Of a stretch of 64,000 bases of DNA, positions 1-64,000 are shown piece after piece; the stretch's first letter is position 1, and every line of letters begins with the position of its first letter. Both the position numbers and the translations under genes were made by a program. The notes under the pieces were generated by a model. That model was not told the origin of the DNA. It saw nothing but the letters and a program-made list of their open reading frames with translations, and searched no databases. Origin of the DNA: Spinacia oleracea (Eukaryota > Streptophyta > Magnoliopsida > Caryophyllales > Amaranthaceae); assembly GCF_020520425.1 (NCBI RefSeq), contig NC_079487.1, positions 134,748,385 to 134,812,384 on the forward strand, in the 5' to 3' direction.

Positions 1-352
1 AGAAAGAGTAAAAGATTAATGAAGAGTTTAATTATGAACATTAACGTACCATATGATTATTATAAACAAACAAATAAACAAGAAAGAACAAACAATATAA
101 AAAAGAACATAAAATTCCAGAAGAAAGAACAAAAAATACGACAATTATGAAAATTTGATGATGAATTTAAAAAACAACATGAAAGAACAAACAGTACAAC
201 AAGAAAGAACAAACAGTACAATAAGAATGAACAAACAGTACAATAAAAAAGAACAAACAGTCGACAAAAATGAACAAACAATATGAGCGTGTCGTTTTTG
301 GGGGTACAGCCAGAGCTGGCTGTACCCGGGTACAGCAGTTAGCGATTGGGAA
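1..352. repeat. Right part of an AT-rich element with a hairpin end (second copy of the 51.7-53.2 kb element)
   Basis: The plus strand is built of short GAACAAACAATACAACAAGA-like units and ends at about 296-345 in the palindrome GGGTACAGCCAG-AG-CTGGCTGTACCC followed by CGGGTACAGCAGTTAGCG. It matches the right end of the element at 51702-53204 almost base for base over about 350 bases, so the two belong to one family. The left end lies outside the window. Minus-strand open frames here are rich in Phe, Leu and Cys and are products of the repeat, not genes. Confidence 0.75.
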
Positions 353-800
353 CCCAAACAACATGTCAATAGTGTAAGTTCATCGCAACAAATTCCTTTA
401 TACGGATCGAGTATAACCGAGTGTAAATAAGTTCGAAGTCGTAGCTATGCTTATAAGGTTATTTTTTTGCTCGGGTAGAACATGTAATGATTATGCTACT
501 CAAGTGTACCTAAAAATAAGACGCATTTACTAGAAGAACTAAGGTTTTATTGGTAAAGTTTGAAAAGGTGATACTCAAAATTTGTGATCAAAGCTCGTTT
601 ACATCACTATTTTGTTGAATCAATGTCATTCCGAGTATTTATGTGCATGACCACATGAGGCCTCGTGAAGACGTGAAGGGTGGCTGGGGAATGTCAGAGT
701 AGGCCATAGGCCCCTTGTGCATTTGTTTGTATAATTTAAAATGAAAGTATACACATAAAGTTAGCTATGCTGGTAGCAAGTAAATGTTTCTTTGAACCAT
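353..800. other. Intergenic, nothing recognised
   Basis: AT-rich sequence without a coding frame, repeat or RNA gene that I could support. Confidence 0.5.
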
Positions 801-989
801 GCAGTTAAAGGTTCAAACCCCCTCAAACGCAAACTATTTGGGACAAATGAGACTTTTTCGGACCTACAAAGGTTAGAGGTTCAACCCCCCTCAAACGCAA
901 ACTATTAGGGCCTCTAACCTTTGTAGGTCCGAAAAAGTCTCATTTGTCCCGAATAGTTTGCGTTTGAGGGGATTTGAACTTCTAACTGC
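801..989. repeat. Long near-perfect inverted repeat (79-bp arms, 31-bp loop)
   Basis: Arms at 801-879 and 911-989 pair with only four mismatches. The loop at 880-910 repeats part of the left arm (TCAAACGCAAACTATT). The left arm contains GGTTCAAACCCC, which looks like a pol III B box, so the unit could derive from a tRNA-like SINE or a foldback MITE. If transcribed it would form a long double-stranded RNA hairpin. No target duplication was identified. Confidence 0.8.
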
Positions 990-1119
990 AAAATAGCCCA
1001 AAGCAAGAAAACATTTAAGAGTTCATTACGATTTACGGATCTTATTTTTTTTCAAACTCAGCCCAACTAATCAATGGTGGAGTGAGGAGATGAATCATAA
1101 ATGGATGATGCATTGGTGC

Positions 1120-1636
1120 TACTTGCTAGACCTGTCAAAAATCAACCCGATCCGGAAATATTGGGTCTTGAACAAGATTTTGTGAACCGTAACCCGATTT
1201 TATCCAAACCTGAGCAATCTAAAAAGTAATGGGTCAAAACCCGACCGAACCCGTTTTTTATCCGACCAATTGAAAATCATTGTATTTATAGGAATAAATG
1301 AGATTATGAAGAACTTTAAGCATGTAAACACATTGTTGTTACTATAATACTATTGTTGGGTGTAATATGATTTTAATTTGAATTTGACTAAATATAAACT
1401 TGTATGGGAAATATTGTTAGTTTGTGCCCATATTTTGTATATTTATTACCTAAATTAATGAAAATATAATATGCGTTTTAAAATCTCTTAACCCGTTGGG
1501 TCAACCCGAACCCGAAAGTTCTGGGTCTTGAACAAACATTTGTAAACCCAAACCCGAAAGTAACCGACCCGAATTAACCCAAACTCGAAAAATAATTTGA
1601 TACAACCCAACCCGACCGACGCGTTTGACAAGTCTA
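1120..1636. mobile_element. CGGG-rich non-autonomous hAT-like element
   Basis: It is flanked by a perfect 8-bp duplication, ATTGGTGC, at 1112-1119 and 1637-1644. The right end, read inward, is TAGACTTGTCAAACGCG. The left side has TAGACCTGTCAAAAATC seven bases inside the duplication, so the left tip may be partly duplicated. The body is full of AACCCGAACCCG and GGGTCTTGAAC words around an AT-rich centre. It has no coding capacity. Confidence 0.72.
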
Positions 1637-2179
1637 ATTGGTGCCCATGGTGGCCTGGTGGGCATAAAATTGAATTGTGAGACAACAGGTTAACAGGACA
1701 GGTGTACAACTGTCATAAACTAAATTGATCTGACCGTAGTTCGACAATTCGCAATGACCTCATAATCCCATATACATCATTATCTGATATGACTCGAACC
1801 GATTAGAATCTTTCTGCAATCTATTGCAGAATCCAATTTGACATTTCTAGAAACCATCCCAGCTAAAGCCTAAACTATATCCGCTTTGAAGGCTTGAAGC
1901 GTCTATATTTCATCCGAAAATGTGACTCAATGTTTATTTATTTTCACTGACCAAAGGGATGTCAAGTTTGCTCAATTCAAATTTATTTGTTATGTGAGAC
2001 AATTCAAATTTCACTAATGACCCATAGGAAAATCCATCCAGAAAAAAAAAACAAAGATCAATTTTCATTTTAATAGCGGATCCATTAACAACGTTCCTAG
2101 AAACGCTAAAAAATGAAAAAATAAAATAAAATAAACGTTATTAAAAGGGTTTTCTGTAGTATCGGATAAGTCCTCCCCT

Positions 2180-5100
2180 TCATGGTCGGCGAGGAAACTT
2201 GGAGAAATCAGGAGGTCTTCTTTCATTATATGCTGTCTTCCCTTCATTACCTTCTTCTGTTCCGTAGAACAACAACGTTGCATCTCCTCCAATTTGCTTA
2301 ATTTTACAAGTCCAAGTAACATAATTTAGTAATTAGTATGTTGTTATACAATTGTACTAATTAATAATTTATAGTATGATTCAGATTCAGACAAGAAGTT
2401 GAGGTGTGTACCTGTAGTCCTGCATGACCATCATCAACTGCATTCAGAGCAGATTTGAGTACTCGAATTGCAGTAGGACTGTTTCTTAGGATCTCACGAC
2501 ACCATTTTATTGTCTCTTGTTCCAAACTCTCCAACTGCACAAGATTAATGTCATACAATTAAGCTCCTAAAACCCTTAATTCTGAATTAGTTACTGCAGA
2601 TAATTACTTACTGGTACAACTGTGTTAACAAGTCCCATTCTTTCTGCCTCAGCTGCAGGGTAAAACCTGGTAAGAAACCACATTTCACGCGCCTTTTTTG
2701 GTCCGATCTGCTTGACCAAAACCCGTGTCAAAAAACGTTGTATATGAGGTCAAGAGCAATTAATCAGTTGAGGTTTGATACTAACCAAACGAGACATGAT
2801 CGAACTTCCATAACCAGCATCGAAACTTCCTACCTGCCATACACCACCAGTAGACATGCATATGTTATAGGCAATAGTTACAACTCTACTCCGAACCAAC
2901 AATGTTCAATTGGTAGAAGGTACACCCGGTTGTATGCAGTTCTACTTGCAATCAAGTCGTTTTGTATTTTTAATTCTTCAAAAATACATTTTTTTATTGT
3001 TAAAAGCACATATTTCTCGATTAAAAGCACATTTTTACAAACAAAAAACATATCCGCTTTAAAAGAACATATTGTTAAATACAACACAATCACTACAAAA
3101 AAAAAGAAATTTTCTGAAAAAATGTATGTGCTTTTAAACTGTAAAAATGTGTGTTTAAACTGTAAATTTGTGCTTTTAAATTGGAAAAATGTGCCTTTTA
3201 ACCTGGTTGTTGTAGAGCTGCATACAACCGGGTGCACCTTCTAATTTGTGAACAATGTTCAAGAAGTGAAAAGCAATGAACAACCTTTGGACCTGTCTGT
3301 CCGAAAATGGCGTTATCAGCAGCAATAGTCAGATCACAGACCATGTGTAGAATATGTCCTCCTCCAACAGCATAACCAGCAACCTAAATTCAGACAAAAC
3401 AAAACAGACTTCAGACTTCAGACATCAGTAGACGTATTAGATGCATTTCTTAATAATGTTTACACTACAAATCACGATCATTTACATAATCTGTCAGACT
3501 TCAGACATCAGTAGACGTATAATATGCATTTCTTAAGAATGTTTACACAACAAAATCACAATTATTTACATAATCTATCATACTTCAGACGTCACTAGAC
3601 GTACAATATGCATTTCTTAAGAATATTTATACTTCAGATATCAGTAGACGTATAATATGCAATTAAAGCTAGACAAATCACATAGATTAGCAAGATGATA
3701 GAAGAACATATATATACCATTGCTATGACTGGTTTTGGAAGCCGTCTTATTTGGACCTGTTTGAAGATGAATGCAAGAGTGAGTAAAGATGCAACTCAGA
3801 GTATTAATGGAGACAGATTGAAACAAGTTAAGTTCAATGAAAATGAAAACACCTGCAAGTCCAAAACATTAAGACGGCCAATTTTTTTAGAGTCGACATA
3901 GCCATCCTTTCCTCTTATTGCTTGATCTCCACCACTGCAAAATGCCTTGGTTCCCTGTCAAAACAAAAAGTTTTTAAGAGTATTTCGCGAAACTTCACAC
4001 CAAAAAAAATCAAATCATGCAACTTCACACCAGTATTGTGTAATTATAGATATAAATGGTATAAAATGTGCATTGGCAAACGTGAAAAATAGAAACTGGA
4101 ATATTTCTGATCAGTTTTATCAGGTCTATATATATGTATCACATTTCACTAGAGTTGATCAAAGGTTCAAGTTTTACCTTGCCAGTTAGAATGATAACAC
4201 CAATTGAACTATCATCCCTTGCATCATCAAACGCTCGAATCAGCTCCTTGATCGTTTCTGGTCTAAATGCATTCCTCCTCTCTGGCCTGTTTATTGTTAT
4301 CTACTCACCACTATATATTATTAGATCATACTCATAATTATGTAATCAATAAACAGGGAAAATAAGATAGAAAAAAAAATAATAATAATAATAATAAGAT
4401 TGTGCAACGTGTAGACCTGATCAAGGCGGGCCGGGCCAGGCCAAACTTTGGGCCTTGTGCCCAAAACCCGCTATTTTGGTCGGGCCGATTTTATAACTAT
4501 AATTGTACTACATAGTTCTCGGTTGCCCAAATCCCACCCAAAAAAATTCACAATCAGACCGGGTTGGGCCGGGCACAGAAATGGGCCTAACATTCTACCA
4601 AAACCCCACAAATATTCGGGCCATGCTCAAGATGACCGATCTAGCAATGTATAAGAACTGATTTGGTAGGCAGTCTTATTACTTTTATAAGACTGCATTT
4701 TCTTACTTCAGAGCTGACAATCTCTAACCCGACCCTATTAAAACGAAGAATACGATAAAAAAAAAACATAACTCAAGCATTAAACTTGTACATACTTCCA
4801 TTGCAAAGAACCTATATATGAGTACATTGCAAAAATTCTGAATTTTTATTTAACTTTTCTTCTACTAAGAAGTAATAGTTGTAAGAGAGTGATCACCTTA
4901 GCAATGGCTTCACCAACGGCTTTTTCGTAAATGATATCAATAAAATCTTTACCAGAATCATCAGCAGCAAGTTTCCAGACGACAGGCTTCGACGAAACTT
5001 GACCATGAACCTTGTGGTAGTTATCATTCATGGAAGTAGTAGACAAGGAAATGGAGGGATGATGATGATGATGATGAATTTGGTGGGAATTCGAGAGTGT

Positions 5101-5181
5101 TAATTCTGGGTTGAGATGGTTGGCTACATTTGAGAGTCTCCTCTTTGCAACTTCCATTTCTGTCATCTCAGTTCTTGACAT
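2180..5181 (-). CDS. NS: 1,4-dihydroxy-2-naphthoyl-CoA synthase, peroxisomal (MenB-type naphthoate synthase)
   Basis: This crotonase-fold enzyme closes the second ring of the naphthoquinone in phylloquinone (vitamin K1) synthesis, converting succinylbenzoyl-CoA to dihydroxynaphthoyl-CoA. Nine coding exons, all in phase: 5181-4897, 4300-4178, 3954-3853, 3756-3718, 3383-3285, 2833-2786, 2707-2612, 2534-2412, 2296-2180, giving 343 aa; as I recall, the Arabidopsis enzyme is about 337. Residues 15-23 read RLSNVANHL, an exact RLx5HL PTS2 peroxisomal import signal. The acyl-CoA/oxyanion region CSGGDQ (142-147) and the glycine loop YAVGGGH (187-193) are present, and the end is SKFPRRP. A natural run of six histidines (36-41) sits in the linker before the enzyme domain. 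The start is the ATG that provides the PTS2. Introns 1 and 5 carry transposon insertions (4412-4643 and 2910-3250). Identification is secure. Confidence 0.95.
2910..3250. mobile_element. Small element with palindromic ends in intron 5 of the naphthoate synthase gene
   Basis: The ends form inverted repeats, TAGAAGGTACACCCGGTTG on the left and its near complement on the right. The interior is AT-rich with repeated TTAAAAGCACAT / CTGTAAAAATGTG words. A 12-bp direct repeat AACAATGTTCAA flanks it (2898-2909 and 3251-3262), which suggests a Mutator-like 9-12-bp target duplication. The interior style resembles the element at 51702-53204. Two overlapping open frames on opposite strands here come from the inverted structure and are not genes. 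Confidence 0.65.
3414..3663. repeat. Intronic tandem repeat, unit about 84 bp, three copies and a part
   Basis: Within intron 4 of the naphthoate synthase gene, the unit beginning CTTCAGACATCAGTAGACGT and running through GCATTTCTTAA and TTTACATAATCT recurs with moderate divergence. The last copies are shortened. Confidence 0.8.
4412..4643. mobile_element. CGGG-rich hAT-like miniature element in naphthoate synthase intron 1
   Basis: It begins TAGACCTGATCAAGGCGGGC and ends ATGACCGATCTA. The flanking 8-mers GCAACGTG (4404-4411) and GCAATGTA (4644-4651) match at six of eight bases, as expected for an older target duplication. The body contains the family words GTGCCCAAAACCCGC and GGGCCGATTTTATAAC. 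Confidence 0.65.
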
Positions 5182-5363
5182 TTTTTTCAGAGGAAGAAAA
5201 ATGGGAAAAATGATGTTTTATTTTGGTGTATAATATGGGAAATATGGTGATTGGATAAGATAAGATATAATCACAATATCAGATTTCTGTTTTGGGTTTT
5301 GCTTTGCCAAATAATAGTACTGCTAAAAGGTCCAAAACTTTAGAAAAGACTAATCAGCTAGCT

Positions 5364-5685
5364 TAGAGCTGATCATCTTCACTCCAGCCCGAAAAATAGT
5401 GGGTTTTGGACAGATTTTTGAAACCCAAATACTAGGCCCAGTTCAGCCCGACCCAATTTAATCTTTTTTCAGACGATTTTTACGCAACTCAAAACTGGAA
5501 TTATAGTTATAAAGTTGAATAGACCCGAAAATGTCCCGAAAAGCCATTACATTTGGCCTAAAATAGCAGGTTTAAGAAGAGAAAAATAACCCAAATTTTG
5601 GCCCGACACATTCCGACCCGGCAAAGTGGGCATAATTTTTCGGCTGTGGCCCAGCCCAAAACCTGCCCGTATATGATCACGTCTA
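5364..5685. mobile_element. CGGG-rich hAT-like miniature element upstream of naphthoate synthase
   Basis: It begins TAGAGCTGATCATC and ends TATGATCACGTCTA, an imperfect terminal inverted repeat. The flanking 8-mers AGCTAGCT (5356-5363) and AGCTAATT (5686-5693) match at seven of eight positions. It lies about 180 bases upstream of the naphthoate synthase start codon, so in or close to its promoter. Confidence 0.7.
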
Positions 5686-5693
5686 AGCTAATT

Positions 5694-6738
5694 TTAATGC
5701 TAGGCCCATGAGAAACTGGAGGTGACGAACGTATTGTTTGGATTGGGTAAGGTTCGGGTTATACATGAGAAACGAATTATTCTGGTCTAACGGATCTACT
5801 ACGCGTTAACATTGGGTCACTTTCGGGTATAATATTAGCTTATTATACGAAAAATGATCAATTCTCGGATCGCGTAAAATGGATCAATAGCATAAAATTA
5901 CGGGATCTACTGATTAAACCTCTGAAGGCTCTGTTAAGTGCAGATTTTTTCTGTACACAGACATACATGCAGGTTTTTCTTTGATGTTCACTTTCTAATA
6001 CCTGCAGCGCTGTACGGCTGTACGTATTTACTCTGTGAAACCCAGAATGACTGCATGATACCAACCAGAAAAATAGAAGTGTAATGAGAGTGACTGACTG
6101 ATGTTAACAGAAGATCAAATCTGAATTATTCATTGCATATGAGTAAATCTCACATTTTATCGAATTCTATACTTATATACACAGCGTTAGAGAGAAGAAC
6201 CTAGTACGACATCTTTGTCGCTTATTCAAAGAGGTAATTTCCAAAGAATTTGATAAATTGATGCACCGATCAACCCGAACCAATCTCTGGAAATGGCCAA
6301 CATGATCTATTAACTGACCTAAAACTGCTAGATGTAACTGTTTATTGTTCGGCTTAAATCACAGATTTCTGAAATGTCTCATGGAATCATCACTCTCCGG
6401 GATTGGTTTATCATTCTTCCTAAACCAGACGCCCTTATAACCTGCCTGCAACCACCAGACGCCATCTCCACTTCTTTATAGGTCTCTTTTAAAACACGGT
6501 TTGACAAAGTACAAGTTTTCAACCTAGAAGAAAAAAGATAAGGAAAAAACTAACATTATTCTCATGTTCTACTGAAAATTGAGAATCTTAATCAACCTTA
6601 GACACAATTTCAAAGAAAAAGTCCATTGAAAGGTGGATGTGTTTTCCATTTCAAAGAATTCTTACTTCACCATATTAAAGGAAAAAAAAAAGGTATACTT
6701 GGTTAAGTAAGTTGAAAGAGAACCTTACCAGTAAAAGG
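5694..6738. other. Intergenic between urease 3' end and naphthoate synthase 5' end
   Basis: A CGGGT-rich fragment near 5740-5830 may be the remnant of another miniature element. The part next to 6738 will hold the urease 3'UTR. No coding frame is supported. Confidence 0.5.
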
Positions 6739-9700
6739 CTAAAATAGAAAGTAATTTCGCGACAATGGAACGGTTGAAGCTGGAGAACACGTGAGGATCT
6801 CGCCATCAGCAGTAACTGTGTAAGTATCAGGATCAACCGTGATCTTTGGCAGGGAATTATTGAGTTTCATGTCTTCTTTGGTAATCCTCCTTACGCCACC
6901 AACAGCTTCTACCCTCTTATCAAGTCCGTATAGTTCCTTTACTCCCCTTTCTAAAGCAGCCTGTTGTTGGAAAAAGGAGCAGATAATTCAGACTATTTAG
7001 ATGACAAATCAGCAAGGCAAGAAATTACATCATATCAAGTACAAAAGTATATAACAGTAATGTTTTTGAAGGTAAGCTGTCTTTTCGAAATAATAAAACG
7101 GATTGTTAAAATTAATTTGTGGTGGTATTAAGTAAATAGTCCCTATAACAAAGGAATCACAGTTTTTAAATGTATGATTTTCAAAATATGCAGAACAGTC
7201 GTTTAGTCAAGTAACAAAAAGACAGGTTTTATACTCGATTGGCAACGTCTCTGACCCAACAGATACTTCCCCACAAAAGAATGTCTCATTTCACAATTGG
7301 TGAGTTACCAAGAACCTTGAGCATAAAAATACTTCCTCAGTTTCTTTTTACTTGCAACACTTTTCTTTTCACATTTGTCAATACATAACTTGTAACAATT
7401 AATACCTTTAATTATAGATAAGTAAAAGTTATTAATTGATATTTGGAAAATATACATTAATATCTCACATGATAGGTTTTTCCTTAAATATAGATCATAA
7501 AAAATAAACAAAATAGAGCATATGAATAATGCAAAAAGAAAAGTGTTGCAAGTAAAACGAAACGGAGGAAGTATGATAAAAGAAGTTCAAAATATATCAT
7601 AACAAGAAAGAGTAATATCTGAAATTCAACACACGGCCAACAGGGAGGTTTTGCTTGCTTGCTCGCTAAACTTGTGGAAGATTTTCAGCAATAAGGTCAA
7701 ACCATGAAGAACATTATCATAAAGTATGCCCTATACGGTGTTTATCTCAACATAGCCCCATTTTTCCATTGGAATTTCATGATGCGGGCTCTTTTTATTC
7801 AAAAAAAATAGCAATTTGAATGTCTAAAATATCGTTTGCTACTCCCTCTGTCCCTCTGTATTTATTTAAGGGATACACTTGCCTTTTCCGGCCGTATTTA
7901 TTTAAGCGATACACTTGCCATTTTTAGTAACTTATCAACCCCACCATCTAATTAAATAATGAATCTACACCCCACCCCCACCCCCACTCCCTAAATTGAC
8001 ATGGTCCCCACTTGTTTTTCTTATTAAAATATCTACTCAACCCCACTTGTTTTATTACTTTATTTCATTCAATTATTTTTCTTAATACCCGTGCCCGGCC
8101 AAGTGTATCTCTTAAATAAATACGGAGGGAGTATTAATCATGTATACCTTGCTGACAAAAGCGATTGAATTGGCACTTCCAGCTTTCCCAAAAGCTCCAA
8201 ACATAGGCCTCATTATCACCTGCAACAGAGATTTGATAAATGAGAACCAGATGCCTTGCTATAACCTACTCAAGGACACTTTCAGTTCCTATCGACCTTA
8301 CGGTTGGTAAATAAATATGCAAAACAGAAAATGCAAGCTACGTCATCAAATATCTATCATACTTCCTCTGTCCCTAAATAATATACTGTGTTTGATTGGG
8401 GTAACTTTTAAGGAATCGAGTTACAATACCATAATTATCCTTAACTATTAAGTTTCACATTTCCACCATATCAGTGTTGTCCTTTTTTAAAATACTTAGT
8501 TAAGGATTTAAGATAGATTTTTGGCCTGTTATAGTTTTGGTTTTAAATGATATATATCATCAATCCTGCTTATAAAAAAAAATGATACCAAGTATAATAT
8601 TGTTACCGGCTCTGGTGTTGGTATGCTAGCATTAGCATCACCCATATTAGCCCATGCAATTTCACCACCTTTGATGACTATTTCTGGTTTTGCCCCAAAA
8701 AAAGCAGGATCCCACACAACAAGATCAGCCAACTTCCCGACCTGCAGGGAAAAACAATTCAATGGATAAATCTTAAACTCTTACGGCCCGTTTGGTAGCC
8801 GGTGGGAATGAGAATAAATCTAAGTGTTATTTGGCAAGAAATTAACATCATGATGTCCATGGTAATGAAATTTTGCCTGAAACTTGATGCTTTTCTTCAT
8901 AAATTTGCATTCCCACCTAATACCACTCCCTAAATGGTAATGGGTGGTAATGAAAATTTATAAAGAAAAAGAGATAATTTTGAGTGAACTAGCATTACCA
9001 TGGGAATAATATTGATTTTCCTTACAAATTACATACAAATTCATTCCCATTGACACCATTTATGGCCGGCTACCAAACGGGCCGTTAGTGTATCCTTTCT
9101 TGCATATTATGCCTACGAGAATCTAATCTGGTTTATGAAACATACCTCAACTGATCCAACATACTTAGAAAATCCATTAGCTATGGCAGGATTAATGGTG
9201 TATTTTGCTATGTAACGTTTGATTCGGAAGTTATCATTGTCATTGTCACTCGGCTGTAGTGGCCCTCTCTGTACCTTCATCTTGTGTGCAGTTTGCCATG
9301 TCCTACATATAACCTGCATAAATGAGTACAACTGAGACTGAATTCAACTGCTTGACAGAACAGCTTATTGCCAACATTGACTTTCCTGGGCTAGTCCTCA
9401 ACGGAAGAGTGGAAAAGTACCACACAATTGTCGATATCTTTATCAAAAACTAAGATTGACACAACTACTTCGTACTTTTTGCGTAATTTCAAAAAATGTA
9501 AAACAAACATGATTCATATGAAAGAGATAAATTCATTTCTCACACAACAGACAAAGTCAAACCCATATTTTTACCCCGAAGACAATAGATCAACTCTTCT
9601 TGGGCTCTGTTTGGGACATTTATTTTATATTTCAATAAGATGATCATATTAACAAACCTCTCCAATGCGCCCCATAGCCTGGGAATCAGAAGATATGATA

Positions 9701-12700
9701 CTAATGGCACCAATATCATGCAGAATGTCTTCAGCAGCTATTGTTTCAGCACGAATTCGTGATTCAGCGAATGCCACATCTTCTGGAATGTCCTTGTCAA
9801 GGTGATGGCAGACCATCTGTATGATTACAGAAGAAAGAACAGAAGTATATTAAATGGGGGTACACACAAATAGACAGACAGCGGAAGAGAGAGGGGCATA
9901 CCAACATGTCAAGGTGTTCATCTACTGTATTTGAAGTGAAAGGTCTAGTAGGATTTGTTGAAGAAGGAAGAACATTTTTAACTCCACAGACTTTGATTAT
10001 ATCAGGAGCATGACCACCACCTGCACCTTCGCTGCTCAAAAAACACGTAATGTCAAGTTAATACTTCAGTGTATTTCACATACTGAGTAACATTATGCAA
10101 GTCACACCTGTGATACGTATGAATCGTTCTTCCTTTAAATGCATCAATTGTATGTTCTACAAATCCAGATTCATTCAATGTATCAGTGTGGATATTGACC
10201 TGCCATTGAGACCAAAAAAAAAATAGCCTGTAATGAGTGTCAAAAATTATAATCTGTAACTAAGACTAAGATATCAAAAACTAAAAACTGAGCATGAAAT
10301 AATGCAGCAAGTCTCACTTGCAACTATTCTGCTGCTAGCTTGCTTCTATTTCCAAATTAACAGCTAGAAATACTACAAATATAAGCATCAAACAATCAAT
10401 TTTCATATATTTATAATTTATATATTCAGGGAGGGATTAAAGTAAAAGAGAGAAAAGAGACAAAGAGAGGGTATATTTGTCAAAATAAAGGCCTTCAAAG
10501 AACTGTTGGCATAAAGTATGTGAGTAATTTTGGCACTTCATAGTTATATTGGGAATTCCCTATGAGTCTTCTGGAAAATCACTCTAAATTCAGGTGCCTT
10601 GTATAATTCCGTCTTAAAATGAAACCGTGCACATCATACAATTTGGTAAACATGGCTCTTAAGAAGATACTAACTCCGTTCCTTAATGTTCTTGACTCTT
10701 ACTATTTGCAAAAGAATTAAGAAAAGAAGAAAGAAAGTACAAAAAGTGGGGTTGAAAGTGGAAAAAGTAAACGCGTGGGAAAACTTATACCCTTTTGTGT
10801 GGGGTAAGGGGGTAAAAGGGTAAAAAAAATCATTGCCAAAATAGAAGTGTAAAGAACGAAAAGGAACGGCCTTATGGGGAAAGCGTAAAGAACAAAAAAA
10901 AACAGATTTAGTACTAGATTCCAGAACAAGCCATGAAGATCAAATATGCTAGGTCTACAATATAAAAGTAATGATATCTGGAACTATAATCATCTGGATA
11001 TTAATCCATCTAACATATACTAACTTGACATAAATGCTATTACCTGAACATCAAATTCTTCTGCAACGTTGAGACAATTATCTATTGCAGCAGGAGTGGT
11101 TCCCCAGTCCTCATGAAGTTTCAGTCCCATTGCTCCAGCAGCTATTATTTCAGGAAGTCCTTCTGGCTTAGAACTATTTCCCTAGTTAAAGACATTTAAC
11201 AAAGAAAGTTTAAAGTTGATGATAAAACAAGAGATTGAATACACGAGAATCGTGACAGGCGAACAAAAAGCCAAATAGGCAAATACAAAAGGATGAAATT
11301 GTATTCATGCCACTTCCCAGCACCATAAAAAGCTTAAAATCCTACAGAATAATGATGCCTTAATGCAAGCCTACCTTTCCAGTGAAACCAAAATTCAATG
11401 GAATGTCATCGGTAGCTTTCAACATAAATTTCATTTGTGAAGGTGCGGGAGTGCAGGTAGTTGCACGTGTCCCAAAAGCAGGTCCGGTTCCACCTCCCAC
11501 CAAAGTAGTAATTCCTACAAATGCAATATAAGTTTAACGGGAAAAGGAGACGGGAAAATATGAATGACAAAGATGGTCCAGATCTATGTTACCCGGACTT
11601 GGGTACCCATGTCGGACACGGGTACGTGTCCAAGTGTCCTACTCGGCTATTTTACGAAATAATCATGATTTTGGTCCAAAATGAAGTGTCCAGTGTCCAT
11701 ATACATGTCCGAGTGTTGAGGATCCGACACGGGTACTTGAGGTAAAATGAAGGGTCCAAGTAACATAGGTCCAGATTGCTGAACATTATTTTGATTTCAG
11801 TGTATTCACGAGAAAAACATCACATACAAGCCAAGTATTTTGAAACCACAAACCACTACAACCTTTATAATGTTGCAGAATTTAGATCCTCACCACTGGA
11901 TATTGCTTCAGAAGCTAATTGAGGACATATGAAATGAACATGACAGTCTATAGCCCCTGCTGTAACAATCATTCCTTCTCCAGCAATCACCTCCGTATTA
12001 ACCTGATATATTTTACAGTCAAAATCCTAAACGCACGATGTAGGTGAAACAAAAAACAAAACATAAATTCCATCAATTCAAATAGCAACTTTTACCCCAA
12101 TGATCATGTTGGCCGACACACCATCCATTATATCTGGATTTCCCGCTTTTCCAAGGGCAATAATATCACCACCCTTTATACCGATATCTGCCTTAAATAT
12201 TCCAGTGTAATCAATGATCGTGGCATTAGTTATAACAGTGTCCAGAGAGGCAGCTGATGGGTACCCAGACGCCTGGCCCATCCCATCCCTCAGAACTTTC
12301 CCACCTCCAAAAACACATTCATCACCATAGACTGCTAGATCCCTTTCAATTTCTGCGAACAAATCAGTGTCACCAAGCCGGATTTTATCACCAGTTGTAG
12401 GGCCATACATGTTTGCATAAGCCTCACGAGATATAATTTTAGTGAAACTTAAATCTTCTCCAGTGACTCCTGTACTGCAAACCAATTAGGAGTGGAGCCT
12501 GTTATGAATTGAAGCTAGGAACTAACTCAAATGCCTTAGACATAAGTATAATACGCAGTAATTACTGACCTGGCATTTTCTTCTTCTGAATGCCCAAATC
12601 CTCTAGCAAGTACAGTGTCCATTATAGTTTTGACATTGGCGTCATCAACAGGACCATCAGCAATGTTGTTCCCCCCTCTAATGCATCTTTTGCCTCCAAT

Positions 12701-15700
12701 GCTTACAAGTGTGACAGTTTTTGCATCCCCTGGCTAGCAAAATAAATGGAATCATTGCAAACAGAAAGTAAACCTTAAGGTTCAAATAAAAACTGATATT
12801 AGGAAAATCAGTAAAGCACCCTGTTGAAATGGAGTTGACTTTAGGTTTTATTGGGAAATTGAAGGAAAAAATGCATGATCTGTATATATCTAAATTTGGC
12901 CTATTTCAAGTCATTTAGGGATTTTGTATACAAAAATCCTGAACTCGTAGATCGGTAGATGGATACGTGACGTCAGAGGACCCATCTCTTTTCGATAAAA
13001 ATAAAATAAAGTGACAATAGAGGACTGGCTAAGTTTGAAATTGTTAACTCCTGGAGTTATAGGAAGGCATCACATATTCATATTACTATACTGGAATAGT
13101 AACATAATCTCTGGAGCTGAACTGCTGAAGGATTATAAACTTTATTTAGCAGTCTGAACACTTCATTGGACATATGATTTTTGCAGATAAAGGAATAAAA
13201 ATTTCCAGCAAAAGAACATGACAGTTTAATCAGTTGATCATCAAAGGAAAACAAATTCAAACCTCAAATCGTATTGCTGTTCCGGCAGGTACATTCAATC
13301 GCATGCCATAAGCTTTTCTTCTATCAAATATCAATGATGGATTCACCTCAATGAAATGATAGTGACTGCCAACCTGAATTCAAGTACAAGGCTGATTTAG
13401 AAGATAATAATGCTACAAGCGGTCTTCAGATAGCCAGATTCTAAGATCGTACTTAGGATATTACTTAAAACAACAACAAAAAGAAAAATATCAAAATAGT
13501 GGAAGTCTTACCCACCAACTTTTCTCTTATTCTTATATTCAAATTTTTTATTCGGGGATGGGGACATGTGGGGGGGGGGGGGGGGGGGGGTGGTTGGGAG
13601 AGGGGCTCATAAAAACAAGGAAATCAAGGATCTATCAAGAAACAAAGTCAAATTCTTAAGATCTATAGGCAGGAGCTCAAATATCCGCATTAATATCCTT
13701 CTTAGCTTGGCAATCACCAGAATGTTTACAGACTTTTCATCTTATAATATGTGGTACTCATTAGGGGTATCAAATTAAAGGAATGACTGAACCGTGATAA
13801 ACTTTAAAAGATAACCCAAAATGGAACATCTGGAATTCCATTATTATACATAAACCCTTGAATATCAGTTTACAACTATGGCTCAGAGACCCAAACGTAG
13901 GCCAAGAAAGAATCAGGGTTGAAAAGTCTCCCTTTGTTAATTGAATAGCAAGATCAAATTGCTACCAACATAGCAACAATAGCAATCACTTTTAACAGAA
14001 TGAGACATGAAGCTCAGAGGTGTTTGAAAAAGGCACCACATCCATGAGTAATATTAAAGAGGTACCACTTCATACGAAACAGTGGCTAATACCATGTCCA
14101 TGGGTCTAACTACTAATATATTCTTGTTTTAGGGATTACTTTTAATTGCTTTACTAGGAACCACGCAGTTTTAAAATGGCTCTTGAAACGCAGATTTACA
14201 TTTTGGGATTTGTTTAGTTGGTGTTATTCATTAGTAATGTGGCAATGTGGCATTGGGCTTCGAAAGTTGTATTTAGTTAATTAGTGGGGTATTTGGGTTC
14301 GTAAACTAGCCGGGGTTTTTTACTGTTAGATACCGTTTATTTAGGTTGCTTCCAGGGAAAGTATAATTGGTTGTTATTTCCTAAACCATGTAGGAGATAT
14401 AAGGAAGCTAATACTATGTTTGCCTCCAAATATAGTTGACGTTTATAAATTTAAAATTGTGTTGAGCTTTTGTGCTTAAACCATTAAGTGAGAGAACTCT
14501 TGCTAAGAGTTCAAACAAATTGTTAACTTGGTATAAGTGTAATTGCCATTAAAATCAAACTCAAAAGTCGTTGCTTCTCGAGAGTTGAAATTGTCCTTAC
14601 ACTTATCATCTAACTAATCACTTAATCTAGTCACCTAAATCTTGTTAAAATGCATCGTATTCCTTATCAATGAACTAAATAATAATGTGTGATATCAGAC
14701 AACTACCTATTACTAGAACTAGTCCTGCGTAAAAAGTAAAGAAATCCCACATATTTTGGCCAATTCAAGAAAAAACATGAGATTGCTCCTTAGGTAAAAT
14801 AAGATAGAGTTGAGACAAAGGTTCCGAATTCACAAGGAAGAGAAAAACTAAACCAACGATAAATGTATGACCAAACAAACTCATTTGGACCAAATTAAGT
14901 AAACGCAATTCAGCAAAGCAGTTGAGCGCACCTGAACCGGTCTATCTCCATTGTTAACAACTTTGAGGGTTATTGCTCTTCTTCCATTGTTCAGGGAAAT
15001 GCCTCCAACCCCAGACCTCAGCTCACCAGGCACAACATCATCTTCCATCTCCGGGAATTTGTCCAATGACGGAACTGCAAAGCTAAAGTTCTAATCAGCT
15101 GAAGAGTAAATGAATGATGAATCTATGTGCTGCTGAATAACCAACAAATGAGGTGATATAAACAGCTTGAAGTGCAGTTTGTTACCTGGAAGAAAGGAAC
15201 CATCAAGAGCTAACTCTAAGTTCCCATTTTCACTAGCAATAGGATCGTGGACGGTGATCAACTTAGTCCCATCCGGGAAGGTCCCTTCAACCTGAACATG
15301 AGAACAATACATTAAAATATATGGTAACTTCCTGAAACCAGACAGCAGTGACACAACATATGAGTCCTATACAGTGTGTTTCATTTGACTGTTCCATTGT
15401 TTTCTAAAGTCCAGAATATAATAAACACAAGTGACTCCCAAATTAACATGAAAGAAGGCCAGCTGTCAGAACCCGTAATAGGAAAATCCTGGGTGATGCC
15501 GGTGATCAGAAGAAGAAATCTAAGAACTGTAAAACTAAAAGCAATTATCTTGGATTTATCAAATTTACGACTGTGGATCATTTTAGGGTCCGAAACCACA
15601 TAGTTTAATACCATTTGAGCCATGTACCTGAACTGTATGTAATAGGTGAACAACAGCTGGAAGGACCTGTCGCCTGTCATAGCACAATTATAGGTTAGCT

Positions 15701-16731
15701 TCCTAAAGCATGTGCCGGAAGATATGCATGCCTTTGCACAGAAATTGAAGAGTGATGTACAATTAAAGCACCAATATCCAAAAGTTCACCTCACTAGTCC
15801 AGAAAAACAAACTAGATTCAAGGATGCCGTAGCATAGCTACAGAAAATAAATTGAAGTACAGGCACAAAGAGTCTTAAAAACAATGTTCAGACTGATAAC
15901 TGAACAGTCGTGGCTAAAACACATGAGGGTCTGAATTAAGATCAAAAGGAAAGTGACTTAAATCGGGGTCCAGCGTGATAATACAACTGTTTTAGATTCA
16001 GAAGGTTAATCCTGGAGAGCTGGAGACCCGGACATAAGTAACAGTAAATACTTTTTTCAGGAAGAGCAATTTGCTAAATATGACTGAAAAAACTACAGTA
16101 CAAATTACCTTCCAAGAAGCTGCTTCCCGATGTCCATCAGTTCAGCCACACTCTTGTTCCCAACACGAACAAAACTTAGAATCTACAAGACAGAACAATT
16201 ACAGCACATTAACCTTTTCATTTTGATCCACCTACCAAAATCAGTTGACTCATCACCAGATAATTGATCTTTGGTGCTGTTAATAATGACACTGGAGCAG
16301 AGGACTAAAAAGGGTGCAATTCAGATCCCAGCTCCTTGACGAAGGAAGAGAATTAGGTATCAACTGAGAGCCCCAAATCCCGACAAAATCAAGGGGTCAT
16401 ATGAGGTGCGAAGTTTAAGAAAACTCAGTGAATAAAAGAACTAATACTCAACAGTGCTTCAACGAGTTTTGAATAAAGTTGACACTACTACAATAAACAC
16501 TAGCGGAAAGCCAGCATTAACACCTAATTGCTGAGGATGCTGAAACAATAAGGAATTAAAGGATGAATATAATGGGTGTAAAAAGAGGCAGTAACTGTTA
16601 ATCACCTGAGTTGCAATGACAGCCACTGCTTCAGTGTAATTGAGCCTGAGGCCACTAGCAAGACGCTTTTGTGCAAGGAAACCAGCATTATGAAGTGCTA
16701 ATTTCTCGACTTCTCTAGGACACAATTTCAT
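6739..16731 (-). CDS. URE: Urease, plant single-chain type
   Basis: Nickel enzyme that hydrolyses urea to ammonia and carbamate in the cytosol. Eighteen coding exons, all in phase: 16731-16606, 16182-16109, 15673-15628, 15291-15186, 15074-14932, 13373-13263, 12733-12570, 12474-12096, 12002-11894, 11514-11375, 11181-11044, 10199-10108, 10031-9902, 9816-9658, 9313-9146, 8741-8607, 8219-8148, 6960-6739; 837 aa. The bacterial gamma, beta and alpha subunits are fused in that order, as usual in plants. Nickel ligands are all visible: His404/His406 (IDCHVHF), Lys487 for carbamylation (GLKLHEDW), His516, His542 and Asp630, exactly three below the jack-bean numbering I recall. The flap Cys589-His590 ([13 protein letters not shown]) and the C-terminus NYFLF are intact. 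Several introns hold MITEs. The start is the ATG giving [11 protein letters not shown], the conserved urease N-terminus. Confidence 0.96.
7330..7573. mobile_element. Stowaway-like MITE in the last urease intron
   Basis: Ends are inverted: TACTTCCTCAGTTTCTTTTT at the left and AACGAAACGGAGGAAGTA at the right, with ACTTGCAACACTTTTC and its complement just inside. TA bases at each end fit the TA target preference of Tc1/mariner-type Stowaway elements. Non-coding, AT-rich centre. Confidence 0.75.
7840..8133. mobile_element. Stowaway-like MITE, second copy at 18381-18703
   Basis: It runs from TACTCCCTCTGTCCCTCTGT to TAAATAAATACGGAGGGAGTA in inverted arrangement. The left arm contains an internal duplication of the TATTTATTTAAG..GATACACTTGCC block. 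The same family, in the opposite orientation, lies at 18381-18703. Confidence 0.75.
8784..9084. mobile_element. Tourist-like MITE (PIF/Harbinger type) in a urease intron
   Basis: Perfect 19-bp terminal inverted repeats CGGCCCGTTTGGTAGCCGG are flanked on both sides by TTA (8781-8783, 9085-9087), the 3-bp target duplication typical of PIF/Harbinger elements. The centre is AT-rich with no coding frame. Confidence 0.85.
10674..10880. mobile_element. Probable MITE in a urease intron
   Basis: CCGTTCCTTAATGTTCTT near the left end is answered by AAGAACGAAAAGGAACGG near the right end. The exact borders and target duplication were not resolved. Confidence 0.45.
11584..11768. mobile_element. MITE with CTATGTTAC ends and 8-bp target duplication
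   Basis: The ends CTATGTTAC and GTAACATAG are exact inverted repeats, extended imperfectly through CCGGACTTGG / CCAAG. The 8-bp GTCCAGAT lies on both sides (11576-11583 and 11769-11776), indicating a hAT-type insertion. The interior is built of GACACGGGTAC and GTGTCC words. A 74-aa open frame across it is an artefact of the repeat. It lies in a urease intron. Confidence 0.82.
13570..13590. repeat. Homopolymer of 21 G
   Basis: A single run of G within a urease intron, preceded by GGGACATGT and followed by TGGTTGGGAG. Homopolymers of this length are prone to sequencing and assembly error, so the exact count is uncertain. Confidence 0.85.
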
Positions 16732-16769
16732 TTTGTAATTTTCCTTCAAGAAAATGGCACCACTATGAA

Positions 16770-18280
16770 CTGCAATCATCCAAGATGATAGAAAAAAGGG
16801 TTAGAAATATGGAGTAACAAAAGTGGAAAAACTAAATTTAATGAACACAGCTATCATGAATTGTTTTGAGTCACACATTATTTTTATTCTTTCAGTTCTT
16901 CCCATCCGTATTTGATAGGTTGTTTGGAACTTGGGCTTTAAGTTAGTAGAACAAAAGACGGACATTTTTCTAAGGTTGAACATAATCAGCAACCTAAGAA
17001 CAAACACAGACAGTTCTTCCTACACCATTTCCATTCTGCTTGATTCAATTAACACTTCATATAACTAAATTGAAGGAGGGGGTGTGTGATTTCGGTCACT
17101 TGAAAGCAATGCCCTTTATGACGGTCTTCTCCCACCACAAATATAAAAAATTAGGGGAATATTTTTCCTCATTTTGTTATAGTTATGGTATATCTAGGTT
17201 TCTCGTATGTTTAGAAAACTAAAGTTGTGTTAGTTTAGGAATCTCTAAACCTATTTATTTTATGGTTTCCTATATAAACCAATGATATAACCAAGTTAGG
17301 ATTAAGTTGTTAAGTTATACTATCATCAATCAATACTATTCTCTATAGTTTAACACATTTACCTACTAGCTAACCCAGTAACCCCCTAGGCCCTAGCCAT
17401 TTTTTACTGACCAGAGAAGACTTTCCGGTTTCCACCACCTCTGCTGTTTGATAAGGAGTATAACATTAAGTATGGAACTCCGAGGTTCGTCAAAAGGGAA
17501 CATTTATTTTTGGTTTTCAATCAAGGTTGATTTTCCTCTTACTCTTCACCTTATCCCAACTCCATTCTCAGTTGAACCGGTAGCCACCCTCGCTCGGAAT
17601 CGTTCTACATTCTTAAGTCCATACCTAATACACATGAACATAATTTTCTCTTCTCGTCCCATTTCCATTCTTTTTAACCCTTCCATTCCCCCACCCCTCT
17701 TTTTCCCCTCCACTTTTGTTGGGATTTTCAGTATTCTGCCAATATTTGTAAGACTATATCAAATTCAACTATTTCATTCAAATTTGCCAAAAACCCACCC
17801 AGCATAAACAGCAAACCGTAGACCAATTAATCAAGTATTGACATGGGTAATTTTTGCAATTCCCTAATAAAATAGAAGTTTGTGAAAGTAATAATGGAGA
17901 ATACTACAAAATTAGTTAGCAGCCAGACAAAGAAAAGAATACAAGTCATGAACATCAGACATTCGAAGCAAGTTCATACATAATTACATACATTTGACTA
18001 AAAATTGAAACTTTGAAAACGGAAACAAAATTGGAGAAACAATACCAACCGCCAACACAACATCAGGGTAATTACATGAATCTATAAGTTGTCACTGAAA
18101 TAAAAGAGAAAAGGCAAGAAATGGACAAATGGGGAGAAAGAGAGTTGACCTGAAAGTTCTGGTGATTAGAGCTTGAAACCCAGATTTTAATTTGAGTGCA
18201 ATTTTGGGTTTGTTGCTCTTTTTCCCCAAATTGACTGTTCGATTGTTCTAAAGTGAGGACTAAAGAGGGTATACACAAAA
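16770..18280 (-). promoter_or_regulatory. Urease 5' leader: proposed 5'UTR exon and long leader intron
   Basis: Just upstream of the urease start codon the minus strand reads TTGCAG|TTCATAG at about 16770, a good acceptor with no start codon between it and the true ATG. A matching donor, TTTCAG|GTCAACTC, lies near 18148, preceded by a pyrimidine- and A-rich leader to about 18280. This implies a non-coding first exon of roughly 130 bases and a leader intron of about 1.4 kb. It is inferred from splice signals only. Confidence 0.5.
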
Positions 18281-18380
18281 GAATCAGAGGTTACAATTTG
18301 GGAGATTCTATAATGTTGATTCCACATGGAATCCGTGACGTGACCCAGTAGCCGATAGATGACAAAGACACAAATAATGT

Positions 18381-18703
18381 TACTCCCCGTATTTATTTAG
18401 GTAAGAGATATATTTGGTCGGACACGAGTATTAAAAAGAAGAATTGAATATAAAATAATAAAGTAAGTAGGTTGGATAGATATTTTAATAATTAAATAAG
18501 TGGAGACTATGTTATTTTAGGGGTGGGATGTGGGGTAGGTTTATGAAATTATTTGTTTAATAGGATGGTGGATCATAGGGTAAATTGGATGTATTATTAA
18601 TTAGATGATGGGTTGATAAGTTACTAAAAATGGCAAGTGTATCTCTTAAATAAATACGGCCGAAAAAGGCAAATGTGTCACTTAAATAAATACGGGGGGA
18701 GTA
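18381..18703. mobile_element. Stowaway-like MITE in the urease/helicase intergenic region
   Basis: Inverted ends TACTCCCCGTATTTATTTAG and AAATACGGGGGGAGTA. It shares the AAGTGTATCTCTTAAATAAA block with the element at 7840-8133 in reverse orientation, including the duplicated outer block, here on the right. Confidence 0.78.
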
Positions 18704-18711
18704 GATAAGTT

Positions 18712-18973
18712 TAGGCTTGATCAAAAGGTGAACCGGGCCGAGTCGTGGCCATAAAATCTGCCATTATATTTGGGCTAAAAATAGCGGGTTTTTCGAGCTA
18801 TTTTCGAGTCGGGACAAATTTATAATTAAAAGTGTAGTTTTACGTTGCCCAAAACCCGCAAAACAAAACATAATCAGGCCGGGCCGGGTCCGAAAATCGA
18901 GTCTACATATTCTGCCCAAACCCGCTAAATTTCGGGTCGGTTCAGTGGGTCGGACTCTTGTTGATCAGTTATA
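18712..18973. mobile_element. CGGG-rich hAT-like miniature element with perfect target duplication
   Basis: It begins TAGGCTTGATCAA and ends TTGATCAGTTATA, flanked by identical GATAAGTT (18704-18711 and 18974-18981). The body carries the family words CCGGGCCG, TTGCCCAAAACCCGC and GGGTCGG. It starts one target-site length after the Stowaway-like element at 18381-18703, whose right TA lies just outside the duplication. Confidence 0.85.
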
Positions 18974-19376
18974 GATAAGTTCGAATAAATTTAGAGTTAT
19001 CTTGACCTTGAAAGAAATACTCGTAAAACATTTATAGTCTGGTGAATTCATATAAGTTCAGCTAAATTTTAATGGTCCAATTACGTGTACTCCGTAATAA
19101 GTTTAATAGTAGTTTGCAATCATGTTCTAGTTAAAGTCCACCAAATAAATTTAGAAGATATCTGATTATAAACAAACTACCCCCTAAATCGAGTAAATTT
19201 AGGTGAGGATTTTCCCTAGCTTTTCCGAGTTAATCGCCGAGAATACACGTGGAGTAAATCAAGCGGCAGTTAAGGCAAATGGAAAAAAGGAATATCAAGA
19301 CATATTAATAGAGTTTTTTAGACAAAAATACCCCATAAAACTCCTAAAACTAATAACTTTAGGAAACTTTATGTAA

Positions 19377-19695
19377 TACTCCCTCCGTCCCTTAATACTC
19401 GCACCGCTTTCCTTTTTGGGCCGTCCCTTAATACTTGCACCGCTTCTATAAATGGAAATTTTTATCAATATTATATTATTTCTCACACTTACCTATTACC
19501 CCACCTCACCCCTATTCTTTACAAAAAATTATTTAAAAATTCACATCCCCACTCACCACCTCTTACACATTCTCACTAACAATATTAAAAAAATATCTCA
19601 CTATCAACTAACACCATTAAATTAATAAATCAATTCAAATGTGTTAAACTCCGCACCAGTCAAACCGGTGCGAGTATTAAGGGACGGAGGGAGTA
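19377..19695. mobile_element. Stowaway-like MITE about 150 bases upstream of the helicase gene
   Basis: Ends are TACTCCCTCCGTCCCTTAAT and its complement at the right, with CTCGCACCG / CGGTGCGAG further in. The left arm has an internal duplication of GTCCCTTAATACT-GCACCGC. It ends at 19695, leaving only about 150 bases before the helicase start codon, so it forms part of that promoter. Confidence 0.82.
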
Positions 19696-19847
19696 CAAAT
19701 ACGGAAATACCGGAATTATATCTACACAATAATTCCTGCTCTGTAATATTTTACATCTGTTTGAATAAAACGCTTACATAGAGGTTCTGCTTCTCCTCAG
19801 TCCTCACTCCGCCGTCCACTTCCGCTCGTTTCCATAGCTCCAATCGA

Positions 19848-21950
19848 ATGGAAAAACTCCCAATTCTTCAGTTTGAAGAAAAAATAGTTGAAACAGTAAA
19901 GAAAAACGCCGTCACAGTCTTAATCGGAGAAACCGGTTCAGGCAAAAGTACTCAGCTTTCTCAAATCCTCTTCCGCCATGGATTCGCCGATTCCGGCACC
20001 ATTTGCGTCACTCAACCCCGCCGTGTCGCCGCCGTCTCTGTTGCCCGACGCGTCGCCCAAGAGATGGGAGTCCGACTCGGGGAAGAAGTCGGGTACGCCA
20101 TCCGATTTGAAGATCGCACCTCCACCAAAACCCGAATCAAATACCTAACTGACGGCGTTCTGTTAAGAGAGAGTTTATCGGATCCAGAACTCAGCTCATA
20201 TTCCGTGATAATCTTGGATGAAGCTCATGAAAGGAGTTTAAACATGGATATTTTAATGGGTCTTGTGAAACGATTAGTGGGAATTAGAAGTTCGTCAAAT
20301 TTTAGGGTTTTGATTACTTCAGCTACACTTGAAGGGGAGAAAGTTTCCGCGTTCTTTGATGGGTGTCCTGTTCTCAATGTTCCCGGAAAGTTGTTTCCGG
20401 TGGAGGTGATTTACACCGACGACGTGAACAAGAATTTCGTTGAGGCTGCGTTAAAGAAGGCGATTGATATACACGTTAAGGAGCCAGAAGGGGATATACT
20501 GATCTTCATGACAGGTCAGGAAGATATAGAGAGGTTGGTGCAGAAGCTTGAAGATCGAGTTCGAAGCTTAGAGGAAGGTTCTGTAATGGATGCTGTGATT
20601 TATCCACTTCATGGGTCATTACCCCCTGAATTACAGGTGCGTGTATTTAGCCCTCCCCCGAAAAATTGTAGGAGATTTATTGTTGCAACGAATATTGCTG
20701 AAACTTCTTTGACTGTGGATGGGGTTGTGTATGTGATTGATTCTGGGTATGTTAAACAAAGACAGTATAATCCTCAAACTGGAATGTATTCTTTAGATGT
20801 TGTTCAAATTAGTAGAGTGCAGGCTAACCAACGGGCCGGGCGGGCTGGGAGGACACGGCCCGGGAAATGCTATAGGTTGTATCCTTCTGTTGTGTATAAT
20901 GATGATTTTATGGAGGCTGCTGTTCCTGAGATACAGAGAACCTCACTTGCTGGGAGTGTTCTGTATTTGAAGTCATTGGACCTCCCTGGGATTGACATTC
21001 TTAAATTTGATTTCTTGGACCCGCCTTCTTACGCCTCTTTAGGTGATGCACTTAGGCAGCTTTATCTCATAGATGGAATCGATGAAAATGGAGCAATTAC
21101 GAGTGTTGGGAGAATTATGGCTGAACTTCCATTGGAGCCTTCTTTGTCTAGGACTTTAATAGCTGCAAATGAGAATGGAACCCTTTCACAGGCTTTAACA
21201 ATTGCTGCAATGTTGTCAGCTGAAACTTCTCTGCTTCCTAGTTTTGCTAAAGGGTCTGAAAAGAAAAGGAAGCACACTCCTTTGAAGCTTCCTGATGGAG
21301 GAGGTTTGGGTGATCATATACAACTTCTGCAGATCTTTGAATCGTGGAGTGAAACGAAATATGATATTGAATGGTGTAAAGAGTACGGATTGCAGATACG
21401 AGGGATGTCGTTTGTCAAGGATGTTCGTGGGCAGTTATGTCAATTGTTGCAGAAGATGGCCAAATGTTCGACTGATGTTCATGGGAGCCATAAGTCTAGA
21501 GAGAAAAAGATGGGTTACAGAAACTTGAGGAAGGCGTTGTGTGTTGGTTATGCTAATCAGCTTGCTGAAAGGATGATGCGCCATAATGGGTACCGAACAC
21601 TTGGGTTGAAGTCTCAACTTGTTCAGGTACATCCGTCATCTGTGTTGCAACCCGATGAGGATGGAATGCTTCCGAATTATGTTGTGTACCATGAGTTGAT
21701 TACAACATCTAGTCCGTTTATGCGGAATATTTGTACCGTAGATATGCAGTGGATTTCCCCCATCTTAAAGAAACTAGAGAAGCTTGATATCAATAAGCTC
21801 AGTGGGGGTTTTACTGATTCTGAGGGTGGCATTGAGGGGAAGGGACAAGAGGGTTTGAAGAAGGAAGCAACCGTGGAGGACCCTGCTGTCCGCGACAGTA
21901 AAATCAATGCAGCTCGGGAGCGTTTTCTTGCCCGTAAAGGGAAGAAGTAG
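19848..21950 (+). CDS. DEAH4: DEAH-box ATP-dependent RNA helicase, DEAH4 type
   Basis: Intronless 700-aa DEAH/RHA helicase, the same length and near-identical layout to Arabidopsis DEAH4 (At1g27900) as I remember it. Motif I GETGSGKST (27-35), Ia TQPRRVAA, II DEAH (124-127), III SAT (158-160), V TNIAETSLT (281-289) and VI QRAGRAGR (328-335) are all intact, followed by the HA2 and OB-fold regions; the end is ERFLARKGKK. The short N-terminus, starting directly before the helicase core with no RS or G-patch extension, fits this subgroup. The family unwinds or remodels RNA-protein complexes using ATP, usually in pre-mRNA splicing or ribosome biogenesis; the specific target is not known to me. It diverges from urease, with at least three MITEs between the two. 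The start gives MEKLPILQFEEKIVE. Confidence 0.96.
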   Translation: MEKLPILQFEEKIVETVKKNAVTVLIGETGSGKSTQLSQILFRHGFADSGTICVTQPRRVAAVSVARRVAQEMGVRLGEEVGYAIRFEDRTSTKTRIKYLTDGVLLRESLSDPELSSYSVIILDEAHERSLNMDILMGLVKRLVGIRSSSNFRVLITSATLEGEKVSAFFDGCPVLNVPGKLFPVEVIYTDDVNKNFVEAALKKAIDIHVKEPEGDILIFMTGQEDIERLVQKLEDRVRSLEEGSVMDAVIYPLHGSLPPELQVRVFSPPPKNCRRFIVATNIAETSLTVDGVVYVIDSGYVKQRQYNPQTGMYSLDVVQISRVQANQRAGRAGRTRPGKCYRLYPSVVYNDDFMEAAVPEIQRTSLAGSVLYLKSLDLPGIDILKFDFLDPPSYASLGDALRQLYLIDGIDENGAITSVGRIMAELPLEPSLSRTLIAANENGTLSQALTIAAMLSAETSLLPSFAKGSEKKRKHTPLKLPDGGGLGDHIQLLQIFESWSETKYDIEWCKEYGLQIRGMSFVKDVRGQLCQLLQKMAKCSTDVHGSHKSREKKMGYRNLRKALCVGYANQLAERMMRHNGYRTLGLKSQLVQVHPSSVLQPDEDGMLPNYVVYHELITTSSPFMRNICTVDMQWISPILKKLEKLDINKLSGGFTDSEGGIEGKGQEGLKKEATVEDPAVRDSKINAARERFLARKGKK

Positions 21951-23516
21951 CTTTAGGTCTAGAGTTGTCTTTGGCTACGCATATCATTCTTATATGAGGT
22001 GAAACTTATCATTTTTGTAGCATGTAATAGCCCTTGTTTGTGTTGATATGAGGAGTTCTAAATTTCACCTTAACTATAGGCGTACGTTGTTTTTTTAGCT
22101 GATGACCATATAACTAACTAGTGTGCACTGTGTTTATCCTGTTGTAAAGATGTAAAATCAGGACCAATTTGACATGGGTCAGTTTCTAACTTGCATCAAC
22201 TTATTAGATTGATCTGATTTTTATGGTTTTTGTTTTTCAGTTTGCAAGTCACTAATGTTTTTATGGTCCTATTTGTTTGAAGTCTTTTTACAAATGATAC
22301 CTGTAAGTCTGTAACTACAGCTTGCAACCTAGAAAAAGAATGTTATTATGCTTCTTGATTGTTTATGCAGGCTGTCATTTACTCATTGAGGCTGACATTG
22401 ATGTCTAGGGATGGCGGATGGGTATAATTATGCACCGCCCCAGTTGGGGGCGGGTATGGATGTAATTTTAGCGGGTAGTAGGCGTCCAAGGGGTCACAGG
22501 TCAGCCTGTGAGGTGTGAGAATGATGACCTCGGTCAAAAGTTAATCCCTGTAATTGATCTTTGCTAGTGTAAAAATGGTAGGGATGCAGAGACAGCAGTG
22601 AGGTCAACCTAAGATCCAGTGCTCTTGTGCCAAAGGTAAACAAGGCTAACCAATCTGACGAAGCTGTAGTCTGTGAAATAAGCTGTCGACACGAGTAAGG
22701 CAAACATTGGTGAGGGTGAGCCAAGGATTAAGATCCAGCTGAATGGCACAGTCCATAGACAATTTTGGGGTGCAATAACCAAATAAATGTGTTTACCATT
22801 TAGTTTGTTCTGTGTTTTCGAATGTATAAGCTCATGTTTTCTTCTTTAGATGTATGAATAAGCTCTTTAGTTCAATCTACCTAAACAAATACTGTAATTG
22901 AATATTTCAGGGGATATTTTAGCTATTGAATCAGAGGTAGTTGAACTGTGGCATTCTGTTGCCAAATTTTGTCTGTTGAGCGAATTTCGGTTTTCTCAGA
23001 AGTTTCTCTATTGAGACATGCTACCAGAAACTGGTCTCATGTCTATATAACTTCATGTGGAACAAATTGACCCTTAGAAGTTAGATCATGTCTTGAAATT
23101 CAAGGCGCTTCGGCGAAATTAGAAGTGCTAAGATGTGCAGCTTCTTATTTCATTCTTTTTCTGCTTTTATGTTAAACAGAGACACCAATTACACATATTC
23201 TTACTCTCAATCCTCAAAACCCTCTTAAATGGGTGTTAAGGTGAATCCTCTAAACTAAATCCCACCATTTTCGCGCTAAAACTGAACCTTACTACTAGTA
23301 CTACTACTGATGATGATAAACAGCTGAAGATCATCATCTTTTTACAAGGCACGATATAAAACAGCTAGTAATAGTAATACAGTACATAAGTGAGGGTGTT
23401 TTTCTTAGAAACTAACTCTCAAGTTCTTGGCTGAATATAGCTTTTTCTAAAGATCAAACCTCCAATTCACCCCAAAAAGCTTTTTTTCTCTCAAACCTCT
23501 CCTAAACAAACACCCC
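21951..23516. other. Intergenic between helicase and ankyrin gene 3' ends
   Basis: The two genes converge here. A short CGGGT-rich stretch starting GGGATGGCGGATGGGTA near 22408 may be a miniature-element remnant. An imperfect second copy of the ankyrin gene's last codons is at 23408-23445, recorded separately. Nothing else is supported. Confidence 0.5.
23408..23445 (-). repeat. Downstream duplicate of the ankyrin gene's terminal codons
   Basis: On the minus strand this reads KAIFSQELES-stop, against RAIFSQELTS-stop at the annotated end of the ankyrin gene about 108 bases upstream in transcription. It is preceded by ATCTTTAG, a possible splice acceptor. It is either a local duplication in the 3'UTR or an alternative terminal exon. 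Confidence 0.55.
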
Positions 23517-26500
23517 CTAACTCGTGAGCTCTTGGCTGAATATAGCTCGGAGTGTCGTCTTCCCAAAAATAGCTTCCCTTGTCACGAGTTTTATCCCTCT
23601 AACCCACAACTTAGCCACCTCTATTCCACCATCACAGGCAAAGTGCACCTCTTGGTTCTTAGTCGTCACCACGTGGAACAACCCCGACTGCTTGTCGCTA
23701 CATATCTTTGGCCGGTTTCCAAGAAACGTCATACTTGGACCCACTTCAGCTGCTCGGCAAGTCACGTTCCTTTTCCCGGACTTACCCCAGTACAACACCC
23801 CAGTTGCTCGTACCATCTTCAACTTCTTCCAGTGCGGTGCACCTCTACCTTCCTTAGTGTGCTTCTTCACCCGCGTACCACATAAAACCAGAACACGTGC
23901 CAGCTCATCGAGTATAACGTGCTCTGCTTCGTTCCCAACACCGTTCTTCCTTGTCAGAGAAAGCGCGGTCTCATGTCTACCATTCTCGGTCTCACATTTC
24001 GCACCACGAGAGATCAGAAACTGACACGTGCTTCCGTATCCTTCTTTAGCTGCTAACATCAATGGTGTGTACCCATCACCATCAACACCATTGACATCAT
24101 ATCCCATACTAGTTAGCCTTCGAACCGAACCCAAATTCCCTTGTTTTGCTGCAACATGCAAACTATATGAACTAGTTGGTACATTACTTTCACTTTTAAG
24201 GGCAAAATCAAGCATTATCTTCTCAAAAACTTCTCTGTTACTGCTTGCTTCTGATAAAGTTAAAGCTGAAACATCAGCACCACAGGAAACAAGTAATCGG
24301 AAAGCCTCAACTTGACCAGTTTCCGCAGCTACCATAGCTGCTGTAAACCCATTCTCATCTTTCTCATCAAGAACAACACCAACTCCTGGTTTTTGTTTCA
24401 GAAGAATTCTTAATGTTTGAATCTCATTGCATCGAACCAGAAAAATGACTGCAGAAAATACTGCAGAGTTACTAGATTTGACCACTTTCCCGGACCTAAT
24501 CACATCGAGGATTACCTGCTGAAAACCTAATGTCCACCTTGTGGACCCCGCTATTGAGCTCGCAGACTCACCATTTGCATCCACCAGACCAAAATCAGCA
24601 CCTGACAAGGCGAGTAATTTCAGACACTCTGTGTGCTTGTATTTAGTGCATATCATAACTGCAGTTTCTCCTTCACTGGTTTTGGAGTTGATATTGCAAC
24701 CACCATTTATTAGACGCGAAAGAGTATCCAACTCCCCAAGGCGTGCACACATATGTATAGGACGTGTTTCAGTTTTCTTACTCGTTTTTACAGAGAATTC
24801 TACATCTGCTCCACAACTCAGCAACACGTCAAGTGCCTGTGCATTGTTGCATAAGATGGCATGGTGGATAAGTGTTCTTCCGAGGTGAGGGGTATTTGGG
24901 GAAAGATGTTGAAGGAGCAAACGCAAGATGCTACCGGTTTCTTCAAAATACTCAACAGCACACCAAGCAATGTTATAGGGTTCGGCTAGTCCAGCACCTA
25001 CTCTGCACTCCTCTCCTGTTGCTGGGTCCCAGGACCATGCACCTAGCCTGACTTTAATGTCTACTCGGACACCCTCCTGAGGCGAGTGAATGTCGTAATT
25101 ATTGGTACACTGAGCAATATTATCGGGATAAAATAAAAAATAAAAAACAAATTCACCTATATCTATATTTAGTAGTGTTTGAATGGACACTCACCCTTAA
25201 TAGTAATTCAACAACAGAAAACTGTCTGCTTACTATGGCTGCAACAATCGCGTTGCAGTCAGCATTCAACTGAAGATAGGGCTTGGATGATAGGAGTAAC
25301 ATGCGATCCATAGCATTAGCATCCACCCCACACTGCATTCAACAAACAAAAAAATAAGATATTACAATAGAAAAATTTGCAATGTATTTAGTAATGATAC
25401 AAATCATGCAATAAGCACATACAACCTTTATGTCTTGAACTATTGCTCAATTGTAAGAACTAAGAAGTTCAAGTTATCTAAAACCAGATAAGTTGAGAAA
25501 AAATAAGTTCTTTTCAGACATTTTCACACACAAATAAGTTTATTCAGACAAAACAAGTTTTATTTCAGATAAAATAATTTCAGATAAGTACACTTAAGTT
25601 CAGATAATATAAGCTCAAACAAAATAAGTCGAATAAAACGGAGCTTAAAAGATTCTGAATTGCCTACATTGAACTCTTAATTTTCGGAAGTTAATGTCAG
25701 GTTCTTTTGACGACTCTTGGAGCGCCATTGTGACCTAGAATAGTATAAAAAGTCAGTAAAAGAAATGTTTTGGAAATTGCAATAGAACCTCTGAAGAGAA
25801 TTCTATTAGAAATGTTTAGTTTCTACCAAGTTTTTCTACTACGAGTTCATTGAAGCCACCATTATTACACTCACATGTAGTCACATATACCATTCATTAT
25901 ATGAACCATTCTCTTCTCCACTTATTTTCTGCTAAGGTAGGTTTTCACTTTTCAGGGAACTTTTAGAGTATCCCTTTTATCACAAGAGAAGGCGCTTACC
26001 TTAATCAACACCTGAATAACATCAAGAAAGCCTCTGCAACAAGCAGTGACAAGGGCATGGACAGCAACTTGTGAGCTGATAATGTTGGATCCCATGAGTA
26101 GCTCTGCATGCCTAGGCCGTCCCACGTAGCTCGCCTCCAATAATGCATCCTCACACGCTGACTGAGACACGCCTGCTTTTAATAGAGCTTCTAGAATTTC
26201 GATGTGGCCACTTCTTACTGCTGCTGTCGTTGCATATCCTCGGAATAGCTTAATGTTTACATCAGCTTTAAAACTCTGTCATGTTTGAACAACTCACAGC
26301 ATCATTTACAGGAATTTGTCACAAAAATTCATCTGGCAGGTATTAATAAACATATTTCTTTAAAACAAATTGCACCAATTCTTTAATGAACTTGGTCCAC
26401 ACTAAAAGAACAACTTGTTCCTAATTTATTTGGACATGTTTATTAAGATTATTATGAAAAAGAATATCAAATTGGCGTCGTTGATACATATTGTGCTTGA

Positions 26501-28228
26501 ATAATATGATTTTAAGTTACAAATTTACAATTAACTTTTAAAAACATAGGTTACTATGATACAAACAATGGTTACTATATCTAAGAAATTTGGTTTTTCA
26601 TTAATTAAAGTTTTATGAAAAATAAAGGTCCCCATATATGTAAAAAGGGTGCTAGAGAAAATTATTGGTTTTGGGTCTACACTAATATTATTGTGGACAG
26701 GTCCACGCAAGAATAATCCAAAAAATTGTTACCACATTCTAAATAAGCTAATAGATAATCCACTGGCTAAACATAACGATCTCCTTTGAGCACCATACCA
26801 CTAGTGACATGAAGTAATACCGAAAATTTCCAAACTTTATGTCTATGGATGAATTTGCAATGGATAACATGTCAACACACATGACAAAATCAGGGAAAAA
26901 CTGACTATAAAAAAAATTGGCAATCAAACAAGAAATGTCAGTTTAACACATTGTTCTTTCCTGCAACAAAGCATATGTTTATTAAACTAGATAAGTTTTA
27001 GCACATTCAACCAAAAATCCAAATCTTATTTTAAGAATTCGAGCGAGATCTAGATCCAAATCTTCCATGATACAGCAAGAATTGTTTTTTTTTTTTTTTC
27101 CTGGTCTAATTTCTTACTACTCTGCACGACATAAGATGATAAGACATTAACCAACCACCTTTGAGAATGTCACCCCTCAACTAAAATTACCACATTACAT
27201 TACAACAACAACAACCAATGGACCACATTTACATACTCAACACTAACCACTATAGTACTATGCTAGAACTGTGCAAGAAAAACTGGCTACAAAAATGAGA
27301 AAAATGTTTAATTTGTAAGACAATACTGCAAAAAACTGGAATCTCAAACCAGAAAGCATCATAACCGGAAAATCGGAAATTTACATTAAAGAAGAAAAAA
27401 ATTCAACTTTTACAAGTCACAATCTTACACACAAACAACATATTTTATTTTTACTTCTCAGAAATTTACATTCATCTAAACATTTATTCAATAACATTTA
27501 ATAAAAAAAATTACCCAATTATTTAAATAATTACAAAATCGAATAACTTAATATCAATTCCCAGTGAAACCGGAAGTCCAATTAAAGCCGCGAAAATCAA
27601 ATAACATAAAATCATGAAAATAAACTATCACAAAATCAAAGTTCAGTTAAAAATGGAGCTCCAATTGAATCCGCAAAGAAACAAATTACATAAAATTATT
27701 CTAAATTTGGAAATAATAACAGAATTTAAGGTTTCTTACTATTTTTAGTTTTTTACATCCAAACTTTTTCATTCACCTTTTTTTTTTCCCTTTTTTACTG
27801 ACAAATCCATAAATTATAACTTTAATCTACCATAAAAGCAAGAGAAAAGCTCAAAAATGATCATATTCATAATTAATTAAAAAATTTACCAGTAATTTTC
27901 TGACGAGAATCAGATTCCCAGAGTGAGCAGCAAGAAACAAAGCAGTAACATCAGTTCGAAACTCCTCAAACTCAGACACAACTCGGTGAGCCGACTCACC
28001 ATTTGGAACGAGCTCAGTCTTCTGCGACCTCAAATTAACCGTACCAACATAGTCAACGTCGACGGAGGGATCAGAAAGTAGATCTCCGGCCAGTTTCGAA
28101 TCTCCAGCAAGAACATAGTCAATAAGCCGCTGTGACGCTGCCTCAATTTCGCCGGAAGTCATCGGGAAAATCTGGTTTCCGGCGTGAAACTTCCCGGAGG
28201 CGTTGTTGTAAACTCGAACTCCGTGCAT
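23517..28228 (-). CDS. Ankyrin-repeat protein with C-terminal conserved region
   Basis: Four coding exons, all in phase 0: 28228-27890, 26275-26000, 25332-25195, 25076-23517, giving 770 aa. The start is the ATG producing MHGVRVYNNASGKFHAG. About ten ankyrin repeats can be seen, for example TALFLAAHSGNLILVRKLL at the end of exon 1, TLIHHAILCNNAQALDVLL, TAAMVAAETGQVEAFRLLV and TPLMLAAKEGYGSTCQFLI in the last exon. After the repeats comes a basic region (HWKKLKMVRATGVLYWGKSGKRN) and a compact non-ankyrin tail. No kinase, BTB or membrane segment is visible. Ankyrin repeats mediate protein binding; partner and pathway are unknown. The family is probably the plant ankyrin group annotated as RIPK4-like or phosphatase-regulatory-like; those names reflect repeat similarity only. 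Confidence 0.9.
25440..25650. mobile_element. Degenerate Tourist-like MITE of the 58022-58213 family
   Basis: The words TTTCAGACATTTTCACA, AAATAAGTTTATT and the right end AAATAAGTCGAATAAAACGG, GAGCTTAA closely match the cleaner element at 58022-58213. The left end is eroded. It is in intron 3 of the ankyrin gene. Confidence 0.55.
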
Positions 28229-31068
28229 TTTTTGGCGGGGTTTGTGCGTGAATTTACTTGTTTACCCCTTCGCTAATCAAGCTTTTCTTTTTTCTGTGTA
28301 GTAGAGTATGCACCTCCCTAACCCTCCTATCAGACCGGAATTTCGCACGTGTCCGTTTATGGTGTGTTTCTCTCTCTAAAATTTCTCTCTCTTACATGTC
28401 TGAGAGACAGTGGAGAGTGCAGAGTGTAATGGTTGGAATGTGGGGGTGGTTTGGAGCTTTGAGAGTCCATTTTTAGCCGTTACACTATACTATTATTGAG
28501 CAACTTTTTTAAAAAATTAATGGGGCCCACCATATAGTGTGATGTGTCATGTGTATATCTCCTAATATGATTTTGTTTTTTTTTCTTTTTCTTTTGGAGG
28601 ATGTGGAGTCAATCCATAATTAAAGTGAGGAATTCTAGCACAATTAATTAGATTTCCTTTTTTAAGAATTTGATTAATTAGGTTACCTTTTTGCTTGTGA
28701 ATTAAGATATGGTTGAGTTTTTCTTTTGTACTCCGTAATAATTATTTAGTTGGAGTAGTAAATTAGTAATCATGTTTAGATTTGAAAAGTACTATGCATT
28801 AGGAAGATAGTACGGAAAAATGTTATGGCCAAAAAAATGTACGAGCACTGTATATTAGTTGGACTAAAATAAATCTTTATGTTAGTTATGGCTTTCAAAT
28901 TTTAACATATTGTGCGTATTATTATTGGTTGGACATAAAAAGAAGTAATATTGTTCAATAAAATAAAATAACAATAATTATATTGGTCTGTACGAAGTAT
29001 AATAATGCTTGGTGTAAAATATATCAACAACAATTTATTGAATATTTAAGTGATTAAGATTTTAGAAATCTCATACAGTACTTTGTATTTCAATTTGAAG
29101 GTATATAGGGAGATTAATTTTTATTTTACATTTTACATTTCCTTTTCACACGATATGATTTCTTTTTATAATCTTTCATATTGAATCTATTCAATATGGA
29201 GTAGATGACTATAGATTATAAAAATAGTAATTCAAATTCAAAATTTGAGATAAAAGTTGTAATGAGATTAACATAAGCGTTAGAAAGACATAATCAACAT
29301 CAAATTCTACACAAATCAAAATTAAATGATGACTTTAGTTTACAATAGAACACACGATTTTGAATCCACTTATTCAGAATAATCAGTCATCAACATGATC
29401 ATGAGTTGTGGGGCTGAGGAAGATAGGAAATATTTTGACAATATTTTTTTGAAATTTGCAAATATTTGAAATGTATTTTATGACCAATAAATGCTACAGT
29501 ATAATGATATGAAGAAGAGTGGAAAAGGGGTCTGCAACGCTACATAAATAACAATGTCATCCTAGTTTATCTTTTTTCCTTTTTAAATATGTGTAAAGTG
29601 TGTCTTTTTTTTTTTTTTGCAATGAGTGTATATCTTTCAATTTACCAATATCTTAGTTTATTATATCCTTTTATTCATCAACTTACTTTGTTTTTGGAAG
29701 ATAAAGGAAGTTGGTTTTTAAAAGAAGAATAAGTTAGACAATTGGTGCACTTTATTCGTTTCCGAATAGATACAACAATTTAACTTACTCACTTGTCATT
29801 CTCAATGTATAATTCTGACCACTGATATATTTAATGTCCATTAGTGAAATTATAAAAAGTTCAGGTTATGAAATAAAGAGTAAAATTTCACCTTGACAAA
29901 CCTAAAGGTTAAGGCCTCGTTCGGTATCATTTTTTATTTTCAGTTTAATGTTTTTATATACAAAACTAAAAATCAAAATATGAAAACCACAAAAGATAAT
30001 TTCTAGTTTTTTATTGCCAGATTGCAAAATCAATATGATTATTATAAGTATGCCTATTTTGTAGTTAATAACTAGTATAGTACCCGTGCGATGCACGATT
30101 TATAATCTAAATATAAATTTATATCAAATATAAACTATAGTAATAAGATGGAGATTCTATAGTACCCTTCCCTCAAAAAACTAGTATAGTACCCGTGCGA
30201 TGGTGGAGTAACATTAATTAGTTAGGTTGTCATGGTGTTTGTTTGATCGAGTTTGCACTGTCGATTTTATTTTCAGTTAATATAATTCCATATACCCACC
30301 TCGCCCTTGAGTATGAGAACTCGATACCATAGAGGTTTTGAAGGTGGGTCCCCAAATTTTAAATTTACTCCTATAAAAATAGTAAACAAAACATCAAATA
30401 TGGGGTTGGATAATTTCAAACACATACGTGACTTCAAAATATGATGAACCAAATACACCCTTAATGATTTAATTTCCATTTGTCTACTTGGGCCAGGCCC
30501 AAATTTGTAGCACGGTTTCGAATATAGGCTATGCAAGTGTGAAATACGAGTAACTGAGATTTTCTTCAACCTATCTTCTTCAACCTATCTTCAGTTTTCT
30601 GACGGCATACAATCAGCAAGTTTGGTTGGGAAACGTGAATATTAGATTGAAATCTCGTTTCCCATTCGTTTCCCATTCGTTTCCGGGATGAATTCATTTT
30701 TCTGAAACGGTTTCGGCGCGCGTTTCCCGGTTTCCCCGTTCCAGGACGTTTCGGAAACGGTAAGTCGTGATTTTTTGGCGTTTCCGTGCTTGGTAGATCT
30801 TAAGTTGAATCTGTTTGCAGCTTTGGTTTAGTTGAATCTTAAGTTTGTTTAATGTAAATAATGTAATGGTTTTAGATAAGAGTTTTGTTTGTTTTGATTC
30901 AAGTTAGAAGTGTTTGAATTTTCCTTAAAAAAATACTTCGTAGGTTATAAAGTCTTGGAATTTTGTGTTTTGAAATATTATTTGCATAAGTATTGCTCCT
31001 GATGTAAAACCCTAATTAGTATTTTGATTTTTGCAGGGAGATAAAAGTTGTAGTTTTGTGTGTGTAAA
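28229..31068. other. Intergenic, AT-rich
   Basis: The first part is the ankyrin gene promoter. Two copies of ACTAGTATAGTACCCGTGCG lie at about 30070 and 30179, suggesting a small repeat or terminal motif. At 30640-30800 the words GTTTCC and GGAAACG recur many times. No gene is supported in this stretch. Confidence 0.5.
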
Positions 31069-31520
31069 ATGAAATCGGTGTCGGGGGAAGTAGTATCTTG
31101 TGAGACTTTCCCTCTTTCCAAAGCTGCTAGGGTCCTGTCGAATTTTGTGGCTGCAGACAATGGAGCATCCCCTGCATTTGCTGCGTACTTGAGGCGCGCT
31201 TCAATGAACTTGCGAAGCAACATTCCCATGGCATTGTTATAAACAGTAGCAAGAGGAGGGATCTTGATCTTCGAGCTGTGAATAACAGACACAGTGAAGA
31301 AGAAGAAGCTGGAAGAATTGATGTTAGTTTGAATGTTGATGTGGAGACGAGGAGGCATAAAAGCAAGAATAGGAGAGATAGAGGTGAGGGGAAACATAAG
31401 AATAGGAGCATGGAAGTTGACAGGAATGTGGAAGATGTAGGAGGGGCTGGGAACAAGTCAAAGATAAACAAGGAAACCAGTGATGGTGTTAATGCAATTC
31501 AAGTCAAGAATGATACATAA
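31069..31520 (+). pseudogene. Broken gene for a Lys/Glu-rich plant protein
   Basis: The ATG at 31069 opens 45 codons reading MKSVSGEVVSCETFPLSKAA...NGASPAFAAYLRRAS. Its frame then closes after a few more codons (MALL-stop), while another frame takes over at about 31200 with FNELAKQHSHGIVINSS and continues through RHKSKNRRDRGEGKHKNR to a stop at 31518-31520. No splice signal accounts for the change, so one small deletion or insertion near 31198 separates the halves. ASPAxxAYLRRAS-FNEL looks like a conserved plant motif I recall from uncharacterised proteins. A splice-acceptor-like TTTTTGCAG precedes it. A sequencing error or a non-functional copy are both possible. Function unknown. Confidence 0.4.
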
Positions 31521-31951
31521 AGCTTTGACGGAAGTAAAGAAAACAAGAAAAACAAGAAGAGAGTCAAGCTTGAAAACTGTGGAAAACAATGGTGATGAGC
31601 AAAACAATGGTGATGAGCCAAACAATGGGACTTGGGATGATTAAGGTTATAGGACTTATGGTAATACTGTGAGTTTTGATGAATTTGCAAAAAAAGGCCC
31701 TCCTTTTGCTCATTTCTATGTTGGTTTTGTTCAATATTGGTATCTTGGAGTTATAGATGATGGGCAATAGCTGAATTATTGGGGAATTTCTGGGTTATTA
31801 GTGAATTTATGCTCTTTTGATTGCAATTACATTGATGAGTTTCGGAAGTGATGAACATTAGCTGCGTTTTTCGCGAAAATTCGGATTATTATTGAATTCA
31901 AGTTGGTTTAATCTAGGACAAGAATATTATTGGTAGGAATCCATGGCCCTA

Positions 31952-32065
31952 AAGTGGGAAATATTGACATGGTTAGAGGTTTTAGGTAGAAGTGGGAAAT
32001 ATTGACATGGTTAGAGGTTTTAGGTAGAAGTAGGAAATATTGACATGGTTAGAGGTTTTAGGTAG
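31952..32065. repeat. Perfect 38-bp tandem repeat, three copies
   Basis: The unit AAGTGGGAAATATTGACATG continuing GTTAGAGGTTTTAGGTAG occurs at 31952, 31990 and 32028 with one base change in the third copy. The period is exactly 38 bp, so the expansion is recent. Confidence 0.92.
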
Positions 32066-32970
32066 TCATTGTGATTTTGTTAGGATTATATTATCAAGCG
32101 GTTAGTGAAGAGGGGCTCCATTAGTGTAACTTAGTATTATACAAACGATTATTAAGGAGTATATGTAGCAATAAACCATTGTTCATGCGAATGGAGCTAA
32201 TGAAAGTAGTTAATTGCACGAGGCTAAAATGTTGTTGCCGATCCTTATTCGGATAGGAGGTCTTTCTTGGTTTTTTTCCCATCTAGGAACCTTGCCATTA
32301 TTCCTCGTATTACTTTGGTAGTACGAGTGTATTGAAATATCAACTGATCAAGCTAGAGAAATTAGAAAATGTATATATACTTCTTGAATTGAAATGAATA
32401 AATCATAAAGTTTCAATAGTTTCACGAATCCTGACAAAATTCGTTTACATAGTTATGGTGGCTCATCATTTGATGCAAGGAGCTTCTTTGCATTCACACA
32501 ATACAATAGTACTTGTGCATGCACTAGTTATTCCTTTTGTATAGTTTGTACTTTGTAGAACCCGTCTTAGTCATATAGTAAGAAGCAAGGAATGAGGTTA
32601 GTAGAGCGGATTGTTGGTGTAAGACTCTTGTATCCAACCTTCTACACTGATGAAAGGACTGTTTTTTTCATTAGAGTGAATGATCCTATTTGTGATTTCC
32701 TTGATGTCAATGAATAGGAGTGTGAAAGGGTAATACGTAGTTTCATGGAGATGGCATTCTTATTCATTTTTCCAGCGAAGAAGCTGAAGCTCCATAGAAA
32801 TGATTGTTCTTTGTTTACAAAATTGGATTAAGTTGCTTTATGATCATGATGCAACCATGACCTACATCAATTTGAAATTATAAGTAGCTTGAGAGACATT
32901 CTTAAAGCGATGATTTTAATATAATTATTAACTTCCATAACTGTTTCTTCTGACCTTAAACATCCATTTT
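32066..32970. other. Intergenic, nothing recognised
   Basis: AT-rich, no long frame and no repeat that I could define. Confidence 0.45.
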
Positions 32971-32973
32971 AAC

Positions 32974-34000
32974 AGGCACCCCTGAGGGGCTTTCTTAATC
33001 TTCAAAGAATAGGACAAATTCAGCGCCAGTATACTGTTACAAACTTACAACTGGGGTTCTGGCTATAGCAGCTTGTTCAACACCCAGGCTGCTTCAACAT
33101 CTAAAACCCCTCAGCCTCCACGCCTTTCTCCTCCTCAAAGAAAAGTCATTTCGGTGGCCTGAAAGATGAGTGTCGTGTTCTCGATCACTAATTTATACGG
33201 GCTGCATTCTTTTCATAAAGGTTTTATGACAAATGATGACACACTGACAGGCATAGAACAAAGGACTTGGTTGTGAAGGGTTCTGACAGGATAGTCAATG
33301 AAATGAAGAAGTCTGGTCGTGCACATGGTGGCACTGGGTATCCATCACTGTCTCAAGTGTCCGTTCATGCCAAAAGGCAGATGAAAGTGAACCCGGAACA
33401 TGTAAGGACAGAGAAATTATGAGGCATGATCGTCACAAACTGATCTAGGGATGCCTAATTTTGGGTGAATATGTGAATGAACCTTCAAATCTGCAGAAGG
33501 TGAGGAAAGAAGCTTATGAAACAGGGCTCTAGGGCAAGAATGTATGTGGGTCTGGCTATGACTTTGATGTTTATATCCATTATGATGCCCTACGTATGTG
33601 GTGAAGAGACTACCCTTTTGGGGAATCTTGAAGGGAAGAACGGAAACCTGAGATTGAAGGCTCTGTTCCGAGCCGATCCCTGACTCTATGCATGGCCCTG
33701 AATGGATTGAAGCTAGTTTAGGCAGGATAAATATTTCAGGGACGAAAGTATTCTGCAATTTCGGTCATGTCAACAAAGTTGAAGAGGACATGGTTATCCC
33801 ATTGAAGAATTGATTGAGAGCCACTGTGGTGGAGTGAGAGTTGTATGTGACAATTTACTTTCAGTGGTTCCTGAGGTGTTCTTTGGTTTCCTTGCTTCCC
33901 AAACACTTGTGTGATGATCTTCTTAGGAATTTTCGGCTAGAACTATAGAGTATAGAGAAGGGTCAAAGAACATGCAGCCAAGGAGTTGCCCAAGACTGAA
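32974..34000 (+). pseudogene. CI51: Decayed copy of the mitochondrial complex I 51-kDa (FMN/NADH-binding) subunit gene
   Basis: Fragments in all three frames match the plant NDUFV1/NuoF protein in order: the presequence APLRGFLNLQRIG near 32975, HFGGLKDE near 33150, [20 protein letters not shown] near 33260, then GYDFDVYIHY near 33550, GTKVFCNFGHVNK near 33740 and ELIESHCGGVR near 33810. Many stops, frameshifts and deletions separate them, and the C-terminal half with the iron-sulphur motif is missing. No introns are apparent between the joined segments, so it may be a processed copy, but I cannot exclude decay of an ordinary duplicate. Sequence after about 33930 is unrelated to this protein as far as I can tell. 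It cannot encode a working subunit. Confidence 0.8.
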
Positions 34001-34029
34001 AAAAGAGGTCTGCTGGAGTGGATCATCTT

Positions 34030-36731
34030 ATGCAGGTTCTAGCTTTTCCTTTGCTAGCCATTTTTTACACGGATAATGTTGGGATTGTTTGTTCTGAAAG
34101 AGTAATTTTCTTTAGTTTCTACACAAATCGTAACTCTGCCTCTAATTTACAGTCATGTTGAATAGGATTAACCATATTTAATTCATTAAAATGTGGGTAG
34201 CAGGCATTGTTTGGTTGTGTAGTGAATGTTTTCAATAATATGCAAGGATTTGAGTTGAAGTCATTTTCTTTTTTCATGTACATTTCTGTTATTTTTACCG
34301 AACAAGGTATTTCCATGCATCTTTTAGTACGAGTTTAAAAGAGGGGACGTATGTCTAGAGACTTTAGGCTGCTCTTTAGAGCTTCCATTTTAGTCTTTAT
34401 ATACTTCTATATGTATAGGCTGGGAGTGGGACAATTGCCCACTATTCAAATGTGGATAAGGGGAAAAAAGTTCCTCTATTTTGTTCAACCAAATGCCCAC
34501 ATAATTTGAATTTGTTAGCTAAAAATGCTTCAGCTGTCTGTTGCTTTTCATGTTGGTTGACATTATTCTGTTACATTTGTTACAGGAGATCTTCCATTCT
34601 TGGATAATTGTTGAAATAAGACTGTAAAGGATTGCCCTCGAGCCGAGCCGTGCCGTGCTGTGCTTTGTCGGGATTTTCCCCAAAAAAAGTGGCCCAGGCC
34701 CGGCCACGGCCCACTACTGCGTGCTCGTGCCGGACCGTGCTTTTTTCATGCTCCACTGCTCGTGCCGTGTCGGGCTTTTTTCGGGCCATGTCGGGCCAGA
34801 CCGGCCCACGGCCATCAAGGCAAGCATCCCACTTCCATGCCGTACATACCCATACCTTGAAATTTTTGAATTTTTCCGTTTTCCATCCCCATGCCCGTAG
34901 GACCTCCCTGTATCCGTCTCCGTGCAATCTACTTTGATTTTGAAATTACTTCTCTTACAATTTTTATCTTTTACTCTCATCTCCAAACCTTTTACTGCTT
35001 CAAGTTTTAACCACATTAGCTGTAACTGATATTTGAGATAATGTATACCGACAAAATGAGTATGGAATTATCAAAGATGACTATTTTGAGATGAAAAAGG
35101 AATGGCCCAGTATCTGGTGAAATATTTGATCCTGTTGCTCAACTTGACTCAAAATACAAGTAGAGTAAAGTCAGTGTCTCCTCAGTCACATTTATTGGTT
35201 ACTCCATTACCCAACAACAAAAGGACCAAACTTTGTCAGAAATCATTTACAAAAGTTGCCAGACTTCCTCAGTCAGATTAAATGCTCTATTATCATCGTT
35301 GTTCATTACTCCATTTGTTCAAAATAACATGGAGTACTTACCGGACTTCTCCATTCCTAAATAATTGTTACATGTATTATTGGCTTATTGCCGATGAGCT
35401 TATGGATAACTATATTAACTAAATGACTGTATGGAGTTGTGATTTATGATTAGATGTTGTAATACTAATGGTGCGTTTTATTCACCTGATTTTCACTTAT
35501 TTTTTCTGAACTTAACTTATCTGAATTTATCAAAATTTATTTTAGTTATAAATTTGAGCCTTATGGATAACTGACTGAATGGAGCTGTGGTTTATGATTA
35601 GATGTCGTAATACCGACTGAATGTATTAACTAGTTTGACTAACTGATTGCATTAGTTGATTTTGACTAGCTAGTTGTATGGAAGTGTTCGATAAATAATT
35701 GTTAGTTGTTTCAGATATAACCAATAAGCTAAAAGTTATTTGAAAAAGCTCCTCACCTAACTTTTCTAAAAGATTTTTTAGACCCAAATAGTTTTATGAC
35801 ATCATTTTCCGGTATTTTTGCCGGAAAATGGTTTCGGGTTGTAATTTAAAATAGATGTACAAGTTTAAAGTTGTAATTGGCAAAATTAAAAATTTGATGT
35901 TGTAATTGACAAATAGAGAACTTTATTAGGTTGTGTTTGGCAAATTTGCTAATAGTTTTTTCAAACTACTTTTAACCAGACACCTAAAATAGCTTTTTAA
36001 AATATTTGACAAGCTAATATAAATGACACGATCCTTACACATAAACGGTCTTTTGTAAAAGCATGTCAGCAAGGAAGTTTTCAATTGTACGTGAGGTTGT
36101 GAGTTGTGACAAACTGACAATGCAACAAAGATTCTAGGCCGAAAGAGTAATTTGTACTCCGTAGTAAAAGTTTTCATTCGGTAGGAAAGAAGAATTGTTT
36201 TACCCGATCAAAATCCTATGAAAATTATTATTCCGTAGGTGCACCTGGGTGCATCGTAAGGGTATATTTATGTCAACGGGTGGTCTCTCACATTGTTCCA
36301 TCATCATGTAAAGGAAAAATTTGAAAGGATGCACCGTACACCCGAATGTACCTAATATGTTCTAAATATCATATACAGGTCAATCTGACCAAGTTATTAA
36401 GCTAGACACTTTGAAAATACGGAAAAAGGTAAGGGATCCCCGTCCCTAAAAGTAAATTTGTATAATATATAGTTTGACCATAAATCCTACGGCCATAAAA
36501 TGATTCACAATAGTTTATTTTTTGGGGGGGAGTCAAGATGAAATAATAATTGAGGGATACGTGCACTGAAGTCTGTTTTTTATGGTTGAGACATGGGAAG
36601 GCACAATTGTTTCCGCTGATAACGGCCTTTCCATTCCATCAGAAAATCACAAACTTCTATACAATTCTTTCAACCAGTTTTCCATCATCAAATCTTCACC
36701 ATTTTCGAGTTTTCTTTAGATCATCATCATA
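34030..36731. other. Gene-poor spacer with GC-rich repeat debris
   Basis: At 34640-34930 there is a GC-rich block with GCCGTGCCGTGC, CGGGCCATGTCGGGCC and TACCCATACC words, akin to the CGGG-rich elements but without clear ends. At 36237-36353 there is a short element-like unit, listed separately. The open frames in the GC-rich block lie on both strands and reflect its composition. The promoter of the NT-C2 gene occupies the end. Confidence 0.5.
36237..36353. repeat. Short inverted-repeat unit with GGTGCACC ends
   Basis: TAGGTGCACCTGGGTGCATC at the left is loosely complementary to GATGCACCGTACACCCGAAT and GTACCTAA at the right. The ends recall those of the element at 2910-3250. No target duplication was found. 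Confidence 0.4.
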
Positions 36732-39700
36732 ATGTTGCTAGGAAAGAAGAAGAAAAAATCAAGTTCATTCCAAGTAGACTACATTGTAAGTGTCCTAGAA
36801 ATCAAACCATGGCCACCTTCAGTAGCATTATGTTCCGTACAAACTGTGTTAATCCAATGGGAAAACGGCGACCAAAACACCGGGTTTTTACCCCCAGGAG
36901 TACCTTCCCTTAATGGATTCGAAGATGGAAAAATCGAGTTCAACGAGTTCTTCAAACTCACTGTAACATTAACAGGGAAAGATAACCAGTGTTTTCAGAA
37001 GAATAATTTGGAGTTTCACCTGTATGAACCGAAAAAAGATAAAGCTGTAAAAGGTCAGCTTTTAGGGACTGCTGTTATTAACCTTGCAGAATATGGGATA
37101 ATCAGAGAAGTTCAAGCAATGACAGCACCAATTATAATCACGAAAAAGGTTTCGAAAGGGACGAATAGTTTTCCTCTTCTTTATGTTCAGATTCAGCCTT
37201 TTGATAATGAAGGGATTGAGTCTGTTTTGAGGATGATGAGCGAGCAATGTGGCGATGATAATGATTCTGATCTCACTCTTTCTGTGACTGATGATGATGG
37301 GTATGCGTCTGCTGTTTCGAGGACTTCGAGTTTTCATGCCGGGAATTCTTCGTCTTTTCAGATGGATGAAATGCTTAACTTTGTCAATGTAAGTGTTTTT
37401 CAGCTTCCTGAATTGTCTGATAGTTTCACTATTATGCAGTAGATGGTCTGGGCCGGGTTCGGGCCAAGCTTCGGGTTGTTTTGTGCCCATAACCCGCTAT
37501 TTCGGGCTAGTAGATGGTCTGGGCCGGGTTCGGGCCAAGCTTCGGGTTGTTTTGTGCCCATAACCCGCTATTTCAGGGTAGTAGATGGTTCGGGCCGAAC
37601 TTTGGGCCACTTTTTGTGCCCATAACCCGCTATTTCGGGCCAGTAGACGGTCTGGGCCAAATTTGGGCCAAGCTTCGGGCCAAATTTTGTGCCCATAACC
37701 CGCTATTTCAGGCCGAGCCAAGCAGGTTTTTCAGGCAATTTTAGGGGTGGGCCAATTTTATAACTACAATTCCAGTTTTGAGTTGCCCAAAACCCGTCCA
37801 ATAAAGATTTAAAATCGTTCCGGCTAAAATCTGTCCAAAGCCCAATGCTTTTGGGTCGGGCTGGGCTCAATATGATTGGGTTTCTTATGTTAGTGTTTTC
37901 ATGTTTTTCAATGAAAATGTGATGCTCAAATTGCTGTTTCTTCTATTTAGTACGGAGTACATTGATATGCCAACTAATGTCTTAAAGCTTCGTTCTTTTC
38001 ACTTGAATCGCTTTATCTGAACTTATTTAACCATATTTGAACTTGTTTTTGGTTGTATAATGAATGAAAATGTGATGCACAAACTGTTATTTATGCCAAC
38101 TAATGTTTTAAGGTTTGTTCTTTTCACTTGAATCGCCTCATCTGAACTTATTTAACCTTATCCGAACTTATTTAACCTTATCCGAACTTATTTTTGGTTG
38201 TATAATGAACGTGGAACAAAACCAGACTCTTGAATGAAACTGCATCTGCTGCTACATAATTAACAGTATGCAGAAATCGAATTCCATCATACACTTACTG
38301 CTGAAGGGTGAATGTAACAGCTCAATAGATCATGTTTAAAGTTTCATGTTCTTGATGATTAGAGGGGAAAGAATATAACTTCATGAGTTTGAACCCTAAA
38401 ATTCCAGGTGGGTCTGAACTCAGACATACCAGGTAATGCAGAAGTACACGAATATGACGAAGGAAGAGTAAGGAACAAGGAACGCGCAAGAAGTGGGGAA
38501 GATGACTGGGCTTCAGGAAGAAGAAGTGCAGAAAGCAACACTAATGTATTTGGAAAATTCTCAGAAGTAGCTACAACAAGAAAACTTACCTCAAGAAGTA
38601 TTAGCACTCTAAAATTTGGCAAAAAGGGTCTTGATTTACATGGTTTAGGTGATAAATTGAAGCACATAAAATCCGTCAGACTTCCTACTGAATCTCCACG
38701 GGCCTCAGGCCCGCCTATTCCTCTGCATTTATTCGACAGAGCGAAGGAAGAAACGTCTGTAAAAGAGGTACAAGTTGACACCAAGAGTCAGGAAAAAAGC
38801 GACAAGAAAGAAAAGAAGTATGGGAAACCTGAACTCGAGTCTAAAATCAAGTTGCTTGAGGAAGAGTTGAGAGAAGCTGCTGCACTTGAGATTGGACTGT
38901 ACTCAGTTGCAGCCGAACATATGAACTCTAAAAGGAAAGTACATGCACCAGCTCGGAGATTAGCGAGGTTTTATCGCCATGTTTGTAAGATGGAATCACA
39001 AACTAACAGAGCAAGTTCTGCTAGAACTGTTGTTTCTGGACTTGTTATGGTTTCTAAAGCTTGTGGAAATGATGTGTCCAGGTATGAACATAAACAAGTT
39101 AAACAAATTGTGTATTATCATTTCTATAATCTCAAGCTTTTTAGATATTCCTTTGGTTTCAATTTTACTGAACTGAACTGATAAAACCGGATTTTCCCTG
39201 ATAAAAACTGAGTTGTACTGATTATAAGTTATAACAGAAATGACCTTGTTTTGGGTTATTTTTCTTAGACCTGACCAACTATAGCCCGACACGCAACCCG
39301 TCCCGAAAAGTGCGGGTTTTGGGTAGCCTAAAATATGCATTTTAGACCAAAACCCGAACCCGGCCTGAAAACCCCCGGTTCGGCCCCGCAAAATCACGCA
39401 CCAAATTTATGGGTTTGGCATGACATTTTGTGTTAAAACCCGGCCCGAACTGAATTTTGATCACCTCTAATTTTTCTGATGAGCAGGCTGACTTTCTGGT
39501 TATCAAACACGATAATACTGAGAGCTATGGTGAACCAAATAACTGAAGGAATTCCTCCTCAACCTGAACTAGTTGTCACTGAGACTAAATCTGGGAGAAA
39601 GAAGTCAGAGAAGAAATCTACCATAAACAACTCAGTCGACAGCTTAGGTGATTGGGAACATCCACAGACATTCGTCATGGCATTAGAAAAGGTCGAAGCT

Positions 39701-42130
39701 TGGATCTTCTTTCGCATTGTTGAGGGTCTATGGTGGCAGGTTTTCCCCTAAATTCTTCAGTTTTTTTATACCTTCATTAAAGGTTTAAGATTACTGGTTT
39801 TGCTAACTTCATGTGCTTTTGCAGAGTTTTATTCCTCATATGCAGCCAACGAAAAAGAAGAAGAAAGGAAAGAGGCTGAACTGGAAGAAATCTCAGAGAT
39901 GGAAGTTTGGTTTGGGGGATCAAGAGCAAGGGACTTTCTCCATAGAGCTCTGGAAGAAAGCCTTCCAGGATGCTTGTGGGCGGCTTTGTCCCATTCGAGC
40001 TGGTGGTCATGATTGCGGTTGCTTGCCAATGTTGTCGAAAATGGTATGTGTCTTCGTTTCCACTGTTTTCTCAATACCATCACAATGGTTACACCAGACT
40101 AGACCTGATCAACTATAGCTCAGCCTGCTGGCCCGATCTGACCCGGCCCGAAAAGGTGCGGGCCTGGACATCCTTAAATATGCATTCTAGACAAAAACTC
40201 AAGCCGGCCCGGTTCCGGCCCGCAATACCCGCAGCAAATTTATGGGCTTGGGCATGTTTTTTTGTGTTAAAGCTTCGCCCGAATTCTGATCATCTCTACA
40301 CCATACTAGAACTGATCAATTATAGCCCGACCTGCTGGCGGACTCTGCCCGAAAAAGTGCAGGTTTGGGCAACCTAAAATACGCATTTTCAGACCAAAGC
40401 CGAGTCCGGCCCGAAAAGCCAGCACCAAATTTATGGGTGTAGGCATGCTTTTTTGAGTTAAAGCCCTTTCCGGCCCGAATTTAGATCACCTCTACACCAG
40501 ACCTCTGACATTTTCATTTTCTGCATTCTAGGTAATGGAGCATTTGATGGAAAGACTAGATGTTGCGATGTTTAATGCCATTCTTCGTGGCTCGGAAGAA
40601 GAGTTGCCAACAGATCCAATGTCCGACCCGATCAGTGAACTTAAAGTCCTCCCCATCCCTGCTGGGAAATCAAGCTTTGGTGCTGGTGCTCAGCTCAAAA
40701 ATGCTGTAAGTTTTAACAGTATTCGATCCTCCTATTATATACTCCATCAGTTTCTGTTCCAAATGCTTGTAACTGGAAACTGGAATGATTGAATGACATA
40801 CATAGACTTTGTTGCTTAATTGATTTCTTCAACTGTAAATAATCAGGTTGGAAACTGGTCGAATTGGCTGAGTGACTTTTTTGGTCTTGAAGAAGATGAC
40901 GACCCGTCAAAGGATCAGGATGAAACCAACGAAGAAGAAGATGCCGTCAAGGCCTTTCGTCTCCTTAATGCATTGGGTGATCTTATGAGGCTTCCCCTTG
41001 GGATGCTTGCTGATTCCACCACAAGGAAGGAGGTCAGTAAAACTCTCTTTAAATGCTAACACTTCGAGGTGGCCACGTACCGAGCCGTGTAATCCCACGT
41101 GTCAGGTCCCTCGGGCCGTGCCTAAATGGGCCATAGGAAAGTCGTACAGTGTCGGGCTCGTTCGTCTATCTTTTCCATAAATGAGACCCATGCACAGACC
41201 GTCCCACGTGCATGTCAGGCCGAATTGTGCCGTACTAGCGGGCTTCCTTACTAATTTAAAGAATTTTTTGTTATTGTTTAAAAATAAGCATGTTGACGTA
41301 CGGGCCGACCCGTCGTGCTCGTACTAAATTTCTAAAATGATGCTCAATGCACGGGCCATGGCCATCATCATGCCTCTCATGTTGCGTCGGGTTTACAACG
41401 GGCCTATTCCAGGCTCAGGTAACCCACACGATGACCCGACCCATGCCCAACTCTAGTGCCAACACTAATCTACATTATCCCATTTTGTTATTAGCCTTTT
41501 AATTCCTGAACTGGTAGGGAAGATCTATTGGGTACCAAATCTGAAGTTTGTAACCATCAGCTGAAAATCCATTGTTCTGATATCTTGGCTTATTCTTACA
41601 ACTTTTAGGTATGTCCTATCTTTGGCGGGTATCTTATCAAAAGGGTCTTCACCAATTTCGAACCCGACGATTTCTCTCCGGATCCCATTACCGAGGAAGT
41701 TCTCGAGGCTCTGGCATCCGAGGTTAGCCCCTTTGCTTCTTCTAAGTAACAGATTTCTCTGCTAACTGTACTGCACCTAATAATCTGAATTCCTTTCTCC
41801 AACCAGGATTCTCAAGAGACTTCAAATGGTTGTATTATAAGCTTCCCTTGTGTTGCAAAACCCGTAGTATACTCGCCTCTTCCGGCCGCATTATTCTCGA
41901 GTTTGTTAGGAGACTCGAGTCAGAAGAGAAACGGGTCATCGTTACTAAGAAAAGGACATAACAGCGACGATGAGCTTGAAAAGCTGAGTGTACCACTAGC
42001 TTCGATCAATGTTCAGAACATATGCCTTGAAACTGCCTCGTCGAAACCCAACTGTATGCCCAAGGGGATAGGCGGCAGGGAGGTTGTCAGGTATAAACTG
42101 TTGCAGGAAGCATGGAGAAATGGCACCTGA
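36732..42130 (+). CDS. EEIG1/EHBP1-type NT-C2 domain protein
   Basis: Eight exons, all in phase: 36732-37388, 38408-39081, 39487-39739, 39825-40043, 40532-40705, 40847-41032, 41609-41722, 41807-42130, giving 866 aa. Residues about 8-160 (VDYIVSVLEIKPWPPS...LYVQIQPF) are the N-terminal C2-like domain found in plant PMI1-related and EEIG1/EHBP1 proteins, thought to bind membranes. A Ser-rich linker follows, then a Lys/Glu coiled coil (KKYGKPELESKIKLLEEELR) and a conserved C-terminal region: PARRLARFYRHVCK, VSKACGNDVSRLTFWLSN and WEHPQTFVMALEKVEAWIFF. No catalytic site is visible. Members of related families act in organelle movement or membrane trafficking; the role here is inferred only. Introns 1, 2, 4 and 6 are largely filled by CGGG-rich miniature elements. 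Close to Arabidopsis At3g01810-type proteins as I recall. Confidence 0.92.
37440..37884. mobile_element. CGGG-rich element with four-fold amplified left end, intron 1 of the NT-C2 gene
   Basis: It begins TAGATGGTCTGGGCCGGG. The terminal unit of about 62-71 bp (ending CCCATAACCCGCTATTTC) is repeated in tandem, starting at 37439, 37509, 37580 and 37642. The flanking 8-mers TTATGCAG (37432-37439) and TTATGTTA (37885-37892) match at six of eight bases. The first two units are almost identical, so amplification was recent. Confidence 0.65.
37909..38215. repeat. Two-copy intronic repeat, about 150 bp each
   Basis: The block from AATGAAAATGTGATGC through GCCAACTAATGT to GTTCTTTTCACTTGAATCGC and TGAACTTATTTAACC occurs twice in intron 1 of the NT-C2 gene. 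The second copy has an extra duplication of TTATCCGAACTTATTTAACC. Confidence 0.7.
39266..39469. mobile_element. CGGG-rich hAT-like miniature element filling intron 2 of the NT-C2 gene
   Basis: It begins TAGACCTGACCAACTATAGC and ends TTGATCACCTCTA. A perfect 8-bp duplication ATTTTTCT flanks it (39258-39265 and 39470-39477). The right duplicate lies nine bases before exon 3, so the insertion lies against the splice acceptor. Length 204 bp. Confidence 0.88.
40100..40298. mobile_element. First of two back-to-back CGGG-rich elements, intron 4 of the NT-C2 gene
   Basis: It begins TAGACCTGATCAACTATAGC and ends CTGATCATCTCTA. The left target copy is CACCAGAC (40092-40099) and the right copy is CACCATAC (40299-40306). 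It carries CCGGCCCG and AATTTATGGGCTTGGGCATG words shared with the next element. Confidence 0.85.
40307..40494. mobile_element. Second back-to-back CGGG-rich element, intron 4 of the NT-C2 gene
   Basis: It begins TAGAACTGATCAATTATAGC immediately after the shared target copy CACCATAC and ends TAGATCACCTCTA before CACCAGAC (40495-40502). Together with 40100-40298 it makes the order target-element-target-element-target. The two elements are clearly related but diverged, which favours two insertions at one site over a recent tandem duplication. Confidence 0.85.
41063..41457. mobile_element. GC-rich hAT-like element in intron 6 of the NT-C2 gene
   Basis: It begins TTCGAGGTGGCCACG and ends CATGCCCAACTCTAGT, a weak inverted repeat. 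The flanking 8-mers are GCTAACAC (41055-41062) and GCCAACAC (41458-41465), seven of eight matching. The body has CGGGCC, CCGTGCC and ACCCGACCC words. Related in style to the TAGACCTGATCA group but with different tips. Confidence 0.62.
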
Positions 42131-42776
42131 TATTACTATCAACGGGCCGGGTTAGGGCCAGGTAGGGTCAGAATTAAACGGGCCGGGCTGGGCCAGGCCT
42201 AGCCTACGATTTTTAAGTAGAGGATCAATTCTCCAAATGAATGCAACTACTCCTGCAAAGTTGAATCAGATACGACGACAATGCAGGTTTTACAACACCT
42301 GTTCTGCAAGAATCTAAGGTGTTCATTTACCAAAAAAAAAAAAAGAGTTGATCCAAGGTTAACTTCCATTATCTAACATTTGTACTTTCTACAAAATCCC
42401 AGAAAAAAAGATCGAACTCTATTGTTCGATTTTGGGGATAATTTAGTGAGAAACAGAGATTTGTAAGTCAATTTGTAACTTTTAAGAGTCTTTTATGAGA
42501 TTCGCAAGTCAATTTGTAAAGAAGACATCGATGTTCATTGAATCTACAGCAAAATGAATCAGGTGCCTTTTTTTATCAGAGAACCAAATTAGCAAACATA
42601 AACATTAGTCTGTGATTTGATTTTATCTTTACATTTCTATCCACTACTACAGAGATTTAATAATCTCCACTAATTACTCCTGACTATGATAAGAGAAGCT
42701 CACTTCAGATTGAAAGTAGATCATCCAAGTATGTGCCAGGAGTCCAGGAGATATCCTTTAGGGGGAAAAGGCGTTA
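42131..42776. other. Short spacer between convergent NT-C2 and UXT-like genes
   Basis: It contains both 3'UTRs. A small CGGGCCGGG fragment at 42140-42215 immediately follows the NT-C2 stop codon and is probably debris of another CGGG-rich element. No gene is supported. Confidence 0.6.
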
Positions 42777-44394
42777 CTACAATGGAATCTGAAGCAATTC
42801 TCGTATCCCTTCACAAACCTGCATCGAATTAGTTGTGAGCCATTATCAGTTGCATACTGTTGAACAAATTCAAGTTTCGGTCTAAGAAGCAAAGAGAAAA
42901 TTGTTCAAGTGAAATGCATACCAGCTTAATTTGTGCTTTGATTGATGCTACCAGACGGGTATATTCCTCTATTTGCCTATAAAAGGAGGAAATACACTTC
43001 ATCAACTTTAAACGGTTCATAATAGAGGATGAAATCAGAATGGATTAAGAAGAAACAGCATATCTATGTTCCAGACTTCCAGGGTAAAGTTGCACATAAT
43101 CCGAACCCCCTTATCCCTCCCTTTTGAAACGGAAGCCGTTTTGAATGCAACCTTATTTTTTCTACCAAAAGCATTTTCATATCGGCAATTATTTTGTTCA
43201 ATATTTCAAATATTCAGACCAGAAAGAATAACTTATACAATAAGAAATTAATAAAAATTTGAATCTTTTACTTGGCTAGCCGTTCCTCCCTTGCCGCAAT
43301 GTAATTTAAAGCTTCAGACCAGGTGAATTCAACATGAAAACCCAAGCCAACATCTACAAATATGTGGCGTGTGTCAGGGCTGCAAGCACATATCCACGCA
43401 CATTATTAAAAAAAGAGGAAGGAACAACATAAACATAAGAAACATTTAGGGTTAAAGACAAACACCGACAAGGAAAGAGAAAAAGGAGCAGGACTTGTTC
43501 ACAAAATATGACAGAAAGGGAGGTCAAGCTCTTACACTTCTGCTTGCATGTATACTTCAGACCCAAGATTGACTAATGTCTTGAGGCTGCTTACACTATT
43601 CTTCTCCAAATTTTGTATGTTTCTCTTCAAATCTGAGCTATAGTTCAACTAAATGAAGGGAAACAAATACTCCGACTAAAAGTTGATAGCAAAGAATAGC
43701 ATGGTTTCCACTTTCCAGACTTGCGATGGAATAGGGACGATCAAAATAACTGAGATAATTATGAGAGATATATACGTTTTTGCTAGTTTTTCTCTTCTAA
43801 GAGCATTATACATGATCAAATCAATGACTAAAACAAAATGGTAAAAGCTTATTTAGATGGTACTTGCATAAAAAAGAGTTGCGAACATGACATACAAACT
43901 ACACGTCTACACCATATGACAATAAGAGTGTAAGACAGACATGTAAGCAAAGTTGTAAAAGGATACAATGTCTTCTGTTGTTCAAAAAGCTTGTCCCTGC
44001 AAGCAGATAAATGAACGTGTTGGCTCAGACATACACAAAACTCAAGCTAGCACATAACACTAAAAAAGGGATATACTGTTGATTCTCATGATTTTATTCC
44101 TCTCATTGAATCACAATTCACAAACAATCAACAACACCAAATTCGATATTATGAAGAAACGTCCTTAGCTTAGTACTGTAATCAATGTAGTATACACCCA
44201 TCAAACCTATGCAATGACTTCAACCATTTGAAATTATCCACTTTACTACATTGAGCATACAATATTCATAATTTGACCATGAAGATAAAACCAAGGCCAT
44301 ACCTTTCAGCAATGGCCTTTACAAGATCAGGCTTCAACCGACGGTCGACAAATTCCTCAAATTTCTTCACCTTTGCTTCTTTGTTCTCACCCAT
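42777..44394 (-). CDS. UXT: UXT-like prefoldin-alpha family protein
   Basis: Six exons, in phase: 44394-44303, 43996-43967, 43637-43536, 43379-43272, 42976-42922, 42818-42777, giving 142 aa, close to the 157 aa of human UXT. The start gives MGENKEAKVKKFEEFVD. Two helical arms (RRLKPDLVKAIAERDKLFEQQ and AREERLAKQIEEYTRL) flank the beta-hairpin region GSEVYMQAEVPDTRHIFVDVGLGFHVEFT, the prefoldin-alpha layout; PDT-x-IFV matches the UXT signature. Prefoldin-like proteins form hexameric co-chaperone complexes, with UXT in the URI/R2TP-linked complex in animals; the plant role is inferred. Exon 2 is only 30 bases. A donor-like TTGAAG|GTAAAT near 44800 and an acceptor GTGTAG near 44406 suggest a 5'UTR intron. 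Confidence 0.88.
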
Positions 44395-44829
44395 TATAAG
44401 CCCTACACTAACAATGGGACTAAACCTAATAAAGGGGGCAAAGTAAGTCAATAAAACAATCAATGATCCATTTTAGACCAAACAACCAAGAAACAATAAA
44501 ACCCCAGCTCAAAAAATTGAGAATTAAACCGACTTCTAAGTTCTTAAAGGCATTTTAACAAACAGTTGGCATGCAACATAAACCCCACCCAGAAACAAAA
44601 CAATTGATAAGCAATATACTAAACCTAGGTTTCAAATGCCCAAAACTAGCATTCAATTACGAAAGAATGAGTGGTGTTAACTACTTCCGTCAAAATTAAC
44701 ATGTATTATACAATTCTAACATTCTATGGTTCAAACAACTTTATTTCCACTGAAAAGATTCGCAATTGGGAATTACAAACAAGAAAATTAGTATTTACCT
44801 TCAAAAAAGTTTGAGATGTAAATGGGAGA

Positions 44830-45804
44830 TGAACGGTTGCGGAGTTACCCGTCGTCCTCCGCCGTGCCTCCGCCGTGCCGCCGCCGCGCAGAGAGAGGAG
44901 GAGAGATGAGTCTGTGAAAGTGGTTGAACAGTTCCAGAGTTTGCGTCTTTGCCTCTTTGGGAGCGTCGAAAATACAGCTGCAGACTTGCTGTGTTGCGTA
45001 CTTGCGTATGTGGGAAACTCTAATGGGTACCCGACCCGTTAATTTGTTTAAAATATCAGTTAATAACCCGATAATTATTCCCGGGTTAACGGGCCGGGTA
45101 ATACGGGATGAGCACTATTTTTGAACACCCCTAATGAAAAGTGGTGGAACATGAAACTATAGAGGTTAACGAGCCAAGCCGAACTGAGTTTGGGGCCGCT
45201 TAGGCTGGCTCGCGACATTTGCATCTTACGCTGCTTTCAACGCTGAATAAACTGCACTCAAACTCGAGCCTTGTCTTGAGCTTTTTCGAGCTTAAATGTT
45301 CAACTTTAACTTGGTAAATTATGCGGAGTAACTATTTCTATGTTATATGTACGTAATTTTTGTTCTAATTTTAAGTTAGAAGTTATAAAATGTGATAAAT
45401 GAATATGAAATCCAACGACTATAAAGCATGTTTCTTATTTTTTTTTTTGGTGAAGGAAAGAGGCAAAGCCCCTAATACTTCTATAGAGTATGTCAAAGCC
45501 CATTCAAACATACTAATTGCCAATTTGCTATTACATGCAACATACTTATACACATTTGATCAATTATTAATTCGCCACACATTATACACATTTTTCTTTC
45601 TGGTGCGAATGAGTCAAATAAGCAATATAAATTACAAACGAGGAAGTGCCAAAAGAGGGGGCAACATACACTATATCGTCACTGCCTATATCATAATTAG
45701 GCTCAAATATGAGATGCCCCAGAATACCACAAGTGCAGACATTTTGCTGCATTCATCATCTGAATTCTGAAGATCACTTTTGCTGACCTTTTTTTCACAA
45801 AATA
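44830..45804. other. UXT promoter and spacer
   Basis: A GC-rich leader (CCGCCGTGCCTCCGCCG) at about 44850-44900 probably holds the UXT 5' end. CGGG-rich debris follows at 45015-45130, ending TTTTTGAACACCCCTAA, and GCTCGAGCC-type debris at 45160-45290. No further gene is supported before the 155-aa frame. Confidence 0.5.
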
Positions 45805-46272
45805 TCAGCTCCTCATAAAACACCAACCACACACACCAACACTAACAGATACACAGATAAAGCAGCCAATCATCAGAATCAGGCAATACGCACGCGCCGC
45901 CTCAGCTTCTTCTTTGGCGGTGTTAGCCTCAACTTTTCTTTTCATCGCGGCAACAACTGCTGTAGCCTTCGCTTCTCTTTCTGCCGCAACCACCGCAGCC
46001 GCCTCGGCCTCAGCCTCAATTTTATCAATACATATCTGACAAAGATATGGCGAAGTTTCCATTTCCGTTTTCAATTGGCCTTGTTGTCTTCCTCCTCTGT
46101 AGTATAAAGCAATATCTTTGTGATTGGACACCCAATCGTCATCCATGAGTTCCGCTACTACGTGTTTCATGACGATTTTGCAGATTTTCCAGCAGATTTT
46201 ACGTCTTATGCCTACTTTCGTTGTGTTAACTGTCATTGCAATTGTAGCACCGCAACGTTGGCAACGACCCAT
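45805..46272 (-). CDS. Uncharacterised 155-aa Cys/Ala-rich protein with C-terminal membrane segment
   Basis: A single open frame starting MGRCQRCGATIAMTVNTTKV. Two CxxC pairs, CQRC (4-7) and CQIC, could bind zinc. A long Ala/Glu/Lys helix (EAEAEAAAVVAAEREAKA) follows, then a strongly hydrophobic tail LILMIGCFICVSVSVG that would anchor the protein in a membrane with its bulk in the cytosol. I do not recognise the family. Splice-like signals upstream (donor GATCGAG|GTACGA near 47270, acceptor CAACTAG near 46290) could give a 5'UTR exon. A CACTA-type terminus lies 320 bases upstream, so the frame could instead be cargo or remnant of a transposon. Lineage-specific or spurious are both possible. 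Confidence 0.4.
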   Translation of the reverse strand: MGRCQRCGATIAMTVNTTKVGIRRKICWKICKIVMKHVVAELMDDDWVSNHKDIALYYRGGRQQGQLKTEMETSPYLCQICIDKIEAEAEAAAVVAAEREAKATAVVAAMKRKVEANTAKEEAEAARAYCLILMIGCFICVSVSVGVCGWCFMRS

Positions 46273-46439
46273 GGTTCAATACTTAGCTAGTTGCTACTTC
46301 TTCTGTCGTCAAAAAATAACAAATGTCAGTTTGTTATTAAAACAATATAATCGGCATCGCTTATTAACAAGTAAAAATATCGTATCCAGTGCACAATGCT
46401 TAACACGACACCTAAATTACAACCTAGATATTCACCACA

Positions 46440-46594
46440 ACTTTGTTTTCCCGTGGAAAATATCTAGCCACACTCACTTGTGTCATAGGAGTGTCTAATT
46501 TAATTTCTCGTGGCTGCATAGCATAGCCATGGACCCGTTTTAATTACTTGTGCCACGATTCTTTCCGTGGCACGTGCAAGTGAGGTTTGTAGTG
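46440..46594. mobile_element. CACTA-type (En/Spm) terminus with subterminal repeats
   Basis: Read inward on the minus strand from 46594 the sequence is CACTACAAACCTCACTTGCA, the start expected of an En/Spm element. It is followed by an inverted subterminal pair GTGCCACG / CGTGGCAC and more CGTGG words. No partner end was found on the other side, so the element is either truncated or its second end is too diverged to see. Confidence 0.45.
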
Positions 46595-48764
46595 TTAATA
46601 AGTACTGCGTACATAGTAATGTGTATTTTTCTTCTGGCTCATTCACACATAAAAAATTAAAATCCAACAACTAAATTACAACTTTGATGCATATATATAA
46701 TTTATGTGATACTACGTACAAATTAAAAGCAAGGGACCATAATAATAAGAATCCAAAGTACAACATGAAAGAGAATAGTTTGTTACAACAAATGCGTTAC
46801 TAGACTTAGGTGGAGTTGTTATGTTGCCAATCCATTAAAAAAATTATGACACTTTTTACCAGTAACAAATCCTATGTGGTAATACTGATGTAGTAGCACA
46901 ACAAAAACTACGTTATCGAATTAAACATGGAGTTTTAAAATACGTACACAATTGCTACATAGTTAAAGTTTCATTTTGTTATTAAAAAAAAAAGTAATTT
47001 TTACGTACGTCGTCTCAACGAGGATTTGGCATGCGCTCTTGCTTTTACAAAAACATCATTTACAATAGTTGTTGTGTAATTTATAATACACTTTTTTTAT
47101 GGCACATTAGAATTTTATTTCATAAGCTATAACTGTTTAGAAAAGACGGTAACTTTTTTTGCGACAGTCTTAGTATGGTATATGTGATTAATGATCATAT
47201 ATATTAGTACTACGTATATAACATGTAGTATGGAATTATCAAGAATGAGAAAGATATAGATTGTCGTACCTCGATCGATAAATGAAATCGAATGGTAGGT
47301 TTTTGTGAAGAGGATAGCTAATTATTAAGCTAGAATTTTGAAGAGATTGCCACCGTATCAGTGAAGAGCTTTTCAAAGAGTTTATTCTAATTGTTTTTAT
47401 GCCAAGAATATCTCTGAAGAGAAAGTTCTCGTAGCAACTTCCTTATATAATGGGATTTTCTTCACTCACTTTTCTCACTTTCTGCCTATTATATGTTCTC
47501 CGTACTTGACAACTCAAATTCATGCATGCATGCACCACGCTTACTATAATGGTAGTAATAAAATCATTACCCAAGCTAAAATTATACAAATTCTTGTAAA
47601 AATCGAGGAGTTGTCATATAATCAGACCATACGTCATGGCACCCACCTTTTTCGATGTTATCTAGTCGGTAAAAGTGGTTGTAGGTCGTGTCAGGCCTCG
47701 TGTTGAGCATACTTGTCTTAGGCTTTAATGGTTCAAGCCTACTAGTTGCGTGTCGTACCGTGCCAAAATTTTCTAAAGGGCAACCCTGGAACAGGACCCC
47801 AACCCATGTGACATGCTTACGTACCTGAACATAATTTCACTCAATTTAACTTGTTTTGCCGTGTTGGATCCTGTCGTGTCGGATCGTGGCGGGTTTTTGT
47901 GCTTTTTGAAAAATGCGGTCGGGCACAACCCACGACTTCGTCCCGTGCCTGATCATGATTTTTCTGTGCCGTGTTTTTTTCGTGATAGGTCATGTCGTGT
48001 CTGGCCGCCCCATCTTAATGACAATTAATTGCTAACGGTCTGATAGGAGACTATCTAACTAAGAAAATAATTGTAAGAGAATGTAATTAGGAATATCCCA
48101 GACCAATAACGATGAGACAACAATATAGAGAAAACATTAAATTTCCATTTCTTCACCCCTCAAACGATTAATATTAAATTAATTATACATACCATAGTTT
48201 AAGGGGCAGCATTAAAAAGCGTCGTATAACTACGTAAGGAGACGATTTGAAATATGCCCTAAAATTATGGTTGGACGTTGGTGTACGTCTAAGAGGCGGC
48301 ATTTCGACAAACAATAGGCTGCCTTAACTAAAAAAATATGACCCAATCTCTCATCTTACAACTTGACAAAGGTAGTTAGTAAGAATTTCTTACGTATTAT
48401 ATAATGACAAAATCTTTTTATTCCAAAACAACACACAAAAATCATAACACTGGGAGTCTGTGATAAACACGATACGACATGATATACCACGTTGTTGTGC
48501 AAGTTGGGCCATGAATCGTGTCTATCGGGGGTGAAGCATAGTGAAGGCCTAGGTAGCCCCCCTGAAAGCCCAACCGCCCCTATTAAATAAAAGACTAACA
48601 AGTTAACAATAGATAGTTTTCTATTGGACTGACCCCTCTAAGCGGCTAAGCCCACTTGCTTAATTAGTGTTCGGTCCCCCTTGATAACTGAGTCTGACTT
48701 CGCCCCTGGTGTCTATGCTATGGGCTATGGGTTGTGGGCCTATGGTTGTTAGCTAGGACTTGTC
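46595..48764. other. Spacer with GC-rich repeat block
   Basis: At 47640-48010 there is a block of GTCGTGTC, GCCGTGTTGG and CGGGCACAACCCACG words resembling other GC-rich miniature elements, but without recognisable ends or target duplication. The rest is AT-rich with no supported gene. Confidence 0.5.
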
Positions 48765-50616
48765 TAGGAGTGTCAAATCGGGTCATCGGATCGGTTTCGG
48801 ATCGGTTATAAACGGTTCGGGTCCTGTCAAAATCGGATAATGTCGGGTGAATGTTTCTATCCGGGTCAATTCGGATCGGTTCGGATAACTTCGGGTTCGG
48901 GTGAAGTCGGATAATTAATTGTTTCGGGTTCGAGTCGGTTTCGGGTCGGGTAATTTCGGTTCGGCTAAATCTCGGGTTCGGTTTGAACCGGTTCGGGTTA
49001 AAAACGGTTTTGTGTCGGTTTATTTTGGTTCGGGTCTAGTTTGGTTCGGGTGCATATCGGATACGGTTGCATTTTGACCGGTTTACTGCGGGTACGGGTC
49101 ATGTTCGGATCGGATAAGTCTCGGGTTCGGGTGAATGTCGAATTCACTTAATATTTTAACCGGTTTACTGCTGGAATGTGTCATGTCTGGATCGGATAAA
49201 ATCTCGGTTTCGGGTCAAGTTTGGATCGTGAGTCTCGGGTTAGGGTCAAGTTCAGATCGGTCATACCTCGGATCCGGGTCAATTACATATTGAGTTTGCG
49301 GTTTGAGCTAGGATCGGGTTGGTAGTATTCTTATGTTTTATGGATCGAGTAACTATTGAGTTCACTATCAAATCATATCGCTTTATTATTCTAATATCTC
49401 ATGCCAAATAATGAATTTTTAGAATTCTACTTCCTCCGTCCAAAATTAACCTTTACACTTATCAAGATTCGTTGACACTAAATTTTACGGAGTAGAAGAT
49501 AAGTTATTGTTCATATAAATATTAATTTATTGTAAAAGTAGACGTGAAATGAGATAGTGAGATTCTCCGTATTATTTATTGAAATATAAATGTGGTAGAA
49601 GATAGTGTCATAGTGGAGGGTTAATACTTGTTTCCATAAAACTCAACCGAAGGATTGACATTACTTATTGCTTAAGAAAAAAAAAAAATGTGATAGAAGA
49701 TAGTGGAGTGTTAAGTAAAATAAATGTGATAGAAGATATCTAAATTAAGTAAAAGTGAACTTATAAAGTTAAATTTAGACAATTAAATATCCCAACAATG
49801 AATATTGTAATTGTCTGAAAGTTACATTTTCGCTCTAACGTAATAATGATTAACAAATGTTTTGAAGTATAATATTTGTAGAACCAAACTTCATCAACTA
49901 AGTTCTTGGTTGATTAAATAATACTGAAATGGGAAGACCAAAGATATAAAAAACTAGTATTGTAATTTTTAATTAATTTCATGCTGTGTTATAATGTTTA
50001 AGACCTTTAATTATATGGGAATAATGACAATAAATTAGCTATGATATGACAAAAATGTGTATATCGAGTTGGAGTTTAGGTAATTAATAGTTCACTTGTT
50101 TAGGTGAGTCATATTAATAATGAGTAGACTAAATTTTAGTTGGATCAAATCGGATAGAATAAAATCGAGTATGGGTAGTTACTTTTTGGCTATCGGGTTA
50201 AATCGAGTCGGGTTATTTTTGGATGCCGGGTACATTCAAGTCGGATAGGTGATAATTCGGTTGAAAGTCGGTTTCGGGTTCATTCGGATCGGGTCAAGAA
50301 CAATGCGGGTTAAATCGGATATCGGGTTTTATCGGTTCGGGTCGATTGCAGTTGTTATCGGGTAAAATCGGATTACGGATTGCTATCGGGTCGGATGCGG
50401 GTTCGGTTTGGTTAAAGCTAATCGGGTACTAATCGGGTTACGAGTCTCCTCGGGTTGTTAGCGGATCGGGTTCGAGTCTTTGATTCACGGGTCAAATCGG
50501 ATTTCGGATCAATGTCGGATCGGTTCGGATCTGATTCAAGAGCCTCTACTTCTCGGATATATTCGGTTCGGATGTCGGTCGGTTTCTCGGATCGGGTCAA
50601 TTTATGACAGGCCCTA
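48765..50616. mobile_element. 1.85-kb composite hAT-like element with CGG-rich arms
   Basis: It begins TAGGAGTGTCAAATCGGGTC and its right end, read inward, is TAGGGCCTGTCATAAATTGA. A perfect 8-bp duplication GACTTGTC flanks it (48757-48764 and 50617-50624). Left (48765-49330) and right (50160-50616) arms consist of densely repeated ATCGGGTTCGG / TCGGATCGG words. The centre is AT-rich and starts with a Stowaway-like end (CTTCCTCCGTCC near 49431), so another element may be nested inside. No transposase frame is visible. Confidence 0.82.
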
Positions 50617-50624
50617 GACTTGTC

Positions 50625-51692
50625 CAAACCCGTTCTTAGATATGGATTGTCGTTTGAAAATTGTAGCACAATGAGGATTATGGGTAGAAGACCGGGCCTT
50701 GCTAGTAGCCAACACTTGGGCATGTAAACCCGGCGCCAACACTTTTACTGGTAAGGGTTGTGCAAGTTCGGGTTCTGTTAAATTTCAGAGAAATGTGAAA
50801 TAAACCTGGGCAATCCAATAAGGAGGAGAGCTCGGTCCATTTTTATGCCCAATAAAGGTTCCACACTAGGTTGGTATTTTCTCTCATGTCTCACCAATGT
50901 GGGACAACTCACATGTGGGCAATCACATGCGGACAACAAAGAGTTTCAACAGGTTCAATTATCCATATTATTGAGAATTTGGTACGGGTAATTGGTACAT
51001 TTGATCGGCAATGCTACCCTAAATTGTATCCAAAACTTGAAACGCTTCTTCGGTGATTGAGCTCTGTTTGATTTGGTGTAAAACGTTTTCTTGGAAAACG
51101 ATTATTTGTTTTTCAATCTTTTATGTTGTTTGGTTTGGCAAGGAACGAAAAATAATTATCCATAACTCCTTCAATTGTGGAAAAACCTTTTTCCGTTTGT
51201 AAGGAACCGAAACCACTTTTATTCCTTACTTCTCTTTTCGTTTTTCCCATCAATCTTTTCTCATCTTCTCCAATTTTACTTTTTATATTAATTTTCTTAT
51301 ACGGAACCAAATATATAAAAACTAGTTTGGAATTGTGTTTTTCATTGGATAATTATTTTGCGCCAAAACTCACTGAAAACATATATCAAATCAAACGGAG
51401 CTTAAGTCTTTTCATTTCGGTTCAGGGTGAGCGCAATATTTAAGGCTTGCAAAGGAAAAACAATTCAATTTTGGTTTGTGTAATAGTTTATGTTCAATTT
51501 TACGTAAAATTAATTCCTGAGTAAATAATCTCTTCCGTCCAAATTAATTAGTGTAACTTTATTTTACGTTTATCATGGCACAATTTTGACCCATTTGTCC
51601 ATTTGTTCTACTTTGTTCTTAGTACTCAGATTAAGATTAAGATTGGCCCATTTAATGATTTAAATTACCAGCATTAGAGGACTTGTATATGC
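50625..51692. other. Intergenic, nothing recognised
   Basis: AT-rich sequence; only short open frames without similarity to anything I know. An isolated TCTTCCGTCCAAATTAATTA near 51531 may be a lone MITE end. Confidence 0.45.
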
Positions 51693-51701
51693 GTCTTTGT
51701 C

Positions 51702-53204
51702 CGCAAATTTTTGGCTATACCCGGGTACAGCCAAAGCTGGCTGTACCCCCATCCAAAATGATGTCGTTTGTGTTGTTTAAAATGAACATTAATATACTGG
51801 TACAAAAATGAACATTTACTATTTCGGAAATGAACATTTATTTATTTATTTGGAATGAACATTTACTATTTTGGAAATGAACATTTATTTATTTATTTGG
51901 AAATAAACTACAAAAATGAACATTTACTATTTCGAAAATGAACATTTTTTTATTTATTTGGAAATAAACAATATAGGCTCTTGTAAAAACATAAAAGACC
52001 AATGAAGTGAACAATTTCATTATGAACATTAACCATATATTTATTGTGAACAAACAAATAAACAAAAAAGAACAAATAATTCAACAAAAAAGAACAAACA
52101 ATATAAAAAAGAACATAAAATTCCAGAAAAAAGAACAACCAATACAACAATTATGAACAATTTTATGATGAATTTTAAAGCCAACATGAAAGAACAAACA
52201 ATACAACAAGAAAGAACAAATACTGGTACAAAAATGAACATTTACTATTACGGAAATAAACATTTATTTATTTATTTGGAATGAACATTTACTATTTTGG
52301 AAATGAACATTTATTTATTTATTTGGAAATAAACTACAAAAATGAACATTTACTATTTCGGAAATGAACATTTATTTATTTATTTGGAATAAACATTTAC
52401 TATTTTGGAAATGAACATTTATTTATTTATTTGGAATGAACATTTACTATTTTGGAAATGAACATTTATTTATTTATTTGGAAATAAACAATATAGGCGC
52501 TTGTAAAAACATAAAAGACCAATGAAGTGAACAATTTCATTATGAATTTTAAAGCCAACATGAAAGAACAAACAATACAACAAGAAATAACAAACAATAA
52601 AGCAGATAATTATTATGAACAAACAAATAAACAAGAAAGAGCAAATAATTCAACAAAAAAGAACAAACAATATAAAAAAGAACATAAAATTCCAGAAAAA
52701 AGAACAAACAATGCAACAATTATGAACAATTTTATGATGAATTTTAAAGCCAACATGAAAGAACAAACAATACAACAATAAGTTTGATGAATACAAGAAA
52801 GAACAAACAATACAACAAGAAAGAACAAACAATACAAAAAGAAAGAATAAAAGATTAATGAAAAGTTTAATTATGAACATTAACCATATGATTATTATAA
52901 ACAAACAAATAAACAAGAAAGAACAAACAATATAAAAAAGAACATAAAATTCCAGAAGAAAGAACAAAAAATACAACAATTATGAAAATTTGATGATGAA
53001 TTTAAAAAACAACATGAAAGAACAAACAGTACAACAAGAATGAACAAACAGTACAACAAGAAAAAACAAACAATACAATAAGAATGAACAAACAGTACAA
53101 TAAAAAAGAACAAACAGTCGACAAGTATGAACAAACAATATGAGCGCGTCGTTTTTGGGGTACAGCCAGAGCTGGCTGTACCCGGATACAACAGTTAGCG
53201 ATAT
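51702..53204. mobile_element. 1.5-kb AT-rich element with palindromic ends
   Basis: The left end has CCGGGTACAGCC-AAAGC-TGGCTGTACCC and the right end GGGTACAGCCAG-AG-CTGGCTGTACCC, so the two ends form inverted repeats and each folds into a hairpin. A 9-bp direct repeat GTCTTTGTC flanks it (51693-51701, 53205-53213), consistent with a Mutator-like insertion. The left interior is a tandem array of ATGAACATTTACTATTT and TTTATTTATTTGGAA units (51800-52490), the right of GAACAAACAATACAACAAGA units. It is non-coding; a second copy of its right end is at 1-352. Confidence 0.75.
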
Positions 53205-53951
53205 GTCTTTGTCAATGGGACTTAGTCGTTGCAGGATCAGACATGGAACAAGGCCCATAGACAATGGACTACGGCCCATTACTGTCCAACCTGACTACCT
53301 AAGTACTTCAGCAAAAATAAGCAAGTCAAGCAACTACTCAACTAGCCAACTATACATCTTTTCAAGTCGAATTTACTTTGCATTATTTAGCAAAAACACA
53401 CACACGCTCACAAACACAATTGAATTTTTGAATCAATTACTACCTCCGTTTTAAAATGATATTTACAGTTATTATTTACACAAATATTAAAATAAAAGAA
53501 GATGATTGCGTAAAAAGAAATAAAATACTCCGTATAAAATATGAATAAAGTAAGAAAATTGTGTAAAAAAATGAGTGCGTATAAGGAAAAAAAATCAATA
53601 AACTAAGAGAAATTGAGTACTTGATTATGTTCTCCTAATTTCGACTTTTAGGCGTTGCATATGTCATTTATGATCTTAAACAGGCATTACTCAAATTTGG
53701 ATTACCTTACTCTTCCTCTTTACTAAACATTATCCCTCCAAAATGGACTTCTTCAATTCACCCCCAACGTTTCTTGACCTTTCTCTCTCGTTTCGTCCCT
53801 TCTATCTTACTTATCCACACTTGAGTGTAAATGTTCACGTTATCTTTTGACTTTGATATAGTAACACCTTTTAATTCCACTATTAGCTATTTGTCTAAGA
53901 TCACTTTGGCTATTTCATGTAAAGAAACATATGCAAGCAAAATCATGGCAC

Positions 53952-54280
53952 TAAAGATGGCCGTGCCCCGTCCCACGGCCAGAGGTCCGACCCGACCCAT
54001 CTCGATGAAAGCCCGGCCCGGGTACAAAATAATACGGCTCGGCATGAGCACAAGTCGTGTGACGGAAACGGGCCGAATTTTTTGGAAAAGGCACTCAAAA
54101 CTCAGCAGAATTAGGCTTAGGCACGACAACCCGATCCGACAACCTATGGTATTGGGTCATGACTGGGCCCTGTTTTTAAACTATTCAGCCCAACCCGACA
54201 TGGCACGAAATAGAGTGGGTTTGGTTTGGGCCCGGTCCGTTCAGGCATACGGCCCGAAGCCCGGACCATGACCATCTTTA
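53952..54280. mobile_element. GC-rich miniature element downstream of the p24 gene
   Basis: Ends TAAAGATGGCCGTGCCC and CATGACCATCTTTA are inverted repeats; the body has CCCGGCCCGGG, GGCTCGGCATGAGCAC and ACCCGACATGGCACG words. No target duplication could be matched. Open frames on both strands across it are compositional. Confidence 0.6.
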
Positions 54281-54570
54281 ACTGTAACTCTATAAGTACC
54301 TACTAAAACTGGTCGTTCCTACTTCCTAGTGCAAGGAATGCTATACACAAAACAAGTTGGTAGTCGCTTGCATACAACTCAACATAAACCCTGAGATAGC
54401 AAGGTCGATCTGGTGCTTGCTAAATTTGAAGAGCAATTTCATACCACTGCGTATATAAATTAATGTTTTGTAAAGAACTAAAAAGTTTAGGTAACTTAAT
54501 TACAAGGAAAAGAGGGCTCAAAGTTCTGAAAGAAGACTACTCAGTAATGCGATAAAGAAGAAGACATGTA

Positions 54571-56349
54571 CTATATAAGTTTCTTTTTCTGAAAATAGCT
54601 CTTCAGATACCACACTTGGAAAACTGAAGCCGTAATACCCACGCAAAGGGACACAATACTTAACCAAGCAACTCTAGCATTGGTTTTTTCACTTACTTCC
54701 CTCATTCCGGCTTCCCTGTGAAAAATGATTCAACACATCATATGAATATGTTATAAATCTTATACTTCTTCGGTTCCGAAAATATCGCACCATTTATTTT
54801 TTACCCTATTCACACTACGACTTTGATCATTTTTTGTGATTCGTTCATAAGAAAATTTTAGTCGTGTGGGGTTAGGTTAGATTCATATCGATATATATTT
54901 TCTAAATATTAATTTTTTATAATTTTTACTATACATGATTTTAGATATTAAGAGTCAAAGTATTGGTTAGAAGAGTAAAAGTCAACCACGGGGTTAGGAA
55001 ATAATTTATAACTACATAATGTATATATGAGCGACAGACATTAGGGGTGAGCAAAATTCGGGTCGGGCTGAGCTTTAACACAATAATTATGCCCAAATCC
55101 ATAAATTTGGTGCGGGTTTTGCGACTTCTGGCCGGTGTCGGGTTTTGGTCGAAAATGCATATTTTAGGGTGCCCAAACTTGTACTTTAACAGATTAGAAA
55201 CTAACCCTAACAGGCTAATTTATTTTTCCATTCTCTCTGGTCCTCCTCCACTGTCATTCTCTTAGCTAGTACTCCGCAGCCACCATAAAGAAAAATAAAA
55301 ATAAAACAAAAATGAATTCGCCATTATCATACTGGAGTATTCTAGTGTGTTACCTTCAAAAATCAACATGAAAAACGCCATTATCAAGTGCTTAATTGTT
55401 ACTTTAAAAATACATATTGCCGCAATCTTCACCTTCAACTGTTTTAAGTGGTTGTTAATCTCCTCCTTTTTTCCAGTTAAATGCGTGTGGTCATATTTTG
55501 ATGATTCTTTTTTCTGGGTTTTGAAGATGTTAGGTGTTTGAATTAAATTAAATTGATTTTTGAAATTGATAGTTTTTCCCTTAATTTTAGCCGAGTGATC
55601 TGGTTCCAAAAGATTAGACCAGCGTGGATGTGAAGTGAGAGAGGGTACCTGGATTTCAAATAGAGTAGATTCTGATGAATTGATTCAACTGCTGCTTCAA
55701 GTTTTGCGAATTCAAGTTCAACACCCTACACAAGTGAAACAAGAGCAATAATCAGCACCTAAAAATGCCGATTGCCAATCCATGGGAGTTAGGAATGTTA
55801 CCTCAATATGCTCCTTCTTTGCAACAGACTCCCAGTCTTTAGCAGCAATCCCAATTTTCCAGTCAAGATTCAGCGTTGCAGATTCGTGATTACCCTCAAC
55901 CCAGAAACAAGCTACATAGCTACCAATTTCACTGGTTGTAAACGCAAACTGACCATAAGTCACATTTTCTCTATGGTAAAGATTGTTTCCATAGGGAGAT
56001 GTCACCTGAAATACTAATCAATTCATCAATTACTCTCAAAATTCAATCATTCTAATTCAATAATTCAAATTCATTAACCTAAACCCAGAACATCACAAAA
56101 TTACTGAGTAATAATAATACGATTCGGGAAGAAGAAGGAGAAGAAGACCTTAGCAGAAACAGCGGGAGGCGCGCGGCCTTGTTCATCGATGATAACATAA
56201 TCAGCAACGACGACGGTATTAGTCTGGATCTCTTCAGAAACGCACTTAGTACCAGTACTTGGTAGATTCACCCAGATTCCTTCAGAAATATGACTGTTCA
56301 TCGTCAAGCTTAGTAACACACCAACTACTAGTACTGTACACCAACTCAT
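54571..56349 (-). CDS. p24-delta type transmembrane emp24 cargo receptor
   Basis: Four exons, in phase: 56349-56149, 56005-55802, 55725-55649, 54715-54571, giving 208 aa. A signal peptide ([20 protein letters not shown]) is followed by the GOLD domain, with [20 protein letters not shown] opening it, then a coiled coil ([20 protein letters not shown]) and one membrane span at about 176-198 ([20 protein letters not shown]). The cytosolic tail YFQKKKLI carries the aromatic COPII signal (YF) and a dilysine KKxx COPI signal, exactly as in p24-delta proteins that cycle between ER and Golgi as cargo receptors, for example for ER-retrieval receptor and GPI-protein traffic. An upstream in-frame ATG at 56445 would add a 12-lysine run from a CTT microsatellite in front of the signal peptide, so the later start is preferred. 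Confidence 0.94.
55041..55180. mobile_element. CGGG-rich element fragment in p24 intron 3
   Basis: It begins TTAGGGGTGAGCAAAATTCG, continues GGTCGGGC, and carries AATTTGGTGCGGGTTTTGCG and GGTCGAAAATGCATATTTTA words shared with the NT-C2 intron elements. The right end is not recognisable, so it is probably truncated. Confidence 0.55.
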
Positions 56350-56395
56350 CTCTCTTTCTCTCTCTTCTTCTTGCCCTTGCCTGGAAAAGAAAACC

Positions 56396-56429
56396 TTCTT
56401 CTTCTTCTTCTTCTTCTTCTTCTTCTTCT
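56396..56429. repeat. CTT microsatellite in the p24 5'UTR
   Basis: About eleven CTT units on the plus strand (GAA/AAG on the transcript). It would encode polylysine if translation began at the upstream ATG; it is better read as leader sequence. Confidence 0.85.
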
Positions 56430-56710
56430 TTACTTCATGATTCATGGATTTCTCTTCTTCTTTATTTAATTTCAGACACGTACTCCCATCCTACGTGGCG
56501 TTTCCGTCTCCAATTACCTCATGCCACCTGTCCCTTGGATTGTACACGTGGGCGGTTACTTTATTTTTATGTTTAAAAATACACCTACCCCATCGGCCCA
56601 TTTCTTCAAGCATTTAAGTCCAATGTGAAATCTTTGGGCTAAATAACTTTCAAGGACAAGCTCACATTAACTGAAAATGACTATTTTCCAGTACGAACAA
56701 CAGCAGGAAG

Positions 56711-56944
56711 TGGATCTGATCAAAAGGCGGATCGGGTTCGGATTCAGGCCAGGCTGAGACATAAAATCAGCTCGTGTGTCAGATCAAGATTCCGGCTGAT
56801 TTTTTGTGCCCAAAAGTGTAGTTTTGTGTTACCCAAAACCCTTGAAATTTTTAAATTTTCGGACAGGGGCCGAAAATTTAGCCTAAAAATTCTGCCCAAA
56901 CCGGCCAAAAGCCGGGCCGGAGCAGCGGGTCGGGCTCATGTCCA
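56711..56944. mobile_element. CGGG-rich miniature element upstream of the p24 gene
   Basis: It begins TGGATCTGATCAAAAGGCGG and ends GGGCTCATGTCCA, an imperfect version of the family ends, with AAAGCCGGGCCGGAGCAGCG inside. No matching target duplication was seen. Confidence 0.5.
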
Positions 56945-57640
56945 TTGCTGACTTTTTTTGAAGAAAGAATGGTGCATGATACAACTTTTACATGCAACGC
57001 ACAGCTTCATTAACTTTTATAAGCATTCAGTTTTATTTAAAGTGGACGTTAATTAAAAAGTATTGAGAATGTTGATTTTTAATTCAAACGGTTAAAAAAA
57101 ATGAGTTGCATTCAGATGCAATAAAAACAATAGAAAATATGACCACGTATTTACGCCATAATTAATATTTTAGAATCATTATGATTTCCAAGAAGTTGTA
57201 CAACTCAACTTAACAAAACAAAAAAAAAGCAAAAAAAATAAAAAAGTTTAGGAGAGAAAAAACTGTAAATATATAGATGCATTCCTCCGTAGTATAGTAC
57301 AATATCAAGCAGATTAAAAGGATTTGATCATCACGTTCTAAGACCAGATTCCATTGTAGTCTGTAGACGCAACTCAGGCAAGTTTGTTCCAGCAAATGAG
57401 CAAAATAAACAGTATGACCCCTGGAAAAGCCGCAAAATTCAAGGGAAGATAAGAAAAATCAAGAATGAAGTTTTATCTTTTAAGGCACTTTGATTATTGT
57501 CTAAACTAAGATTGGTATTATTCTTTTTTTACTAGATTTAAGTTCCATTAATGAGGACTTGAAAGATATAAAAATGTACAGTGCCTTATTTTGTCTGAAA
57601 GAAGAAACAGGATAGAAATCATACCGATTGTATTAGGGGT

Positions 57641-59004
57641 TTATTTACACTTCAGTGCATCGTAATGACCGTAGCCGTGATAAAGAACACAAATTGGGTT
57701 CTGTCTACCATATTCTTGTCCATTTTCTGCTATGATTTTAAGGTTACTGGATTTCTTGTCAATCATGTAAACTGTGATGGACATCCTGAAGATGGAGGAA
57801 CGAACGAAAAGTGTCAAAACAACATATTGATGCTAATAAGTTGACCAGGCCAAACCGCTAGTTAAGAACTTGAAACTTTTCTATATATATATTAAGTATA
57901 TACTAAGCTTTGTTCTTTTCACCTTACAAAAATTACTTCCAAATAATATATGCACAGATATACTAAGCTTTGTTCTTTTCACCTTGATTTAGTTGTGAAG
58001 TTCACTTCACAACTAAATTAAGGCTCTGTTATATTCGACTTATTTCGATTTCAGATAATATAAGTTCATAAAAAGTTTTTTTCAGACATTTTCACATAAA
58101 AATAAGTTTATTTCAGACAAAATAAGTTTATTTCAGACAAAATAAGTTTATTTCAGACAAAATAAGTTCGGATAATATAAGTTCAGACAAAATAAGTCGA
58201 ATATAATGGAGCCTAAGTTCAGATAAGGTCAATTGATCCAGAGAAAGTTTATAAGGGGTTTGGGGGTGCAAAGAGTGAAACCTAAATTTACACATAAAAC
58301 CAGTAATACTCCTATTAATTAAAGAACCTTCTATGGAAAATGATCTCTTACTTTCACAAGCAGGGAAGAACAAAATGAATGATGTATACTCTGTTAAAGG
58401 GTATTAGCAGCCTATCAGGTGACATTTACTTACTTCAGAACATGTGAGGCCATGAGAAGTTCAGGTTCTCCTCCCCAAACATGACACTGTCTCATCTGAC
58501 AGATGTATCTGTCAAACTCATCCTCCAGATACCTGAAAGTGAATTGCAGAGGAAATATCAAAATCTCGAGGCATCACAGCATAATACAATTCCAATAAGA
58601 GAGGTACAATAAGATGCATTGTGTATATTAAGGATATTTTTGGTAACAGTTACCATTCAGCATCTTTGCGTCTCTTGATCAGTTCATCAACAACCTGTGA
58701 ACAACAAATAGATATTTCCATGAGGAAAAGAAAATAAATGCTACATTGCCACACAAACAATAGACTGCCTTATCACCGTGATAGAAAGATATACTTCCTT
58801 AGCCGTTTTCAGTAAGCCAAAACAAATGCTGATAATCATTCAGTTATTCACAAGACTTTCAAATGAATTGATTCTCTTCTACCTTGTCTCTAAGTTCATC
58901 TGCAAGTCTCTTTTGAAAGCTCTTACTTGGAGATGGCTTCCCTTGTATAATACAGGAACCATGGACCACAGCTCGAAACAAACAACTTCCATCTCCAGGT
59001 ATAC
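57641..59004 (-). CDS. OTU-domain cysteine protease (deubiquitinase), 5' end unresolved
   Basis: Four exons are secure and in phase: 59004-58883, 58694-58654, 58532-58434, 57785-57641, encoding 134 C-terminal residues that form the OTU catalytic domain. The catalytic Asp-x-x-Cys motif IPGDGSCLFRAVVHG opens it, HVWGGEPELLMASHVLKMSI lies in the middle, and the catalytic His is in LYHGYGHYDAL before the end KCK. OTU enzymes cleave ubiquitin from proteins. The architecture resembles Arabidopsis OTU3/OTU4-type proteins, but I cannot assign the member. The first exon here begins with two bases of a split codon, so at least one upstream coding exon is missing from this model. A candidate ATG (MEFDSLSFLL) near 60518 has a donor in the wrong phase for direct joining. 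Confidence 0.85.
57898..58017. repeat. 60-bp-spaced direct repeat and 13-bp hairpin next to a MITE
   Basis: TACTAAGCTTTGTTCTTTTC with flanking bases occurs at 57898-57925 and 57958-57985. It is followed by a perfect hairpin, TTTAGTTGTGAAG-TTCA-CTTCACAACTAAA (57988-58017), directly before the Tourist-like element. It lies in the last intron of the OTU gene... strictly, between exons at 57785 and 58434. Confidence 0.7.
58022..58213. mobile_element. Tourist-like MITE with internal 20-bp tandem repeat
   Basis: Ends GGCTCTGTTATATTCGACTT and AAGTCGAATATAATGGAGCC are inverted repeats flanked by TAA on each side (58019-58021, 58214-58216), the PIF/Harbinger 3-bp duplication. Inside, AAAATAAGTTTATTTCAGAC is repeated about three times. 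A degenerate relative is at 25440-25650. Confidence 0.85.
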
Positions 59005-60569
59005 CTGGAAGAAATGCATGACAATGTCAAGCCAATAGCCACGATATAAAATGTTGCTAAAGTAAACAACATCCCATGCATGTCTTGCTGAGTCGTTGGT
59101 GGTGCAACGGATAAATGGATTTTTACTAACTTCATTTTTATCTCATAGAAGATAAAAACAACACGACCACACAACAGCATGAAGGTAGATCAGATAGCCC
59201 CACAATCTCAGAACTTCCTCTTCACACGGTCACACCACCACGGAGATTTTGGCATTTGACAACTTGGACAAGCCTAACATGAGCATTACTAGAGAGATTT
59301 TGATGAAAATGGTTGTGTGACAAACTTGTGATCATCCAAGAACTATCTTAAAATGCAAAAGGACAGATCAAATCCCAAGGCATAAACTATTTGGATTCTA
59401 ATAATATAATGCCTGCCTTCATAAAAGTTTCAAGACACTGCTTTGCGGTGAAGTTCACAAGTAATCTTGCATATTATCACTAAGACCGACTAGACCAAAT
59501 GGCAAAATGGCGAATCAAACTTCTTAGATTCCGCCTCAACCTCAATCACCCAACTGACTTCTTTCATCATTCGCTTGCTACATATATATGATTGTCCACT
59601 TATCGTACATTCGTACAACAAGCTTATATGCAACTCAATGCTCCTTCTATATCTTTCACCAAAGAATGACCAGTCTCAACTCAATTCTCGATCTATATAC
59701 AACAAGATTATCTTACTTTGTTCACCTTTCCAAAGATCCCAAATTATAAACATAAAACAAAACACCAGTCCTGAGTCCCCCACACACAGAGCCACCTAGA
59801 AAGTTTCTATTAAACTAGAAATAAGTTGAAATTGAGCATACTTATTTTCATATTAAGAGGGAACTATCCGCATCTAAAAGTATCAAGATTTCGACAAAAA
59901 TCAGTGAACACTATCCCAAGTTTCAAAATCTGCTACAATCAACCATTCCCCCACCCCCTGCCACGCAAAGGAATGAACAAAAAGAACCCTAATTCAAGAT
60001 AAATTAGACATATTATTCACAGATAGTGTAACCTAAGTAACATTTGTACTCCTCTTGGATTTAGAAGTAACACACCATTGATAATTCAAGCGAACCAATA
60101 ATCTATAGAGCTAATTTAACACATAATTTCCATAAAACACAGCCAATTACAGCAAAAAGAACCCCAAAAAAAACACCCAATTAAATCAAAATATTACTAT
60201 ATATTCAGAAATAATCAAACCCGGAAAACCCATAATGAACATAAATTATAAAATCACAACATACGAATAATTTGCAGTTGAGTAGTGTTGAAATCGGGCA
60301 TTTAGTTACAGCCCACTTCCCAAATCATCAAACGGGGAGGGGAAAACCCCCCAACAAATTCAATCAATTTGTAATTTTTCCAAACAAATTTTAATTTTTG
60401 TGAGGTTAGCTAGTTTATTGAGGATTTTCAAAGTGATTAAAAATGAAAAATACTTTATGAATTACTAATGGACGAGAAAAAAATACCAGTAAAAAGGAGA
60501 GAGAATCGAATTCCATTGTCCTTTCTTTAGCCACCTTCAACAGCTGGTGCACGAAAAGTTTTAGGAATT

Positions 60570-62235
60570 TTAAAATTTTTGGAGCGAAAAAGGGAGAGAT
60601 TGAGACTGAAGTAGGCTTTGAGTTTTTGAATCGGGTCTCGAAATTGAATCCCCCTAACTTGATAATCTGAATTGTCCTTTGTTAAGATATTACGGAGTAA
60701 TAAATCTTACAAAATTCTAGAAAAATAATACGGAGTAGAAGTATATGATTGTATTATCTAGAACAACCTTATGAAAAATCTGGACCAAGTAACTCCTATA
60801 TATATACCTTGTCTTTTTTATGAAGTACTCCAATAGGAATAAAATACAAAGTACAACATTTTACCCTTGCTCTTCATATTAGAACATATACATAAGTACC
60901 ATCAATTTTTCCGCACCCAAAGACTTTGTGTTTTAACTAGTACCACCAATTTTTCCGCACCCAAAGACTTTGTGTTTTAACTAGGATGATACTCGGTTTT
61001 TTAAACTTTTACGGTGCAGAGTAATCGAGGCTACGATTTGTGAGACTATTTTATACGTTTGAAGAGGTTGTCCGAGTTAATCTCCTTAATAAACCAGTCA
61101 AACAAAAGAGATGAGAATTGGCCTCCTACCTAAATGATAGGTTGCATAAAAAATGCTTCTGATAATAAAAAAAAAACACTATTTTTCTTAGACAATAGGT
61201 TTTTTTTGTTGGACTGTCTAATAGCAAAAGTTAAGGATTTGATCATTTGACTCAAAATTTTGTATTTTTTCTTTGTTCCAAACTTATTGCATCTTTTTCT
61301 TTATTAAACTTGACATGAAGTTTTTCCCATGCATAGACAAAGTATAGTCATATAAAATTCGGTAAAATTTATCTTCATACATACTTCCATAGCATCGACC
61401 ATTTTTCTCCAAAAAGAACATCAAAATTTATTTAGAACATGAATCAATTAGAGTTCAAAATGATTTATCAATTTTGATAAATTATACGTAGTACAATAGA
61501 TTTAAATCAAAAATGCGAATTTGGGGTAGACATTTTATAGAATTTTTTTTAAAATAAAATACTCAAAAGTTACAAGTGTTATATATCACCGTTATTTTAG
61601 ATAATGAGAATTAGTCTAACTTGGAATTTTATTTTCTATAATATAATTGAAAAACATTAGTTATCAATTCAAGGGTTCAGATATTAAAATCGTTCATTAT
61701 CCAAATTTAGGGAGAGAGAAAAAGAATGAGGCTCAAACTAATTCGATTATTTGTAACATTTTCTTTGAATTCTTTCATCGATGCTGGAATTTGTAAAAAA
61801 GGTACATCTAGTTCTTTTAATTTAAATTTTAATGGTATTCACATTTTACTCTTAAAAGTTTTTGTACCTCTCATAAAATTTAAATCTCTTTCGATTCATG
61901 TTATGCAAAAAGAATAGGAATTATATTGATGTGCAATATAATTGACAGGTTCAAACCTCCCCTATCCCATTTGTAATCTATATTTTTCTTATGGCTTACT
62001 TGCACCAGAAAAAAAAACCATTATGTGAAAAGATTCAAAATGAAGAATGAAATGAATATAATTGTTTTGCTGATTGTTGATTTGTCCAGCAATAAAATTT
62101 CCCAAATCTATGGTTAACTATCATCAAAACATTTGTTGGAAGTGGAAATAAAGTAAATAGATATTGCGCGCCTTGACATGATTTGCACAACAATGTAGGA
62201 AGATATTGGTGCAAATAAAATTCTTCAAGATCAAT
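60570..62235. other. Intergenic between OTU gene 5' end and the last gene
   Basis: Mostly AT-rich with many GTACTCC/GGAGTAC words. It holds the tandem duplication at 60895-60984 and the presumed promoter and 5'UTR of the gene at 62236. No additional gene is supported. Confidence 0.5.
60895..60984. repeat. 44-bp tandem duplication
   Basis: AGTACCATCAATTTTTCCGC with the following ACCCAAAGACTTTGTGTTTT is repeated at 60939 with one base difference (ATCAAT against ACCAAT). Confidence 0.93.
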
Positions 62236-63862
62236 ATGCCACAAGCCTCAATGAGATCTAGACGCGGCCCATTACATGCTTGTGGAGTTTCAACACTAGC
62301 CATAGCCTTAAGCCTATATAAGAAAGCAATTGAACTTAATGGACCTATTGGTTCGGTTACAAGGCGAGTAGCCAAGTTAGGCTCGAAGGTGGTTAATCGC
62401 CCTTTGGTCAATTACATGGTTCTTTATCCATGGCTCGCGCTTCTTTTCGTTGTTGATGACCTTATTATATCGATAGAGAAAAGGTTGGAGACTCAATTCC
62501 CAACATTACGCCATATCTTTAACAAGATCGATAATCTTGTCGATAAGATTGAGAATTTTTCCAAGGAGCTTGAACACGCCATGGGGAATTTTACCAAGGT
62601 ATTGTACTAACCCTTGAGTGGTTATATATACTACCTCCGTTTCAAAATGATCTTTATACTTTCTGTTTTAATTCGTTTCATAATGATATTTACATTTTGC
62701 TTTATTCTAGTTTTTGACACGAGAATTTACTACCTAACTCTTCTTACCCCCACAATATTTATAATTTTCACTTTTTTTTTTTTCATTTTTCTCTTACACT
62801 CACCAACCTTTTTACACACTTATCTTACTTTGTCCATATTTTATTACATTTATCTCTTAATATTTGTGCTAATAGTAACAATAAAGATCTTTATGAAATG
62901 GAGATAGTACTCAGTAATACTACGTACATTAGTATGTACTACGTTTATGAAATTGAATTGTTAAGAGTTTCTTACGAGTATATTGATGATTTTGGGAAAG
63001 GAGAACGCGGAAGAGAAGGAAATCAAGGTTGATACTAACTCCAATACTAACGAGCAACGTAACGAAAACAATTTAGCATCACCTATACAAGATGTGGTGA
63101 ACACGAAGAACAATGCGCTTACTATTGGTGCCAATGAAGAACTTAATGAAGGTACATGAGTGATAAGTTATGTGGGAAACTGTTGAAATTAATAAGAGAA
63201 TTTTAGACGTTTTTAGTTTTTCAAAGTTTTTCTATCGATTTTGGAAGGGAAAACTATGGAAAACTAAATGCTTCAACTATAACTATAAAGATTTCAACAT
63301 ATTTTCATACATTTACTCTTCTGTAGTTTTCTACTATGGAAAACTAAATACTTCAACTATAACTATAAAGATTTCAACATATTTCCATACATTTACTTTT
63401 CCGTAGTTTTCTCTTGTACTACGTAGTAATAAACAAACATGGTAAAACTGAGGAATTCTTATATTTATGCACTTTTGTTTAGTTTTCCTCATTAAAAGTA
63501 AGTTATCAAACACATTGTATATCTCATTCATCGCAATTGTACTTTTTACTTTTACAATTCTAGATTCGCCACTGCTAGTTGATGATTCTACATTATTGAA
63601 AAGCTTGTACAAGGAAACATTGGAGAAAGGGGTAAAGGAAAACATGAAATTTGAAGAGAATTCGCAAGGAGTTGAAAAAGATGTGAAGGAAAATAATGTT
63701 GCTAAAGATTATGTGAATGAAGCTATGATGAAACAAGATGTTCAACAACAAAGTGAAGAAACAAAGAATGAAATTAAGACCATGACTAAGGATGAACCTC
63801 CTTTGTTGGAAATTTTTGACTTTGGTTGGGAAATTCCGAAGCCAAAGAAGGTGTCGCATTAG
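62236..63862 (+). CDS. Uncharacterised 270-aa protein, possibly distantly REF/SRPP-like
   Basis: Three exons, in phase: 62236-62598, 63001-63151, 63564-63862. The start gives MPQASMRSRRGPLHACG; the sequence upstream (CAACAATGTAG acceptor near 62196) suggests a 5'UTR intron. Residues 18-110 hold LAIALSLYKKAIELNGPIGSVTRRV, a hydrophobic stretch at 58-73 (VNYMVLYPWLALLFVV) and an amphipathic helix (DDLIISIEKRLETQFPTL, then KIDNLVDKIENF). The order LY..A..GP.. followed by VD..I...L...P recalls the REF/SRPP lipid-droplet family, but I see only a loose likeness. The last two exons are hydrophilic and rich in Lys, Glu and Asn, ending EIPKPKKVSH. Function unknown. Confidence 0.65.
62631..62907. mobile_element. 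Stowaway-like MITE in intron 1 of the last gene
   Basis: CTACCTCCGTTTCAAAATGA at the left is inverted at the right as TTATGAAATGGAGATAG, bounded by TA on both sides. The interior is pyrimidine-rich. The open frame that runs through it is not coding. Confidence 0.7.
63254..63413. repeat. 80-bp tandem duplication in intron 2 of the last gene
   Basis: The unit beginning CTATGGAAAACTAAATGCTT and containing CAACTATAACTATAAAGATT occurs at 63254 and 63334 with a few base changes. Confidence 0.9.
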
Positions 63863-64000
63863 AGCTTCATACAGATAATATATTCATACACATCACATAA
63901 TAGATATGTGATGCTTGTAGCTTATACAAAGTGTAGAATAATGAAAATGTGTAATTCTCCCGTTAATATTCTATATGATCGCGGAGTAATAGATTTTTTA

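Follow-up and report, generated by a model that had tools for sequence, protein, structure and literature searches.

The window (the whole 64,000-nucleotide stretch of spinach DNA that was analysed) was searched with profile models built from genome copies of a miniature element, and nine stretches were found to belong to a related set with ends like TAGASSTGATCAA. An earlier note had grouped twelve or more units as a single family; the profile models gave nine stretches in two related subfamilies, termed A and B, and the other units examined proved to be different. The A model was built with no window copy among its training sequences, which were 30 in number and included overlapping loci (L002/L003 and L007/L008), leaving fewer independent copies, while the 35 training copies of the B model included the window copy at 39266 itself. 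The features are as follows.

1112..1644 (1127-1636), no strand given: other hAT-like unit with ends TAGACCTGTCAAA/TAGACTTGTCAAA
4404..4651 (element 4412-4643), minus strand: family A miniature (profile match 4406-4645), decayed target duplication GCAACGTG/GCAATGTA, 6/8
5356..5693 (element 5364-5685), plus strand: family A miniature (profile match 5361-5663), ends TAGAGCTGATCA/TAGACGTGATCA, duplication AGCTAGCT/AGCTAATT, 6/8
18704..18981 (element 18712-18973), minus strand: family A miniature (profile match 18710-18976), perfect duplication GATAAGTT
37415..37886, minus strand: family A relic (profile match 37415-37886, broken into three pieces), a 71-bp unit in tandem about four times (37438-37713)
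39258..39477 (element 39266-39469), plus strand: family B miniature (profile match 39263-39475), perfect duplication ATTTTTCT
40092..40298 (element 40100-40298), plus strand: family B, first member of a tandem pair (profile match 40100-40298), outer duplication CACCAGAC
40299..40502 (element 40307-40494), plus strand: second member of the tandem pair (profile match 40307-40494), right target copy CACCAGAC
55042..55211, minus strand: family B partial copy (profile match 55042-55211), absent from the list in the earlier note
56740..56951, minus strand: decayed family A relic (profile match 56740-56951, broken into two pieces)

The two tandem units, 40100-40298 and 40307-40494, are separated by a single 8-bp target copy, CACCATAC (40299-40306). 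The description of GC-rich units in AT-rich surroundings held, with a GC content of 42-51% in the nine member stretches and 36.7% in the window, and the words said to be shared were present: GCCCAAAACCCGC at 4459 and 18847, AATTTATGGG at 39404, 40237 and 40428, GGGCCGGG at 12 places (nine on the plus strand and three on the minus), and TAGACCTGATCA at 4412 and 40100. The ten insertion sites that had been proposed from flanking 8-mers fared unevenly. Four were strong, with agreement of 8/8 at 18712 and 39266, 8/8 at 40100 when measured across the tandem pair (7/8 for the single unit), and 7/8 at 40307; at 4412 and 5364, agreement extended to six of the eight positions. At 1120, the exact 8-mer ATTGGTGC does flank both sides of the unit at 1127-1636, but it lies 7 nt off the left end TAGACCTG, and the unit was matched by neither the family A nor the family B model. 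The remaining three could not be upheld in full. Position 37440 lies in a genuine family member by profile match, but a search for a right end and a duplication for this relic found neither; at 41063 a 7/8 match was obtained only if irregular ends were allowed, and at 48765 no matching right end was found, so that with no profile match in either case both membership and duplication were unsupported.

The units at 1120, 41063, 48765 and 53952 were rejected as members, being unmatched by both models, and weak one- or two-copy matches at 11604, 30086, 35538, 54188 and 54886 were dropped, as they were not confirmed by the profile models. Three open reading frames neighbouring the 39-41 kb copies had no match in Pfam.

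Ends, target duplications and empty sites

The end word TAGASSTGATCAA was counted 1,702 times genome-wide (837+865), against 30 (17+13) for a reversed control pattern. Twenty convergent end pairs were then collected from contig C1 by their TAGASSTGATCAA ends alone, and the sequences flanking them were duplicated at a length of 8 bp perfectly in 14/20 cases and at 7/8 or better in 19/20, compared with 3/380 for mispaired flanks. Nothing comparable was seen at lengths of 5-7 or 9-13, and at length 4, 5/20 pairs reached 3/4. For family B, both ends were present in 35 of 40 loci, and 8-bp duplications were perfect in 11/35 and at least 7/8 in 15/35 (14/34 without the window copy), where the control rate was 0.17%. 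Inside the window alone, by contrast, six TAG...CTA pairs (8-mers with at most one mismatch and roughly matching ends) were counted against a mean of 2.8 in 20 block shuffles (range 0-9). The flanking 8-mers therefore match far more often than control pairs across the genome but near chance within the window.

The joined flanks of one copy matched 40 scored places among 302 candidates, and 38 of these ran uninterrupted across the junction while two were filled. Three empty sites carry one CTTTGTTT each and the filled copies carry two; such single-target-copy empty sites are evidence of insertion, not of excision. These data bear on the idea that the units are not mobile at all but are GC islands, gene fragments or repeats of a simple or telomere-like kind, which would suit their CGGG-rich composition, their strong strand bias (207 CCCG and 18 CGGG on the element's strand in 35 family B copies) and the tandem 71-bp unit of one relic. 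The fixed ends, the duplications in 19/20 pairs and the empty sites make this extremely improbable, and a simple or telomere-like repeat array is ruled out by the duplications together with the empty sites.

The units are short (188-222 bp for family B and, by coordinates, 220-377 bp for the 20 pairs on C1), non-coding as judged by their size, bounded by terminal inverted repeats and present in many copies (1,702 exact end words), all of which are properties of MITEs. The AT-rich body that is usual in MITEs, though it does not strictly define them, is not found, the mean GC content being 46% in family B and 49% in family A. The 8-bp duplication, the short terminal inverted repeats and a partner transposase with BED, RNase-H and dimerisation regions are those of hAT elements. 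The units are hAT miniatures of an ordinary kind.

Coding hAT elements and CG-word arrays

An autonomous hAT element with the same ends had been proposed as a search target, and two coding elements were found, both on contig C3. L097 (3,749 bp) has TAGACCTGATCAA at both ends, a perfect duplication TGTCTAGA and a 710-codon frame, and L095 (4,136 bp) has TAGAGCTGATCA at both ends, a perfect duplication TTGTATTT and a 634-codon frame. Both proteins scored above cut-offs for zf-BED, hAT-like RNase-H and Dimer_Tnp_hAT, and both elements have 12-13 bp of end sequence in common with the miniatures. The C-terminal region of L097 matched four solved chains (Hermes transposase/transposase) with E values of 5.5e-10 to 1.5e-9, over at most residues 540-640 of 710. 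The assignment to hAT made in the earlier note was borne out by the duplication peak at exactly 8 bp, the single-target-copy empty sites and these coding elements. An end and duplication pair was sought for the coding relatives L092 (extended with L098), L094 and L096, and none was found. Among the 63 candidates scored out of 567 there was no closer coding source than L097, whose nearest relatives (83%, 67% and 79/70%) had internal stops or two-piece matches.

Positions 1-59 of the family B consensus resemble L097 1-69 (72%), and positions 174-204 resemble L097 3719-3749 (81%). Beyond the ends, the miniatures resemble L097 only loosely, and the best match of the consensus to L095 was weak (19 bp, E 0.015); L097 and L095 are for these reasons candidate sources only.

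The distribution of CG words was examined using 200-bp end zones that were defined after the ends had been read. L097 carries 21 CGGGCC words at its ends and none in the middle, and L095 carries six and none, a small enrichment (6 versus a maximum of 4). In the 35 family B copies, CGGGCC was counted 51 times against a shuffle mean of 5.4 and maximum of 10. The third relative, L093, which has CGGGCC words and similar ends, showed no excess of CpG at its ends (2.1 versus 2.1 per 100 bp). Its most frequent CG word was counted six times, below the maximum of random interior samples (17).

Because the CGGGCC words of the coding elements sit terminally, the CGGG-rich miniature body would best be explained as a pair of end arrays that now adjoin, and the CGGG words are probably protein-docking sites. 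It could instead be that the words are GC-rich filler kept by descent with no docking role, as docking is deduced from sequence and certain Ds1 elements of maize lack AAACGG hexamers yet still move (PMC3260210). This is quite unlikely given that GGGCC lies no more than 350 bp from one terminus or the other in 21/21 cases in L097 and 7/8 in L095, and that three more full-length hAT elements fill the same end zones with other CG words. A broader and tentative suggestion, possible though not one we would expect to hold, is that each plant hAT family carries a 'barcode', a dense subterminal array of one CG word (CGGGCC, ATCCGA, GCTCGA or GGACCG), with the BED finger of its own transposase fitted to that word and the CG acting as a methylation sensor. 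Were this so, the miniatures would be close to bare barcode arrays, and word and BED sequence together would predict the mobilising transposase.

Proposed origin and known relatives

The favoured reading, to which we give a probability of roughly 0.86, is that the units are non-autonomous hAT MITEs of ~190-380 bp, formerly mobilised by a transposase of the L097/L095 lineage that recognised TAGASSTGATCAA and docked through its BED domain on CG-word arrays. The short terminal repeat would be recognised by the hAT transposase, the BED zinc finger would dock on CGGGCC/CCCGAC-type arrays that fill the outermost ~200 bp at the ends of the coding elements, and insertion would generate the 8-bp target duplication; a miniature retaining little beyond the two end arrays would then have a CGGG-rich body. 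Both transposase binding to CGGGCC words and mobilisation by the L097/L095 lineage are what we infer from the ends and arrays. Such an origin would account for a puzzling class of GC-rich repeats in a plant genome that is AT-rich, and would pair this class with candidate transposase sources. The end-word arrays would allow a direct test of how BED fingers correspond to the ends of transposons. The copies compared look old, with transitions at 17.0% of CpG sites and 4.3% of A/T sites, and their decay favours CG and CHG sites.

No name for the family was found in the literature searched, and 12-mer end words occurred three times among the matches listed, under titles not about transposons. The name hATpin, which reportedly refers to highly stable folding, is borne by the elements of Moreno-Vazquez (2005) and, as BvhATpin, by those of Menzel (2012); the host plants include sugar beet, a relative of spinach. 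Compared by description, these elements are short non-coding plant hAT derivatives like those studied here. The miniatures could therefore be of this published type, with fold stability rather than end arrays explaining the body, and the hAT-type ends and small size agree with this, as do the two elements folded (2 of 9 window members), which beat the shuffle mean with z of -1.65 and -2.00. A highly stable fold is the hATpin hallmark, however, and the gain here was modest, with 11/200 and 4/200 shuffles folding equally well, making this explanation unlikely.

Maize Ac/Ds is another close system, although the Ac ends differ from those found here. As described in PMC3260210, that system also comprises a coding hAT and many short relatives with common terminal inverted repeats, subterminal hexamers and 8-bp duplications, and transposition requires the terminal ~200 bp; the Ac word is AAACGG, whereas those here are of the CGGGCC/CCCGAC type. 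In Hermes, an animal element with other words whose transposase L097 resembles in its C-terminal region, BED domains bind subterminal repeats at the left end only (PMC10368747), so where both ends carry arrays, some of these may not serve for docking. The BniHAT MITEs of Brassica nigra (PMC7385995), among them BniHAT-1 with 434 intact copies, likewise make 8-bp duplications, but at 666-673 bp and 70-75% AT they are longer and more AT-rich than units of ~190-380 bp with 46-49% mean GC. hAT-derived MITEs in tandem, as in the window pair, are described for Atlantic cod in PMC12368964, where units of ~1.3 kb lie at inversion breakpoints, compared with a ~190-bp pair with one 8-bp target copy between its members here.

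Table 1 of a spinach repeat survey (PMC6337768) gives 397 hAT sequences and 445 unclassified MITEs; set beside 1,702 exact end words, and although different things are counted, these figures suggest that this hAT miniature group may be under-catalogued in spinach.

In addition to the window pair, another member lay within 22 bp at 3/80 focal loci (L074, L072 and L077), small numbers that hint only weakly at insertion beside older copies. Finally, 30 of 41 family B places lay at most 5 Mb from a chromosome end, a zone making up 6.8% of six contigs; the count was drawn from the best 40 of 330 candidates, ranked by likeness to the window copy, and is a weak indication of distal clustering.

Target-site duplications of the miniature elements

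The window (C1 134748385-134812384) was analyzed together with the spinach genome (894,210,420 bases, 242 contigs). Loci were drawn from six chromosome-sized contigs of 114.8-189.1 Mb; PMC6337768 gives the chromosome number as 2n = 12. The shared words that an earlier note had quoted for a family of CGGG-rich, hAT-type miniature elements were present where it had placed them. The best-bordered copies, in forward-strand window positions, were:

18712-18973, miniature, duplication GATAAGTT, 8/8
39266-39469, family-B miniature (the 39266 copy), duplication ATTTTTCT, 8/8
40100-40298 / 40307-40494, family-B tandem pair, CACCAGAC - unit - CACCATAC - unit - CACCAGAC

The flanking 8-mers claimed for ten insertions were strong at 18712, 39266 and 40100/40307 and weaker at 4412 and 5364, where they agreed at 6/8 positions each, while the matching 8-mer at 1120 was displaced; the claim found no support at 37440, 41063 and 48765, where the window check gave no clear borders with matching 8-mers. 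In the window, TAG...CTA pairs with matching 8-mers numbered six; 20 block shuffles averaged 2.8 such pairs (range 0-9), and the window by itself was therefore insufficient to settle the duplications.

The 39266 copy was then used as a genome query, giving 41 matches from the best 40 of 330 candidates; within this set the full-length matches, the window copy itself aside, were 74-84% identical to it (16-26% different). Both ends lay within set limits at 35 of the 40 family-B loci, window copy counted, and flank agreement in these 35 copies peaked at length 8 only (mean 0.59 versus 0.29 for mispaired flanks), with duplications of at least 7/8 in 15/35 versus 0.17% of mispaired flanks. The exact pattern TAGASSTGATCAA occurred at 1,702 places in the genome, against 30 for the reversed pattern. 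From 100 listed TAGASSTGATCAA places, 20 convergent end pairs at most 400 bp apart were taken, flanks being ignored when picking. At length 8 their junctions were perfect in 14/20 and at least 7/8 in 19/20, compared with at least 7/8 in 3/380 mispaired controls, and at the remaining lengths between 4 and 13 perfect duplications were seen in 0/20. The 8-bp duplication proposed in the earlier note was thus confirmed on copies collected from the genome.

Two of the 20 convergent-pair elements had flanks in common and therefore sit in a dispersed repeat. The joined flanks of one, with the element and one 8-mer removed, were used as an empty-site query (40 scored places of 302 candidates); the second, at C1:79.74 Mb, lay outside the 40. 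Counted from the match listing, 38/40 scored places were continuous across the junction; the two interrupted there were the query copy and a place on contig C6. Three retrieved empty sites read ...AATTATAAATTA CTTTGTTT G(C/T)ATATAAG..., with a single CTTTGTTT, where the filled query copy carries CTTTGTTT on either side of a 313-bp element. In the C6 copy the site is occupied too, by an element that has this duplication as well and is 80.5% alike where the two align; we therefore infer one insertion, later duplicated along with its host repeat.

Coding hAT elements with the miniature ends

A genome search for Dimer_Tnp_hAT yielded 459 candidates and, from these, 150 scored matches. Around coding hAT genes, nine regions, one of them extended, were examined in a raw scan for end/duplication pairs; a pair was found around the gene in six and none around the coding gene in L092, L094 and L096. 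These three loci (L092 with L098) possibly have decayed ends or are domesticated genes. For L092 (with L098) and L094, the genome holds several relatives of L093 of similar length, at ~60%.

Coding hAT elements: sequence noted; duplication; commonest CG-containing hexamer; count ends/middle; maximum of 500 random interior samples
L089; TAGGGCTGAGCA; 8/8; ATCCGA; 29/4; 8
L090; TAGGGGTGTTAA; 8/8; GCTCGA; 26/1; 6
L091; ends TAGGGGTGAACA/TAGGGCTGTTCA, 3/12 end bases different; 8/8; CGGTCC; 24/0; 4
L093; TAGACCTGTKCAA; 7/8; CGGGCC; 6/0; 17
L095; end TAGAGCTGATCA; TTGTATTT, 8/8; CGGGCC, tied with two others; 6/0; 4
L097; end TAGACCTGATCAA; TGTCTAGA, 8/8; CGGGCC; 21/0; 4

Candidate coding partners of the kind that the earlier note had suggested seeking were found: the 13-base miniature end word stands at both ends of L097, and the ends of L095 are its first 12 bases. 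Their frames, stop to stop, run to 710 (L097) and 634 (L095) codons, and in both the zf-BED, hAT-like RNase-H and dimerisation regions were all over the cut-off; in its C-terminal region only, L097 is matched by four solved chains with the name Hermes transposase or transposase. Blastp identity was 43-54% among L093, L095 and L097 and 31-35% against L089, L090 and L091. Of the L097 relatives found, the top-ranking one (83%) is interrupted by ten stops and the second (67%) by seventeen. On C1, TAGACCTGATCAA ends at 78013141 and 78023746 face each other across 10.6 kb and could bound a long element.

CG words and the GC-rich body

The hexamers were counted in two 200-bp end zones, set after the ends were read, versus the middle. 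The end count exceeded the interior-sample maximum in 5/6 elements; in L093 it fell below it (6 versus 17). CpG per 100 bp was 6.4-10.4 at the ends versus 1.1-1.7 in the middle of five elements, with no excess in L093 (2.1 versus 2.1). L089, L090 and L091 are full-length coding elements whose 8-bp duplications are perfect and whose ends carry dense arrays of ATCCGA, GCTCGA and GGACCG words, respectively.

Because CG words and CpG concentrate at the coding-element ends, the GC-rich miniature body looks, on sequence grounds, like an L097/L095-type element reduced to its end zones, the middle gone. This agrees with the family-B consensus (204 bp), whose left end matches the L097 left end at 72% and whose right end matches the L097 right end at 81%; the consensus matches L095 weakly (E 0.015). 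Family-B copies hold 51 CGGGCC words versus 5.4 (maximum 10) in 30 dinucleotide shuffles. The miniatures look telomere-like because the C-rich word keeps mostly to one strand across the whole element (207 CCCG versus 18 CGGG in family B, 318 versus 64 in family A); the L097 ends carry 24 versus 5.

The miniatures would have been mobilised by an L097/L095-type transposase lineage, with the CGGGCC/CCCGAC words as putative docking sites for its BED finger. By analogy, these words may be likened to the AAACGG hexamers of Ac, which lie in its terminal 200 bp and are described as binding its transposase (PMC3260210), and to the left-end subterminal repeats of Hermes, described as bound by BED domains, with no such binding on the right (PMC10368747). 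As a kind, hAT miniatures that have coding relatives are already known; as short hAT derivatives of plants, hATpin and BvhATpin are the closest named groups. In a literature search, the openly accessible papers listed gave no account of this family, whether through its ends or under a name. What merits further work here is the pattern of word arrays across hAT elements.

Decay, tandem copies and other units

Transitions away from the family-B consensus amounted to 17.0% at CpG, 15.3% at CHG, 10.6% at other C/G and 4.3% at A/T, as expected if the copies are methylated, decaying DNA. Folding of two miniatures was mildly better than shuffles. In the similarity-ranked sample, 30/41 family-B places lay at most 5 Mb from a chromosome end, a zone that makes up 6.8% of the six contigs.

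The units of the tandem pair (40092-40502) are 72% alike, and the first is 74% alike to the 39266 copy; because pair members are about as unlike as these two, the pair is interpreted as two insertions into the same target and not as a recent duplication. One 8-bp target copy separates the units. At the miniature loci L074, L072 and L077 another member lies 2-22 bp away, and hAT MITEs in tandem are also described for Atlantic cod in PMC12368964.

Four GC-rich window units with different ends may come from separate hAT-like families, each with its own CG words:

1112-1644, end TAGACYTGTCAAA
41063-41455, irregular ends
48765 onward, end TAGGAGTGTCAA
53952-54280, end TAAAGATGG

A family-B copy missing from the earlier list lies at 55042-55211, and a family-A relic (37415-37886) contains a 71-bp GC-rich internal unit in ~4 tandem repeats (37438-37713). 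At 39470-39486, the right-hand target copy of the 39266 element runs on into GATGAGCAG, a possible 3' splice site lying 9 bases further along.
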